The translations under genes were made by a program, and so were the position numbers. Positions 1-64,000 of a DNA stretch of 64,000 nucleotides are shown here, piece by piece. The stretch comes from Closterium sp. NIES-65 (Eukaryota > Streptophyta > Zygnematophyceae > Desmidiales > Closteriaceae). How positions within the stretch are numbered: the first letter of the stretch is position 1; the number at the start of each line of letters is the position of its first letter. The stretch covers positions 142,942 through 206,941 of the forward strand of contig CANXME010002503.1 of NCBI GenBank assembly GCA_948144175.1, read 5' to 3'. The notes below the pieces were generated by a model. That model made no database searches and was not told where the DNA came from. It saw only the letters and a list, made by a program, of their open reading frames with translations.

Positions 1-1006
1 TCAACTGTGCTGCGAGGGATGGGCTCACCAGTCAACTGTGCTGCGAGGGATGGGCTCACCAGTCAACTGTGCTGCGAGGGATGGGCTCACCAGTCAACTG
101 TGCTGCGAGGGATGGGCTCACCAGTCAACTGTGCTGCGAGGGATGGGCTCACCAGTCAACTGTGCTGCGAGGGATGGGCTCACCAGTCAACTGTGCTGCG
201 AGGGATGGGCTCACCAGTCAACTGTGCTGCGAGGGATGGGCTCACCAGTCAACTGTGCTGCGAGGGATGGGCTCACCAGTCAACTGTGCTGCGAGGGATG
301 GGCTCACCAGTCAACTGTGCTGCGAGGGATGGGCTCACCAGTCAACTGTGCTGCGAGGGATGGGCTCACCAGTCAACTGTGCTGCGAGGGATGGGCTCAC
401 CAGTCAACTGTGCTGCGAGGGATGGGCTCACCAGTCAACTGTGCTGCGAGGGATGGGCTCACCAGTCAACTGTGCTGCGAGGGATGGGCTCACCAGTCAA
501 CTGTGCTGCGAGGGATGGGCTCACCAGTCAACTGTGCTGCGAGGGATGGGCTCACCAGTCAACTGTGCTGCGAGGGATGGGCTCACCAGTCAACTGTGCT
601 GCGAGGGATGGGCTCACCAGTCAACTGTGCTGCGAGGGATGGGCTCACCAGTCAACTGTGCTGCGAGGGATGGGCTCACCAGTCAACTGTGCTGCGAGGG
701 ATGGGCTCACCAGTCAACTGTGCTGCGAGGGATGGGCTCACCAGTCAACTGTGCTGCGAGGGATGGGCTCACCAGTCAACTGTGCTGCGAGGGATGGGCT
801 CACCAGTCAACTGTGCTGCGAGGGATGGGCTCACCAGTCAACTGTGCTGCGAGGGATGGGCTCACCAGTCAACTGTGCTGCGAGGGATGGGCTCACCAGT
901 CAACTGTGCTGCGAGGGATGGGCTCACCAGTCAACTGTGCTGCGAGGGATGGGCTCACCAGTCAACTGTGCTGCGAGGGATGGGCTCACCAGTCAACTGT
1001 GCTGCG
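1..1006. repeat. 31-bp tandem satellite, about 32 copies
   Basis: A 31-bp unit starting tcaactgtgctgcgaggg is repeated head to tail with no differences that I can see between copies. The array is cut by the left window edge and ends near 1006. The unit has no stop codon in any plus-strand frame, and 31 is not a multiple of 3. The array is therefore open in all three plus frames and produces three overlapping repetitive ORFs, which I do not regard as genes. One partial degraded unit recurs at about 1099-1120. Confidence 0.97.
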
Positions 1007-1200
1007 ATCCGCCATGATGGCACGCGGCACCTGGCGCTCACGCACACGCAGAGGAGAAGGGCGGTGGGGGTATGATGCATGCATCAGATGCGCGGAAAAC
1101 TCACCAGTCAACTGTGCTCCGAGCCTCGTCCATGCGATCCGCCATGATGGCACGAGGCACCTGCACTCACACACACGCAGAGGAGGAGGGGAGGAGGGAG
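1006..1200. repeat. Two ~65-bp direct repeats at the satellite edge
   Basis: The segments at about 1006-1070 and 1136-1200 both begin gatccgccatgatggcac and run into cacacgcagaggag. Between them lies a degraded satellite fragment. This looks like a larger duplicated unit at the array boundary. Confidence 0.7.
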
Positions 1201-1941
1201 AGATGACATGAAACGAATGATGAGTGAATTCAATCAGCGTATGGATAACTGGGAAAGTGGAAATAGAAGAGGAGATACAGTATACCGCAAGGCCAATGCA
1301 TGATGCATGTGACATCTGTGACATGACATCCATGTATGCATGTCTCGAATATGATGTGCAAATAGCAGCATTCGGCTGCTTCAAGCCATCAGCATACCTC
1401 CCCTGACATGCATCCACTCAGCACGATGAGCCCCTTCCTGTGATGTGCCAACAGCTCCCTGTAACAGCAACGGAATGGGGGAGGAGGTGGTGCGGGGCAG
1501 ACAGGAGGCCACTCAGCTAAAGCCCTGCCAAACAGCCCTGCCAGACGCAGGAGGGTACGCAACCTAAACCCTTGCAAAGGTGAACGTGCAAGGTCCTCAA
1601 CAGTCTGATAATTCATGCCACATGCAATGCATGCGCACCCACCTTGTGATGCACGGACGCCCTCTTGCCCCGTTGCCCTGCCATGACGTGGAACAAACAT
1701 CATAGGCACAAAAACACCGGATGGAATTTCACACTCAAGCCTCAACTGTCACCACGGCAAGCGATTGTAAGAAAATTCCATGACACCAAACAGGCCACTG
1801 CGCACATCTCATCTCACTGTGCATTTCGGTACAACTTGAAACGGCAGAACAGCTGAGAACGGGAGTCAGGCCTAAGGCCTGGGTGCTCCCCACTTCCACT
1901 CCATGACTCCTTCTCACAGCAAGCATGCGCTACAGACTCAC
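1201..1941. other. No gene recognised
   Basis: I see no recognisable coding exon here on either strand. If the polymerase gene to the right continues leftward, this stretch and the satellite would be intron. Conceptual minus-strand translations here do not resemble the part of a PHP domain that should follow the last exon I can read. Confidence 0.4.
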
Positions 1942-4035
1942 CACCATGCCATGCAGGTGCGAGATCGATGTGAGCTGCACCAGGTTACGGTACCCCTCCA
2001 TGTCCTTGGCTAGAACAGTCAGGTGGTATCTGTGGAGTGGGGGGTGGATGTATGGGGGAAGCACTGCGGGCGTATGAGCGACGTGAGCTGCACCAGGTTG
2101 CGGTACCCCTCCATGTCCTTGGCTAGAACAGTCAGGTGGTACCTGTGGGTTCGGTGGGGAATACATCAGCATGCACGGGGAAGGCACGGGCATGAATAAG
2201 AAGAACTTTCATAAGTCACAAACTTCCCTTTCTCTTCTTTCCTGCCAACCAGTCTGCCTCTCATGCACTCACCTTTTGACTGGGGGTGCTTTGACCGCCT
2301 TGCCTGCCCCAACTGCCTCCGCCTCTCCTGCCTGTTCCTCCCCAGCCAGGCCTTCTGCCACCTCCCCCACAGCCACTCGCCCCACTTCCCCCTCTCCATT
2401 ACCACTCCCCTTAACAGCACCACCAGCCTCCGTTTCTCTTTCCAACACCACCTGTCCTCCACCTCCCACACCCCCCTCCCCCTCCACTGCTCCCATCCCA
2501 CTTCCCGTCCCGCTCTCCTCCCGCATCACCCCCTGATCCCCCTGCTCCCCCTGCTCCCCCTGTTCCCCCCGTTCTCCCTGCTCCTTCTCCTCCCTGAGTG
2601 CCCGCACAGCCTGCAGCAGGGCGGCGGGAGCGCCCTCGTCATGCACGAGGTACATCTCGTTGCCGATCACGGGCTTTAAGCCCTCCGCCTCGCACATGCG
2701 CACCAGCTGGAGGGCGCCATACATCACTGGGGTGGGGGGGAAAGAAAAGGAGAGGGGGGGGGGGGGGGGGCGGGGGGGAGAGAGCAGAAGACGGGGAGCG
2801 TGTGGGGTACAATGAAGGCGGAGAAGTGTGATGGGCGAGATGGGTGGGTAAGGCGCTTAGCAGACAGCAATCGAGTCGCCTACCATTAAACGTCGGTCAG
2901 ACGAAAGAAACAGGCATGAAACAAGGAAAGAAGGAAGAATGCAGTGGAGGGAGGAAGAATTGCGAGAGGAAAGAGAGGGATGGGGTGTGTGTAACATACC
3001 GTGCCATGGTCTGGGTGAATCAGACTGCCAGAAGGAAATTCTTTCGCAATTTGTGCATGGGATGGGACTCACAGCAGACTTACCACCATGGTCAGTGAGC
3101 GCAATGCCAGGCATGTTAAGCTCCTTGGCCCGTGCCACCAATCCCTTCAGCTGCCATGGCATGGAGGGTACGTAAGGACATACGGACGCAACATGAGGAT
3201 ATAATCGAGCGTTATACTTTCTTTAATCGTTGTACTCGTTGTAAAAGCCTCCCACCTGGCTGGCTCCGTCTAGAAGGCTGAAGTCACTATGCGTGTGCAG
3301 TGGCACATACTGAAGCTTCTCCGCCTTCTCCTCTCCAGCTCCGCCAACCCCTTCTCTCCCCTCCGCCTCCGCCTCCGCCTCGACCACCTCCGCTACACTC
3401 GTCCCCGCATTCCCCACTATACCCTGCGCATGCACCCGCCACGCTTCCCCACCTGGCGCGATCCCCAGCTTCCGCTCATCTCGGCGGGATTTCGACAAGG
3501 AAGGCAATCCCGAGGTAAAGAGACTCCGGCCAGACGTGGACAGGCCAGTGAGTGAGGCGGTGGGAGCTCGAAGTATGGATGACGGTGACAAGCCTGAGAC
3601 TGGGAGCGGAACGGCTACGACGGAGGACGGAAGCGCTGGGAGGAGACGACGGGAATGCCTACGGTTTGAAGGTAGGAGTGAGGTTGGAGTGGCTGACGTG
3701 GCAAATGAGCGAGGCTGGGATTGATGTAAGATCGCCACGTCGCATCCTCGTCCGTCGTTACGGTTGGAGACGGCGGCGGGTGTGCTGTGTAGGCTGCGCA
3801 ACGGCCGGCAAGCGAGCGCGGCGTCGGACGGTATGCTAAATTGAAGCATCGCAAGTCTTCCAAGATAGAGGCTTCCGGTATCGACGCTTTCTAGATTCAC
3901 TCGCTCGCAGCAGGGGGTTACGGAGGTCGTCGCGAACTCAGAGGATACCTCCTGCGATGGCGATCGATAATAACAGAGGTAACGGGAAAGGAGCTTCCCG
4001 GGACGAACGGCTGATGTGGCTCTGGAATGGAGCAT
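1942..4035 (-). CDS. dnaE: Bacterial-type DNA polymerase III alpha subunit, PHP-domain part (5' part of spliced gene)
   Basis: Four exons read on the minus strand: 4035-3256, 3150-3084, 2726-2273 and 2029-1942, with GT-AG junctions that keep frame. Residues ~1-240 form a Ser/Arg/Pro-rich extension that could be a plastid or mitochondrial transit region. The PHP start follows, with YVPLHTHSDFSLLDG, then across the introns MPGIALTDHGVMYGAL, GNEMYLV and VLAKDMEGYRNL. This is the collinear N-terminal order of bacterial DnaE. Exon 3 carries a Glu/Gly-rich insertion of about 110 residues between the NEMYLV strand and the next block, which is unusual for the family. The catalytic polymerase domain is not visible; it either lies beyond the left edge or has been lost. 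The introns exclude simple bacterial contamination. An organellar replication role is inference only. Confidence 0.8.
2075..2142 (-). repeat. Echo of the acceptor side of dnaE-like exon 4
   Basis: The first part of exon 4 (start 2029) is repeated 113 bp upstream with its own AG acceptor (exon-like start 2142). The two copies share about 60 bp and then diverge. The echo would encode the same VLAKDMEGYRNL block and then leave the family reading. Confidence 0.85.
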
Positions 4036-4299
4036 CTCAGATCATGGTGAGTGGTAGAAACAGAAATGGCGGAAAATGGCGGTTTCAGTGAAGGGGATGG
4101 GAGCTTCACCTACACGCTTCACCTCACCAGAAGAGTTTGGAGATCCCAAGGCGGTGCAGCAGATCCGCGTTTCTGGCCCGAGTCGATTCGAAATTGTACA
4201 GACTTATTGTAGTCCAATTCTAGCACAGATACTTGTTTGAATATTGAAAACTGTGAGCACATGAAAGTCTCTGACACTCTGACAGGTTCTGTTTTGCGG

Positions 4300-4956
4300 C
4301 GGCCATTTTCAGGTGCATGCAAATCAGTCAAGGCGCTTTATTCAGGTGCATGCCAGGTTGCGTACACTGTTCTCAGGTTAAACTATGGCTCTTGTAACTT
4401 GACACGCTGTTCAAGGCTCGATTAAATTTGGCACAAAATGTCTGAAATAGATCCGATTTCGGGCTACGCAAATCGGGGTCGGAATGGTTGGCTCTCGACT
4501 CGATGCTGCATTTTCTGACGTCACTCAGGGCGATGATTGCATTTCTGCCCAATTTCTACGCAAATCTTTGCTTCGCACCAACTCTTTTCGAACGAATTGT
4601 AATGGTAAATCGTTTGTACTCTTGGCGCAGGTGGCGGACGCTTCGCGGGTCAAACCAGCAAACCCTAGCGGGACGTGCATTCTTTGGAAAGGGTAATCCG
4701 AAACACGAGAAATATGCCCGAGTGTTAGAGGGAGTTACCCCTACGGCTATTAAGGATATATCGTTCGTTACCATCCGATCCCGATTTGCGTAGCCCGAAA
4801 TTGCATCTATTTCAGACCTTTTGTGCCAAATTTAATCGAATCTTGAACAACGTTTTAATTACAAGTGACATAGTGTAACCTGAGAAAAGTGCACGCAACC
4901 TGGCATGCACCTGAATATCGCGCCTTGAATAAGTTGCATGCACCTGAAAATGGCCG
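4300..4956. mobile_element. Mutator-like MITE with ~190-bp terminal inverted repeats
   Basis: The left arm (about 4300-4490) is the reverse complement of the right arm (about 4780-4956) with scattered mismatches. Both arms begin cggccattttcaggtgcatg when read inward. Immediately outside is a perfect 9-bp direct repeat gttttgcgg at 4291-4299 and 4957-4965. Long inverted repeats plus a 9-bp target duplication are characteristic of Mutator-like elements. The ~290-bp centre has no transposase, so this is a non-autonomous copy. It sits in the intergenic region between two divergent genes (dnaE-like and GT14). Confidence 0.9.
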
Positions 4957-5305
4957 GTTTTGCGGCGCTAGGCTGACCCAGACATGTCAGATTCCGTCCA
5001 TCATTTGCCCAATCCGGATTCGCTGCGTGAAGATTGTTCGAGAATCTAAAGGCACTCCGAAAAGCGAAACACCAACTCTTCAGAATGTGCGCAGCATTCC
5101 ATGTCAAAACGGCTGCAGCCCGAGTTTAGAAAAGGTGACGCTGTTGCAGACGTGCAGTCAGATCGCTGCCGTCGTGCTCCAAGGAGCTTCTGCGTCGTCT
5201 CGATCTTCAGTCCTCATAAGAGATTAGCGCCTTAATCCTCGATGGTCAGTTTAAAACTCCCTCGATCTCGTGAATGTTCGTGAGCTAACTCAGAGTCAAT
5301 AAGAG

Positions 5306-8300
5306 ATGCCGATTGTCGCCGCTAAAGGAGGGGTTTTAACGGGGAGCGCCGGTTCCGCCAGCAGTGTTCCAAGGCGCGCGAATCCCAAGGGCCGTAGCAC
5401 GAAACGTAGCATCCTCCCCGTCGCGTTAGGAATATCAGCGTTTCTCGCGGTTACCGTGCTGCTTTCGCCGCCGCTGCGAAAGCATCTGCGAAGCCTCGGG
5501 AGTTCAGAATCCGCTAGCGAAACCCGTGACAGCTATGGCCTCTCGACGACACTCCCACGCACAGACTCATCCACATCACACGAAGCGTTACCTGAAAACA
5601 CTTCCTCCTCTTCTTCCTCCTCTTCCTCCTCTTCCTCCTTCTCCATCCCTCCGTCTCTCGCGGGATCTCCGACCGATCCCACACCAGCGTACCTCCGCCT
5701 ACTAGCCAAGGACGAGTCTCCCTGCGTCAACCTTACCGGACACAGATGCTCCGACGAGGAGATAAGACAAGGCCCACCGCCCGGAAGCATGGACGAGCCG
5801 GTCTTATCCGCCGCTGACGTGGCGTTGTTTGATAGGGTGCGGAGGCTGTACCCCGAGGGACAACCCAAGGGGAGCGGTCAGGGGGAGGAGGACCGCGTCG
5901 CGTTCCTATTCCTGACACGTGGACCCATGCCTCTTAGTAGACTATGGGAGAGGTACCTACGGGTGAGCTTCCTTGCTGCTGCAAGTGTGTGAAAGCAGAG
6001 TTCTTTTTGCAAATGAGAGGGCCCATGCCTCTAAGTATACTATGGGAGAGGTACCTTCGGGTGAGATCCCATGCTGCTGCATGATCCGAGGTTACCTTCG
6101 CACCCCCCATTATGGCCCATTGTCTTACCTTCGGTGCGACCTGCAAACCCTACTGTCACTGCCACCACACACTCTCGCCCCCCCTCTTTTCCACCATCTG
6201 CGCCTGCCTCAACATCCCCTACACCTCGGCTGTCGCGCCGCTGCTCCATCTACCCCTTATTTCCCCCCTCAGGGCCACGAGCGGCGGTACTCAATCTACG
6301 TGCATGCAGCGCCGGGGTTCCAGTATCCCTTGGACTCGTCGCCTGTGTTCTACGCGCGGGAGATCCCCAGCGAGAAGGTGCAGTGGGGCGACCCCTCCAT
6401 GGTGGCGGCAGAGCGACGCCTCCTGGCGAACGCATTGCTGGACCCGGCCAACAAGAGATTCCTCATCGTCTCTGAGTCGTACGTGAGGGGATGGGATAGG
6501 AGGGATGAAGTGAATGAATGGGTGGGTCGGATGGGATGGGATGGGTTGGGGGTGTGTTGCCTCCTGGCGAACGCCCTGCTGGACCCGGCCAACAAGCGAT
6601 TCATCATTGTCTCTGAGTCGTGCGTGAGAGGGGAGGGGGGGGAAAGGGGATGGGTGCGTGGGAGCATGGGTGCATGGGTTGGTGAGTGGGTGGGTTGCTG
6701 GACCCGGCCAACAAGCAATTCATCATTGTCTCTGAGTCGTGCGTCGTGGGGTTGGATGGGATGCGATGTGGTGGGATGGGATGGCATCACCCCCACCAGG
6801 CATCGCCCCCACCAGGCATCACCCCCACCAGGCATCACCCCCACCACGTTTTTTTTCACGAGTTTTTACTGTTGTTCCTTTGCTTAAGCGTCCTCTCTAC
6901 TACTGCAGCCCTTCGAAACATGAGTCAGGGTTCATCATTGTCTCTGAGTCGTGCGTTGTGGGGTTGGATGGGATTCGATGTGGGCGCGTGGTGGGTGCGT
7001 GTGTGGGTGCGTGTGTGGGTGCGTGTGTGGGTGGGTGTGTGGGTGGGTGTGTGGGTGGGTGTGTGGGTGGGTGGGTAGGAAGGCTCATTGTTAATTGCTG
7101 TATCTCAGACTGCCGCCTCGTGGTTTGGGTGTCCGTCTCGCCTTATCAGCGAAAACAAATGCATGACCCTACGCTGCGTCCACTTCGCCTACCCATCACC
7201 CTCCTTCCCCTCCACACCTCATTCCCCCGACAAGTGCATGCCTCGGCACCCACCCCTCACCCCCCTCTTTACGCCCCATCCCCCCCAACAGATGCATGCC
7301 TCTGCACGACTTCCCCTTCACATATCGCTACTTGATGGCGGAAAACCAGAGCCTGCTGCACAGGTGGGTGAAGCAACGCGTTCATGCACTTCAATGCCTG
7401 AATGCACAACCATTCTAGGACTTCCCCTTTCCAACCCTTCTTCTTTCGACTAGTCCAACTATTTTAATTACCTCTCCCGTTGTCTCCACCCTCAGTGTCT
7501 CCCCTCACCCCACGCCCCTTCCTCGCCCCAATGCAGTGCGTGCAACAACGATTGGAACTGCATGGGGCACTACAGCAGTCGCATGCAGCCGCACGTGCAA
7601 AGGAACCAGTGGACCAAGGGCTCTCAGGTATACTCCATTCACTTCAAATAACTCCCATGAGTCAAGTCATATTCAAAGGCGTCTGCGGTCCAAGGGTACT
7701 AAGATGACCTTCGATTTCTTCCATCCTTTCATGTAACTCTTCACTGTTGCTCTGCCCGTCCTATCCTGAGCAGTGGTGGGCGCTGACATGGCACCATGCC
7801 TTCCTTGCTGCCACGGACACAACCATCTACCCCACCCTCGCCAGATGGTGCAAGGTGAGCACAGGGGAGTCGGGTGGCTTGCTTGTTGATGCGAGGCTAT
7901 GGAGGTGTTTCATAAGTGAGCAGCCATAGATGCAGTCCTGTCTGTTCAACTATTTATCTCTTGTCACTAACTCGGTGACAATCCCTGGTGTTTGTCTTTC
8001 CTGCCTTCTTCTCTCCGTGTGTCCCCACATACCATTTCTTTCTCGATTGCAGGGTGACAACTGGCACCGGCACTGCTATTTGGATGAGCATTATTTTCAA
8101 ACATTACTCAAGGTACTCGCAGATTCCCTCACCATTCTTTCCCCTCACCACCACTGTCTCCCCACTCCTTCCCTACTCATGATTTACACTATGCCTCTAT
8201 CCCTTTCCCCACTCATCCCTCCCTCGCTCTCTCTCCTCCCTTCCTTTCCCCCATATCTTCCTCTGTTTTCCCTTCAAGATCCGCGACCCAGAGCACGTGG

Positions 8301-8518
8301 CGAGAAGAGGACCCACATGGGCGATGTGGTCAGGGGGGCCGCACCCTGTGGAGTACACACGGGAGCAGCTCACCCCGCGCTTCCTCACGTCGGTCAAGTG
8401 GGACTCCAAGTGCTCCTGGGGCGGCCACCAGAACTCCTGCTTCCTTGTTCTTAGGAAGATTGCACCCAGCGCGCTGCAGACCCTGCTAAATTACACTCCG
8501 GAAGAGCTTGGTTACTGA
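5306..8518 (+). CDS. GT14-family (core-2/I-branching-like, DUF266) glycosyltransferase
   Basis: Seven exons: 5306-5962, 6273-6478, 7292-7363, 7537-7627, 7774-7854, 8053-8112 and 8279-8518, all with GT-AG introns that keep frame to the TGA at 8516. An N-terminal hydrophobic stretch at residues ~35-52 predicts a type II Golgi membrane protein, followed by a Ser-rich stem. Diagnostic blocks in order are VAFLFLTRGPMPL, YSIYVHAAPGF, LLANALLDPANKRF, then SESCMPLHDFPFTYRYL split across an exon junction. RNQWTKGSQWW, a WHRHCYLDEHY block and a C-terminal TWAMWSGGPHP / VKWD / CFLVLRK region follow. This matches the plant GT14 order. Substrate is unknown; cell-wall or arabinogalactan glycan synthesis is the usual guess for plant members. 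The 5' ends of exons 2-7 follow clear pyrimidine tracts. Confidence 0.9.
6017..6060 (+). repeat. Echo of GT14 exon 1 donor side
   Basis: The last ~44 bp of exon 1, including RGPMPL and LWERYLR and the following GTGAG donor, recur 98 bp downstream of the real donor (5963 versus 6061). One base change turns the serine-arginine pair into serine-isoleucine. The donor is intact. Confidence 0.9.
6560..6950 (+). repeat. Three successive echoes of GT14 exon 2 donor side
   Basis: Exon 2 ends at 6478. Shrinking copies of its 3' end follow at 6560-6619, 6695-6738 and 6931-6950, each ending gagtc before a GTGCGT-type donor. Copies 2 and 3 also share the following intron sequence (ggggttggatggga). They encode the LLDPANKRFIIVSES block again and would give repeated protein segments if retained. 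Confidence 0.9.
6975..7078 (+). repeat. GTGTGGGTG simple repeat in GT14 intron 2
   Basis: Tandem gtgtgggtgcgtgtgtgggt units run directly after the last exon-2 echo. The tract is G/T-only and could act as decoy donors or form G-rich structures in the transcript. Confidence 0.85.
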
Positions 8519-10180
8519 GTGACTGATGTGGTACCTAATCTATGGAACATATTGTAATGATTTGTGTTCAACAGTGAGGTTGATGTGCAGAAGGGGAACC
8601 TTGTGAGCGCCATATGCTAGTCAGAATGGAAGATCTGATGGGAACCAAAGCCAGAGGTACCCAGTCGTGCACGTTGGCTGTGAAGTCTTGGAACAAGCTA
8701 ATGGGTAGTTGTAGTAGCAGTGATGGGAGAGGAATGGAGGATGACATGGAATGTGGAACAGGATCGTACAAACAAAGGTTGAGGAAAAAAACATGGTGGA
8801 ACATGTTGGGTCTCCCGGCTTGGGAAAATCATGTCGCGCAAGATTTGTAATGTTGCCTACCGTTTCTTGCCTAGGTTGTCTTGCAAAGCGCGAGTTCTGT
8901 TCCCCCACAGTGGTAACGCCGTTCTTGTGCATACCAGGGGGTAAAATAACGCATCCACCTTTGAAGGAGCATCGCATCACCCATTAGGTTGCCAATCGTA
9001 TGTAAAGTATGTGAAACTTGGGAGCTAAAGCTTTTCTGGAATGCATTCTGTATCGTTCATCTGAATAGGATCGATCAGGTGAAGGTGATTGAGGGATAAA
9101 TGGTATTACGGGTTGCCATAGTTTCGATACAACCATGCTTCGGCAGATGATGTTTGTGTGTCAGAGCGACACGTCTCATTACAAATAATAGTTGCGCTTG
9201 GCCGTTCGATCAATCTGGTGTACCCAGAAACGGGAGAAGCATGAAGATCGACGACAACCATCACATCACACAGATGTTGCCATGGAGCATCACATCATGC
9301 CGTTGTGTCACAAGCATGTGCTTCTGACACTCGATTCCCGCTCAAATGGCGGAGCGCGCCGTGGTGCGGAGATTCCGAGGATCTTCTCGCAAACGAAATT
9401 GCTATCCCCGTCGTCAGCGCTATCACGAAGGCAGTCCGCTGACCATACGGCGGCTTGCCCCTGGCAGGGGAAATGGTAATGGATACTCAGTTTCTGCGAA
9501 TCCTTCCTCACCACTCTCGATCCATCTAAATCTCCTTAAGTTCACCTCTGAACCTGGCCCTTTTCACTCGTGATCACCTTTTTTCCTAACTGCATTCTCC
9601 AACTTCCCTGAACGTCTTTCTTTCCAAGATTCCTTGAGATAGCTCACTACGCTGAAGTCCATGGCTGTCGCCAGCTTGTTACGAACCATTAATGGCTCTC
9701 GATCGTAGTATTAGTCTTCTTAATCTTTATTTTTTCTTATCACGAGGTCGTTAAGCCGGAGATCACTGATCATTGCAAACCCTTTAAGTGTTACGCCTGA
9801 TCTAGTCGGACAGAGACATTTGAAGCTTAGAAGCTGTAGTCATTCAGAGCAGTTTCATCTCCGTCATCTAGCAATCTCTCTTGACTGCAGTTCTGATTTC
9901 TGCTCCAGTTTCCAGAACAACTTGGTAGAAGTATTCTAGACGTCCGTCGAGCGCGGAACATAGTCTTCCGATCTCCATACGCTCCTTCTAGTCACGAGGC
10001 GTCGCCGCTCTCCAGCAGCGAGAAAGTTTCGATTTGGTGATGACGGAGGCTGCTGGCGACAGCTGATTCACACGGCGAAGACAGCGCTGAATGATTATAC
10101 GGGGTTAGCGATGCGTACTTCGGACTTCGACTCGGAGTAGCTAGTCATCGGCATCTAACGGCGGTGAATGAGAAGATGTT
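8519..10180. other. GT14 downstream region, no gene recognised
   Basis: The GT14 stop is followed by probable 3' UTR and intergenic sequence. Short ORFs occur on both strands, but none has a domain I recognise or splice-site context. Confidence 0.5.
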
Positions 10181-10860
10181 TCCTGACGGTGACGAACATC
10201 GCGGATTTTTCCAATGGTGATGGTTGAGACGGTCAGCGACGGCTGCTTCTGACGGTGACGATCTAGATTATTGACGGTAACGACCGAACCGACGATTTCT
10301 GACGGTGACGATTTTCAATGGTGAAGTGACGTTTTCCGTCGGTGGCAATGAAAGTGACGTTTTCCGTCGGTGACGATTTTCAATGGTGGCGATTGGACCA
10401 ACGTTCCGACGTTGAAGGATTGCGATTTCCCACGGTGACGATTAAGGCGACTATTTCAAAGTGACTATCGAATCGACGCTTCCCAATTGTTGGCGGCTGA
10501 GACGTTTCCTGCGGTGAAGATAAGGATTGATCAGGACTACGAATTCGTACGGCGACGACTGACGCGACGCTTGGCGACGCTGACTATTGGTGATGATTTC
10601 TCGCGGTGACGATTTCAACGCTGGCCGACGCTGACTGTCGAGATGGCGAATTCTTACGAAGACGCCTGACGGGACGCTTGCCGACGCTGACTATCGAGAT
10701 GGTGATTTCGCACGGTGACGATGTGCGCTGGCCGACGCTGACCGTCAAGATTGTGACTTCTTCCGGCGGCGACGGACGCGACGCTTGCCGACGCTGATTG
10801 TCGAGATGGTGATGATTTTTCACGGCGGCGATTTAAACGCTGGCCGTAACAGAGGCTAAT
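10180..10860. repeat. Degenerate ggtgacgattt / gacgctgac repeat region
   Basis: Short motifs such as ggtgacgatttt, gccgacgctgac and tcgagatggtga recur irregularly every 15-60 bp. Two longer near-copies are visible at about 10610-10690 and 10720-10800. There is no convincing protein; minus-strand translations are just repetitive QSASASV and RNHH strings. Confidence 0.7.
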
Positions 10861-10934
10861 GCGAGGGCGGTCGAAATCACGCCAAAGTGGGAAGAGTGCA
10901 TTCTGCTGCTGCACCGCTGTCTCGCTGTTTCTGT

Positions 10935-12455
10935 CGCCTGCGAGCACCCCGTTACAGCTAAGTTCCCTCTTCCTTCGCTCTTGCCATCCTTGCCGCTTCT
11001 GCTTCGTGTATATCATTGCCCACATCTGGTACACGTTTTTCCCTCCAGCATGCTTCGAAAAAAAAGTTGAGTGAGAGATGAGTGGCGATTTGGCGATGGT
11101 AGCGCATGGCACTGGGGCGGCTTGCGCTCATACTAGAGTCGTAGGGGGATAGAGTAGAATGCATTCATACACATGCCCGCGTCCGTCGTCCCCGCCTGCT
11201 AGCTCGCTGCCCTAGTGCTGTGTGCTACCATCGCCTCCCCTTTCACTACGTCACCGTGCCACATGCTTTCTATCTTATGCTTTTGTTTCCGTTACTCATT
11301 CGTTCTTGTTATCTCTGCCTCCTTGCATGCGTTTCTATACTTTCTTGCTTCTACTGACTACTTGGCTTCCTTTCCCCCACTCGCTCCTCTTGCCCTCCTT
11401 TGCTCCACCCCTCTCGTCCAGTGCTATGGCAGCGTGGTGCGGAAAGGGAGGGCGGTGGGATGACGCACGGCGGGCAGTCACAGCGGTGTGCTAGCCTCCT
11501 GGAAGCCTGACGCCACTGTCCTGCAAGCACCCCCATACGGCTAAGTCCTCTGCCCTAGCCATCCGTGCCGCTTCTGCTTCGTGTTTATTACTGCCCTGAT
11601 TTGTTCAGCGTCTTTTCCTCACTGCATGTTTGAAAATACGAAATGAGAGACGTGAGACGAGCGTCAAACGTTGAGTGAGAGATGAGCGGCGATTTGGCGA
11701 TGGTAGCGCATGGCACTGGGGCGGCTTGCGCTCATACTAGAGTCCTAGAGGGATAGAGTAGAATGCATTCATACACATGCCCGCGTCCGTCGTCCCAATT
11801 GCCTGCTAGCTCGCTGCCCTAGTGCTGTGTGCTACCATCGCCTCCCCTTTCACTGTGTCACCATGCCACATGCTTTCTATCTTATGCTTTTGTTTCCGTT
11901 ACTCATTCGTTCTTGTTATCTCTGCCTCCTTGCTTGCGTTTCTATACTTTCTTGCTTCTATTGACTACTTGGCTTCCTTTCCCCCGCTTGCTCCTCTTGC
12001 CCTCCTTTGTTCCACCCCTCTCGTCCAGTGCTATGGCAGCGTGGTGCGGAAAGGGAGGGCGGTGGGATGACGCACGGCAGGCAGTCACAGCGGTGTGCGA
12101 GCCTCCTGGAAGCCTGATGCCACTGTCCTGCAAGCACCCCCATACCGCTAAGTTCCCTGCCCTAGCCATCCTTAACTCTTCTGCTTCGTGTTTATTACTG
12201 CCATGATTTGTTCAGCGTCTTTTCCTCACTGCATGTTTGAAAATACGAAATGAGAGACGTGAGACGAGCGTCAAACGTTGAGTGAGAGATGAGCGGCGAT
12301 TTGGCGATGGTAGCGCATGGCACTGGGGCGGCTTGCTCTCATACTAGAGTCCTAGAGGGATAGAGTAGAATGCATTCATACACATGCCCGCGTCCGTCGT
12401 CCCAATTGCCTGCTAGCTCGCTGCCCTAGTGCTGTGTGCTACCATCGCCTCTCTG
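10935..12455 (+). repeat. ~605-bp tandem duplication, two full copies plus partial ends
   Basis: The phrase ttgagtgagagatgag starts at 11067, 11671 and 12278 (spacings 604 and 607). Similarity extends left of the first copy to about 10935 and stops in the third copy near 12455. Each unit contains a pyrimidine-rich stretch and an exon-like gtgctatggcagcgtggtgc segment. The third copy runs into the unidentified possible gene to the right, so this may be a duplicated 5' region. Confidence 0.92.
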
Positions 12456-12619
12456 TTTTTACTGCATTCTGCAAAATTGTTTTCTCTTCTCTGTATTTTT
12501 GTTCTCCAGTTTTCCCTGCCTTGTTCATTTGTCGCTTGCAAATCCTTTTCCACTGCTGCTTTCCGTCCTTGGACTTACTTCGTGCATCCCGTGTCCATGT
12601 CCCTATCCCTATCCTCAAC

Positions 12620-14719
12620 TCTATCGCTTGTTCCAGGCCAAGGGAGTGCGAGCAGCAAGGGGCGGCAGAGGCAGCCTCTGGAAAAAAGTACTGCTGAGAG
12701 GGGTGTTGCTTCGAGGGTGCTGCTGCAAGTGCATCCTTTGGGTCCAAGACGGGAGGAGCAGCGCCTTGGACCCATCTTCTCCACCCAACTTCTGAGAGGG
12801 GTGTTGCTGCGAGGGGTGCTGCTGCAAGTGCACCCATCTTCTCCACGCGCCTGCTGCCCTCCTCCCTCCGCCCCTCGTTCCTCCTCCAGCTGCTTCCCCA
12901 GGTGATAGCTTCCCAACCTTACACTTCACGAGCGAAGCTCCACTCGACAGTTTGCTCTCTCGTTTCTCACTCATGCTTTTGTCCAGATAAATCTGCTGTT
13001 GGCGAATTTTGCCTTTCATTCTCTAACTCACTCCCTTTCTCTGCCTCTTTCACCTGTCCCTCTGCGCTTCCCGTTCTTTTTTCTCAACAGCAAGAATGCA
13101 ATGGGTTTAGGAAGGTGCGAGTGCTGCTGGTGATGCTACTGCTGGTGCTGATAGTGCTGGCAGTGCTGCTGATGGTGCTGGTCATGCAACACTGGCTGAT
13201 GAAGCTCCCTCTGTCTGGCCTTACCTGTCTGGTGAGATCTCCCTCTGTCTGGCCTTTCCTCTCCACTACGGTTTCATCTTTCTTTCTGTTTATCTCCCCA
13301 TGTGCTTCCTTTTCCTGTCTCTCTTTCACTTATATCCCCCCCGTCCAGTCAGCTTTGTATGAATGCGCCTTCAACCTTCTCTCTTTCCAAATTTTCCTCC
13401 TTGTCACTGTTTCAGAACCTGTCTCCCTTCCACTAGGCGAGTACAGCAAGGTGAGACAGCTAAGGGGCGCTGAAGGGAACGCAATTGGAAGACACGATGT
13501 GGTGAGCTTAGTTCAGTACTGCTCGTCACTTAAGTCTCCCTTGTCAGAGGGAGCAACAGTCAAGTGGCATTCTCATGTTGCATGCTCAGATCCCCTCGCC
13601 TAGCCAGCCCTCTCTCTTTCTTATTTGAACGTCATCGATGCTCCTCTCATGCCGTCCCTCATCTCCTCGAAGCTCTATGCTCCGACCACTTTTGCTTCCT
13701 TCCCCTCCGTTTCTTCCTTCCCCTCCGCTTCTTCACACCACTTTCTCTCCTCTCATACCCTCTGACGAACATGCACGGCAATGGTGGCATGGGATGGACT
13801 ACAGACGAGGTCAAGTCAATCGGGCCGTCTCCTTATGGTATTTCTGCTCACTCAACCCTCTTCTCCTCTGCCTCCAACTTTTCTTTGTCGGCCTCTCTCT
13901 TGCATCTCCTCTCCCTTTTTGACCTTCAGATGCCTTATTTCTCGGTTCTTCCTCTCCTCTTTGTTCACATGCCTTTTTCCCTCGTGTGTCCTCTTTCAGG
14001 TCTGATCAGTGGGTGGAGCTACATTCTGGCAGCAGCAGTGGAGCACGAGTGTGCACAAGAATAGCACATGCTTTGAGGACTTCACTTATGGTGAGTTTCT
14101 GCACCCACCCTTTTTCTTCTGCACCACTCTTGCATGACGCACCAATACCCCTTCCATCCCCACACTTCCTGTCCATGACTCACAGTCCTTTGCATTCATA
14201 CCATTTTCTCTCTGTGCCCGGCAAAACAATTTCGCTGTGACTGATTGGTTAACAGAATGGAACCACAAGCTTCTCCTTACCCTTCCACATGCTCAATCTT
14301 CTCTCTCGCTGCTTCATTAATCATGTGCCCTTCTCTCTCGTGCTGCTTAGTTTCTCATGCTTCTCTCTCTCTCGCTGCTTCTGTTTGGCTGTGTTGCTTT
14401 GCTGACATGACAGGATCTTACGAGCGAGGTGGGGATTGCGATTCCTTGCGGGGAGAGGCCAGCTGGTGACGAGCTGATCGGTGTCTGTGAAGGTGAGCAT
14501 CAAACAACCAAGCACAGACTGAGCTCCAGAAACAGCATGTCGATTCATATTTTATCATGTACCCGAATGAGACAACACCTATCGTTTCATGTCATACCTG
14601 ATTCTACAATGTCATATCGTTTCATTGTCTCCTCCTCTCGTCTGCTTTCAGTACAGCCGAAGCAGCTCCAATTGGAAGTCAAGACAGATGAAGAAGAAGA
14701 TGAAGACCACATATGCTAG
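12620..14719 (+). CDS. Unidentified possible multi-exon gene
   Basis: Several short islands are flanked by pyrimidine tracts plus AG on the left and GTGAG/GTAT-type donors on the right, for example near 13095-13115, 13410-13450, 14000-14090, 14412-14493 and 14652-14719. The last two join in frame to a C-terminus with IPCGERPAGDELIGV, an EEEDED acidic run and a stop at 14717. I do not recognise the family and could not build one continuous reading frame across all islands. It could be a real gene, a decayed one, or chance. A local duplication of a ggggtgttgctgcgaggg phrase occurs at 12695-12835. Confidence 0.3.
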
Positions 14720-14939
14720 AGCTGCAGCGGATAGGATAGGAAAGGTTATCTAGATTAGTAACACTCTCAGGTATGGTACCCCCCCCCCCTCTCCCCCTGC
14801 GTAGCACCCCCCCCACACCTCTCTTCCCCTGTCCCTTCCCGACCCCCTCCCCCTCTGCCTCAAATTGCCCCTCCGCGTGCCTCCCCCTGCAACCCACCTC
14901 CTCGTGCGACCTCCCTCCCCATGGGACCCACCCACCTCA

Positions 14940-15180
14940 GCAACCACAGGGCCTAGCGACAGGGCTAACCACAGGGCTAACCACAGGGCTAACTACAGGG
15001 CTAACTACAGGGCTACCGTAACTACAGGGCTAACTACGGGGCTAACCACAGGGCTAATTACAGGGCTAACTACAGGGCTTACCACAGGGCTGATCACAGG
15101 GTTAACCACAAGGCTAATCACAGGGCTGACCACAGGTCTAAGCACAAGGCTAATCATGGGGCCGACCACAGGACTTGTGC
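14940..15180 (+). repeat. Degenerate 12-bp repeat (acagggctaacc type)
   Basis: About 20 tandem units of acagggctaact and variants (gctaatc, gctgacc) are present. Similar looser phrases continue to about 15330. The array is open in two plus frames but has no coding features. Confidence 0.9.
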
Positions 15181-15359
15181 CTCGTGGCAGACTAATCACA
15201 GAGCCTTTGGGTCGAAGCATTCTAACAGGATACATTGAAACACTACTCACAAAGCTTAGGCACACACAAATCACAGGACTTATGCCCCTGGCACAGAAGT
15301 CACAGAGCTTGTGCCTTGGAGCGCACAAATTACAGGCCTGTTCGTGGAAACACACCATT

Positions 15360-15980
15360 TAGTTACAGTGATTGCGTGCGCACAACCGCTACAAACAGAG
15401 CTTGAACAACATGCCACCCTTGTTACGGTGCATGCTATGCTAGTGCATAAAAATCACGTTTCTTGACAACCTTCCAATAACGCCCATCAACTGACACTGG
15501 TAATGGCATACAACAGTAGGGCATCATAAAGTTCTAGCTTGTGCAAACTCTGATTGCCTTTCCTTGCGGAGCTAGGAATGCCAGCAGAGCAGGTCACTTT
15601 GCATGATTCATAACATGGTACAATGCTTACCACAGTTGCTTCAGCAACGTGTACAAGGTACGGTAGTTCGCAAGAGGAAACTGTGCAGGTGTAGGTGATG
15701 GTTAATATCGTACCGTATTAATGTTACAAAATCTAGAACATTGATGCTTTCAAGTCAGCTGTCAAAATATTTCCAACAAACTACTGAAAATGGTACTATG
15801 GGCATATATTGTGCCATGTACTGAAATTCCTGAGACAAAAACATTTGATCAATTTATGGTCAATAAGTACCGTAACAAGTGCTGCTAGTTTGCGCACACG
15901 CAGGCTGCTTATACAGTTACGGAAGGGAAACCAAAGCATCCTTGGGCCTTCAAACTCACTGTAACCCCTTCACTCCCACT
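15360..15980. other. AT-richer intergenic stretch
   Basis: I see no gene or clear repeat. It lies downstream of the CPSF30 stop codon (15981) and of the unidentified plus-strand gene, so it probably holds convergent 3' ends. Confidence 0.4.
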
Positions 15981-18900
15981 CTACCCCCTTCTCATTCTCG
16001 GATCCCTTCTCTCTGCCACACTCCCCTTCTCACTCCTCCCTCCTGCTCTCCTCTCCCCTTCCACCCCTCCCCTTCCCTCCGCCTCTCCATCCATAACCCT
16101 CTTTCTCACTCCTATCCCCCTCTCACCATCACCTCCCACTCCTCCGCTGCTTTGGCCTGAGCCAAAGCTCCGACGCTGGTCATTTGGACCTGCTCTAGCC
16201 GAACCTCGCCCCGAACCTCCGCCCGAGGTTGCACCTCGGCCACCAGAAGCACCTGCGTTCCTAGCAATCCTCGGATCATTGCTCTTAATGTTACCACCCA
16301 CAGGGTTACCACCAGAATTCATGGCTCGCTGTCCTTCTCCCACACCCGCTTTTCCTCTGGTTCCCCCACTTGTCCCTTCTAGCTCTCCCACCCCTCGCCC
16401 TCCTCCTCCTCTTCCGCCTCCTCCTCCTGTTCCGGTTCCCTCTCTTCCTCTCGACACCTGTGTCCCTACTTGACCCCCACTCCTCTTCCCTCCTTTCTCC
16501 TCCTTTTCCTCTTCGCTCTCCTCATCATCCTCATCAGAATCATCATCTTCATCATCAGAATCATCCTCATCATCGTCGTCATCATCTGAATCCTCCTCTT
16601 CCTCCTCCTCTTCTTTCTTCTGGCTCGCTCGTTTGTTCCCTGCCTGACGTGTGCCTGTATTTCCCCCATTACCCCCATTACCCCCACTTCCTCCCCCACC
16701 GCCACCATCACCCATATGCATGCCCATGCCATACCCATTTGAACCCATACCAACAGCCCCACCACCCATATTCATGCCCATACCCATACCGCCCATACCC
16801 CCCATTCCACCCATACCCCCCATATCCCCCATCCCCATTCCTCCCATTCCCATGCCCATGTGCATGCCCATTCCGCCCATCCCACCCATCCCTCCGCCCA
16901 TCCCTCCGCCCATCCCTCCGCCCATCCCTGCCCCCATCCCTCCGCCCATCCCTCCGCCCATGCCCCCCCGCCCCTGCGCCTGAGCTTGCTGCTCCATCAG
17001 TCTCTTCTTCTCTGCTTCCCGTGCCGTGGCCTGGAGGGGGGGGGGAGAAGAGGGCGAATGGTGGAGAAGGGGAGAGAGAGGGCGTCAACACAACAAGAGG
17101 CATACCAGCAAGGCACTGCCTGAGCTTGCTGCTCCATCAGCCTCTTCTTCTCTGCTTCCCGTGCCGTGGCCTGGAGGGGGGGGGGAGAAGAGGGCGAATG
17201 GTGGAGAAGGGGAGAGAGAGGGCGTCAACACAACAAGAGGCATACCAGCAAGGCACTGCCTGAGCTTGCTGCTCCATCAGCCTCTTCTTCTCTGCTTCCC
17301 GTGCCGTGGCCTGGGGTGGGGGGGGGGAGAGAAGTGGGGGAGCGAGGGGAGGGCGAAAAAAGAGTAACTTTGAGGGGTGAGAGGGCGGGTGAGAGGCAGA
17401 GGACGGCTGAGAGGAGGGGTAAAAAAAGAGGCAGAAGAAAGGGGACAGAGAGCGCCCAGCAGCATACCAGCAAAGGAGCGTCTGGCTCGCGGTACAGCAG
17501 TGCAGTCAGCTGCTCGCCTGCTGATGGCTCCACCTCCTGGCAGTCCCGGCTGATCTTCACGGGCTGGTTGTCGTTGTACTGGTTGCGCAGGTGGCGTGTC
17601 TTGTTGAACGAGAGCTCGCAGAGCTGGTACGTGGAGGGGAAAGTGGGGGAAATGACGCAGAGAGCAGAGGAGTAACAGGGGATGGAGAAACAGCCCTATC
17701 AAGATTTGATCGTCGCTGCACTGTTTGCGCAGATGGCGTGTGGCCTCCTTTGTGCTTACTCAGTGCACCCCAATTTCCCCTCTCTCTCCCTCCTCACCCC
17801 ATCGAATGCGGAAGTTCTACCCATAGTTGCCTCCGCTGAGCATACTCAGTGTAACCCCCATTACACTCTCCCCTCTTCAATCTCCTCCCCTCCCCTCTCC
17901 CCTCCCCCCCTCACCTTAAGCCATCGGATACGAAAGTTTTGACCATAGCTGCCCATCCTCTGAGCATACTTCCACGGCCCTCCCCCCACCACGGCCCCTA
18001 TGCGTGACATCATTAGAGCACAGCCCTGCACGCATGGAAGAAAGAGTGTGGGGAGGGGAGGGAGAGTGAGGAGTGTGGAAAGGGGAGTGAGAATAGGCCC
18101 TAGGCGAGACGACATACTCGATCTTCAACGGTCCTCCCCCCACCACCGCTCATATGCGCGACATCATCAATACACAGCCCTGCACGTGTGGAAAAGAGGG
18201 TGTGGGTAGGGGAGTGAGAGAGTGAGGGTGAGGAGTGTGGAGGGGGGTGAGAGTGAGGGTGAGGAGTGTGGAGGGGGGTGAGAGTGAGCACTAGAAGGCC
18301 AAGAAAACGTTGTCACACTACTCGTCGTACTCCGCATTCAGCTTTAACCAGCTCTGCACCCCCTAGCCCTCCCCACCTGCAAGTGCCACCTGTGCTGTGC
18401 TTTGTCCTCTCACCTGGAAGTGCCTCGTCTCATTCACGGAGAAGATCAGAATAACGCTGTCACACGACTCGTACGCCTCGTTCAGCTTCCCCTCGTTGTT
18501 GCGGTGCGTCGCCCACATACCCCTCTGTGCTGACAGCTCCAGATTTTCCAGATTATTGCTCTTCACTATGAAGTACCTGCAGGGGTAGGGGTGGGAAGGA
18601 GGGTGGAGAGGGAGGGAGGGGAAGGGGGAGGTTGTTGGAGGGGCTACTGGTTCAGTCGCCCACATGCCCCTCTGCGCCGACAGCTCTAGATTCTCCACAT
18701 TGTTGCTCTTCACTATGAAGTACCTGAAAGGGGGGAAATTGCAAAACATGTCTAAGAACCACCAAGGCAGAAAGCATCACCGAGACAAAGAAAGCACCCC
18801 CAAGGTGGGCGTTCCCTCCCTCTCTCCCCTCCCACACACACACCTGGTTGTGAGACATATCAAAACCAATATTTTTATCACAACACCCCCAAGTGGGTGC

Positions 18901-21900
18901 ACTGCTCCCACACACACACCTGGTTGTGAGACATATCAAAACCAATATTTTTATCACAACACCCCCAAGTGGGTGCACTGCTCCCACACACACACCTGGT
19001 TGTGAGACATATCAAAACCAATATTTTTATCACAACACCCCCAAGTGGGTGCACTGCTCCCACACACACACCTGGTTGTGAGACATATCAAAACCAGTAT
19101 TTTTATCACAACACCCCCAAGTGGGTGCACTGCTCCCACACACACACCTGGTTGTGAGACATATCAAAACCAATATTTTTATCACAACACCCCCAAGTGG
19201 GTGCACTGCTCCCACACACACACCTGGTTGTGAGACATATCAAAACCAATATTTTTATCACAACACCCCCAAGTGGGTGCACTGCTCCCACACACACACC
19301 TGGTTGTGAGACATATCAAAACCAATATTTTTATCACAACACCCCCAAGTGGGTGCACTGCTCCCACACACACACCTGGTTGTGAGACATATCAAAACCA
19401 ATATTTTTATCACAACACCCCCAAGTGGGTGCACTGCTCCCACACACACACCTGGTTGTGAGACATATCAAAACCAATATTTTTATCACAACACCCCCAA
19501 GTGGGTGCACTGCTCCCACACACACACCTGGTTGTGAGACATATCAAAACCAATATTTTTATCACAACACCCCCAAGTGGGTGCACTGCTCCCACACACA
19601 CACCTGGTTCTGCCCCCGGTGGCGGGAAAATGGCGAGGCCCATGGGCGGAGAGGGCGCCATCGATGCAACGCCTGCTGCTGAGTAGCTGACATATTTGTC
19701 ACTTAACACACACACAACACAACCACACACCAGCACACGCATGCAACGACACACGCACCTGGTTGTGCCGGGTGGTGGCGGGATGGCGAGACTCATGGGC
19801 GGAGATGGCGCCATTGCTGCTCCCATGCCTGCTGCTGACGCATCCCCCATCATCATCCCCCCTTCCCCGTGCATCCCTCCTGCTCCCCCGCCCATCCCCA
19901 CTCCCCCCATCCCTCCCCCCATCCCTCCCCCTCCCCCCATCCCTCCTCCTGATTGACCCCCCATCCCTTGCTGTTGCTGCATATGCCCCTGATTTGGAGC
20001 ATTTGCCTGATTTGGAACGTTTGCCTGATTTAGCATGTGCGCCGGCCCGCCTCCGCCCCCAAATCCTCCTCCACCACCATCACCACCACCACCCCCACCA
20101 GTAGCAGCAGCAGCACCACCTTCAGCAGTCCCCATACCGCCCATCCCACCCCCTGATTCTGCCCCGTCCCTTCCGTTCCCCACCCCATTGGCAACATCTC
20201 CCCCTCCCCCTCCCCCTCCCCCTCCGCCTCCGCCTCCGCCTCCCCCTCCCGCTGTGGGTGCGCCCTCTGCTCCCCCTTCGCCCGTGGTTCTACTCACCCC
20301 TTGCATCCCTCCTCCCCCTTGCTGCTGCTGTCCCCCCTGCTGCGCCTGCCCCCCCTGCCCCCCTTGCTGCCCCTGCTGCTGCCCTGTTTGCTGCGCTTGC
20401 TGATTCACAACTGAACCCCCTGCCCCTCCGCCCGCCCCCATTCCCCCTCCGCTTTGCCCCATTCCCCCTCCGCTTTGCCCCATTCCCCCTCCGCCTGGCC
20501 CCATCCCCCCTCCGCCTGCGCCCATCCCCCCAGCAGGCCCTGCTCCCCCGCCTGCTTGCCCCATGTGCCCCCCTTGCCCCATCTCCCCTCCTCCCCCCAT
20601 TCCCCCTCCCCCGCCTCCGCCCATACCCCCACCTGCTCCTCCCCCAGACCCCATATTCCCCCCTGGTCCCATTCCCCCTTGCCCCATGCCTTGCCCCATG
20701 CCTCCCCCCATGCCTCCCGCTACCCCCATCCCCCCTCCGCCATGTGCGCCCATCCCCCCGCCCCCCTGCTGCTCCACCCCCCCAGGTCCAGAAAAGAACC
20801 GCACAGGCTTGTTGCCTCCGCCCATTGACCCCCCATTCCCCATCCCCATTCCCCCCATGCCTCCTCCCATGCCTCCCCCCATGCCTCCGCCCATGCCTCC
20901 CCCCATGCCCCCTCCCCCGCCCCCCATCCCCCCCGCGAAGTGGAAGGGCGGGCGCTGCTGCAGCTGCAGCTGAAACTTTTCAGCTAGGGCCTCCACAGGA
21001 GGGGGCGGGCCGGGCAGCTTTAAATGTCTGTAGCGGCAATCCGGGCCGTTCGGGCAGAATCCAAGCTTGTACCTGGGGCGGGGGACGGGTAAGGGGAAGG
21101 GGAGGGGGGAGCGCGGGAGGGGGTGGACTATGGGTGACAGGGATGAATGGTAAAGGATATTGTTAACAGCACAGAACACTGGATCACAATTTCGGTCAAA
21201 TGAGCATATAACAAGAAGCAATTGAGGGCGCATGCAAGATGAGGCTATGAGCAGGGTAGAACAGGCAGGGCCTGTAAGGGGAAGCCAACTTGCTTGCAAT
21301 GGAAACCGCAAGCAGAATTAGGATATGCACGAGAGGAAATGCAGGAATATTAACGATTCAATGCACGCAATCATTTGCACTGAATAGCCATGTGTGCGCC
21401 AAAGGCACGGGCAGAACAGTCTGAAAAGATTCTGGCTGAAACGGACAGGAGGTGCAAAAGGAATGATTTTATTATTACCAGGAAGGAATATTGACAACAA
21501 ATAATAGATGCATACGTTACAAAGAATCAATCGCAACAATCCCAACTCCTGCCTCGTCTGAACAGAAGCAGAGAGCACACACATATGGCCTAAATCCCGC
21601 GGATACCCTAAGCTGGTGCGCACCACAACATATATACAGAGATCTGAAAAGGCAAGACAACAGTCACAACCGTCGAAATCATCACGGATACTGCTGAGTT
21701 TACTGAAGCACCTTCACAACAGGCGCAATTGATCGTCATTTAACAAGTAAACCGTAACGTACATGTTACACTCCTTGACGTCTTCGTTGGTGTGTTTGTA
21801 CACGCAGTCAAGCTCCCTGCACTCGCCCCACCGCGCAAAGTACCGGCAAACCGGCATGCGGCTCTTGTCGTACTGATGCAGAAACCCGCAGTCGTTGCCC

Positions 21901-22024
21901 TTCATGCACAGCCCGCGCAGCCAGTGCCGGCAAACGGTCTGCCGGTAATTCCGCCGGAAACCGGCAGGCGGCGGGCCTCCCCCGTGCCCCCCTCCCATGT
22001 CGTGTGCCTGCTGCTGATGTGGCG

Positions 22025-22055
<31 letters not shown>

Positions 22056-22337
22056 ATGCTGCTGACTTTGCGGGAATTGATGGTGTTGCTGCTGCTGCTG
22101 GTACGGGGGTTGCGGGTGCTGCGACGAACCCCCGCCGAACCCATCGGCCCGCGCGCCGAAATTGCCGCCGCCCGCTCCGCCGGCTGCGCCCGGGCCGGCG
22201 CTCGGCTCCGCGGATGCCGCCGCGCCGGGCGCGGAGGCGGGGACAGCGGTGCTGAAGGCGGGCGCGGACGGCGGAAGCGGGCCGGGGCCGAGCGTCTGCT
22301 CGAAGTCGAAATCCTCGAGAGCATCGTAGTCGTCCAT
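15981..22337 (-). CDS. CPSF30: CPSF30-YTH: polyadenylation factor 30 kDa subunit fused to an m6A-reader domain
   Basis: Exons on the minus strand: 22337-21763, 21072-19759, 18576-18414, 18025-17915, 17623-17468 and 17030 to about 15981, all keeping frame. Three CCCH fingers are visible: CRHWLRGLCMKGNDCGFLH, CRYFARWGECRELDCVYKH, and a third split over the first intron (CNMY + KLGFCPNGPDCRYRH). Exon 2 continues into a ~400-residue Gly/Met/Gln-rich low-complexity linker. The YTH domain spans exons 3-5 with YFIVKSNN, RGMWAT, ILIFSVN, VGGGPWKYA and LCELSFNKTRHLRN. The two cage tryptophans in GMWAT and GGPWKY are present. The last exon is Gly/Met-rich with an acidic run. The long form reads m6A and steers poly(A) site choice in plants. 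The linker between exons 2 and 3 is uncertain because of exon echoes and a minisatellite there. Confidence 0.93.
16978..17313 (-). repeat. 140-bp tandem unit, three copies, carrying the start of the last CPSF30 exon
   Basis: The acceptor and first ~55 bp of the last exon (encoding EAEKKRLMEQQAQA) occur with exon-like starts at 17030, 17170 and 17310, exactly 140 bp apart. Only the copy at 17030 runs on into the Gly/Met-rich exon. The upstream two are acceptor-side echoes with intact AG sites and nearly identical sequence. Confidence 0.92.
17785..17845 (-). repeat. Degraded echo of CPSF30 exon 4 donor side
   Basis: The segment resembles the end of exon 4 (17960-17915): a tatgctcag phrase, a caactatggg segment matching the gcagctatgg of exon 4, and a cattcgatgg terminus. 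It has small deletions and no good donor. It lies downstream of the real exon, as expected for a donor-side tandem copy. Confidence 0.65.
18095..18179 (-). repeat. Echo of CPSF30 exon 4 acceptor side
   Basis: A copy of the 5' half of exon 4 starts at 18179, 154 bp upstream of the real start at 18025, again directly after tgcag. It has several substitutions and a deletion and does not preserve the VGGGPWKYA reading. A further pair of short repeats (gaggggggtgagagtgagg) follows at 18235-18290. Confidence 0.85.
18650..18723 (-). repeat. Echo of CPSF30 exon 3 (YTH start) acceptor side
   Basis: The first ~68 bp of YTH exon 3 recur 147 bp upstream (starts 18723 versus 18576) with a strong pyrimidine tract and CAG acceptor. 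The copy encodes YFIVKSNN through RGMWAT with one Leu-to-Val change, then enters intron sequence. It looks fully spliceable as a 5' alternative. Confidence 0.93.
18835..19612. repeat. 76-bp minisatellite, about ten copies, inside CPSF30
   Basis: A 76-bp unit beginning cacacacacctggttgtgag repeats with almost no variation (one A/G difference at about 19097). On the transcribed minus strand each unit contains cacaaccag followed by gtgtgtgtgtggg. That is the terminal exon-like motif plus donor of the neighbouring exon-2 end. The array occupies most of the intron between exon 2 and YTH exon 3. Confidence 0.96.
19609..19690 (-). repeat. Echo of CPSF30 exon 2 donor side
   Basis: After the real exon-2 end (19759), a copy of its last ~70 bp follows. 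It encodes MAPSPPMGLAI instead of MAPSPPMSLAI and ends aaccag before a GTGTGTG donor. A possible acceptor (cagcag) precedes it, so it could also serve as a short extra exon. The 76-bp array begins at its donor. Confidence 0.85.
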
Positions 22338-23081
22338 TGCGACGCGTGGCGGAGATCGATGGTGATTACGAGGCCCAGCGGATTGAGACGATAACGAACA
22401 CGGGGCTCTGATGATTCAGCGACGGAATCAGCGAGTTATCGGCGCGAATCGGTGTGGTGAAGCGAGGCCCTGAAACGTAACTAAGCGAGACTTCTCAGCC
22501 CGAGTCAAGCAACGTCAGCAGAGACACAGCGCTACGCCGTTCGCTCGCGTGCGGCACGGGATGCGGGCGACTGACCGCGCCGCAACAACGCGGGCGATCC
22601 CTGTGCTTCGAGCCTTCCTGGTATCAGCGAATCGAAACCCTAAAATCCGATCACTCTCCGCCCGCCACCAGCGATTCCCGCCAAAACGATCCGTTCCATA
22701 AGATGTTTCCGCCACTACGTCCCTCGTTACAGGCTGCGCTCAAGGCAATAATACATCTGATCGAGCTGCCTGCTACTAGTCGTCAGAACCACTACAGCTT
22801 GCAGATTTCCGACCCGAGTGCAGCAGGGACCGCCATAGCCAGAAGCGTGCAACGGAGTTCCATTCCAAGATGTGCTTCTGAAAATGGCTGACAGGGAAGC
22901 GAAGCATTTCTACAACCAGGAAGCAACCAGACGAGGGCATGCTTATACAGCGCCTCGTTTACGTGGACACTCAGCTGAAACTTGACAAATTAGTTCTGCA
23001 CAGCTGCATATAACAATTAAGGTATTGCATTGCTTCGCACAATTTTGATCAATCGTAGCACAGACCAACATACAACAAATG
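22338..23081. other. ELP5 3' end to CPSF30 5' end spacer
   Basis: This 744-bp spacer lies between two genes of the same orientation. It should hold the ELP5 terminator and the CPSF30 promoter and 5' UTR. I see no coding feature or clear TATA element. Confidence 0.5.
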
Positions 23082-26000
23082 CTATATATCAAGATCATCA
23101 TCGGGGTCTTCATCCGAATCTGGGTATTCGTCATCCGAATCGCGCTCATAATGAATCAAACCACCACCTCCACCTTCGCTCCAATCGCCCGCAGTGCCTC
23201 CCACTGCAAGTTCCACCATACGAGCCGATACACCACCAACCGAAAACTCTCCATGAGCCTTTGCTGTTTCCTTGACGTGGCTTGGCGCAAGGCTCCTTCT
23301 CCCGTCGTATATCTTGATTGGGCCAGTTTCGCCTGAGGAATGGGCAAGGACAGTTAAGGGCGGAAATGACACCAACAGTCTTCAGAGTTATGACGGAATA
23401 GAGAAAAGAATAAGGAGAGGCAAGAATACAAGAAGAAACTAGTAACAAGAAACTCGAGCGCCAAAGTGGAGGGGCAGGGTTGGGCAGGGTTGGGCAGGTT
23501 TGGGCAGGGTTGGGCAGGTTTGGGCAGGGTTGGGAGAAGTTGCAACCAACCTCGGTGTTCATAAGGCAGCACCACTTTCTCTCTTGCAGCCCGTTCCTCC
23601 TCAGACAGCTCTAAGCGGAACGAGACCTGATGATGGGTGGGGGGAGCATGACACATGGTTGCAGAACATTCGTGAGAGTTTGACAAACTTTGCAGCGGAG
23701 AAGAAAGAGGAGCGCGGCGAAGGAGTCTCAGAGTTGCTGATGGGGAGGGTAACAGAGGGGGGGCGGGGACAGAGAGAATAAATAAAAATCCTCTGACCAT
23801 GCAGAGAAATTACAGCATGCAAAGCATTTGGCATTCTCACCTCTGGCGCCCGATCTCCAATCGTCCTGATCGGCTCCACGCCTGCAGCCTCCCCTCTCCC
23901 TGTCGCCCCTCTGTGTGCCCCCTCTGCAGGCTGCTGCTCTGGCAGGGATACGTTTGCAGGAGGTACTTTAGAGGTGTCTCTCCTGCTGTCGCTAGCGACT
24001 GTGGGTTGAGGCGCGGTCTCAGGAGATTCACTGGGCGCGGTGGGTGGTTGCGGTGTGCGCACAAAACCCTTGGTCTGTGCGCTGATGTGCACTGCTCCTT
24101 GCCGGTCGAAATGAAACTCCTCAAGCTGCAGCGGATGTAAATGGAGGGAAGGAGAGAGGAACAGTCACACGTGATTCACAAGGGGAAAGTGGGCTGCTGC
24201 TGTGGTGTGCGCACAGAGCCCTTGGTCTGTACATCTATGTGCACTGCTCCTTGCCGGTCGAAATGAAACTCCTCAAGCTGCAGCGGAGGCGAGTGAACAG
24301 AGGGAAGGGGAGAGCAGAGAGAGGTTACAGGCCCTTGTGCCAGAGGTGGGCTGCCAAACTGACGGACGGACGGATAGACAGTCAGACACGCTTCGAAGAC
24401 GCCACTGTTCTGGCTGGGGCAAACCAGACAGCCCACCTACCGCAGACCAGACAGCCAGACAGCGCCAAAGAGACAGACCTACCGCAGTTCGGAATTTCCC
24501 CGAAGCCCTCTTCTGCTGCAACACCAGTATCCCTCCCGGTAGCACGTGCCGCTCTCCCATACTTTCCACACCCATGCTGCCACCACTCTCGCTCCTGCCG
24601 CTGCTGCCCCTCCCACCGATATTACCAGTGCCAGCTGTGCTGCTGCTAGAGCTACTCATGCCAGAAGTGACAACTGAGTTTCCCGATGGGTGATGAGAAG
24701 AGGAGGGATGAGGGAGTGATGGAGAGGAGAGGAGGAGGGAGAGAGGGAGGAGGGAGTGGCCGGGATGTGGATCCAGGGAGAGGAGTGCGTGCGCCATGTG
24801 GCGCAAGGAGGAGGTGACAGCTGGCGGGGTGACGTCAGCATGGGAGAGGAGGAGGAGTCCTGAGACTGAGGCTGGAAGGGAGAGAGGGAGGGGAGAAAAG
24901 GAGTACAGATAACAGATTGTGCGAGGGAGCAATGGGCGGATTAGTGGATGAAGGAAGAGTACAATCCGTGGCAAGGCAGGGGAGGGAAACAAGCATGATG
25001 ATGAAGATGCACATCAAAGAACGGACGTTATAACAGCTCCCTAATCGTGACATTATAGCAGCTCCCTGCACGCAACGTGCTCGAGCATGCCTCCCTGATG
25101 ATCCGTTCCTCCCTCCCACCCCCCCTTACCATGCCACTGCAGTCGTGCGATCATGGCGAGCAGGGCTGCTGGCGTGTTGTGGCGCAGGAAGGGGTCCAGC
25201 TGATGGCATGGCAGGCAGAGGGAATGGTGGGATGGCATGGCATGGTATGGAGAGCGAATGGTGGGATGGCATGGCATGGTATGGAGAGAGAATGGTGGGA
25301 TGGCATGGCATGGTATGGTATGGAGAGAGGGGAAATGCAGGGAGAGCGAGAATACAAGGAGAAGTGGGATTGAGGAAATCCGAGGGAGGGAGGGAAGAGA
25401 AACGAGTGAGGAACGCAAGAAAGAGCCGAAACGAGTGAGCAGCATCAGTGACGTACCTACTGAGTCTAGAATGAACTTAAGACGTCTCAAAAGCCGGCAA
25501 ACGAATGGCATGGATGACGTACCTACCGAGTCTAGCAACACAATGGACGGAGGGCTCCCTTGCGCGCCTGTGTGTGATTCGGCGGCTTGCGGCTTGGCTG
25601 CCCTACTGGAGTGCAAGTGATGGACGTAGGGTGTGAGGACATGAGGGTGTGACAACATGTGGCTGTGAGGTCATCATGGTGTGAGGACATGGGGGCGCGT
25701 GAGGTCATCGGGGTGTGAGTATATGGGGGACGATGGAAGGGATGGTGATGGTTAAACAGATACTACATAAGGCCGCTTCGGAGGCATGGGAACTTACAGA
25801 ATGCGCTGCTCAAGTGACTGCAGGTCCCACACGTTGCAGCAGCTGCTGACAATCGGATCCGCTGTGCTGCTGCCTGCACTGCCACTGCCTTCACTGTCGC
25901 CGCTGGGATTGACTGGGTGACTACAGGGCGACTGAAACGGCTGTCCCCATCCCATGGGGTCAGAGCAGCAGTTTATCAGTGTGCCATGGCACGCGCACAG

Positions 26001-26415
26001 GCCCCCCGCAGCGCCATGGACGGTGGTTATGGCGGTTGTGGCAGCGCGGGGTGAGGCCAAGACCAGCACTGCTCGGCTGGGAGGGGGTTGCGGGCAGAGA
26101 GGGGGGGAAGTGGAAGAGGGGGAATGGCGGGAATGGACACAAGATACGCACACAGACCCCACACACACACACTACACACACGCACGCATCACACACATTC
26201 TCACATAACACACACGCAAACGTCACGCGTGCAGACATTAACACACACCTTGCCTGTGCGCGATTGCAGTGGATCGCTCGAACCAGGGACTCAGTCATGT
26301 GGCGCAAGATCTGCCAGCCACCCAGAACGTGACACGTGTCGCTTAGCACCACCGTCGGTGCCTCCATGCCATCGATCCGTCCCTCCCGCAACAGACGCAC
26401 CGCTGCGGCCGCCAT
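23082..26415 (-). CDS. ELP5: Elongator complex subunit 5
   Basis: Minus-strand exons that I can place well: 26415-26249, 26076-25798, one ending near 25545, about 25210-25133, one around 24840-24750, one ending 24483, then 24125-23841, 23626-23551 and 23332-23082. The N-terminus has [13 protein letters not shown] and an AVLVLASPR strand. Further blocks are [50 protein letters not shown] and [10 protein letters not shown]. The C-terminus ends [12 protein letters not shown], the acidic tail I associate with plant ELP5. Elongator subunits 4-6 form a RecA-like ring that supports tRNA wobble-uridine modification. Low-complexity Ser/Gly and Pro segments lengthen the protein. Exon limits in the middle (25700-24490) are approximate. 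Confidence 0.85.
23461..23545. repeat. gggttgggca repeat in ELP5 intron
   Basis: About seven tandem 10-11-bp units of gggcagggttgg and variants lie between the last two ELP5 exons. Confidence 0.85.
24183..24277 (-). repeat. Echo of ELP5 LEEFHFD exon, acceptor side
   Basis: The first ~85 bp of the exon starting at 24125 recur exactly 152 bp upstream (start 24277) after the same ccgctgcag acceptor. The echo encodes [20 protein letters not shown] and reaches a stop about 30 codons in. Using it would truncate the protein. A shorter double copy of the preceding donor (cctaccgcag) lies at 24436-24486. Confidence 0.92.
25204..25330. repeat. ~40-bp tandem repeat in ELP5 intron
   Basis: Three copies of a unit containing gaatggtgggatggcatggc and atggtatggagag are present. 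The unit is purine-rich on the plus strand. Confidence 0.9.
25440..25545 (-). repeat. Echo of ELP5 IVLLDS exon, donor side
   Basis: The exon end ctagactcg plus donor gtaggtacgtca near 25545 recurs about 71 bp downstream (near 25474) as ctagactcagtaggtacgtca. The copy has an extra base at the junction. Confidence 0.8.
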
Positions 26416-27727
26416 GAGCTTGTGATCGACAATACAACTTCGCAATGACTGTAACAAGCTTATCGAAATGCTCCCGCTCCTTTGTGCCACCGATCCCGTG
26501 AACTACAGTAATTCGCGATTCTTGCAGCAATCCTCTAAGCTTGATAGCTAGTGTGTGTGTCCACCAGCCGTAAATCTGCTGTATCTCTCGTCCTAATCCT
26601 CAGTTCTTCGAGACGGAGCGATCCCCTAGGCTCCTGAAGTTAGAAGTCGCTAGTGCTGAAGCAGCAGCTTGAAACTAGATTCGACACGAGGAGCCATTTC
26701 TACGTTCACTCGGGGTCAGTCGTGAACGTCTCACCGTCCAGGGGTCATTTCTGCTCCTGACACCGAACGGGTGTTCCATCCTGCCCGAATTCATGGGGTC
26801 ATTGCACGCTTCGCGACATTCCGCGACAGCCGTAACACCGAGTCGCAGATGGACCTGGGTTTCCTGGCTGACCCCACAAAAATGTTCGCGAGCATGTGCG
26901 ACGAATTCACAAAACGACCTCTTCGCAAATCTTGTGTCAGGACCAGAATCTGAGCCAATCATGTTCAACCCTAGCCTCAAGCTCATATGGTCCCAAACCT
27001 GCCGTAGTTTGGGAAAGCGTGAGCCATGCATACAGCCCACGGCATCACGCCTCAGCCACGCATACAAACAGTCACATGCAAACCCAGGCACCAACCACTT
27101 TCTCGTCGCCTGGTCGCAACAGAAAGTAACCCTCGTACTGTTTTCGCTCCTGGCCACACCCCAGTCAACTCCTTCGCCTGCACTAATCGACAAGGCATCG
27201 CCAATAGGGTTTCCCTAGCTGCGAACAACCTCCACCTTGGGATCATCATCACCAGGTGACCAGCAAGAGACCACCATGAATCGCCTTGTCCTTGGCCAAC
27301 CTCATCTTTTTTACCTCGTCCGTTTCCCCTCCCTCCTTGTCCTTCCACTTGACACTTCCCTCTCCTCGTACACCATCCTGTTCAGCACATCCTATTTTTT
27401 CCCAGTCTGGTAGGCCTAGGAGGAACTACTGTACTAGGGTCTCAGAAGTCCGTTTCAGATTTAGCAGGTTGCTCTTATCGTGCTAGAAGTTTTTGTGCAG
27501 TTAGCTCATCCAGTCCATGGATGACCTAAAGTTTAGCTGAACGTAGGTTCGTAGCTATCAGCGGGAACGAGGAGGACGACCTGACCCTAGTTCAGGGCCC
27601 TGCTCTGTGGGCCCTGGACGTAGAATTAGTTTAGGACTTGCGCCTAGCAACCAGAAAGTGGACAGGCGATAGAGTTCGTTTCATACGACCGTAGCTTAGG
27701 TTTGAACGACCCTTGCAAGCTTCGGGC
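26416..27727. promoter_or_regulatory. Divergent intergenic region between ELP5 and CK1
   Basis: The two start codons (26415 minus, 27728 plus) face away from each other across 1.3 kb, so this should hold both promoters and 5' UTRs. I found no definite core-promoter motif. A 172-codon minus-strand ORF at 26675-27193 has no recognisable domain and I do not call it a gene. Confidence 0.6.
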
Positions 27728-33089
<5,362 letters not shown>

Positions 33090-35254
33090 GGTGAGCTGGA
33101 ATTGGTTGGTGCTTGGTGGTGGTGCTTGATGGTGGTGCTTCGTGATGGGAGTATGTGGTGATTGAGTTTCCATTCCACCCTAACGGTCTTGTGGAAAGTG
33201 GCTCCGGGCCACGGATTTGCAGTTTTGAGCGATGTTGCTGGTTTACCTGCCCTCTATGCCAGCTCGCGAGTTTGATGAATTCATAGCAGGAATGTGGCTT
33301 CATTAACCTCCCCCCTTCCCATTTTCCCCCACACCCTCTCCCTGCTCTGCCTCCTCTTCCGCCTTTATTCTCTCCCCACCACACCACCCAATGGACAATC
33401 CTCTTCCCCCCTCCTGGTGCGGAGCAGGCCAGGGAAGCGGGCATGTGTGGCAGTGGTAGGTAGGATTGCACTTGCCTGCTTATGCAATGCGGAGGGGTGC
33501 AGTGCAGGCGATATTGGTGCCTGCATAGGGCGGTGCTTGCTAGTTCCTCCACACCCCAATTTGTGGATAACAAGGCACAATGCTGGAGAGTGCAAGGAGC
33601 TGGTGTTGAGAGCAGTGGGTGGAGAGGAGCAGCGGAGACACGCCGCGAGGGTATGGGTGGAGATATGGAGTGCAACATATGGCGGGCATGGTGAATGGAG
33701 AGTGTGGAGGGGGGCCGACCAAGGGAGGGAAGGGGGGGGAGGGAAGTTGGCGGGCAGGGGAAGACGATCCGCAAGACTTTGAAGTGCGACAAGTGCTGCT
33801 GGCTGCTGGCGTGTGGGTGCAGAGCAGATCACGTGGGACAGGGAGGGAGGAGGGAAGAGCTTGGAGTGGTGGGTCATGGGGGCAGTGGATGCAAGCTGCA
33901 AGAACCATGGCGTGTGGAGGAGCGGCTTTCAGAGGGGGTATTGGGGTAAGCTGCTCGCTGTGTGCTCCCGCCTGGTCACATAGGGCTGATGGGGAGGGCT
34001 TTCACAAGGGCGAGGAGGAAGAAGGGCTGTGATGAGGGCTAGGAGGAAGGGGTGGAAGGAGGAACGGGGAATGGGGGTGATGTGGAAAGCAGCTGCTTGT
34101 CTCTGCTTCTAACTGCATAGGTAACAGTTTCATGATGGAAGGGGCTTGGATGAGGGTGAGGAGGAAGGGAGGTGGAGGGGGGGACAGGGTCAGGCAATCA
34201 GAGCATTTGACTATCATGAACAGGGAATGACTAGTCAGCTGAAGGATGATGGGGATGACTTGGCTCGGCTGGCACATACATATTCAGGGTGCATGAGCCG
34301 ACATGCTTCGGGAGACGAGCTACACCAGTTACTCCGATCATCTAATGCACATTACAGATGCACTAGTTTTCATGTGCTGCTGTCCTCAGATAGCGCTGCA
34401 GCTGTTTGGTGTACAAGTGAGGCCTGGTAAGGCAGAGTGGAACGTTGAGAGGAATGTGGTGTGGTGTGGATGAATACACCTGGTGACCTGCATGATCACC
34501 TCCTGCTTCCTGTGCTATAATTGCTGTCGGATGAGGGCCTTCGGACAGCCTCGCCTGCTTGTCGGTCATCACCGCACTGCCCCCAAGGGGTACTATTCTT
34601 CTGATTGGCCAAGTTCAGGGGCTTATGTACTGTACTCTCTCCGGTGGCCCGTACAGGCTATTTCCTTTTCTTTTTTCTTTTGCTTCATTGCTTGTCACAA
34701 TTATCCTGCTCATGCTAGGATATGAAGTCGCATGATGAGGAGGATTCTATACAGTGGCCCTGTCAAGGCTTTCTGGTGGTTGAGGATAGCATTTGTGACA
34801 TTTGTGGTGACTGGGTGGCCCATCCTATATTTTGTTTTTGTGAAAAGGTTTATACCGGTACCGTAAGGCAATTGTTGTGTACTGACTGACTGAGTGAGCG
34901 AGCCTCAGGATTCTTTACATGTGCAGGGACTTCTCAGCCTACCTATCGTCAGGCACACACCAACCACCACCATAGGTAACAGACCTTGGTGGAAGTTGTA
35001 GGTGTCATTTCTGGTTCAACTAGACCACCCACTGTAAAGATGATTGTAGGCATCAATGCTGCTGAATGCTACACTTGTCCAAACAGAACCAGACCAGAAA
35101 AAAGGAGCAGTACGGTACGTTAAAGCCCGGAGTCAGCATGGTAATTTATCAAGTTATGTGGGTTTGAAATAGTGTTGGCGAAACCTTGAAAACAAGAATT
35201 TCGGCAAAGTCAGTGTAGCGAGAAAAATATCGATTGACGAGGGGGAAAGGAGTC
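33090..35254. other. Region downstream of CK1, no gene recognised
   Basis: This probably holds the CK1 3' UTR and intergenic sequence. The plus strand has C-rich then G-rich patches (33300-33420, 33690-34200). No recognisable domain is seen on either strand. Confidence 0.45.
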
Positions 35255-35259
35255 TCGCC

Positions 35260-35694
35260 TGTTGGGCTGAAATGCCCTAGGATCTTTGTAGAGTTAAAGT
35301 CTGAGTAGGATTGTAATAGCGGAAGCGTTTGAATGAAAAGTCCTTGAACCACCTTGCGCTAGTATGTGAGGGCAAAGTGAGTTGATTAAAACAAGCAAAT
35401 ACAAGGCTTTATATAAGAGTACAAGGAATACGAATAGATATAATTAAACTGTTTTGCTGTTGCGATTCGATACAGTGCGACTCGGGCAACTGCTCAATGT
35501 CGAGTCAGTTGTGTGTCCTTGCTGTCGCGCTGTATTTGTCAAGTCAAAGGTCGCTGACTTTTGACCTTCGCGTAACCTCCAGGCGGTTACCCTAACCTCC
35601 GAGGGTTGACTCGCGATGCTTCGATTTGGACTGCTTCGCTTGTGTCCTAAGTTTTGACACGACAGAGGCGCTTTAAGACTTATTGTTCCCAACA
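35260..35694 (-). repeat. Element 1 3' LTR
   Basis: It is 435 bp long and nearly identical to 40901-41335. Read on the minus strand it starts tgttgggaac and ends cagcccaaca. It contains a ttatataaag-like TATA region at about 35410. Confidence 0.95.
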
Positions 35695-38600
35695 CTCCCC
35701 TTCGCTTCTGGAGTGTCGCTAATGGTGACGTGGCCTTGTCCAGTCAGCAGCATGCAGTACTCGAACTTTTGTTTTCCGATTTTCTTGGTCAAGTAATCGG
35801 CTGCCATCTCGGACGTGGAACAGTAGGATAATTCGAGTTTCCCTTTCTCGATCTCGTCTTTCACGAAGAAGTATCGCAGAGCGATATGCTTCGTTCTGTT
35901 CGCGAATCCGCTTTTGTTGGCGATGCGAATTGCAGATTGGTTGTCGCAGAATAGGGTGAAGTTGGGTAACTCGGCTAACTTTGCTTCTTCCAGCAGCTCG
36001 TGAAGGTAGAGTCCTTCCTTGGTGGCTGAGCAGAGGGCGATATATTCTGCTTCAGCTGAAGAGAGAGCGATTAGTTCCTGCTTGCTCGACTGCCAGGAGA
36101 TAGGTCCGATAGGCTCGAGACGATAGACGTAGCCAGTGCGAGAGCGGCTATTGTCGGAATCGCCGGCATGATCGGCATCGACGTAGCCGATTAGTTTCGT
36201 GGTCGTAGTTTCGTTTTTGTAGTAAGTCAGGCCGATCGTCGGAGTGCTCACGAAGTAGTGTAGTGCGTGATCGAGCTCCGCCAGGTGCTCTGCTTCGGGT
36301 TTCTTGAGGTAGGTAGCGAGTTGGCTTGCGGAGTAGGATAGATCCGGGCGGCAGGTGACGGCTGCGAAGAGGAGGCAGCCCAGTTTCCTCTGGTAATCAC
36401 GTATTCCGGCAGCTTTGAGTGGAGCGGAATTTCCTTTGTTACTTCCTGCCGTGTAGCGGTATGGCGTGGCGATAGCGGTAGGTGTGAGCGAGAAGCGCTT
36501 GGCGATAGTGTCGGCGTATTTCTCGGCGCTTAAGTAGATAGCATTTTCTTCTTCGCGGATGTTGAGCCCGAGGTACTGGGTGACGGTAGAAGAAACCGTG
36601 AGCGTGAGGTCCTTCTGTAGCTCCCCTTCGAACCAGGTGGTGATGTCGTCGGTGGAGCCGATGTAGAGTAGATCGTCGACGTAGACGATGAGTAGGATGT
36701 AATCGGCGTCTTTAGTGAATCGATACATTCATTGGTCGTGCGGCAGTTGGCGGAATCCGATGCGAGTGAGTCGGGTGTGTAGGTGCTGTTGCCACAGCCG
36801 CGGGGCTTGATTGATTCCGTAGAGCGATTTCAGTAGCTGGCAGACCTGATTGGGTTTTCCGTGGGTACCGTGTGGGAGTTCGACGAAGATTTCGGCGTCG
36901 ACGGGTGCGTAGAGAAATGCGTTGGCGACATCGATTTGTCGCAGTTTCTTCTTCTTCAAGGCGGCAACGGCAAGAAGAATTCGAAGAGAGGTATGTCGAC
37001 TAACTGGGGCGAATGTCTCGGTGAAGTCTCGTCCTTGCTCTTGGTCGAATCCACGCACGACCCAGCGTGCTTTGAACTTCTCGATTGTGCCGTCTGCTTT
37101 CGTTTTGATGCGGAAGACCCATTTCCCGGTGAGAATGGTCTTGTTCCTTGCCACGCTTGCGGGAACGACCTTCCAAGTGTTGCGTTCCTCCAGTGCCTTT
37201 AACTCTCTGTCCATGGCTTCGCGCCATTTCTCCCTGTGTTCCCCCCCCAGAGCCTGCTGAACCGTCGCATGCTCCTTAGGAAGTGCGTTGCCGTGGACTG
37301 CGGTGACGAGGCCGAGGATTTGCAGTCCAGTCTGTAAGTATCGGGGGAGTGTTGGATCCTCGGGATAAGCTGCTTCGTCTCCCGCTTCTGGATCGGGTAT
37401 GAAATTTGGCCCAATCCGTTATGCTTCGTTTGTGTTGACTGTCGCAGGTGTTACGTAACCGTTGTCGGCGAAGTGATAGAAGACTTCGGCGTTGACACTG
37501 TCGCGAGGATTGTCTTCGTCCATGGGCACGTCGACGGAGCAGTACGGGAGAGGTCCGGTTTCTTCCGATGCGTTGTCGACGTTCTGTTCATCCCAGTCTG
37601 CTTCGTCCGCTGCTGAGGCAAAGGCTCGGTCACCACGAAAACCACCTGTGGGGTCCTAATTCTCGTGCAAGTTGGCGAGGTACGTTTGAAAGGTGAGTCG
37701 CTCGTAGAAGATCACATCACGTGCTGCTACTGTTTCCTTTGAGTGGACATCGAAAATTTTCCACGCGTTGTAATTTTTCTCGATGCCGAGGTGTAGTCCC
37801 CACTGTGCCCGTTGTGAAAATCTTCCCGCTCGTGCTTCTGGGGGTCGGTACTGCACCATGCATCCGAAAACTCGTAACATTCTTGTGCTGCCCTGCTTTC
37901 CTGTCCACAGCAGATGCGGTGATGCGTTGTTCGGGAGTGACGACGACGACAACAAGTTGTGCAGCATGACAGCATGGTCCATTGCTGCAGGCCACTGGTG
38001 GTTGGGTAGCCGCATGCCACGTAGCAGTTTGCGCATGCTGTTCTGCAGAGTCCTGTTCATTCTTTCTGCAACACCTTGCTGCTGATGGGCGTAGGGAAGG
38101 GAGAGGAGTTGCTTGATTCCCCTTTCCGCCAGGTACTGCTTGAAGCGCTGAGAGGTGTATTCTCCTCCTCCGTCTGACTGGAAGCTTTTCAGCTCTGTTC
38201 CTAACTCCCTCTCTGCTACCGGTAGCCAAGCGGCAAACGCTGCGAGTGCCATGTCGCGGCTGGGTAGGTTTCGATGTCAGACGTATCGAGTGGCGGCGTC
38301 GATGAAGGTTATCATGTAATTGTAGGTGACTTGTCCTGGTTCTCGATTGAAGAGGATATCGCTGTATACTTTCTCGAGTGGTGCGTATGCAGGTGCGCTC
38401 GGGTTGTGGTGAGAAGAAAACGGTCGATGGGGTAAGTCGGCTTCGGGGCAGATGAGGCAAGTTCTTCGTGCCCGTTGAAGTTCTCTGCCGTCGGGTAGTA
38501 GTAGCGAATCTTTGTCGAGGACTCATGCTCGTATTGTGTTATTTAATACTGTGTTGCTTGGATGTCCTGTGCGTGCGTGCCAGATGTCTTCAGGAGCGCG

Positions 38601-40838
38601 ATGTCCGGGTGAGAGTTGATACGCGTCGGAGTTGGAGTAGAAGCTGGCGACGACATTGGCGCTTCTGTGGACTTCTCGTTGAGTCGGGTTCAGTTGCTGG
38701 GCGGGTGTTGGTGGTGCTTCGTGGACGATGACTGGTGTCGTTGGTCCTGCTGCTGCCGATGATGTTTCTGCTGCTGTCGATGTTGTCTCTGCTGCTGCCG
38801 ATGTTGTCTCTGCTGCTGCCGATGTTGTCTCTGCTGCTGTCGATGTTGTCTCTGCTACTGCCGTTTGTTGAATTGTTGCTAACGCTCATGTTCGTTCTGC
38901 TTCAGGGATGGTGTGCGAGTACTAGAAACCTCCCGGGCTGAAGTCGGGATTGAGATCCGGGGGATGTGTCCAATCGGCGAAGTTGACGATGGCGTCGCTA
39001 TCTGCAGTGCCAAGGTCGGGGACGAAATCGAGGACGAAGACGTTGTTCTTCAAAACTGCTCTTCCGATGTAGAGGTCGCCCTTCCCGTGGTACAGTTTAA
39101 ACTCCTGGGTGGTGCTGTCGGCTTCCAAGTGGATGCCTTTCGCCATCAGCTGGCTGACACTCAGTAAGTTATAACCGAGTCCTTCTGCGATGAGTACCTT
39201 TGACATGTGCAGTATGACGTTTGTCTCTCTTGATTGAAGCTGAACTACTCCTTGTCGTCGTGTGCGCAGGTTCTGGTTGTTGGCGACCGTGATGACTACT
39301 TCTCGCTGGAGTCGATGTTCGCGTCGAACGAAGCGTCCCGAGGAGCACATATGTTGTCCGCAGCAACTGTCCAAGAACCAGGTGTCTTGCCCGGATGGTT
39401 CGCTTTGAGCGATGGCGGCGTACGTCGGATTCGGTTGGAGTGACTCGCGGCGAGGAGTCCTGTTGTCGAGCTCTTCTTCCGGTGAGTAGTGAGGTGGTGA
39501 TTCGGTTGTGCACGAATCAGTTATCTTCACCATGCAATTGACAATGTTTCTTGCTCCTTGTGCAGATTGTCCTGTTGGAGTCGTTGAAGCTTGGATTGAG
39601 GTCGTCAGATTTGCTTGTGTTGAGGCAACTTGGGAGCTTGAAGGCCGGAGTTGTCGCTGTGGTGTTGTCTGACGAGACGGGCAGTGCGTGCGAGGGTGTC
39701 CCGAAGTCTTGCAGATGTGGCAAAACGGAGGTACCGTCTTCACTTGTTGCTGTTGTCGATTGTTGTTGTTGTTGTATCGTCGCTGAGTGTGAAACGCAAA
39801 CTCCGGTGCTAATGTTTTGTTCTTGTGTCTTTCTTCTTGCAGGTCCATGTCCTGCTGCTCGGCATGAATTTCGGCGTAGAGTGCCGCTTCGGAAATCCTC
39901 CCGTGTACTCGTAATATGGCGCGAGTGGAGCGCCAGTGGGGGCTGAGACCGCCGATGACCACCGTGACAAAGGCGTCTTCTGAAATCGACCCTCCGCATC
40001 GAAGAAGCTTGTCGCGCAGTTCGCGGCAGCAGCTGATATAAGCCATGCCTTTCTCGCCTGGTTTCATTTCAATTGTTGTCAACTGCGCCATTAACCTGCT
40101 TTGATTTACGCTGTCTGTTGCTTGATACATGTTCTTCAGGTGGTTGTACGCGAGCTCCGCGGAGTTGCCGTAGCCTCGGTAAGTCCTGATGTTCTGCTGC
40201 TGGGTCGGGGTGATGTTTCTTAGCAGTATCGTGTACGCCATCATTGATTGATAGGTGTACTGCTGCTTCTCATATTGTGTCCCGTTTGTTGGATATGGCA
40301 GGGACCCGTCGAAGAAGCCGAGAATCTGTGCTCCTTCCATCATCAGTTCAAACTCGAACGACCAGGTGAAGAAGTCTTTTCCGTCGAAAGGCTTTGTCGT
40401 TTGCAGCTTGAGAACATGCGCGAATTGCGATTGAACTTGTAATGCGTCCAATGCCCTTTCTTGTCACGGTGCAGATTGCGGTTTTGGCATGAGGCTGACG
40501 GAGCCACGCTGGGGCTCGTACGGCGCAAAGGTAGGCTGCTGTTGTTGTTGTTGAATTCCGCGTGCGTAGGATGAGCCGTCGAGACTCATAGGAGTTACGT
40601 TGTTGTTGTTGCTGTTGTTTGACTGCGCAGGTACTCCTTGCTGGTGCTGCTCGTAGAAGGACATGAAGGAGAAGAATTTCTCCATCATGCTTGGATCGAA
40701 GCCAGCGGGCGTTTCCGTAGACCCACCTGCTGGTCTCGTGGTAGTCCCTTCTTCCGTCTGTAGACTAGAGACAGGAGGTGGAGTAGGGGTAGTGCCTGGA
40801 GAACCGTTGGAGGAGCTCCTCTCCTTCCTAGTAGACAT
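35673..40838 (-). pseudogene. Element 1 gag-pol, interrupted by in-frame stops
   Basis: One frame runs from Met 40838 to a stop at 35673 inside the LTR. It is broken by in-frame stops at about 40464, 38922, 38886, 38277, 37656, 37419 and 36729. Landmarks are a Gag zinc knuckle CHICKTSGHPRTHC near 39700 and a protease-like FLDSCCGQH near 39370. The integrase SDGGGEYTS is near 38170, the RT YVDDLLY near 36673 and the RNase H YVDADHAGD near 36173. The AEAEYIAL block is near 36055. I see substitutions rather than frameshifts as the cause. The copy is not expected to make the full polyprotein, although most domains are intact between stops. Confidence 0.9.
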
Positions 40839-40888
40839 GTCTTCCTTGTATAAAGTATTAAGAGAAAAAGTAACTTTGAACTCTATCT

Positions 40889-40900
40889 GCTCTGATACCA
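40889..40900 (-). other. Element 1 tRNA primer-binding site
   Basis: On the minus strand it reads tggtatcagagc directly after the 5' LTR, the usual match to the 3' end of initiator methionine tRNA in plant copia elements. Confidence 0.92.
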
Positions 40901-41335
40901 TGTTGGGCTGAAATGCCCTAGGATCTTTGTAGAGTTAAAGTCTGAGTAGGATTGTAATAGCGGAAGCGTTTGAATGAAAAGTCCTTGAACCACCTTGCGC
41001 TAGTATGTGAGGGCAAAGTGAGTTGATTAAAACAAGCAAATACAAGGCTTTATATAAGAGTACAAGGAATACGAATAGATATAATTAGAATGTTTTGCTG
41101 TTGCGATTCGATACAGTGCGACTCGGGCAACTGCTCAATGTCGAGTCAGTTGTGTGTCCTTGCTGTCGCGATGTATTTGTCAAGTCAAAGGTCACTGACT
41201 TTTGACCTTCGCGTAACCTCCAGGCGGTTACCCTAACCTCCGAGGGTTGACTCGCGATGCTTCGATTTGGACTGCTTCGCTTGTGTCCTAAGTTTCGACA
41301 CGACAGAGGCGCTTTAAGACTTATTGTTCCCAACA
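40901..41335 (-). repeat. Element 1 5' LTR
   Basis: It is a 435-bp copy of 35260-35694 with only a few differences, for example near 41090 and 41170. It would drive transcription leftward. Confidence 0.95.
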
Positions 41336-41347
41336 TCTCCAAACGTG

Positions 41348-41791
41348 TGTTAGAAACAATCGGTCCTAAGCGCCTCTGCCGTGTCGAAACACTAAGGCAC
41401 AAGCGAAGCAAAGCATATCGAGGCACCAACGAGTCAACCCTCGGAGGTTGAAGTAACTGCTGGAGGTTACGCGAAAGTCAAAGGTCAGCGACCTTTGACC
41501 TGACAAGTACAGCGCGACAGCAAGGACACACAACTGACTCGCTACAGAGCAGCTGCCCGAATCGTCACTGTATCGAACCGCAACAGCAACAAGTAAAACA
41601 GTTACAACCGTATCTCTTCGTATTCCTTGTACTCTTATATAATCTTGTATCTCTTTGTTTTAATCAACTTACTTTGCCCTCACATACTAGCGCAAGGTGG
41701 TTCACAACTCCTTATTAACGCTTCCGCTACTACACCAACTCTACCCAGAGTTCACCCCTGCAAAGATCCTAAGGGCTTTTTCAGCCCAACA
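41348..41791 (+). repeat. Element 2 5' LTR
   Basis: It is 444 bp long, starting tgttagaaac and ending cagcccaaca. Its 3' partner starts tgttggaaac and has scattered differences, so the insertion is not very recent. Confidence 0.93.
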
Positions 41792-41846
41792 TGGTATGAG
41801 AGCTATCAGTGGGAATTCAACTTCTATACCAACAGTATCAATCAGC

Positions 41847-44800
41847 ATGGCTACACAAAAAGAAAGGAGCAACTCCAACGGCTCACAGGGAACTACTCCT
41901 ACTCCACCTCCTGCCTCTGGTCTACAGACAGAGGAGGGCACGGCAACAAGACCCAGAGCAACATCTACCGAGACTCCCACGAATCAACCTGCATGTCAGA
42001 ATGTTCTTATCTAGCCTGTAGTGGGGTGCTCTATAGCGAGTACAACCCTGTTAGGGTTTGCTATATGTATCCCAACTGCTGCTAGTCAAACACTCTTCTT
42101 TCTTCTAATTTTGTCACTGCAGACTTCGACCAGAGCATGATGGAGAAGTTTTTCTCCTTCATGTCCTTCTACGAGCAACACCAGCAATCGGCGCCTGCGC
42201 AGTCACACAACAGCAACAACAACGGAGCAACACCCATGAGTCTCGACGGCTCATCATATGCACGAGGAAATCAACAACAGCAGCCTACCTTTGCTCCGTA
42301 CGAGCGCGGGTCCATCAGCTTGATGCCACACCCACAGCCCTCACCTGGACAAGAAAAACCACTGGACGCATTGCAAGTTCAGTCGAAGTTCGCTCACGTT
42401 CTGAAGATGCAGACGTCAAGACCCTTCGATGGAAAGGACTTCTTCACTTGGTCGTTCGAGTTCGAGCTGATGATGGAAGGCGCGCAGATACTCGGGTTCT
42501 TCGACGGGTCTCTGCCATACACAACAAACGGCACACAGTACGAGAAGCAGCAGTACACCTATCAGTCAATGATGGCGTATACGATCCTACTGAGGAACAT
42601 CACCCCGACTCAACAGCAGAACATAAGGACTTACCGAGGTTACGGCAAGTCCGCGGAGCTCGCGTACAACCACCTGAAGAGCCTGTATCAAGCAACAGAC
42701 AGCGTAAGTCAAAGTCGGTTAATGGCGCAACTGACAACGGTTGAAATGAAACCAGGGGAGAAAGGAATGGCGTATATCAGTCGATGTCGCGAGTTGCGCG
42801 ACAAGCTTCTTCGATGCGGAGGGTCGATTTCTGAAGACGCCTTCGTGACAGTCATCATCGGCGGCCTCGGTCCTCAATGGCGCGCCACAAAGGCCATCCT
42901 CGGAGCTCACGGAAGAATCTCCGAAGTAGCGCTCTGCGTCAAAATCCACGCCGAGCAGCAAGACATGGACCTGCAAGAAGAACGATACAGAAAGAAGACA
43001 TCAGCACCGGAATTCGCGTTCCACACCCAGCGACGCTACAACAACAACAACAACCGAAGCCAGTACCTCCGTTCTGCCACATCTGCAAAACTTCAGGACA
43101 CCCGCGTACACACTGCCCGAATCGTCAACAGTCAACAACCCCACAACGGCAACTTCGACCTTCAAGCAACCAAATCGCCTCAACGCAAGTAAATCCCACG
43201 ACTCAGATTCAAGCTTCAACGATCTCAACAGGACAACCTGCACAAGGAGCAAGAAACATCGTCAACTGCATGGCAAAGCTGACAGACTCCTGCATCACCG
43301 AGTCACCACCACACTACTCACCGGAAGAACATCTCGATGAAACCACACCCCGCCGCGAGTCATTCAACCGAACCCGACATACGCCGCCATCGCCCAAAGC
43401 GAACCATCCGGAAGGGACACAAGGTTCTTGGACAGTTGCTGCGGACAGCACATGTGCTCCTCGGGACGCTTCGTTCAACGAGAACACCAAATTCAATGCG
43501 AAGTTGTCATCAGAGTCGCCAACAATCAGAACCTGCGAACACGACGACAAGGCGTAGTTCAACTTCAGTCAAGGGAAACAAGCGTTATACTGCAGATGTC
43601 AAAAGTACTAATCGCGGAGGGACTCGGCTACAACTTACTGAGTGTCAGTCAGCTAATGGCGAAGGGGATTCACCTCGAAGCAGACAGCACCACCCAAGAA
43701 TTCAAGCTGTATCACGGGAGAGGAGGACTCTACATCGGCAAGGCGGTCCTCAAGAACAACGTCTTCGTTCTTGATTTCGTTCCTGACCTTGGCACCGCCG
43801 ACAGCGACGCCATCGTCAACTTCACCAACTGGACACACCCTCTAGACCTTGATCCAGACTTCAGTCCAGAAGGCTTCTGGTATTCACACACCATCCCTGA
43901 AGCAGAAAGAACAAGGGCGTTAGCAACAATTCAGACAACATCGGCAGCAGCAGAGACAACATCGGCAGCAGCAGAGACAACATCAGCAGCAGCAGAGACA
44001 ACATCGGCAGCAGCAGAACCATCAACGGCAGCAGCAGGAACGTCAACACCAATCGCTGGTCCTTCAACGACACCGCTCCTCATCGACGACACACCACCAA
44101 CACCCGCGCAACAACTACACCCAGCACCACGAGAAGTTCATCGTAGCGCCAACTTCACCGCCAACTTCTACTCCAACTCCGACATGTACCGACGATCACC
44201 CGGACATCGCGCCAACGAAAGCACCTGGCATGCAAGGATGGGACATCCAAGCAACACAGTATTAAACAATACAATAAGAGCAGGAGTACTCGACAAGGAC
44301 TCACTCCTACTGACCGACGGACGAGAACTTCAACGAGTACGCGGAACGTGCTTCACCTGCCCTGAAGGTGACTTACCACATCGACCGTTCGCGCCTCATC
44401 ACAACCCGAGCGCTCTTGCGTACGCACCACTCGAGAAGGTGTATAGCGACATCCTGTTCAATCGGGAACCAGGACAAGTAACATACAACTACACGATCAC
44501 CTTCATCGACGCCGCCACCCGTTACGTCTGGCACCTAAACCTCCCTAGCCGCGACATGGCATTCGCAGCCTTCGTTGCCTGGCTACCAGTAGCAGAGAGA
44601 GAATCTGGCATGCAACTGAAAAGCTTCCAGTCAGATGTTTGAGGAGAATACACCTCTCAGCGATTCAAGCAGTACCTGGCGGAAAGGGGAATCGAGCAGC
44701 TCATCTCCCTTCCCTACGCCCATCAGCAGCAAGGTGTAGCAGAAAGAATGAACAAGACCCTGCAGAACAGCATGCGCAAACTGTTACGTGGCATGCCGCT

Positions 44801-47096
44801 ACCCAACCACCAGTGGCCTGCAGCAATGGACCACGCTGTCATGCTACACAACTTGCTGTCGTCATCATCGCTTCCAAACAACGCATCACCGCATCTGCTA
44901 TGGACAGGGAAACAGGGCAGCACAAAAATGTTACGAATTTTCGGATGCATGGTACAGTACCGACCCCCAACAGCACGAGCGGGCCAATTTTCTCAACGAG
45001 CACAGTGGGGACTACACCTGGGAATCGAAAAGAACTACAACGCGTGGAAAATCTTCGACGTCCACTCCAAGGAAACAGTAGCAGCACGTGACGTAATTTT
45101 CTACGAACGACTCACGCTCCAGACATACCTTGCCAACCTGCAAGAAGACGAAGATCCCACAGGTGGTTTTCGTGGTGACCGAGCCTTCGCCTCAGCAGCG
45201 GACGAAGCTGACTAGGAGGAGCAGAATGTGGACAACGCATCAGAAGAAGCCGGACCTCTCCCGTTCTGCTCCGTCGACGTTCCCATGGACGAAGACAACC
45301 CTCGCGAAAGTGCCAACGCCGAAACCTTCTACCATTTTGCCGACAACGGTTACGTAACACCTGCGACAGTCAACACCAACGAAGCAGAACGAATAGGACC
45401 GAACTTCATACCTGATCCAGAAGCGGGAGATGAAGCAGCTTATCCCGAGGACGTAAATCTTCCCCGCGACTCACAGAGTGGACTGCAGATTCTCGGGCTC
45501 ATCACCGCAGTCCACGGCTCAGCCACTCCTAGAGAGCCTACGATGGTTCAGCAGGCTCTGGTGGGGGAACATAAGGAAAAATGGCGCGAAGCCATGGACA
45601 AGGAACTAAAGGCACTGGAGGAACGCAACACGTGGAAAGTGGTTCCTATCGGCGTGGCACGGAACAAGACAGTGCTCACCGGGAAGTGGGTCTTTCGTGT
45701 GAAGACAAAGGCTGACGGCACCATCGACAAATTTAAGGCACGCTGGGTCGTACGCGGCTTCGACTAAGAGCACGGACGCAATTTCACCGAAACATTCGCT
45801 CCGGTCAGCCGACACACCTCTCTACGCATTCTCCTCGCAATCGCCGCCATGAAGAAGAAGAAGCTACGACAAATCGACGCCGCGAACGCGTTTCTCTACG
45901 CACCTGTTGATGCATAAATCTTCGTCGAGCTATCGCACGGCTCCCACACAGAACCCAACCAAGTTTGCCAGCTACTCAAGTCACTCTACGGCATCAAGCA
46001 GGCTCCGCGACTGTGGCAATAGCACCTGCACGCTCGCCTCATCCGCATCGGCTTCAAGCAACTACCGCACGATCAAGGCATGTACCGGCTCACTAAAAAC
46101 GACGACTACATCCTACTAATCGTCTACGTGGACGATCTCCTTTACATCGGCTCAACTGACGGCATCACCACCTGGTTCGAAGGGGAGCTGCAACGGGATC
46201 TCACGCTCACAATTTCATCTACCGTCACTCAGTACCTCGGCCTCAACATCCGGGAAGAGGAGGACGCGATCTACCTCAGCGCCGAGAAATATGCCGACAC
46301 TATCGCCAAACACTTCACGTTCACACCGACAGCCATCTCCACGCCATATCGATACACGGCAGGGAACGACAAAGGAAACTCCGCTCTACTTAAGCCCACC
46401 GGCATACGAGACTACCAGAAGAAGCTGGGATGTCTTCTCTTCGCAGCCGTCACCTGTCGCCCCGACCTCTCATACTCCGCAAGCCAGCTCGCCACCTACC
46501 TCAAGAAGCCTGAAGTAGAACACCTGGCGGAGCTCGACCGTGCTCTACACTACTTCGTCAGCACCCCAACGATCGGCCTAACTTACTACAAGAACGCAAC
46601 CACACCGACTAAGTTAATCGGCTACGTCGACGCTGATCACGCTGGCGACTCCGACAATAGGCGCTCCCGCACCGGCTACATCTACCGTCTCGAACCTATC
46701 GGACCTATCTCCTGGCAATCGAGCAAGAAGGAACTAATTGCTCTCTCGTCAGCTGAAGCAGAATATATTGCACTCTGCTCAGTCACCAAGGAAGGACTCT
46801 ATCTTTGCGAGCTGCTGGAAGAAGCGAAGTTAGCCGAGTTACCCAACTTTACCCTGTTCTGCGACAACCAGTCGGCAATTCGCATCGCCAACAAGAACGG
46901 CTTCGCAAACAGGACGAAACACATCGCCCTGCGATATTTCTTCGTGAAGGACGAGATCGAGAAGGGAAGGCTCGAGCTGTCATACTGTCCCACGTCCGAG
47001 ATGGCAGCTGACTACCTGACCAAGAAGCTCGGAAAGCAGAAGTTCGAATACTGCATGCTGTTGACTGGACAGAGCCACGTCAACGACACTCCATAA
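41847..47096 (+). pseudogene. Element 2 gag-pol, with intron-like gap, frameshifts and stops
   Basis: Gag starts at Met 41847. Relative to element 1 there is a 128-bp intron-like insertion (41995-42122), a frameshift in the Asn run near 43050 and another between about 43340 and 43430. In-frame stops lie at about 44640, 45213, 45765, 45915 and 46020. The natural stop is at 47094. The zinc knuckle, protease, integrase, RT and RNase H blocks are all recognisable and collinear with element 1. None of its stops coincides with those of element 1, so the two copies decayed independently. Confidence 0.9.
41995..42122 (+). other. Intron-like segment inside element 2 gag
   Basis: The segment starts gtcagaatg and ends in a pyrimidine tract plus cactgcag. 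It contains stops in the gag frame. Removing it joins CCT GCA T to AC TTC GAC in frame and restores alignment to element 1 (TETPAGFDPSMMEK versus a PAYFDQSMMEK reading). Element 1 has no equivalent. Confidence 0.75.
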
Positions 47097-47107
47097 GCAA
47101 AGGGGAG

Positions 47108-47458
47108 TGTTGGAAACAATCGGTCCCTAAGCGCCTCTATCGTGTCGAAACACTAAGGCACAAGCGAAGCAAAGCATATCGAGGCACCAGCGAGTCAACC
47201 CTCGGAGGTTGAAGTAACTGCTGGAGGTTACGCGAAAGTCAAAGGTCAGCGACCTTTGACCTGACAAGTACAGCGCGACAGCAAGGACACACAACTGACT
47301 CGCTACAGAGCAGTTGCCCGAGTCGTCACTGTATCGAACCGCAACAGCAACAAGTAAAACAGTTACAACCGTATCTCTTCGTATTCCTTGTACTCTTATA
47401 TAATCTTGTATCTCTTTGTCTTAATCAACTTACTTTGCCCTCACATACTAGCGCAAGG
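47108..47458 (+). repeat. Element 2 3' LTR, left part
   Basis: This part is homologous to 41348-41698. It is interrupted by element 3 after caagg and resumes at 54745/54750. Confidence 0.95.
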
Positions 47459-47590
47459 TGTTGAAATGAATGAACAGGAATGATTGAACTAACAGTGAAA
47501 TCAGTACAAGTACCTAACCCTAGAATTGTGTACCCCCTATAGGCTAACCCACTGTAGCCTAAACAAGCACAACATATATAATGTTTGACA
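47459..47590 (-). repeat. Element 3 3' LTR
   Basis: It is 132 bp and nearly identical to 54613-54744 (one visible change, gtagcct versus gtagctt). This suggests a young insertion. Confidence 0.95.
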
Positions 47591-47801
47591 CACCCCCCAT
47601 AGGCGAAGTGGGGGAGAACTAGGGGTCACAAGACCAGTCAAGTAAAGCAAAGCAAAGCAAGCTCAGGGTGGATCACAAAGTAACCACACATTCTGAGCAC
47701 AAGTTCAAGGCCACAAGGCCAGTTCACATGCATGAGTACATATATATATAAGGCTAGACAAGCAAGAGCAGGTATATATATATGTAACAGTACAAGCAAG
47801 G

Positions 47802-50800
47802 TCAAGAGGTGAGCAAGTGAGGCAAGACAGGTACAACACCCAGCTGGGTGCAGAAGCGCTGATGATCACAAGGCGCAAGTGCCTTGGTGAAGACATCAGC
47901 AGTATTGGCCTCAGAGGCCACGTACGCAAGCCGCAACTGACCACGCTGCTGTAGCTCACGAGCAAGGAAGTAGCGAAGAGCAATGTGCTTTGTTCTGTGC
48001 TCCAGTCTCTGCTCTCGACACAAGGCCAGCATGGCCTTGTTGTCTACGTACAAGACTGGAGGAGAACGAGGTGGCTCTCCAAGGCCGGTCAGTAGGTAGG
48101 TGAGCCAGCGAAGCTCCTGAGCAGCCATGGCCCCTGCGTAGATCTCAGCCTCACAATTGGAGCCGAGAACAGAAGACGAGCGAGTAGCCCGCCACGAAAC
48201 AGAGCCGGAAACCAAGGCTGAAGGTGTAACCCTGTGACGACCGCTGCGTAGCCTGATCGTCAGCCCAAGAAGCGTATGCGTGACCAGTGAGGACCACTGG
48301 ACTCCGCCCTCCAAGCACTAGCCCCATGCCCAACGTACTGCACAAGTAGCGCAACACCCTCTTCGCTGCAGCCATGTGCTCTGGTCGGTGTCTCCCAGGA
48401 GCAACATAGCGTGCGAGAATGCTAAGAGGGTATGCAAGGTCAGGTCGTGTGTAGGTCATCAGGTACATGAGGCAGCCAACAAGCTCTGGGTACGGGCCAC
48501 TCGACTCTATGGACTCATCCGAAGGCAGAGCTGAGAGCGAGTGGCGAGTAGGCAGAGGAGTGGCCTGAGGCGAGGAGTACGTGAAGCCAAAGCGCTGAAG
48601 GACCTGCTGCACCATGTGTGACTGAGTCAGGTTAATGGTGCGGCGTGCTCTGTCCCGGGTGATCTGCAAGCCAAGATAGCTGCGCAGTTCACCCAGGTCT
48701 GTGCACGTGTGTCTCTTCTGCAGCTCGGACATTCACGTAGGCGAGTCCAGCAGTGTCAGATGTGGCAAAGACCAAGTCGTCGACGTACACGAGGATGTAG
48801 AACGGCGGCAGAGAAGTGTCGGTGCGTAGAAACAGCGACGGGTCGGCAGTAGAGGGAGCAAACCCAAGAGCCGCAAGCGTAGTCCTCAGTGTGTCGTGCC
48901 ACTCACGCGGTGCCTGGCGGAGACCGTAGACTGGCCGCCGGAGACTCCACTGGGTGCCAGGAGGAAAAGACCCAGTGAAGCCAGGTGGGCGACGCAGCCA
49001 GATCTCCTCGTGCAGGCTGCCCTGCAAGAAAGCAGTGCTGAAGTCAAGAGAGTGTAGCTCGTAGTCACGGTGAGCAGCTATGTGCAGCAGTACCCGAAGA
49101 GTGGTCATCTTCGGGGTGGGAGAGAAGGTCTGAAAGTAGTCAACTCCCTGCCGCTGACTGAAGCCACGAGCCACGTAACGCGCCTTGAAGACAGGCGGAG
49201 AACCCGGCGGCCGCTCCACCCTGAAAATCCACATGCCACTGACGATGTTCGCCCCAGGAGGGGGGACAGCGTCAACATAGGTGCCTGTGGACTTCCAGGA
49301 AGCCATCTCTGCATCCATAGCTACCTGCCACTGAGAAGAGTAGGGACCCTCTATCGCCTCCGCGTAAGAGCGCGGAGTCGGGATGTCAAGTGCATCCGGG
49401 TCTCCCTCAGGGGTAAGCAGTACGGACACGAGATGAGGTGAAGCAGCGGCCAAGCACTGGAACTCCTCCTGCATGTCCTCAAGGACGTGCGTGCCAAGGG
49501 CACACTCACCCCCGACGGACGGAGGACAGACTGACTCAGACTCAGCGACAAGACTAGCAGCGTAGTCTAGACGACAGCGAGCAGCAAAGTCGACGAGCTC
49601 AGCAACTAGGGCAGACGCAGCAGTGGACTCAAAAGAAGGGTCAGTGACGACAGTAGGAAGGAGACGCGTGACAGTAGGACTGGTAGCACAAAGAGAGTCC
49701 AACTCCGGGTCGGGAAGAGCAGGAATAGAGGACTCAGGAGGAGAAGGCAAAGGGGCACGCAGAGGAGCAGTGGACGGACGCAGAGACATCCGGTGCGTGC
49801 CAGGGACAGGAGGAGGACGCTGACGCGAAACGCAACCACTAGTGCGCGAAGTACGGACAGGTGACGCAGGGCGAGACGTAGGCTCACGACGCTCAGCAAG
49901 ACCTCCAGTAGGACCAGTGTAGGGAGAAGGAGCAGGCAGTGGGGAGGCGGGCTGTAACTGTAACCGTGACTGGACAGGCTGTGGACACTCTAAGGGAGGA
50001 GGAGGACCGAGAGAAGGCGGGAGACCAAGAACCTGCTGAAGGAGCGGAACGAAGTACGCCCGCTGCCGTGCAGCGACTCCAGAACCAGCAGAGACACCAG
50101 CGCCAGGGTCCTCCGCACCAGCAGCAGCTCCAACGCCCGACTCCACAGCACCAGCAGCAGCACCAGCTCGAGGGTCCTCAGCACCAACAGCAGCTCTAAC
50201 GCCCGGGTCCTCAGTACCAGCAGCAGCTCCAATGCCCGGGTCCTCAGCACCAGCAGCCAGCACCAGCGCCCGGGTCTGCAGCACCAGCCGTAGCTCCAAC
50301 GCGCGGGTCCACAGCACCAGAAACAGCTCCAACCTCTAGGGCCGCAGCACCAGCAGAACCAGTAGTGTCTCCAGCACCAGTAGCACCACCAGCAGCAGCG
50401 GGGTCCGCGACACCAGGCGCGCCACTCCGAAGAGTGCAGCGCCGCTCGTACCACTCACGGATCCGCTCACGGGAGGGGAGCTCCCGGCTAGGAGGAGAAG
50501 CACTAGCACCAGTCCCAGTAGTAAGCCTGGCTCCAGAGGTACCTCTCCTGAGGCTGCAGTACTGGAAGTACCACTCACGCAGCTGCTCCGAGGAGAGGGC
50601 TCCGCCAGGTGTAGGACCCTCAGACTCAGGACCTCCAGACTCAGAACCCCCAGACTCCGGACTCTGCGGCTCAGCACCCCCAGGCTCAATACTCCCAGGC
50701 TCAGCACCCCCAGGCTCCACACCCCAAGGCTCAGCACCCCCAGGCTCCGCACCCCCAGGCTCCGCACCCCCAGGCTCAGCACCCCCAGGCTCCGCACCCC

Positions 50801-53800
50801 CAGGCTCAGCACCCCCAGGCTCCGCACCCACAGCAGGACGAGAGTCGACAGCTACCTCAACAGGCTCAACCGGGTCTACCTGAGACACACCTGAGGGAGC
50901 GGCACCCTGAGGGGGGAGGGGTCTACGACAGCAGCACCTGGCGCGAGGAAGAGAGGCGGGGGGGGGGAGCGGGGCAGTGCGGTAGGGGAAGAGGCGGTAG
51001 TAGGGGACGGACTCGTCAAAAGTGACGTCCTGAGAGGGCAAGACTCGGCGTGAGGTGGCGTGGTAAAACTGCCAACCAGGCGCGTCCGGGACAAAGCCGA
51101 GGAAGACGCAGGGAATAGGATGGGAGGAGAGCTTGTCCGCAGACGTATCGCGGACAAAAGCTCGAGATCCCCAGACCCGGAAACCGCGACGCATCGCCAA
51201 CCTCCCCCGTCCACAGCAGTATGGGCGAGGTCTCTGGAAAGGAGACACGGGGCCAGAGGTTGAACTGATGCGCAGCGTACCGGACCGCAAACGGCCACAG
51301 AAAGTGGGGGGCAGCCGCATGGATCAAGGAGGTACGGGCGACCTCCATGACCAGGCCAATGCGGCGCTCCGCAACCCCATTCTGCTGTGGTGAGGCCGGA
51401 AGTGTGAACGACTGCTCAATGCCGTGCTCAACACAGTAGGCTGCCAAGAGGTCGGAGGAGAACTCACCACCTTTGTCACAGTGCAAGCGCAGGACAGGAA
51501 AGTCCGAGTGGAAACGCTCGCTGAGCTGGAGATGGGCTCTGCGGATCCAACGGAATCAAGACATCAGGGACCTCACCCTTGGTGCGCAAGGGGAAGACCG
51601 TGGTGTAGCGCGAGTAGTCGTCAACAACTATCAGGAAGTACCTCTCCTGACCCTGACCACGGACGCGGGCTGGGCCCCACACGTCCATGTGGAGCGTCTG
51701 CAAGGGAGCAGTCGTCGGGGGAAACGAGGAGGAGTGAGGAGCGGCGCGCTGCCGCCCCTCGACGCAGGGAAGACATGAAGGAGCAGGCGAGGGTGGGAGG
51801 GGAGGGAGGACTCTGGGAAGACCGGAGACAAGGTACCGGGAGTGCATGGCACGAAGGCGCTGCACAGACGGGTGGCCAAGTCGGTGGTGCCAAAGGACAG
51901 TCTCGTGCGCCAGAGAGCGACAAGAGTAGGGGGCAGACAGCTGACCTGACGCGGACGCAGACGCAGACACAGCGACCTGAGGGGACTCAGTGCTCAGTGT
52001 GTACAGGTCCGACCCGGGCTGCCGAGTGAAGGTAGCCAAGTGGCGGCCCGTACGAGCACACGTGCAGTGTGTCACGCGCTCGTAGGTAGGGGTGAACTGG
52101 TGAACACCCCCGTCCTGGAGTGCACTACCTGCCACCAAGTTCGTGGAGAACGAGGGGAGGTGGAGACCTGACAGTGTGCCCGACGGGACCGCAGGACAGG
52201 GGAGGACAGTGGAGGAGGTCGCAATGACCGGACCCCCAGAGGGGTCAGCGAGGGAGACAGCAACTGGCCGAGCAAGCGGCTCAAGGGCAGTGCGGTCACG
52301 AAAGAAGCAGCGAGAAGCACCTGAGTCCAGTGTGAAGGTGTGCAGTGCTGCAGTCGACTCAGTACCAGGGTGGGCAGACGCACAAGCACCTAGAGCAGCT
52401 GCCTCACCAGCACCTGGGGTAGCAGACACGCGAGTACCTGGAGCGGCAGACGCACTAGTCCTAATGCCCGGGTCGGGCGGCACACACAGGTACTCAGCAC
52501 CCTCTCCACTAGTAGACATCACATACATAGCAGTGAGAATAGCATCAAAGTCTAGAGCATAGATATCAATCCCCTTCTTCAGGAGATCAACCCAGCGGGG
52601 CAGCTCAGTGGCCTGAGGGAACTGAACACGCCAAGCGTCGTTGAGACGAGCGAAGCAGCGCTGTGTGGCGTGCGGTCCCCCACACGGCTGACCAGTGCGG
52701 TCACCAGTGCGAATGACGTACCTGCAGCTAAAGCCACCCCCCTCCCCCGTGCTGTGAGTACCACTCACAGACCTCCTGGGGCGACGGAGTCTGCTGCTGG
52801 TTCTGGCCACCGCCAGCGCCTCCACGACCACCACCACCGCCGCCACCTCCTCGACCACCCCAACCCCTGCCGCCGCCGCGTCCACCGCCACCCCCACCAC
52901 CGCCTCCGCCCCTGCCACCTCCCTCGCCGCTGCCGCCACCACCCCCACCGCTGCCACTAGCCCCTCCAGTCGCGCCACCACCCCCACCGCCACCACCGCC
53001 CCCACCACCGCCTCCCCCGCTGTCACCGCCACCGCCCTTGCCCCCTTTGCCCTTGCCGCTGCGGCGCCCGCTCGAAGCAGACGCAGTCCTGACATTCTCA
53101 GCACCAAGGAGGTCGACAGCAGCAGCAGAGGCGACAGAGGGAAGAAGGGGGGAAGGAGAACACCCCTCAAAGAACGGGGTACGGGGGTCGCCACGAGAGG
53201 CACCTACAGCGACTATGCTAGCCTCAGCTGCAAGGAGTTCCTTCTCGAGGAGGGCAATGGTGAGCTCAGTGGGGCAGCGAGCTAGGAAGTGGTCCCTGAC
53301 TGAGCGCAGAGTGTCAGGGAGGCGGGTGACTAGGTGGTAGAGAGTGAGCATGAGTGGGGGTGGGTTCTTGACAAGGAACTCATCAGGCATAGCGGCGCGG
53401 AAAGCGAGCCTCACTAGTGCGGAGGTGCGTAATGAGGTCAGCGACTGTGTGGAAAGAGGCTAAGTCGGGGAACAGGTAGGGAAGAGAGAGACGGCCTAGT
53501 GCAGCAGAGGCCGGTGAGGAGTAGCGGGCAACGACAGCAGTGTACAGTGCCTGTGCAGTCTTGTGCTGCCCAAAGTGCTCGCGCTCATCTATCGGCAGGG
53601 AGTTGCGAATAGCGAAGCGAGCGTGGGCGTCACGAGTCTGCCACTGTGAGGCGGGCAGTGCTGTCAGCAGTAGCAGCAGGAGCAGGAGCATGGCCTAGGG
53701 CGTGATCGTACAGTGAGATGTCCTCCTTGGCAGTGAGCTGTAGGACGAGGTGTAGATCATCTAGCCAGGTTTCGAACTTCACTGGGCGGCCCTCAGCATC

Positions 53801-53827
53801 GAAAGCCAGTACAGGAGGGCTAGCCAT
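47802..53827 (-). pseudogene. Element 3 gag-pol with several frameshifts
   Basis: Gag starts at Met 53827 (MASPPVLAFDAEG). The reading frame changes near 53660, 52740 (in a G run), 51540, 51200, 48730 and 48190 before the end at 47802. Recognisable blocks are Gag FETWLDDLHLVLQL and a Gly-rich segment at 52790-53040. The protease FTLDSGASRCFF, integrase LWHHRLGHPS and HCDKGGEFSS, RT FKARYVARGFSQRQGVDYF and YVDDLVFAT, and RNase H EAEIYAGAMAAQELRW follow. The linker between integrase and RT holds a run of EPGGA-type pentapeptide repeats (50690-50830). Because the LTRs are almost identical, some breaks may be consensus errors in homopolymers. Confidence 0.9.
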
Positions 53828-53859
53828 AGCAGTAGTAGGAGTAATAGCAGTAGGGGCAC

Positions 53860-54540
53860 CCCAAAAACAGTAGGCAGTGCGACTCAGGTAGGGCGGCTCG
53901 GTCCAGTACGGGCGGCGCGGCTCGGTTCAGGTAGGGCGGCGCGGCTCGGGAAGGGCGGCGCGGCTAGGTTCGGGCGGCGCGGCTCGGTTTGGGCTGGCGC
54001 TCGGTTCGGGCGGCTCGGTTCGGGCGGCTCGGTTCGGGCTGGGCGGCTCGGTTCGGGCGGTTCGGTTCGGGCAGGGTGGCTCGGTTCGGGCTGCTCGGGT
54101 CGGGCGGCTCGTTCTGGGGGGGGGCCGTTCGGGGCCTCTAGGGGCGAGCGCGGGGCCGTAAGGGGCCGCTAAGGGTCGAGCGCGGGGCCGATCGGGGCCT
54201 CTAGGGGCGAGCGCGGGGCCGTAAGGGGCCGCTAAGGGCGAGCGCGGGGCCGTTCGGGGCCTCTAGGGGCCGAGCGCGGGGGCCGTAAGGGGGCCGCTAA
54301 GAGCAAGCGCGGGGCCGTTCGGGGCCTCTAGGGGCGAAGCGCGGGGGCCGTAAGGGGCCGCTACGGGCGAGCGCAGGGGGCCGATTGGGGCCTCTAGGGG
54401 CGAGCGCGGGGCCGTAAGGGGCCGCTAAGGGCGAGCGCGTGGGCCGACGGGGCCTTAAGGGGCGGCGCGCGAGTCGCTAAGGGGCGGGTCGCGGGTCGCG
54501 GGGCCTCAGAGGGCCGTGAAAACCGAGGCGCCCTAGGGCG
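53860..54540 (-). repeat. GC-rich tandem repeats in element 3 leader
   Basis: Between the primer site and gag lie two arrays. One is a ~10-bp cggctcggttcggg type at 53885-54115. The other, at 54120-54470, is a ~60-bp unit containing ggggcctctaggggcgagcg and ggggccgtaaggggccgcta. Units differ by small indels. Confidence 0.92.
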
Positions 54541-54612
54541 CAGGTAGGTAGGGGTAGGTAGGTAGTGGTGGGCCCTAAAAAATCGGTCCTAGGAAGGACC
54601 TGCTCTATACCA

Positions 54613-54744
54613 TGTTGAAATGAATGAACAGGAATGATTGAACTAACAGTGAAATCAGTACAAGTACCTAACCCTAGAATTGTGTACCCCCTATAGGCTA
54701 ACCCACTGTAGCTTAAACAAGCACAACATATATAATGTTTGACA
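54613..54744 (-). repeat. Element 3 5' LTR
   Basis: It is the 132-bp partner of 47459-47590 and is immediately followed on the minus strand by the primer site. Confidence 0.95.
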
Positions 54745-54749
54745 CAAGG

Positions 54750-54843
54750 TGGTTCACAACTCCTTATTAACGCTTCCGCTACTACACCAACTCTACCCAG
54801 AGTTCACCCCTGCAAAGATCCTGAGGGCTTTTTCAGCCCAACA
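54750..54843 (+). repeat. Element 2 3' LTR, right part
   Basis: It continues the LTR of element 2 (homologous to about 41698-41791) and ends cagcccaaca before the acgtg target duplication. Confidence 0.95.
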
Positions 54844-54848
54844 ACGTG

Positions 54849-55560
54849 AAGTGATGGTGAACGACACTGTGCAGCTTTGACGGATTTGCAAGCACTGTGG
54901 AGCGACTGGAAGGAGTGTCGCAAGGATTGTTCTTCAGCCAATCAGGTTCAAGTAGCTGGAGAAGGTCCACGCACAATGCGACTACTAGCAAAAACGAAAA
55001 CGGGAAGCACCAACACGAGTCAGGAGAAAGAACACCACTATCAATCAAGCTAACTACTTCGTGTGAAATAACCGCAGGAGCTAACAACAAGGAAACGTGC
55101 AAAACGAAGGTGACATGCCAGAAAACGTACATGCTGAGTCGCAGGAAGGAGCGTTGAGAAGAGCGCGACACAGCGCGATATGGCCTCTGGCACATCGATT
55201 GCCTCTGGCACATCGATTGCCTCTGGCAGCACGTAAGTCGACGGTTTCGGGGCATTGCGAACGTATATTGGGCTCGAAAGCGCCTATTACTTAGGGCAAT
55301 GCCACGCTGGGGGCGTCCACAATACGCATACCCTTAGGGTTACGCAATTATACTCTGTCAGCCACCGGGCGCCCACGGGCGGGTAGCAGCGCGCGAAATA
55401 CAGAGACGAACATCCCCCTCACCGGTTTACGCGCAGCTCACGCCACTGGTCGTCTAGCAGCGCGTCAACTCACAAACGTCCAGCGCGCGCACTATTCTAT
55501 TCGAATAGCAGTGTGGAGAGGGCGCTAGAACGAGGCACCACCACGCCAGGACAGGTACAC
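54849..55560. other. Unique sequence right of the retroelement block
   Basis: I recognise no gene. A 19-bp direct repeat (tggcacatcgattgcctc) lies at 55188-55228. Confidence 0.5.
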
Positions 55561-55569
55561 GTGCTCCGC

Positions 55570-55965
55570 GCCCCTGCACTCTGCGCTCTGCCCCCTCCGC
55601 CCCCTGCGTTCTGCCCCCTGCGCTCTGCTCTATGAGCCCTGCGCTCTGCGCCCTATTCTCTGCGCCCTATGCACTGCGCCCTGTGCTCGGCGCCCTATGC
55701 ACTGCGCCCATGCTCTGCGCCCTATGCTCTGCGCCCAATGCTCTGCGCCCTATGCTCTGCGCCCCATGCTCTGCGCCCCATGCTCTGCGCCCAATGCTCT
55801 GCGCCCTATGCTCTGCGCCCCATGCTCTGCGCCCTATGCTCTGCGCCCCATGCTCTGCAGCCCTATGTTCTGCGCCCCATGCTCTGCGCCCTATGCTCTG
55901 TTCCCCATGCTCTGCGCCCTATGCTCTGCGCCCCAATGCTCTGCGCCCTATGCTCTACGCCCATG
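55570..55965. repeat. 13-14-bp repeat (atgctctgcgccc)
   Basis: About 28 slightly variable tandem units of tgctctgcgcccta or the ...ccca form are present. Several overlapping ORFs rich in ALRPML are by-products. Confidence 0.95.
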
Positions 55966-55969
55966 GCCC

Positions 55970-57260
55970 ACCCTTTCTCCCCCTCATCCCTGCTTCACCG
56001 TATTTCCCTCCCTGCTTCACCTCATTTCCCTCACTGCTTCACCTTCATTTCCCTCCCTGCTTCACCTCATTTCCCATCACTCCTTCACCTCATTTCCCTC
56101 CCTGCTTCACCTCATTTCCTCACTAGCTTCACCTCATTTCCCTCCCTGCTTCACCTCATTTCCTCCCTGCTTCACCTCATTTCCCTCACTGCTTCACCTC
56201 ATTTCCCTCCCTGCTTCACCTCATTTCCCTCACTGCTTCACCTCACCTCCCTCACTGCTTCACATCATTTCCCTCACTGATTCACCTCATTTCCCTCACT
56301 GCTTCACCTCATTTCCCTCCCTGCTTCACCTCATTTCCCTCACTGCTTCACCTCATTTCCCTCCCGCTTCACCTCATTTCCCTCCCTGCTTCACCTCATT
56401 CCCTCACTGCTTCACCTCATTTCCCCTCACTGCTTCACCTCATTTCCCCTCACTGCTTCCACCTTATTTCCTCACTGCTTCACCTCATTTCCCTCACTGC
56501 TTCACCTCATTTCCCTTACTGCTTCACCTCATTTCCCTCACTGCTTCACCGCATTTCCCTCCCTACTTCACCTCATTTCCCTCACTGCTTCACCTCATTT
56601 CCCTCCCTGCTTCACCTCATTTCCCTCCCTGCTTCACCTCATTTCCTCACTGATTCACCCTTTCCCTCAGCTTCACCTCATTTCCCTCCCTGCTTCACCT
56701 CATTTCCTCACTGCTCACTTCATTTCCCTCCTGCACCTCATTTCCCTCCCTGCGTCACCTCATTTCCTCCCTGCTTCACCTCATTTCCCTCACTGCTTCA
56801 CCTCATTTCCCTCCCTGCTTCACCTCATTTCCCTCCTTGCTATCTCTGTTTGTACCCTCCTGCTTCACCTCATTTCCCCCCCAACTTCCCCTCATTTCCT
56901 CCCCCCACCCCCCCCGCTTCCCCTCATTTTCCCCATTGCTTTCCCTGGTTTCCCCCCCTGCTTCCCCTCGTTTCCCCCCTTGCTTTCCCTTGTTTCCCCC
57001 CCTGCTTCCCTCGTTTCCCCCTTGCTGTCCCTCGTTTCCCCCCCTGCTTCCCCTCGTTTCCCCCTCTTCTTCACCTTGTTTTCATCTTCCTATCTCACAC
57101 TTTCCCTCTCCCCCTCTTCCTATCTCCCCTCTTCCCTATCCTCCTTTATTTTCATACTTATGTCTTTCCCTCTCAGCCCTGCTTTCCTCTCCCCCCTCTT
57201 CCCTATCTCCCCTGTTTGACTTTAGTCTTGTTCCCCCTCCCCATCCCTCGTATTCCCTCC
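55970..57260. repeat. Pyrimidine-rich 22-23-bp repeat array
   Basis: Units of cttcacctcatttccctccc run from about 55985 to 56880. They then grade into cttcccctcgtttccccccc units up to about 57070 and a looser C/T tract to 57260. The plus strand is almost purine-free over long stretches. Confidence 0.93.
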
Positions 57261-57960
57261 CTCTCCCTGGGTAGTGAAGTGACACCAATGAAGATTTTAT
57301 GGCACTGAAACTCGCCGAAGCCCATCATCCCATTCCTCATTTTTTTTTTCAAGTCCTTGAGGAGGGTACAATCAAAAGTAGAATCATGCCTCTATCTACC
57401 CTTCTGACACTCTTGCCCATGCATCTTGGAAGAATATATTGCACCTGCAGGAACATATTGCGCTTTTGAAATGGATATCTCCAACAGTAATACAGTATCA
57501 TGCTTGCATACAACACACAAGAAACAGGTGGTGGTACGGCGTAAAGCATGGACTAGCTCTAGCTGCGCCTCAGCTTGCTCCCTCTGCTTGACACTGAAAA
57601 TTTGGAGAGTGGAGTAGGCAGAAGAATTGTGTGATGGAACATGGGGGAAGTGGTGTGAGGTGCCAAGGGAACAACTGCAGGGGAACACAAGCAGCGCACA
57701 TGATGAAAGCATGTACCGGTATGGGGAGACAGTGATGGGTGCACATGCATGGTAACTGGAGGGCGGAAGATGAGGGGGAAGGTGAGGGCATGACATTGAA
57801 AGGGAAGGCTTTGAGAAGGGATGGAGAAGGAAGGGCAGGGCAGGGAGGGACAGGCAGGGGATGGGGAGGCAGGTGGGACATGGGTGGGTGTGAGGGGAAG
57901 GAGGGCTGAGGGTGGTGGTGAGGAGGAGTGCGAGTGCTGAGAGGACGGAGAGAGAGAGGC
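57261..57960. other. Unique spacer between the pyrimidine and purine arrays
   Basis: Complex sequence of ~500-700 bp. Short ORFs occur on both strands, with no recognisable domain. Confidence 0.5.
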
Positions 57961-59210
57961 AAGAGGACTGAGAGTGTGTGAGTGCGGGAGGAAGGAGAAT
58001 GAGAGTGATGGGAGGCAGCAGGGGGGAAGGAGGGAAGGGGATGGGGGGAAGCAGGGAAGGGGATGGGGGGAAGCAGGGAAGGGGATGGGGTGAAGCAGGG
58101 AAGGGGATGGGGGGAAGCAGGGAAGGGGATGGGGGGAAGCACGGGACGGGATGGGGGGAAGCAGGGGAGGGGATGGGGTGAAGCAGGGAAGGGGATGGGA
58201 GGAAGCAGGGGAGGGGATGGGGGGAAGAAGGGAGAGGATGGGGGAAACAGGGAGGGGGATGGGGGGAAGCAGGGAAGGGGATGGGGTGAAGCAGGGAAGG
58301 GGATGGGGGGAAGCAGGGAAGGGGATGGGGGAAGCACGGGACGGGATGCGGGGAAGCAGGGGAGGGGATGGGGTGAAGCAGGGAAAGGGAAGGGGGGAAG
58401 CAGGGAAGGGGATGGGGGGAAGCAGGAGGGGGATGGGGGGAAGCAGGGCAGGGGATGGGGGGAAGCAGGGAAGGGGATGGAGGGAAGCAGGGAAGGGGAT
58501 GGGGGAAAGCAGGGGAGGGGACGAGGGGAAGCAGGGAAGGGGATGGGGGGAAGCAGGGAAGGGGATGGGGTGAAGCAGGGAAGGGGATGGGAGGAAGCAG
58601 GGGAGGGGATGGGGGAAGAAGGGAAGGGGATGGGGGGAAACAGGGAGGGGTATGGGGGGAAGCAGGGGAGGGGGGGGGAAGCAGGGAAGGGGATGGGGTG
58701 AAGCAGGGAAGGGGATGGGGGGAAGCAGGGAAGGGGATGGGGGGAAGCAGGGAAGGGGATGGGGTGAAGCAGGGAAGGGGATGGGGGGAAGCAGGGAAGG
58801 GGATGGGGGGAAGCAGGGACGGGATGGGGGGAAGCAGGGAGGGGATGGGGTGAAGCAGGGAAAGGGAAGGGGGGGAAGCAGGGAAGGGGTGGGGGGAAGC
58901 AGGGAGGGGGATGGGGGGAAGCAGGGAGGGGATGGGGGAAAGCAGGGAAGGGGATGATGGGGAAGCAGGGAAGGGGATGGGGGAAAGCAGGGGAGGGGAC
59001 GAGGGGAAGCAGGGAAGGGGATGAGGGGAAGCAGGGAAGGGGATGGGGGGAAGTAGGGAAGGGGATGGGGGAAGCAGGGAAGGGGATGGGGGAAGGCAGG
59101 GCAGGGGATGGGGGGAAGCAGGGCAGGGGATACGGGGGTAAGAGGGGATAGGATGGGGGGAAGCACGGCAGGGGATACGGGGAAACAGGGAAGAGGATGG
59201 GGGTAACGGA
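57960..59210. repeat. Purine-rich 21-22-bp repeat array
   Basis: About 50 tandem units of agggaaggggatggggggaa, with variants, occur on the plus strand. The reverse complement (cttccccccatccccttccc) resembles the units of the array at 55970-57260, so the two arrays are inverted relative to each other. Long minus-strand Pro/Ser/Phe ORFs across this array are by-products. Confidence 0.93.
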
Positions 59211-59695
59211 GGGCAGATGCCGGGGAGAGAGCTGGGGGGAGGATGGTGGGGAGCAGAGAGGGAATCAAAACGCTGTTCGATTGTGGGGGCGAAGGAAAGG
59301 GACCACCTCTCTGTTCTCCCCCCATCTGTTCTCCCATCTGTCCCACCCCTTCGGAAGGAATGAGGGAGGAAAGGATGGGGCTGGAGATGGTGAGATGGGG
59401 AGAGGGGGAAGAGCGGAAGGAAACGCGGATGATGGGAGGGAAGCGCGAGTGACTGGGAGGCAAGCCCGACGACGGGACGTGCGGGCGCGACGAGGGGAGG
59501 CGGGAGGGCGGCGAGGGTCAGGCACGGCACGGGTGATGAGGGGAAGTGCGAGCGACGAGAGGGAATGTTGTGTGACCAAGGGAGGTGAGGGCGCGAGAGG
59601 ATCGGTGTGGGTCGACGAGGGGATGAGGGGAGCGCGGGTGACGATCTGAAGCGCGGTATGTTTACTACTAGCAATTGCGACGAGGGGATGTGTGG
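59211..59695. other. No gene recognised
   Basis: This is G/A-rich sequence continuing from the array. Repeating gcgcgagtgacgagg-like phrases occur at 59400-59840. Confidence 0.45.
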
Positions 59696-60316
59696 TTAAC
59701 GTGGGAGAGCGGGGCAACTACGGGAACATATGCGACCAAGGGTCGGGGGAGGGTAATTAGGGAAAGCTCGAAAGGCGCGGGCGACGAGGAAAGCGGTCTG
59801 ACGTGGGCAAGAGCGGCGGCGACGAGGAGGAACATGTGCGACTAACGGCTGAGTGAGGTTACGCGACGCCAGTACTGAATACGCATTCGCGTGGGCGACC
59901 CGTGCTAAAACGGTCGACGATCGTCCCGCCCCTTGCCGCCTGCAAAGGAGTCGGCGTCCTTCGCCGAGTTCGACGTCGTCGACTGCTTCTCCTTGCGCTG
60001 CTTCTGTGCGCTTCCTCCGACGAGGACGACGACTGCCAGACCTCCCGCGGCCTCCCTTGGCGTCGTCGTCGTCGGAGTCACTGCGGTCGGGGCACTCGAA
60101 GGAGAGGTGGTCAGGGTCGCCGCACAGCCAGCACTCCCGACGTTGACCTCCTCCTCCTCGACCACTGTCCTTGGTCGACTTCTTCTTGTCGACCCCCTTG
60201 GCCGGCTTCCAGTGTGACAAGATCCTGCGTGTGCGACGCGAGCTTGAATGCAAGACTCGAGTAACGCGAATCTCGTTTACTAACTTAAGTGCCGTGGGGT
60301 GTACGGGTTGTAACAC
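59696..60316 (-). pseudogene. Retroelement Gag fragment with CCHC zinc knuckle
   Basis: A minus-strand reading frame contains RRECWLCGDPDHLSFECP, a CX2CX4HX4C knuckle, followed by an acidic SDSDDDD run and a basic Gly/Arg-rich segment. Just upstream is a Lys/Ser-rich KGVDKKKSTKDSGRGG stretch. This resembles the C-terminal Gag region of plant LTR retrotransposons. I find no adjoining protease, RT or LTRs, so I call it a remnant. A cellular CCHC protein is possible. Confidence 0.6.
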
Positions 60317-60845
60317 GAGACCGGTGACGTGAGGGAGAGATTAGAGCGTGCACTGACTACGGTAAGATGGGTGAGGTGGACTTATATTTCCTTCCGCACA
60401 AAAAAGAACACTTATCAACGACTCGCTTTTGCCAACTAGCGCTAGCTTTTGCCTTGGAGCCTCCTAGCCTATGAGTACTACTTATGCGAGTGGTGAATAG
60501 TATAAATGGTTGGCTATCATCACGTCAGTTCTGGGTTCCGTTGTCGCAGGACGATTGCCTGGGGTCGCGAGAATTTTCTCAAAACAAGTAGGGTAACCCT
60601 GTTATTGGAGACTTCAAGTTCAAGAATCTTGAACTTGAAAATTACCATGCTGTACTCGGGCTTTAAGTAGAGTTTAAAATAGTTTGAATGAGCGGCTGAC
60701 AGACATGACCCAGAGACCCATACTCAAGGACCGATACTAGGAACAATTACCCAATCTCTCTTCAGTCAGCAACAAAGCAGCAGTGCAGCATCCTAGCAGC
60801 ATCCTAGCAAGGCTGCCTCGCTCCTGATGCCACACTGGCAGCGAC
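60317..60845. other. Intergenic spacer, no gene recognised
   Basis: AT-richer sequence between the Gag fragment and the RRP1-like stop codon at 60846. A short inverted phrase, tcaagttcaagaatcttgaa, is at 60614-60633. Confidence 0.45.
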
Positions 60846-63050
60846 TCACTTCAGGAAATTAACCAGGCGCAGCGACACAGCAGAAGGGGACTTGGCAGCA
60901 GGCGAGCGGGCAGCTTTATCCACCTTCTTCCGCCCAGAGGCAGTCATCTGCGAGGGGCTCGTGTCTGCAGTAGCCATGAGCATGCGCATGTTGATTGGCC
61001 CCGGCTTAGTCCGGGCTTGAGTGCACTGCCTTTGGGGGGGAAGCAGGTGGTGTGCGCACAGCAGGAGGGGGCACCGGACCTCCCTTTGCCATCTCCAGAT
61101 TGCGGCTTAGAACGAATTTCACCTTTTTCTTCCGCCTGCCTGCAGCGCCACCGGCCTTGCCCGCCGGAGCTGACTGCACGCCGACTGCTTCGGCGTCTGT
61201 TCTCCCGTCCTTGGATCGGGTCACCGGACCTCCTGCCTCGCTTCCTGCTGCGGCAGCAGCAGCGGCGGATTCGCCTGCAGCCATGATCCGAGCACCCACG
61301 CTCCCAGCACCTGTGGCAAGATCCTGGGGGAAATCAAAGTGCGAGAAGCGTCTATGATGTGTCTTCTCTGGCGTTCGGAACCCGTCTGCTTCCTCTTCGT
61401 CTGCCGCTCCGCCGCCGCCCGGTCCTTCTGTCTTGGCGTTTATTGACAGATGCGGGGTGCACCAGCACTGATCGTAGGGTAGCTGTTGCAGCAGTGGGGA
61501 TAGGGTCTGCAGCTGCTGATGATGACGAGTCTACGGCTGCTTGTCCCTGCACCGTCTGCTGCTCCTTCCTCTCGGCACTCTCTGCTCCCTTTGCCACGGC
61601 ATCCTTCTTTCCCTTGCGTTCTTGCCCGGACCACTGCCCTGCTGTGGCTGCTGCTGCTGCTGCTGCTGGCTGCCTCTTGCGCTTGGCGGTTGAGTCCTGC
61701 TGCTTCTCCCCGTGCTGTTTCTTTCCTGATTGCTCACTAAGTTTCACTTCAGCAGCTTCTGCTTTCTCGTCATCATGCTCCCCACCACAAACTTCCTCCT
61801 TCACGCCATTCTGCTGCTCCGCATTAGCTTCCCCGTCCTCCTCTTCCCCATCCTCCTCTTCCCCATCCTCCGCTTCCGCGTCCTCCGCTTCCGCGTCCTC
61901 CTCTTCCGCGTCCTCCTCTTCCCCATCCTCCTCTTCTCCGTCCTCCTCTTCCCCGCCCTCCGCTTCCCCGTCCTCCTCTTCCCCGTCCTCCTCTTCCCCA
62001 TCCTCCTCGTCCCCTGAACCCTCCCCTGAACCCTGTCCCCCTGCTTCTCCCTCCTCCTCTTCCCCTTCTTCCATCTCTTCTCCCTCACCATCACCAGGGT
62101 CGTCCTTTCCGCCAGCAGCGCCGTCTTCTTCTAAACCTGCATATCATCTCCATCTTCCTCTTCCCTTCCCCATTTTCCCCTTCTTCAGCAGGATCACTCC
62201 CAGACAACAATTCGTTTATCAGCGCCGTGAAAATCGCCTGTCCTTTCCGAAGCATGCTTTTCTTTTTCCTTTCGCCGTGCCGTGCGCTGCTTTGATATCA
62301 GCGGACATCTCGGCCGCCGCCTCTTGAAGCGCAGCGACGTACGAAGCTTCGCTCGCGTTTGCCTTCGCTTCGTTGCGTAGATATTCCGCCAGCCCCGAAA
62401 ACACGGAAACTCAGTGCCCGCTTGTGCAATCGTCCGTCCTCCTTCGTTTGAATCACACCCACCACTGGCTTCGAAAATTGCAGAACAGCCTTCACCACTC
62501 TGACGTCACCCCCTCCAGACTTTTTAAAGAGCTCGTTGAAAATATCCAGTAAATGCAGTTCGAGACCGATAGCCCGATACTTGTCCTTAGCAAGAAGCCC
62601 TGTTGCATGACGCACGCAGCAAGATCCGAAACCACCTCTTCCTCCCACTCCCGTTTCTCCAGATACTCGAGAATGTTTCGCATGACCAGGCGGACGAGCA
62701 TATAGAATTTATCCAGGCGATGGTAGTCGATTCCTCCCCATTCCCGTCGCATCGTCTTCCAGAAGGTTCGCAGAAAATAGCAGCGCGAGGTCAGGGTCGA
62801 GCGAGATTAGAATACCGGACATTCTTTCCGCGAGGTTCGCCTGAACTGGCGGTTTGTCCGAATGCCACATGCAATAGAACAAGCCCTTCCAGATTTTCAG
62901 AAAATCGTCTTCGGCGATCTCCTTGCGAGCGACAAGCCATCGTGACAAGACCTCGAAAGCCTGGTCCCTCGTCGCCTCGTCGCTCGCCGCTAGCCGTCGC
63001 ATGAACTTGGACTTAACGGAAACCTCATCCTTAGCTGATTTCGAAACCAT
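60846..63050 (-). pseudogene. RRP1: RRP1/Nop52-family rRNA-processing protein, frame-broken
   Basis: Met 63050 opens a frame with KFMRRLAASDEATRDQAFEVL and then FLKIWKGLFYCMWHSDKPP, the family hallmark. The next block, TMRREWGGIDYHRLDKFYML, is in a different frame (shift near 62780). IGLELHLLDIFNELF is in a third (shift near 62600). SGLAEYLRNEA shifts again near 62405, and GQAIFTALINELL again near 62240. Downstream come an intron (about 62136 leftward), a long GEEEDGEEED acidic region (62070-61790), a basic region, and a C-terminal KKKVKFVLSRNLEMAKGGPVP typical of RRP1. More frame changes follow near 61015, and the end SLRLVNFLK is at 60846. The protein is a nucleolar 60S-assembly factor elsewhere. 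The repeated single-base breaks mean decay or an indel-rich consensus. Confidence 0.8.
61790..62060 (-). repeat. Acidic 12-24-bp coding repeat in RRP1-like gene
   Basis: On the minus strand, gaggaggatggggaagag-type units encode EEDGEEEDGE/AEAEDAEAED runs. This fits the acidic low-complexity region of nucleolar proteins. Confidence 0.85.
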
Positions 63051-64000
63051 GGCTTTGTCCAGAGCTAAGCCGGGCATTCCAGGATTTACCGCCAGTCACA
63101 CCACCCTACAGCCTGTCCCAAAAAATAAGGGGCCTGATCCGTGATTTATCTTCCTGATTCTCCTGACAACAGAAGTGGAAGAACTTCGAGTCTTCCCTTT
63201 GAAAAGCGATTCAAGGTTTCTCTGAAGGACAACTCCAAGGTTTCTCCAGATTTGTGGTTTTCGAATCACAGATGTCTTTCTGAAGAAGGATCAAGACTGC
63301 CCTGCCCAGGATTATTTTCTAACTTAAGACGCTTTTCAAGTTTGTTAGATGGAACAAGGATACATCTTTTCTGATGTGGAAGGGAGATTTACTGGTTGAG
63401 GGGACGAGAACCTTACTTGGAAAAAATGGTTGGAGTTGGGCAAATCCATCTGGAAAAGGTTGTGGTCCTGACGAAACATTTGATTACGTGGTGAGAAATT
63501 TCTGGAATTTCACTGACCTACCTGGACGCGGGAAGGAACTCCTTTGGCTCAGAACCGATCCACGGTTCCGGAATTCGAGGAATCAGTGAGCACTGATCAG
63601 CTACCATGTCCACACTTGGTTTTCCAATCACCTTGCTAGAACTTTGACTTGTTCTAAGGAAAAATCCTTTTCCTTACTTCGCATCCCTGCTCAACGCGTA
63701 CATCACTATAGCACCACAGTCAGCACCGTTACCACTCGCAACCCTCGCATCGACAATCCGCCCGCCACCTTCGCACATCGCACCCCGACCTCACGGCTCA
63801 GCGGGTAACCGCGCTCCGGGCCGCTCCGCTTCCGCTTGACACTTTTCCCAACCTCAGTCCACCCAGGCCCGTCGCGCGCAACCTACAGTCCATTACCGTT
63901 ACCAGTATAGTTTCGCTATATATTCTTCGCTCATGCCTTCGCTCATTGTACTCTTGCTTCGATAGTGCAATTCTCGTTAGTTCACTCAATTGCACTCGTA
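63051..64000. other. Upstream of RRP1-like gene, no gene recognised
   Basis: The first part should include the RRP1-like promoter. 63130-63600 is AT-richer with short ORFs on the plus strand and no recognisable domain. I see no LTR or tRNA. Confidence 0.4.

Follow-up and report, generated by a model that had tools for sequence, protein, structure and literature searches.

The stretch analysed here, referred to as the window, comprises 64 kb of the genome of Closterium sp. NIES-65 (C2205:142942-206941, from an 874-Mb assembly with 2400 contigs) and contains no N. Five genes were modelled in it with GT-AG introns and open frames. A dnaE-like gene for a bacterial-type DNA polymerase III alpha is represented by its 5' part (1945-3849, minus strand, four exons modelled, with the exon 2/3 boundary possibly one codon off). 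It is followed by a GT14 gene of the Branch family (5306-8518, plus strand, seven exons), a CPSF30-YTH gene (15981-22337, minus strand, six exons), an ELP5/Iki1 gene (23082-25199, minus strand, five exons, the model leaving out 5' exons) and a CK1 gene (27728-33090, plus strand, 13 exons). Exons 1-12 of CK1 join into a single frame of 350 residues, to which a 13th exon is added, the end of which was placed by eye. Pfam backs the names with matches to Branch/GT14, Iki1/ELP5, YTH, protein kinase and PHP/DNA polymerase III, and the best match to CK1 exons 5-6 among solved structures is 3sv0, "Casein kinase I-like", which we take to be a rice protein. The CPSF30-YTH fusion is a feature of the plant lineage. 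Searches of viral contigs with one protein per search returned no relatives, and genome contigs of other collections gave only four bacterial matches with 28-33% identity. Together, the five genes have 30 introns with a median length of 300 nt.

Twelve of these 30 introns contain what we call echoes, namely copies of an exon end with its splice site that lie inside the adjacent intron. At a threshold score of 34, and with several copies per junction allowed, the window holds 21 of them, nine donor and 12 acceptor echoes. In the dnaE-like gene, an acceptor echo of exon 4 (1945-2029) lies at 2076-2148 on the minus strand and is also present in the diverged allele on contig C2160; its offset of 113 bp, given in a preliminary description of this DNA, was reproduced by self-BLAST and alignment. 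GT14 carries donor echoes on the plus strand, one of exon 1 (5306-5962) at 6019-6065 (offset 98) and three of exon 2 (6273-6478) at 6559-6627 (offset 141), 6695-6744 and 6931-6956, the last being shortened and 96% identical to the second, intron half included. The spacings of 98, 141, 119 and 212 bp described for this gene were all found again. In CPSF30-YTH, on the minus strand, the last exon (15981-17030) has acceptor echoes at 17118-17178 (offset 140, the entire unit being near-identical) and 17258-17314 (offset 280). Exon 5 (17468-17623) has a weak acceptor-side echo at 17712-17741 (offset ~142, score 40), exon 4 (17915-18025) a donor echo at 17799-17846 (offset ~124) and an acceptor echo at 18123-18186 (offset 154), and exon 3 (18414-18576) a weak donor-side echo at 18302-18344 (offset ~144, score 39) and an acceptor echo at 18655-18726 (offset 147). 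The donor echo of exon 2 (19759-21072) at 19596-19682 (offset ~156) adjoins an array of ten 76-bp units at 18829-19609 on the same strand, and the unit contains the donor-like motif ACCAG/GTGTGTG, as does this echo. The earlier spacings of 140+140, 147 and 154 bp thus recur in CPSF30-YTH, and others of 122-124, 155-156 and, more weakly, 142 and 144 bp are added to them.

For ELP5, the described spacing of 152 bp was recovered as an acceptor echo of the exon at 23841-24125, located at 24201-24285 on the minus strand, whereas a second one of ~71 bp is absent, the best donor match there being 11 nt long at an offset of 42 with a score of 22, which is within the null. CK1 has its echoes on the plus strand, and spacings of 127, 126+125, 144, 113 and 142 bp were recovered. 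They comprise an acceptor echo of exon 5 (29080-29246) with an in-frame stop at 28960-29011 (offset 127), an outer and an inner acceptor echo of exon 9 (30707-30833) at 30450-30508 (offset 251) and 30574-30637 (offset 125), a donor echo of the same exon at 30920-30984 (offset 144), in which TT replaces the donor GT, a donor echo of exon 12 (32160-32236) at 32282-32358 (offset 113), and an acceptor echo of exon 13 (start at 32883) at 32733-32808 (offset 142). Among the older CK1 copies that had been placed at ~183 and 151 bp, one, an acceptor echo of exon 13 at 32604-32652, passes the threshold. A further CK1 spacing, given as 83 bp, was seen at 85 bp with a score of 33, barely over the null maximum of 30 and below the count threshold; neither it nor the ~71 bp of ELP5 is included in the 21 echoes.

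The echoes are confirmed as real and beyond chance. When exon ends were aligned to their own adjacent intron, 17 of the 60 window exon ends scored above the maximum of 30 reached in 1640 foreign-intron comparisons, their offsets ranging from 85 to 156, and the 60 reverse-complement comparisons made as a control reached 23 at most. Chance similarity is therefore ruled out, as own-intron matches exceed the foreign-intron nulls in the window and in the CCT genes described below. A pure low-complexity or minisatellite effect was rejected as well, because the pairs persist after TRF masking (longest period 45) and dust.

Echoes are not restricted to the window. On other contigs, five genes for CCT chaperonins have echoes in 24 of their 30 introns, 33 of the donor and 39 of the acceptor kind, at the score of 34, a threshold that is reached by six of 1424 null comparisons (foreign-intron maximum 40), and at a cut above all 1424 nulls there are still 67 echoes (29 donor, 38 acceptor) in 23 of the 30 introns. 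In one of these introns a near-identical 124-bp array holds 11 acceptor copies. The CCT sample is a selected one: eight loci were taken from 11 that had been grouped by eye among 93 PF00118 matches, of the first five, three were taken because their matches already pointed to duplication, the remaining three loci were picked as short, and the five that were modelled come from hand-picked open stretches with ends that are not splice-resolved. Window and CCT genes together give 93 echoes over ten genes. Across 15 gene loci (83 kb), 120 local pairs are direct and four inverted, the window dnaE and the C2160 dnaE overlapping as alleles so that a few pairs are counted twice. Pair density amounts to 1.1 per kb in the remainder of dnaE and to 1.2 per kb in a second gene on C2160, whereas about 68 kb of control DNA contain four pairs in total, three of them at 8.6-15.9 kb of the window, none each at 35-53.5 and 53.5-60.5 kb of the window and at 8-18 and 73-78 kb of C2160, and none and one in two arbitrary 10-kb stretches. 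These controls disfavour uniform tandem duplication everywhere, although the contrast between genes and controls is only a guide because much of the control DNA is transposon or unannotated.

The preliminary description had ascribed echoes to every well-read gene, which goes too far, since 18 of the 30 window-gene introns have none at the threshold and some loci elsewhere have none at all. No pair was found in the CCT/Cpn60 locus C326, in the window region at 61-64 kb or in the 20 kb surrounding a paralogue of CK1 on contig C2259. Ten exons and nine introns of this paralogue could be matched to the window CK1, exons 11 and 12 not being found, and none of the nine compared introns has an echo. 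Eight of the nine are shorter than their window counterparts; introns 8 and 9 measure 126 and 125 nt in the paralogue versus 360 and 363 nt in the window CK1, where they hold two acceptor echoes and one donor echo. The absence from some genes is not explained by a uniform rate of duplication and stands against the explanation that we favour below.

The arrangement of the echoes is regular. In all 46 comparisons, the donor echo comes first and the acceptor echo second (41/41 in CCT genes, 37/37 at the strict CCT cut, and 5/5 in the window, where this polarity had been described before), an order that independent tandem duplications at both junctions must produce. Unit lengths show a mode of 144 bp. 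Of the 106 offsets from 60 to 220, 39 fall within 138-158, where a uniform distribution would put 13.8. Modulo 3, the remainders 0, 1 and 2 occur 41, 29 and 50 times among 120 unit lengths, so multiples of three are not enriched. With the numerical excess of direct over inverted pairs, the mode of 144 bp and the strict order, the earlier idea of boundary-spanning tandem duplication with a step of ~100-150 bp, acting well beyond this stretch, is supported.

Introns with echoes have a median of 620 nt, compared to 221 nt for those without, and over 60 introns length and echo count correlate with a Spearman coefficient of 0.79, which is partly built in because longer introns give matches more room; the slope, computed without the 11-copy intron, is about 155 bp per echo. 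Enrichment at splice junctions had been proposed as a check, and a junction bias does exist, moderate in size. In the ten modelled genes, nine of 49 pairs with at least 85% identity are intron-only, free of exon and echo sequence, versus 40% under random placement (p ~0.001, a value that assumes independent pairs, which families of copies violate). Part of this bias is geometry, because a unit of 145 bp hardly misses a junction where exons and introns are this short, and another part may reflect that copies made up solely of intron decay faster. The intron half of the unit can be aligned (z 3.9 or more) in eight of 17 window units and is near-identical in the youngest, which supports duplication of the whole unit; the CPSF30 array of 140 bp x 2.5 and the 124-bp CCT array are recent whole-unit duplications. 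The intron half is unalignable in the 147-bp unit of CPSF30, the 113-bp unit of dnaE and the 144-bp unit of CK1 despite exon identities of 90-95%. By subtraction, simple tandem growth would leave only about 25 nt for the original intron 4 of CPSF30. Centring of the units on the junction was considered and dropped, as window units contain up to 80 nt of exon but those of a dnaE array at about 60 kb of C2160, with a counterpart on C2205, about 120 nt.

We consider direct tandem duplications of about 145 bp, arising repeatedly across splice junctions, tolerated through intact splicing and followed by decay, to be the probable though far from certain origin of the echoes. A short direct tandem duplication would straddle an exon-intron boundary and copy the exon end, the splice site and some of the intron. 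Since the duplicate would fall on the intron side, the exon-proximal site could still yield normal mRNA and the change would be tolerated. Every such event would lengthen the intron by roughly one unit, and repeated events would fill the intron with donor echoes first and acceptor echoes after them. Being non-coding, the copies would decay, in contrast to the real exon, which would remain under constraint. Both tandem duplication as the event and its tolerance through splicing are what we infer from these patterns. Intron lengthening is usually attributed to transposons or indels; here a single kind of event, the duplication of about 145 bp across a junction, would relate directly to intron length, and its record could be ordered by divergence.

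Gauging of the unit by a nucleosome leads one to expect a length near 147 bp, and the mode lies at 144 bp. That the nucleosome sets the unit is a conjecture from this length. In the linkers on either side of a nucleosome, two nicks in opposite strands might be opened, filled in and rejoined. Tandem duplications from paired-nick repair are known in plants; such repair would duplicate, in direct orientation, the DNA lying between the nicks, and we know of no nucleosome-length mode or splice-junction pattern among such duplications. If confirmed genome-wide, the unit length would link a class of duplications to chromatin structure. Taken further, nucleosome-measured duplication might be confined to transcribed, intron-bearing genes, perhaps be coupled to transcription or splicing, and build introns outward from both exon ends, so that intron DNA would largely consist of stacked, decaying boundary copies and the spliceosome would routinely discriminate near-identical decoys; this wider reading is tentative, and we would not yet expect it to hold in full.

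Among the alternatives, exchange between diverged alleles would begin with an intron break at a place where the alleles have no sequence in common; the broken end would invade the exon, which they do share, before being joined, and the copies would differ from birth, mainly at synonymous sites. Divergence between the two haplotypes speaks for it: C2205 and C2160 are only 72-88% identical in pieces over ~1-6 kb of the window, which includes dnaE, with some stretches near 60%, and 97.6-99.9% identical on either side, the pieces over 6 to 33.8 kb matching at 97.8-99.9%. In 44 coding pairs the unpolarised differences are 233 synonymous to 160 non-synonymous, a synonymous share of 0.59 (gene bootstrap 0.55-0.66), whereas a simulated neutral echo beside a constrained exon gives 0.42. 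One dnaE pair is a mosaic with one difference in the first 71 nt and ten in the next 46, and the dnaE intron-3 echo of C2160 matches the exon of the other allele and not its own at three polarisable sites, which could be due to a transfer or, equally well, to a change in the C2160 exon. The unalignable intron halves of some pairs would fit as well. However, intron halves are alignable in other units, some of which are near-identical throughout, the acceptor echoes of CK1 exon 9 resemble their own exon (~97% identity) more closely than the paralogue (87-88%), and the 144-bp mode is not predicted. A genome search with one echo of the dnaE 60-kb array, a 138-nt probe, found only its two alleles and no other locus, hence no second dnaE locus as a source of diverged copies. 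As the general origin of the echoes, allelic exchange is thus unlikely.

How the copies change after duplication was followed in dnaE, where the exon of the other allele served as outgroup and the synonymous share of random change was taken as 0.28. In ten dnaE echoes outside one array, the echo side has eight synonymous and 27 non-synonymous changes and the exon side nine and one; with shared changes counted once, the echo side has 7:20, which matches the 0.28 of random change. The oldest orthologous echo pair has one synonymous to 12 non-synonymous distinct changes, and the oldest dnaE echoes clearly drift neutrally. For the eight younger echoes, with the oldest pair removed, the ratio is 6:8, which differs significantly neither from random change (p 0.24) nor from the unpolarised share (p 0.28), and neutral decay may hold for them too. 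First counts by eye had led to the view that all echoes are constrained as protein, which the polarised counts overturned. In the dnaE array at 60 kb, the echo-side changes of five echoes are 29:12 and the donor is kept in seven of seven copies, and some CCT pairs differ almost entirely at synonymous sites (14:1 and 8:0). Exchange between diverged alleles or selection on some echoes would explain such misfits, that is, the array, the synonymous excess and the intron-3 echo. Recurrent tandem duplication with decay has against it the dependence of the neutral count on one old orthologous pair, and likewise the unpolarised synonymous excess, the 29:12 of the array, the unalignable intron halves and the ~25 nt left for CPSF30 intron 4.

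Selection might also retain echoes because they function as splice sites (decoy, poison or alternative) or as alternative coding exon ends. Echo splice sites by far outscore the intronic background, and the donors among them show no significant loss of strength compared to real ones (p 0.20), the best site within 4 nt of each echo site being scored; transcripts should thus carry many decoys. The constrained appearance of the dnaE array and the almost wholly synonymous differences of some CCT pairs point in the same direction. On the other hand, the oldest dnaE echoes are neutral and the younger ones stand at 6:8, in-frame stops occur in three window echoes, the donor echo of CK1 exon 9 has lost its GT, and only 41 of 120 unit lengths are multiples of three. 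The 98-bp echo of GT14 is polymorphic, as it is missing from C2160, and the CK1 paralogue manages nine introns without any echo. As far as sequence can tell, the stops, the lost donor, the polymorphic echo and the echo-free paralogue speak against a general function, and we regard such a role as rather improbable. The suggestion in the preliminary description that alternative or poison sites are selected is likewise not demonstrated, given the neutral look of the oldest dnaE echoes, the 6:8 of the younger ones and the lack of enrichment for multiples of three; the dnaE array at 60 kb is an exception.

An assembly artefact, in which the assembler would have strung together alternative haplotypes or repeats, is very improbable. 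Near-identical haplotigs do occur among the contigs, and one echo lies near the switch from diverged to near-identical haplotypes, but pair identities spread from ~71 to 100%, C2160, a separate contig, also carries the echoes of CK1, CPSF30 and ELP5, with SNPs within two of those in CK1, some echoes are common to alleles whose introns barely align, the window is free of N, and the order and unit length are too regular. A mobile introner-like element at exon ends, with echoes as long target-site duplications, is hardly credible: the spacer of the GT14 echo at offset 98 has no counterpart in the copy-free haplotype, as would be expected of an insertion between direct repeats, yet exon ends match foreign introns below echo strength (maxima 30 in the window and 40 in CCT genes), the genome-wide probe found just its own two alleles, and target-site duplications of 60-80 bp are unlike the 3-9 bp given for some introner families in the accessible text of the source (PMC9860276).

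The nearest known process, judging from the accessible parts of the literature, is intron gain by tandem duplication, which makes new introns in isolated cases, as in vertebrate ATP2A1 and potato RdRp (PMC4974935). In the potato gene, the duplicated stretch is described to have held a branch site, a polypyrimidine tract and a 3' splice site from the existing intron/exon structure (PMC4974935). The echoes resemble the cases as described there in that a short duplication within the gene supplies splice signals and leaves the protein unchanged (PMC4974935), and they, too, are local direct duplications carrying such signals. They differ in that their introns pre-exist, as the CK1 paralogue indicates, and become longer, with many events per gene and at both ends. 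In CK1, the sole case compared, the same nine introns are present in the paralogue, so no new intron has arisen; moreover, echo units include existing intron beside an existing junction, most clearly in the eight of 17 with alignable intron halves, and are not exonic AG/GT units. In Drosophila, the available text reports five probable tandem-duplication cases among 31 novel intron positions (PMC2891723). Coding sequence and splice motifs are duplicated locally there as well, but the outcome described is a new intron and not a longer one (PMC2891723). Here, 93 echoes were counted in ten genes.

Introners also change gene structure on a genome scale and have a reported connection with nucleosomes through insertion in linkers, at least in what is accessible of that account (PMC9860276). 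Whereas introners are copies of a single element dispersed through the genome (PMC9860276), each echo is derived from the adjoining exon end, and no single dispersed sequence family emerged from the comparison of exon ends with foreign introns or from the search with one echo probe. With tandem exon duplication and mutually exclusive exons, as outlined in the accessible portions of two papers, the echoes share extra copies of coding exon inside introns, but they are partial, contain one junction each and are often out of frame (PMC9013439, PMC9741552). No window echo is a whole exon with its two splice sites and an intact frame, and the constrained dnaE array may differ from them in this respect. 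Larger partial gene duplications, as far as they are described in the accessible text, form a different pattern (PMC10487979). Among the matches listed in openly available papers, no serial, both-ended junction duplication near 145 bp is described as intron growth.

Echo arrays are natural experiments, in which near-identical 5' or 3' splice sites stand at fixed spacing and only one of them gives the right protein; exon definition and splice-site choice are thus directly testable on them. For gene prediction in such genomes, echo exons will be misleading.

The window starts within a gene for a DNA polymerase III alpha subunit of the bacterial type, which is nuclear and rich in introns. Its DnaE-like part at window positions 1945-3849 lies on the (-) strand and extends on the contig containing the window, C2205, below position 142942, and on C2160, the separate contig with the second haplotype, the gene occupies ~48.7-61 kb. 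PHP and finger domains are found in the product using Pfam, and PRK07374 is its top NCBIfam model. A single exon of this gene carries an array of donor echoes, i.e., partial direct copies of the exon end together with its splice site inside the adjoining intron, comprising three copies in C2160 (59985-60500) and four in C2205 (127104-127720), each time with the exon counted in. Differences between the copies are mostly synonymous and the donor is retained in every copy. If any echo exons are functional, those of this array are the likeliest to be so.

An acceptor-side array is present on another contig, in a CCT chaperonin gene (L038 on C43), where 11 acceptor-echo copies lie upstream of the real exon in a 124-bp tandem array (gene-oriented positions 4611-6038). 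These copies are 97-100% identical, and the array represents a recent expansion.

Between the haplotypes, window positions 1 to ~6 kb and C2160:46.7-61 kb form a ~15-kb block with ~72-90% identity or no match, which is bordered on both sides by near-identical sequence (97.6-99.9%). Heterozygosity here is thus mosaic. A 31-bp minisatellite at window 1-1007 has units that are 100% identical and is perfect in C2160 too, despite just 62-91% identity between haplotypes in the adjoining DNA.

No local echo pairs were found at 35-53.5 kb of the window, the region of Copia-type retroelement reading frames (35673-47096 and 47802-53459, both strands, assigned by eye), and none at 61-64 kb, which includes part of a putatively RRP1/NOP52-like gene on the (-) strand (61352-63095). 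Two long 22-bp minisatellites, 55987-57081 and 58021-59203, lie ~1 kb apart and are similar in composition on opposite strands. A 583-bp unit is repeated ~2.6 times at 10937-12451, outside the modelled genes.
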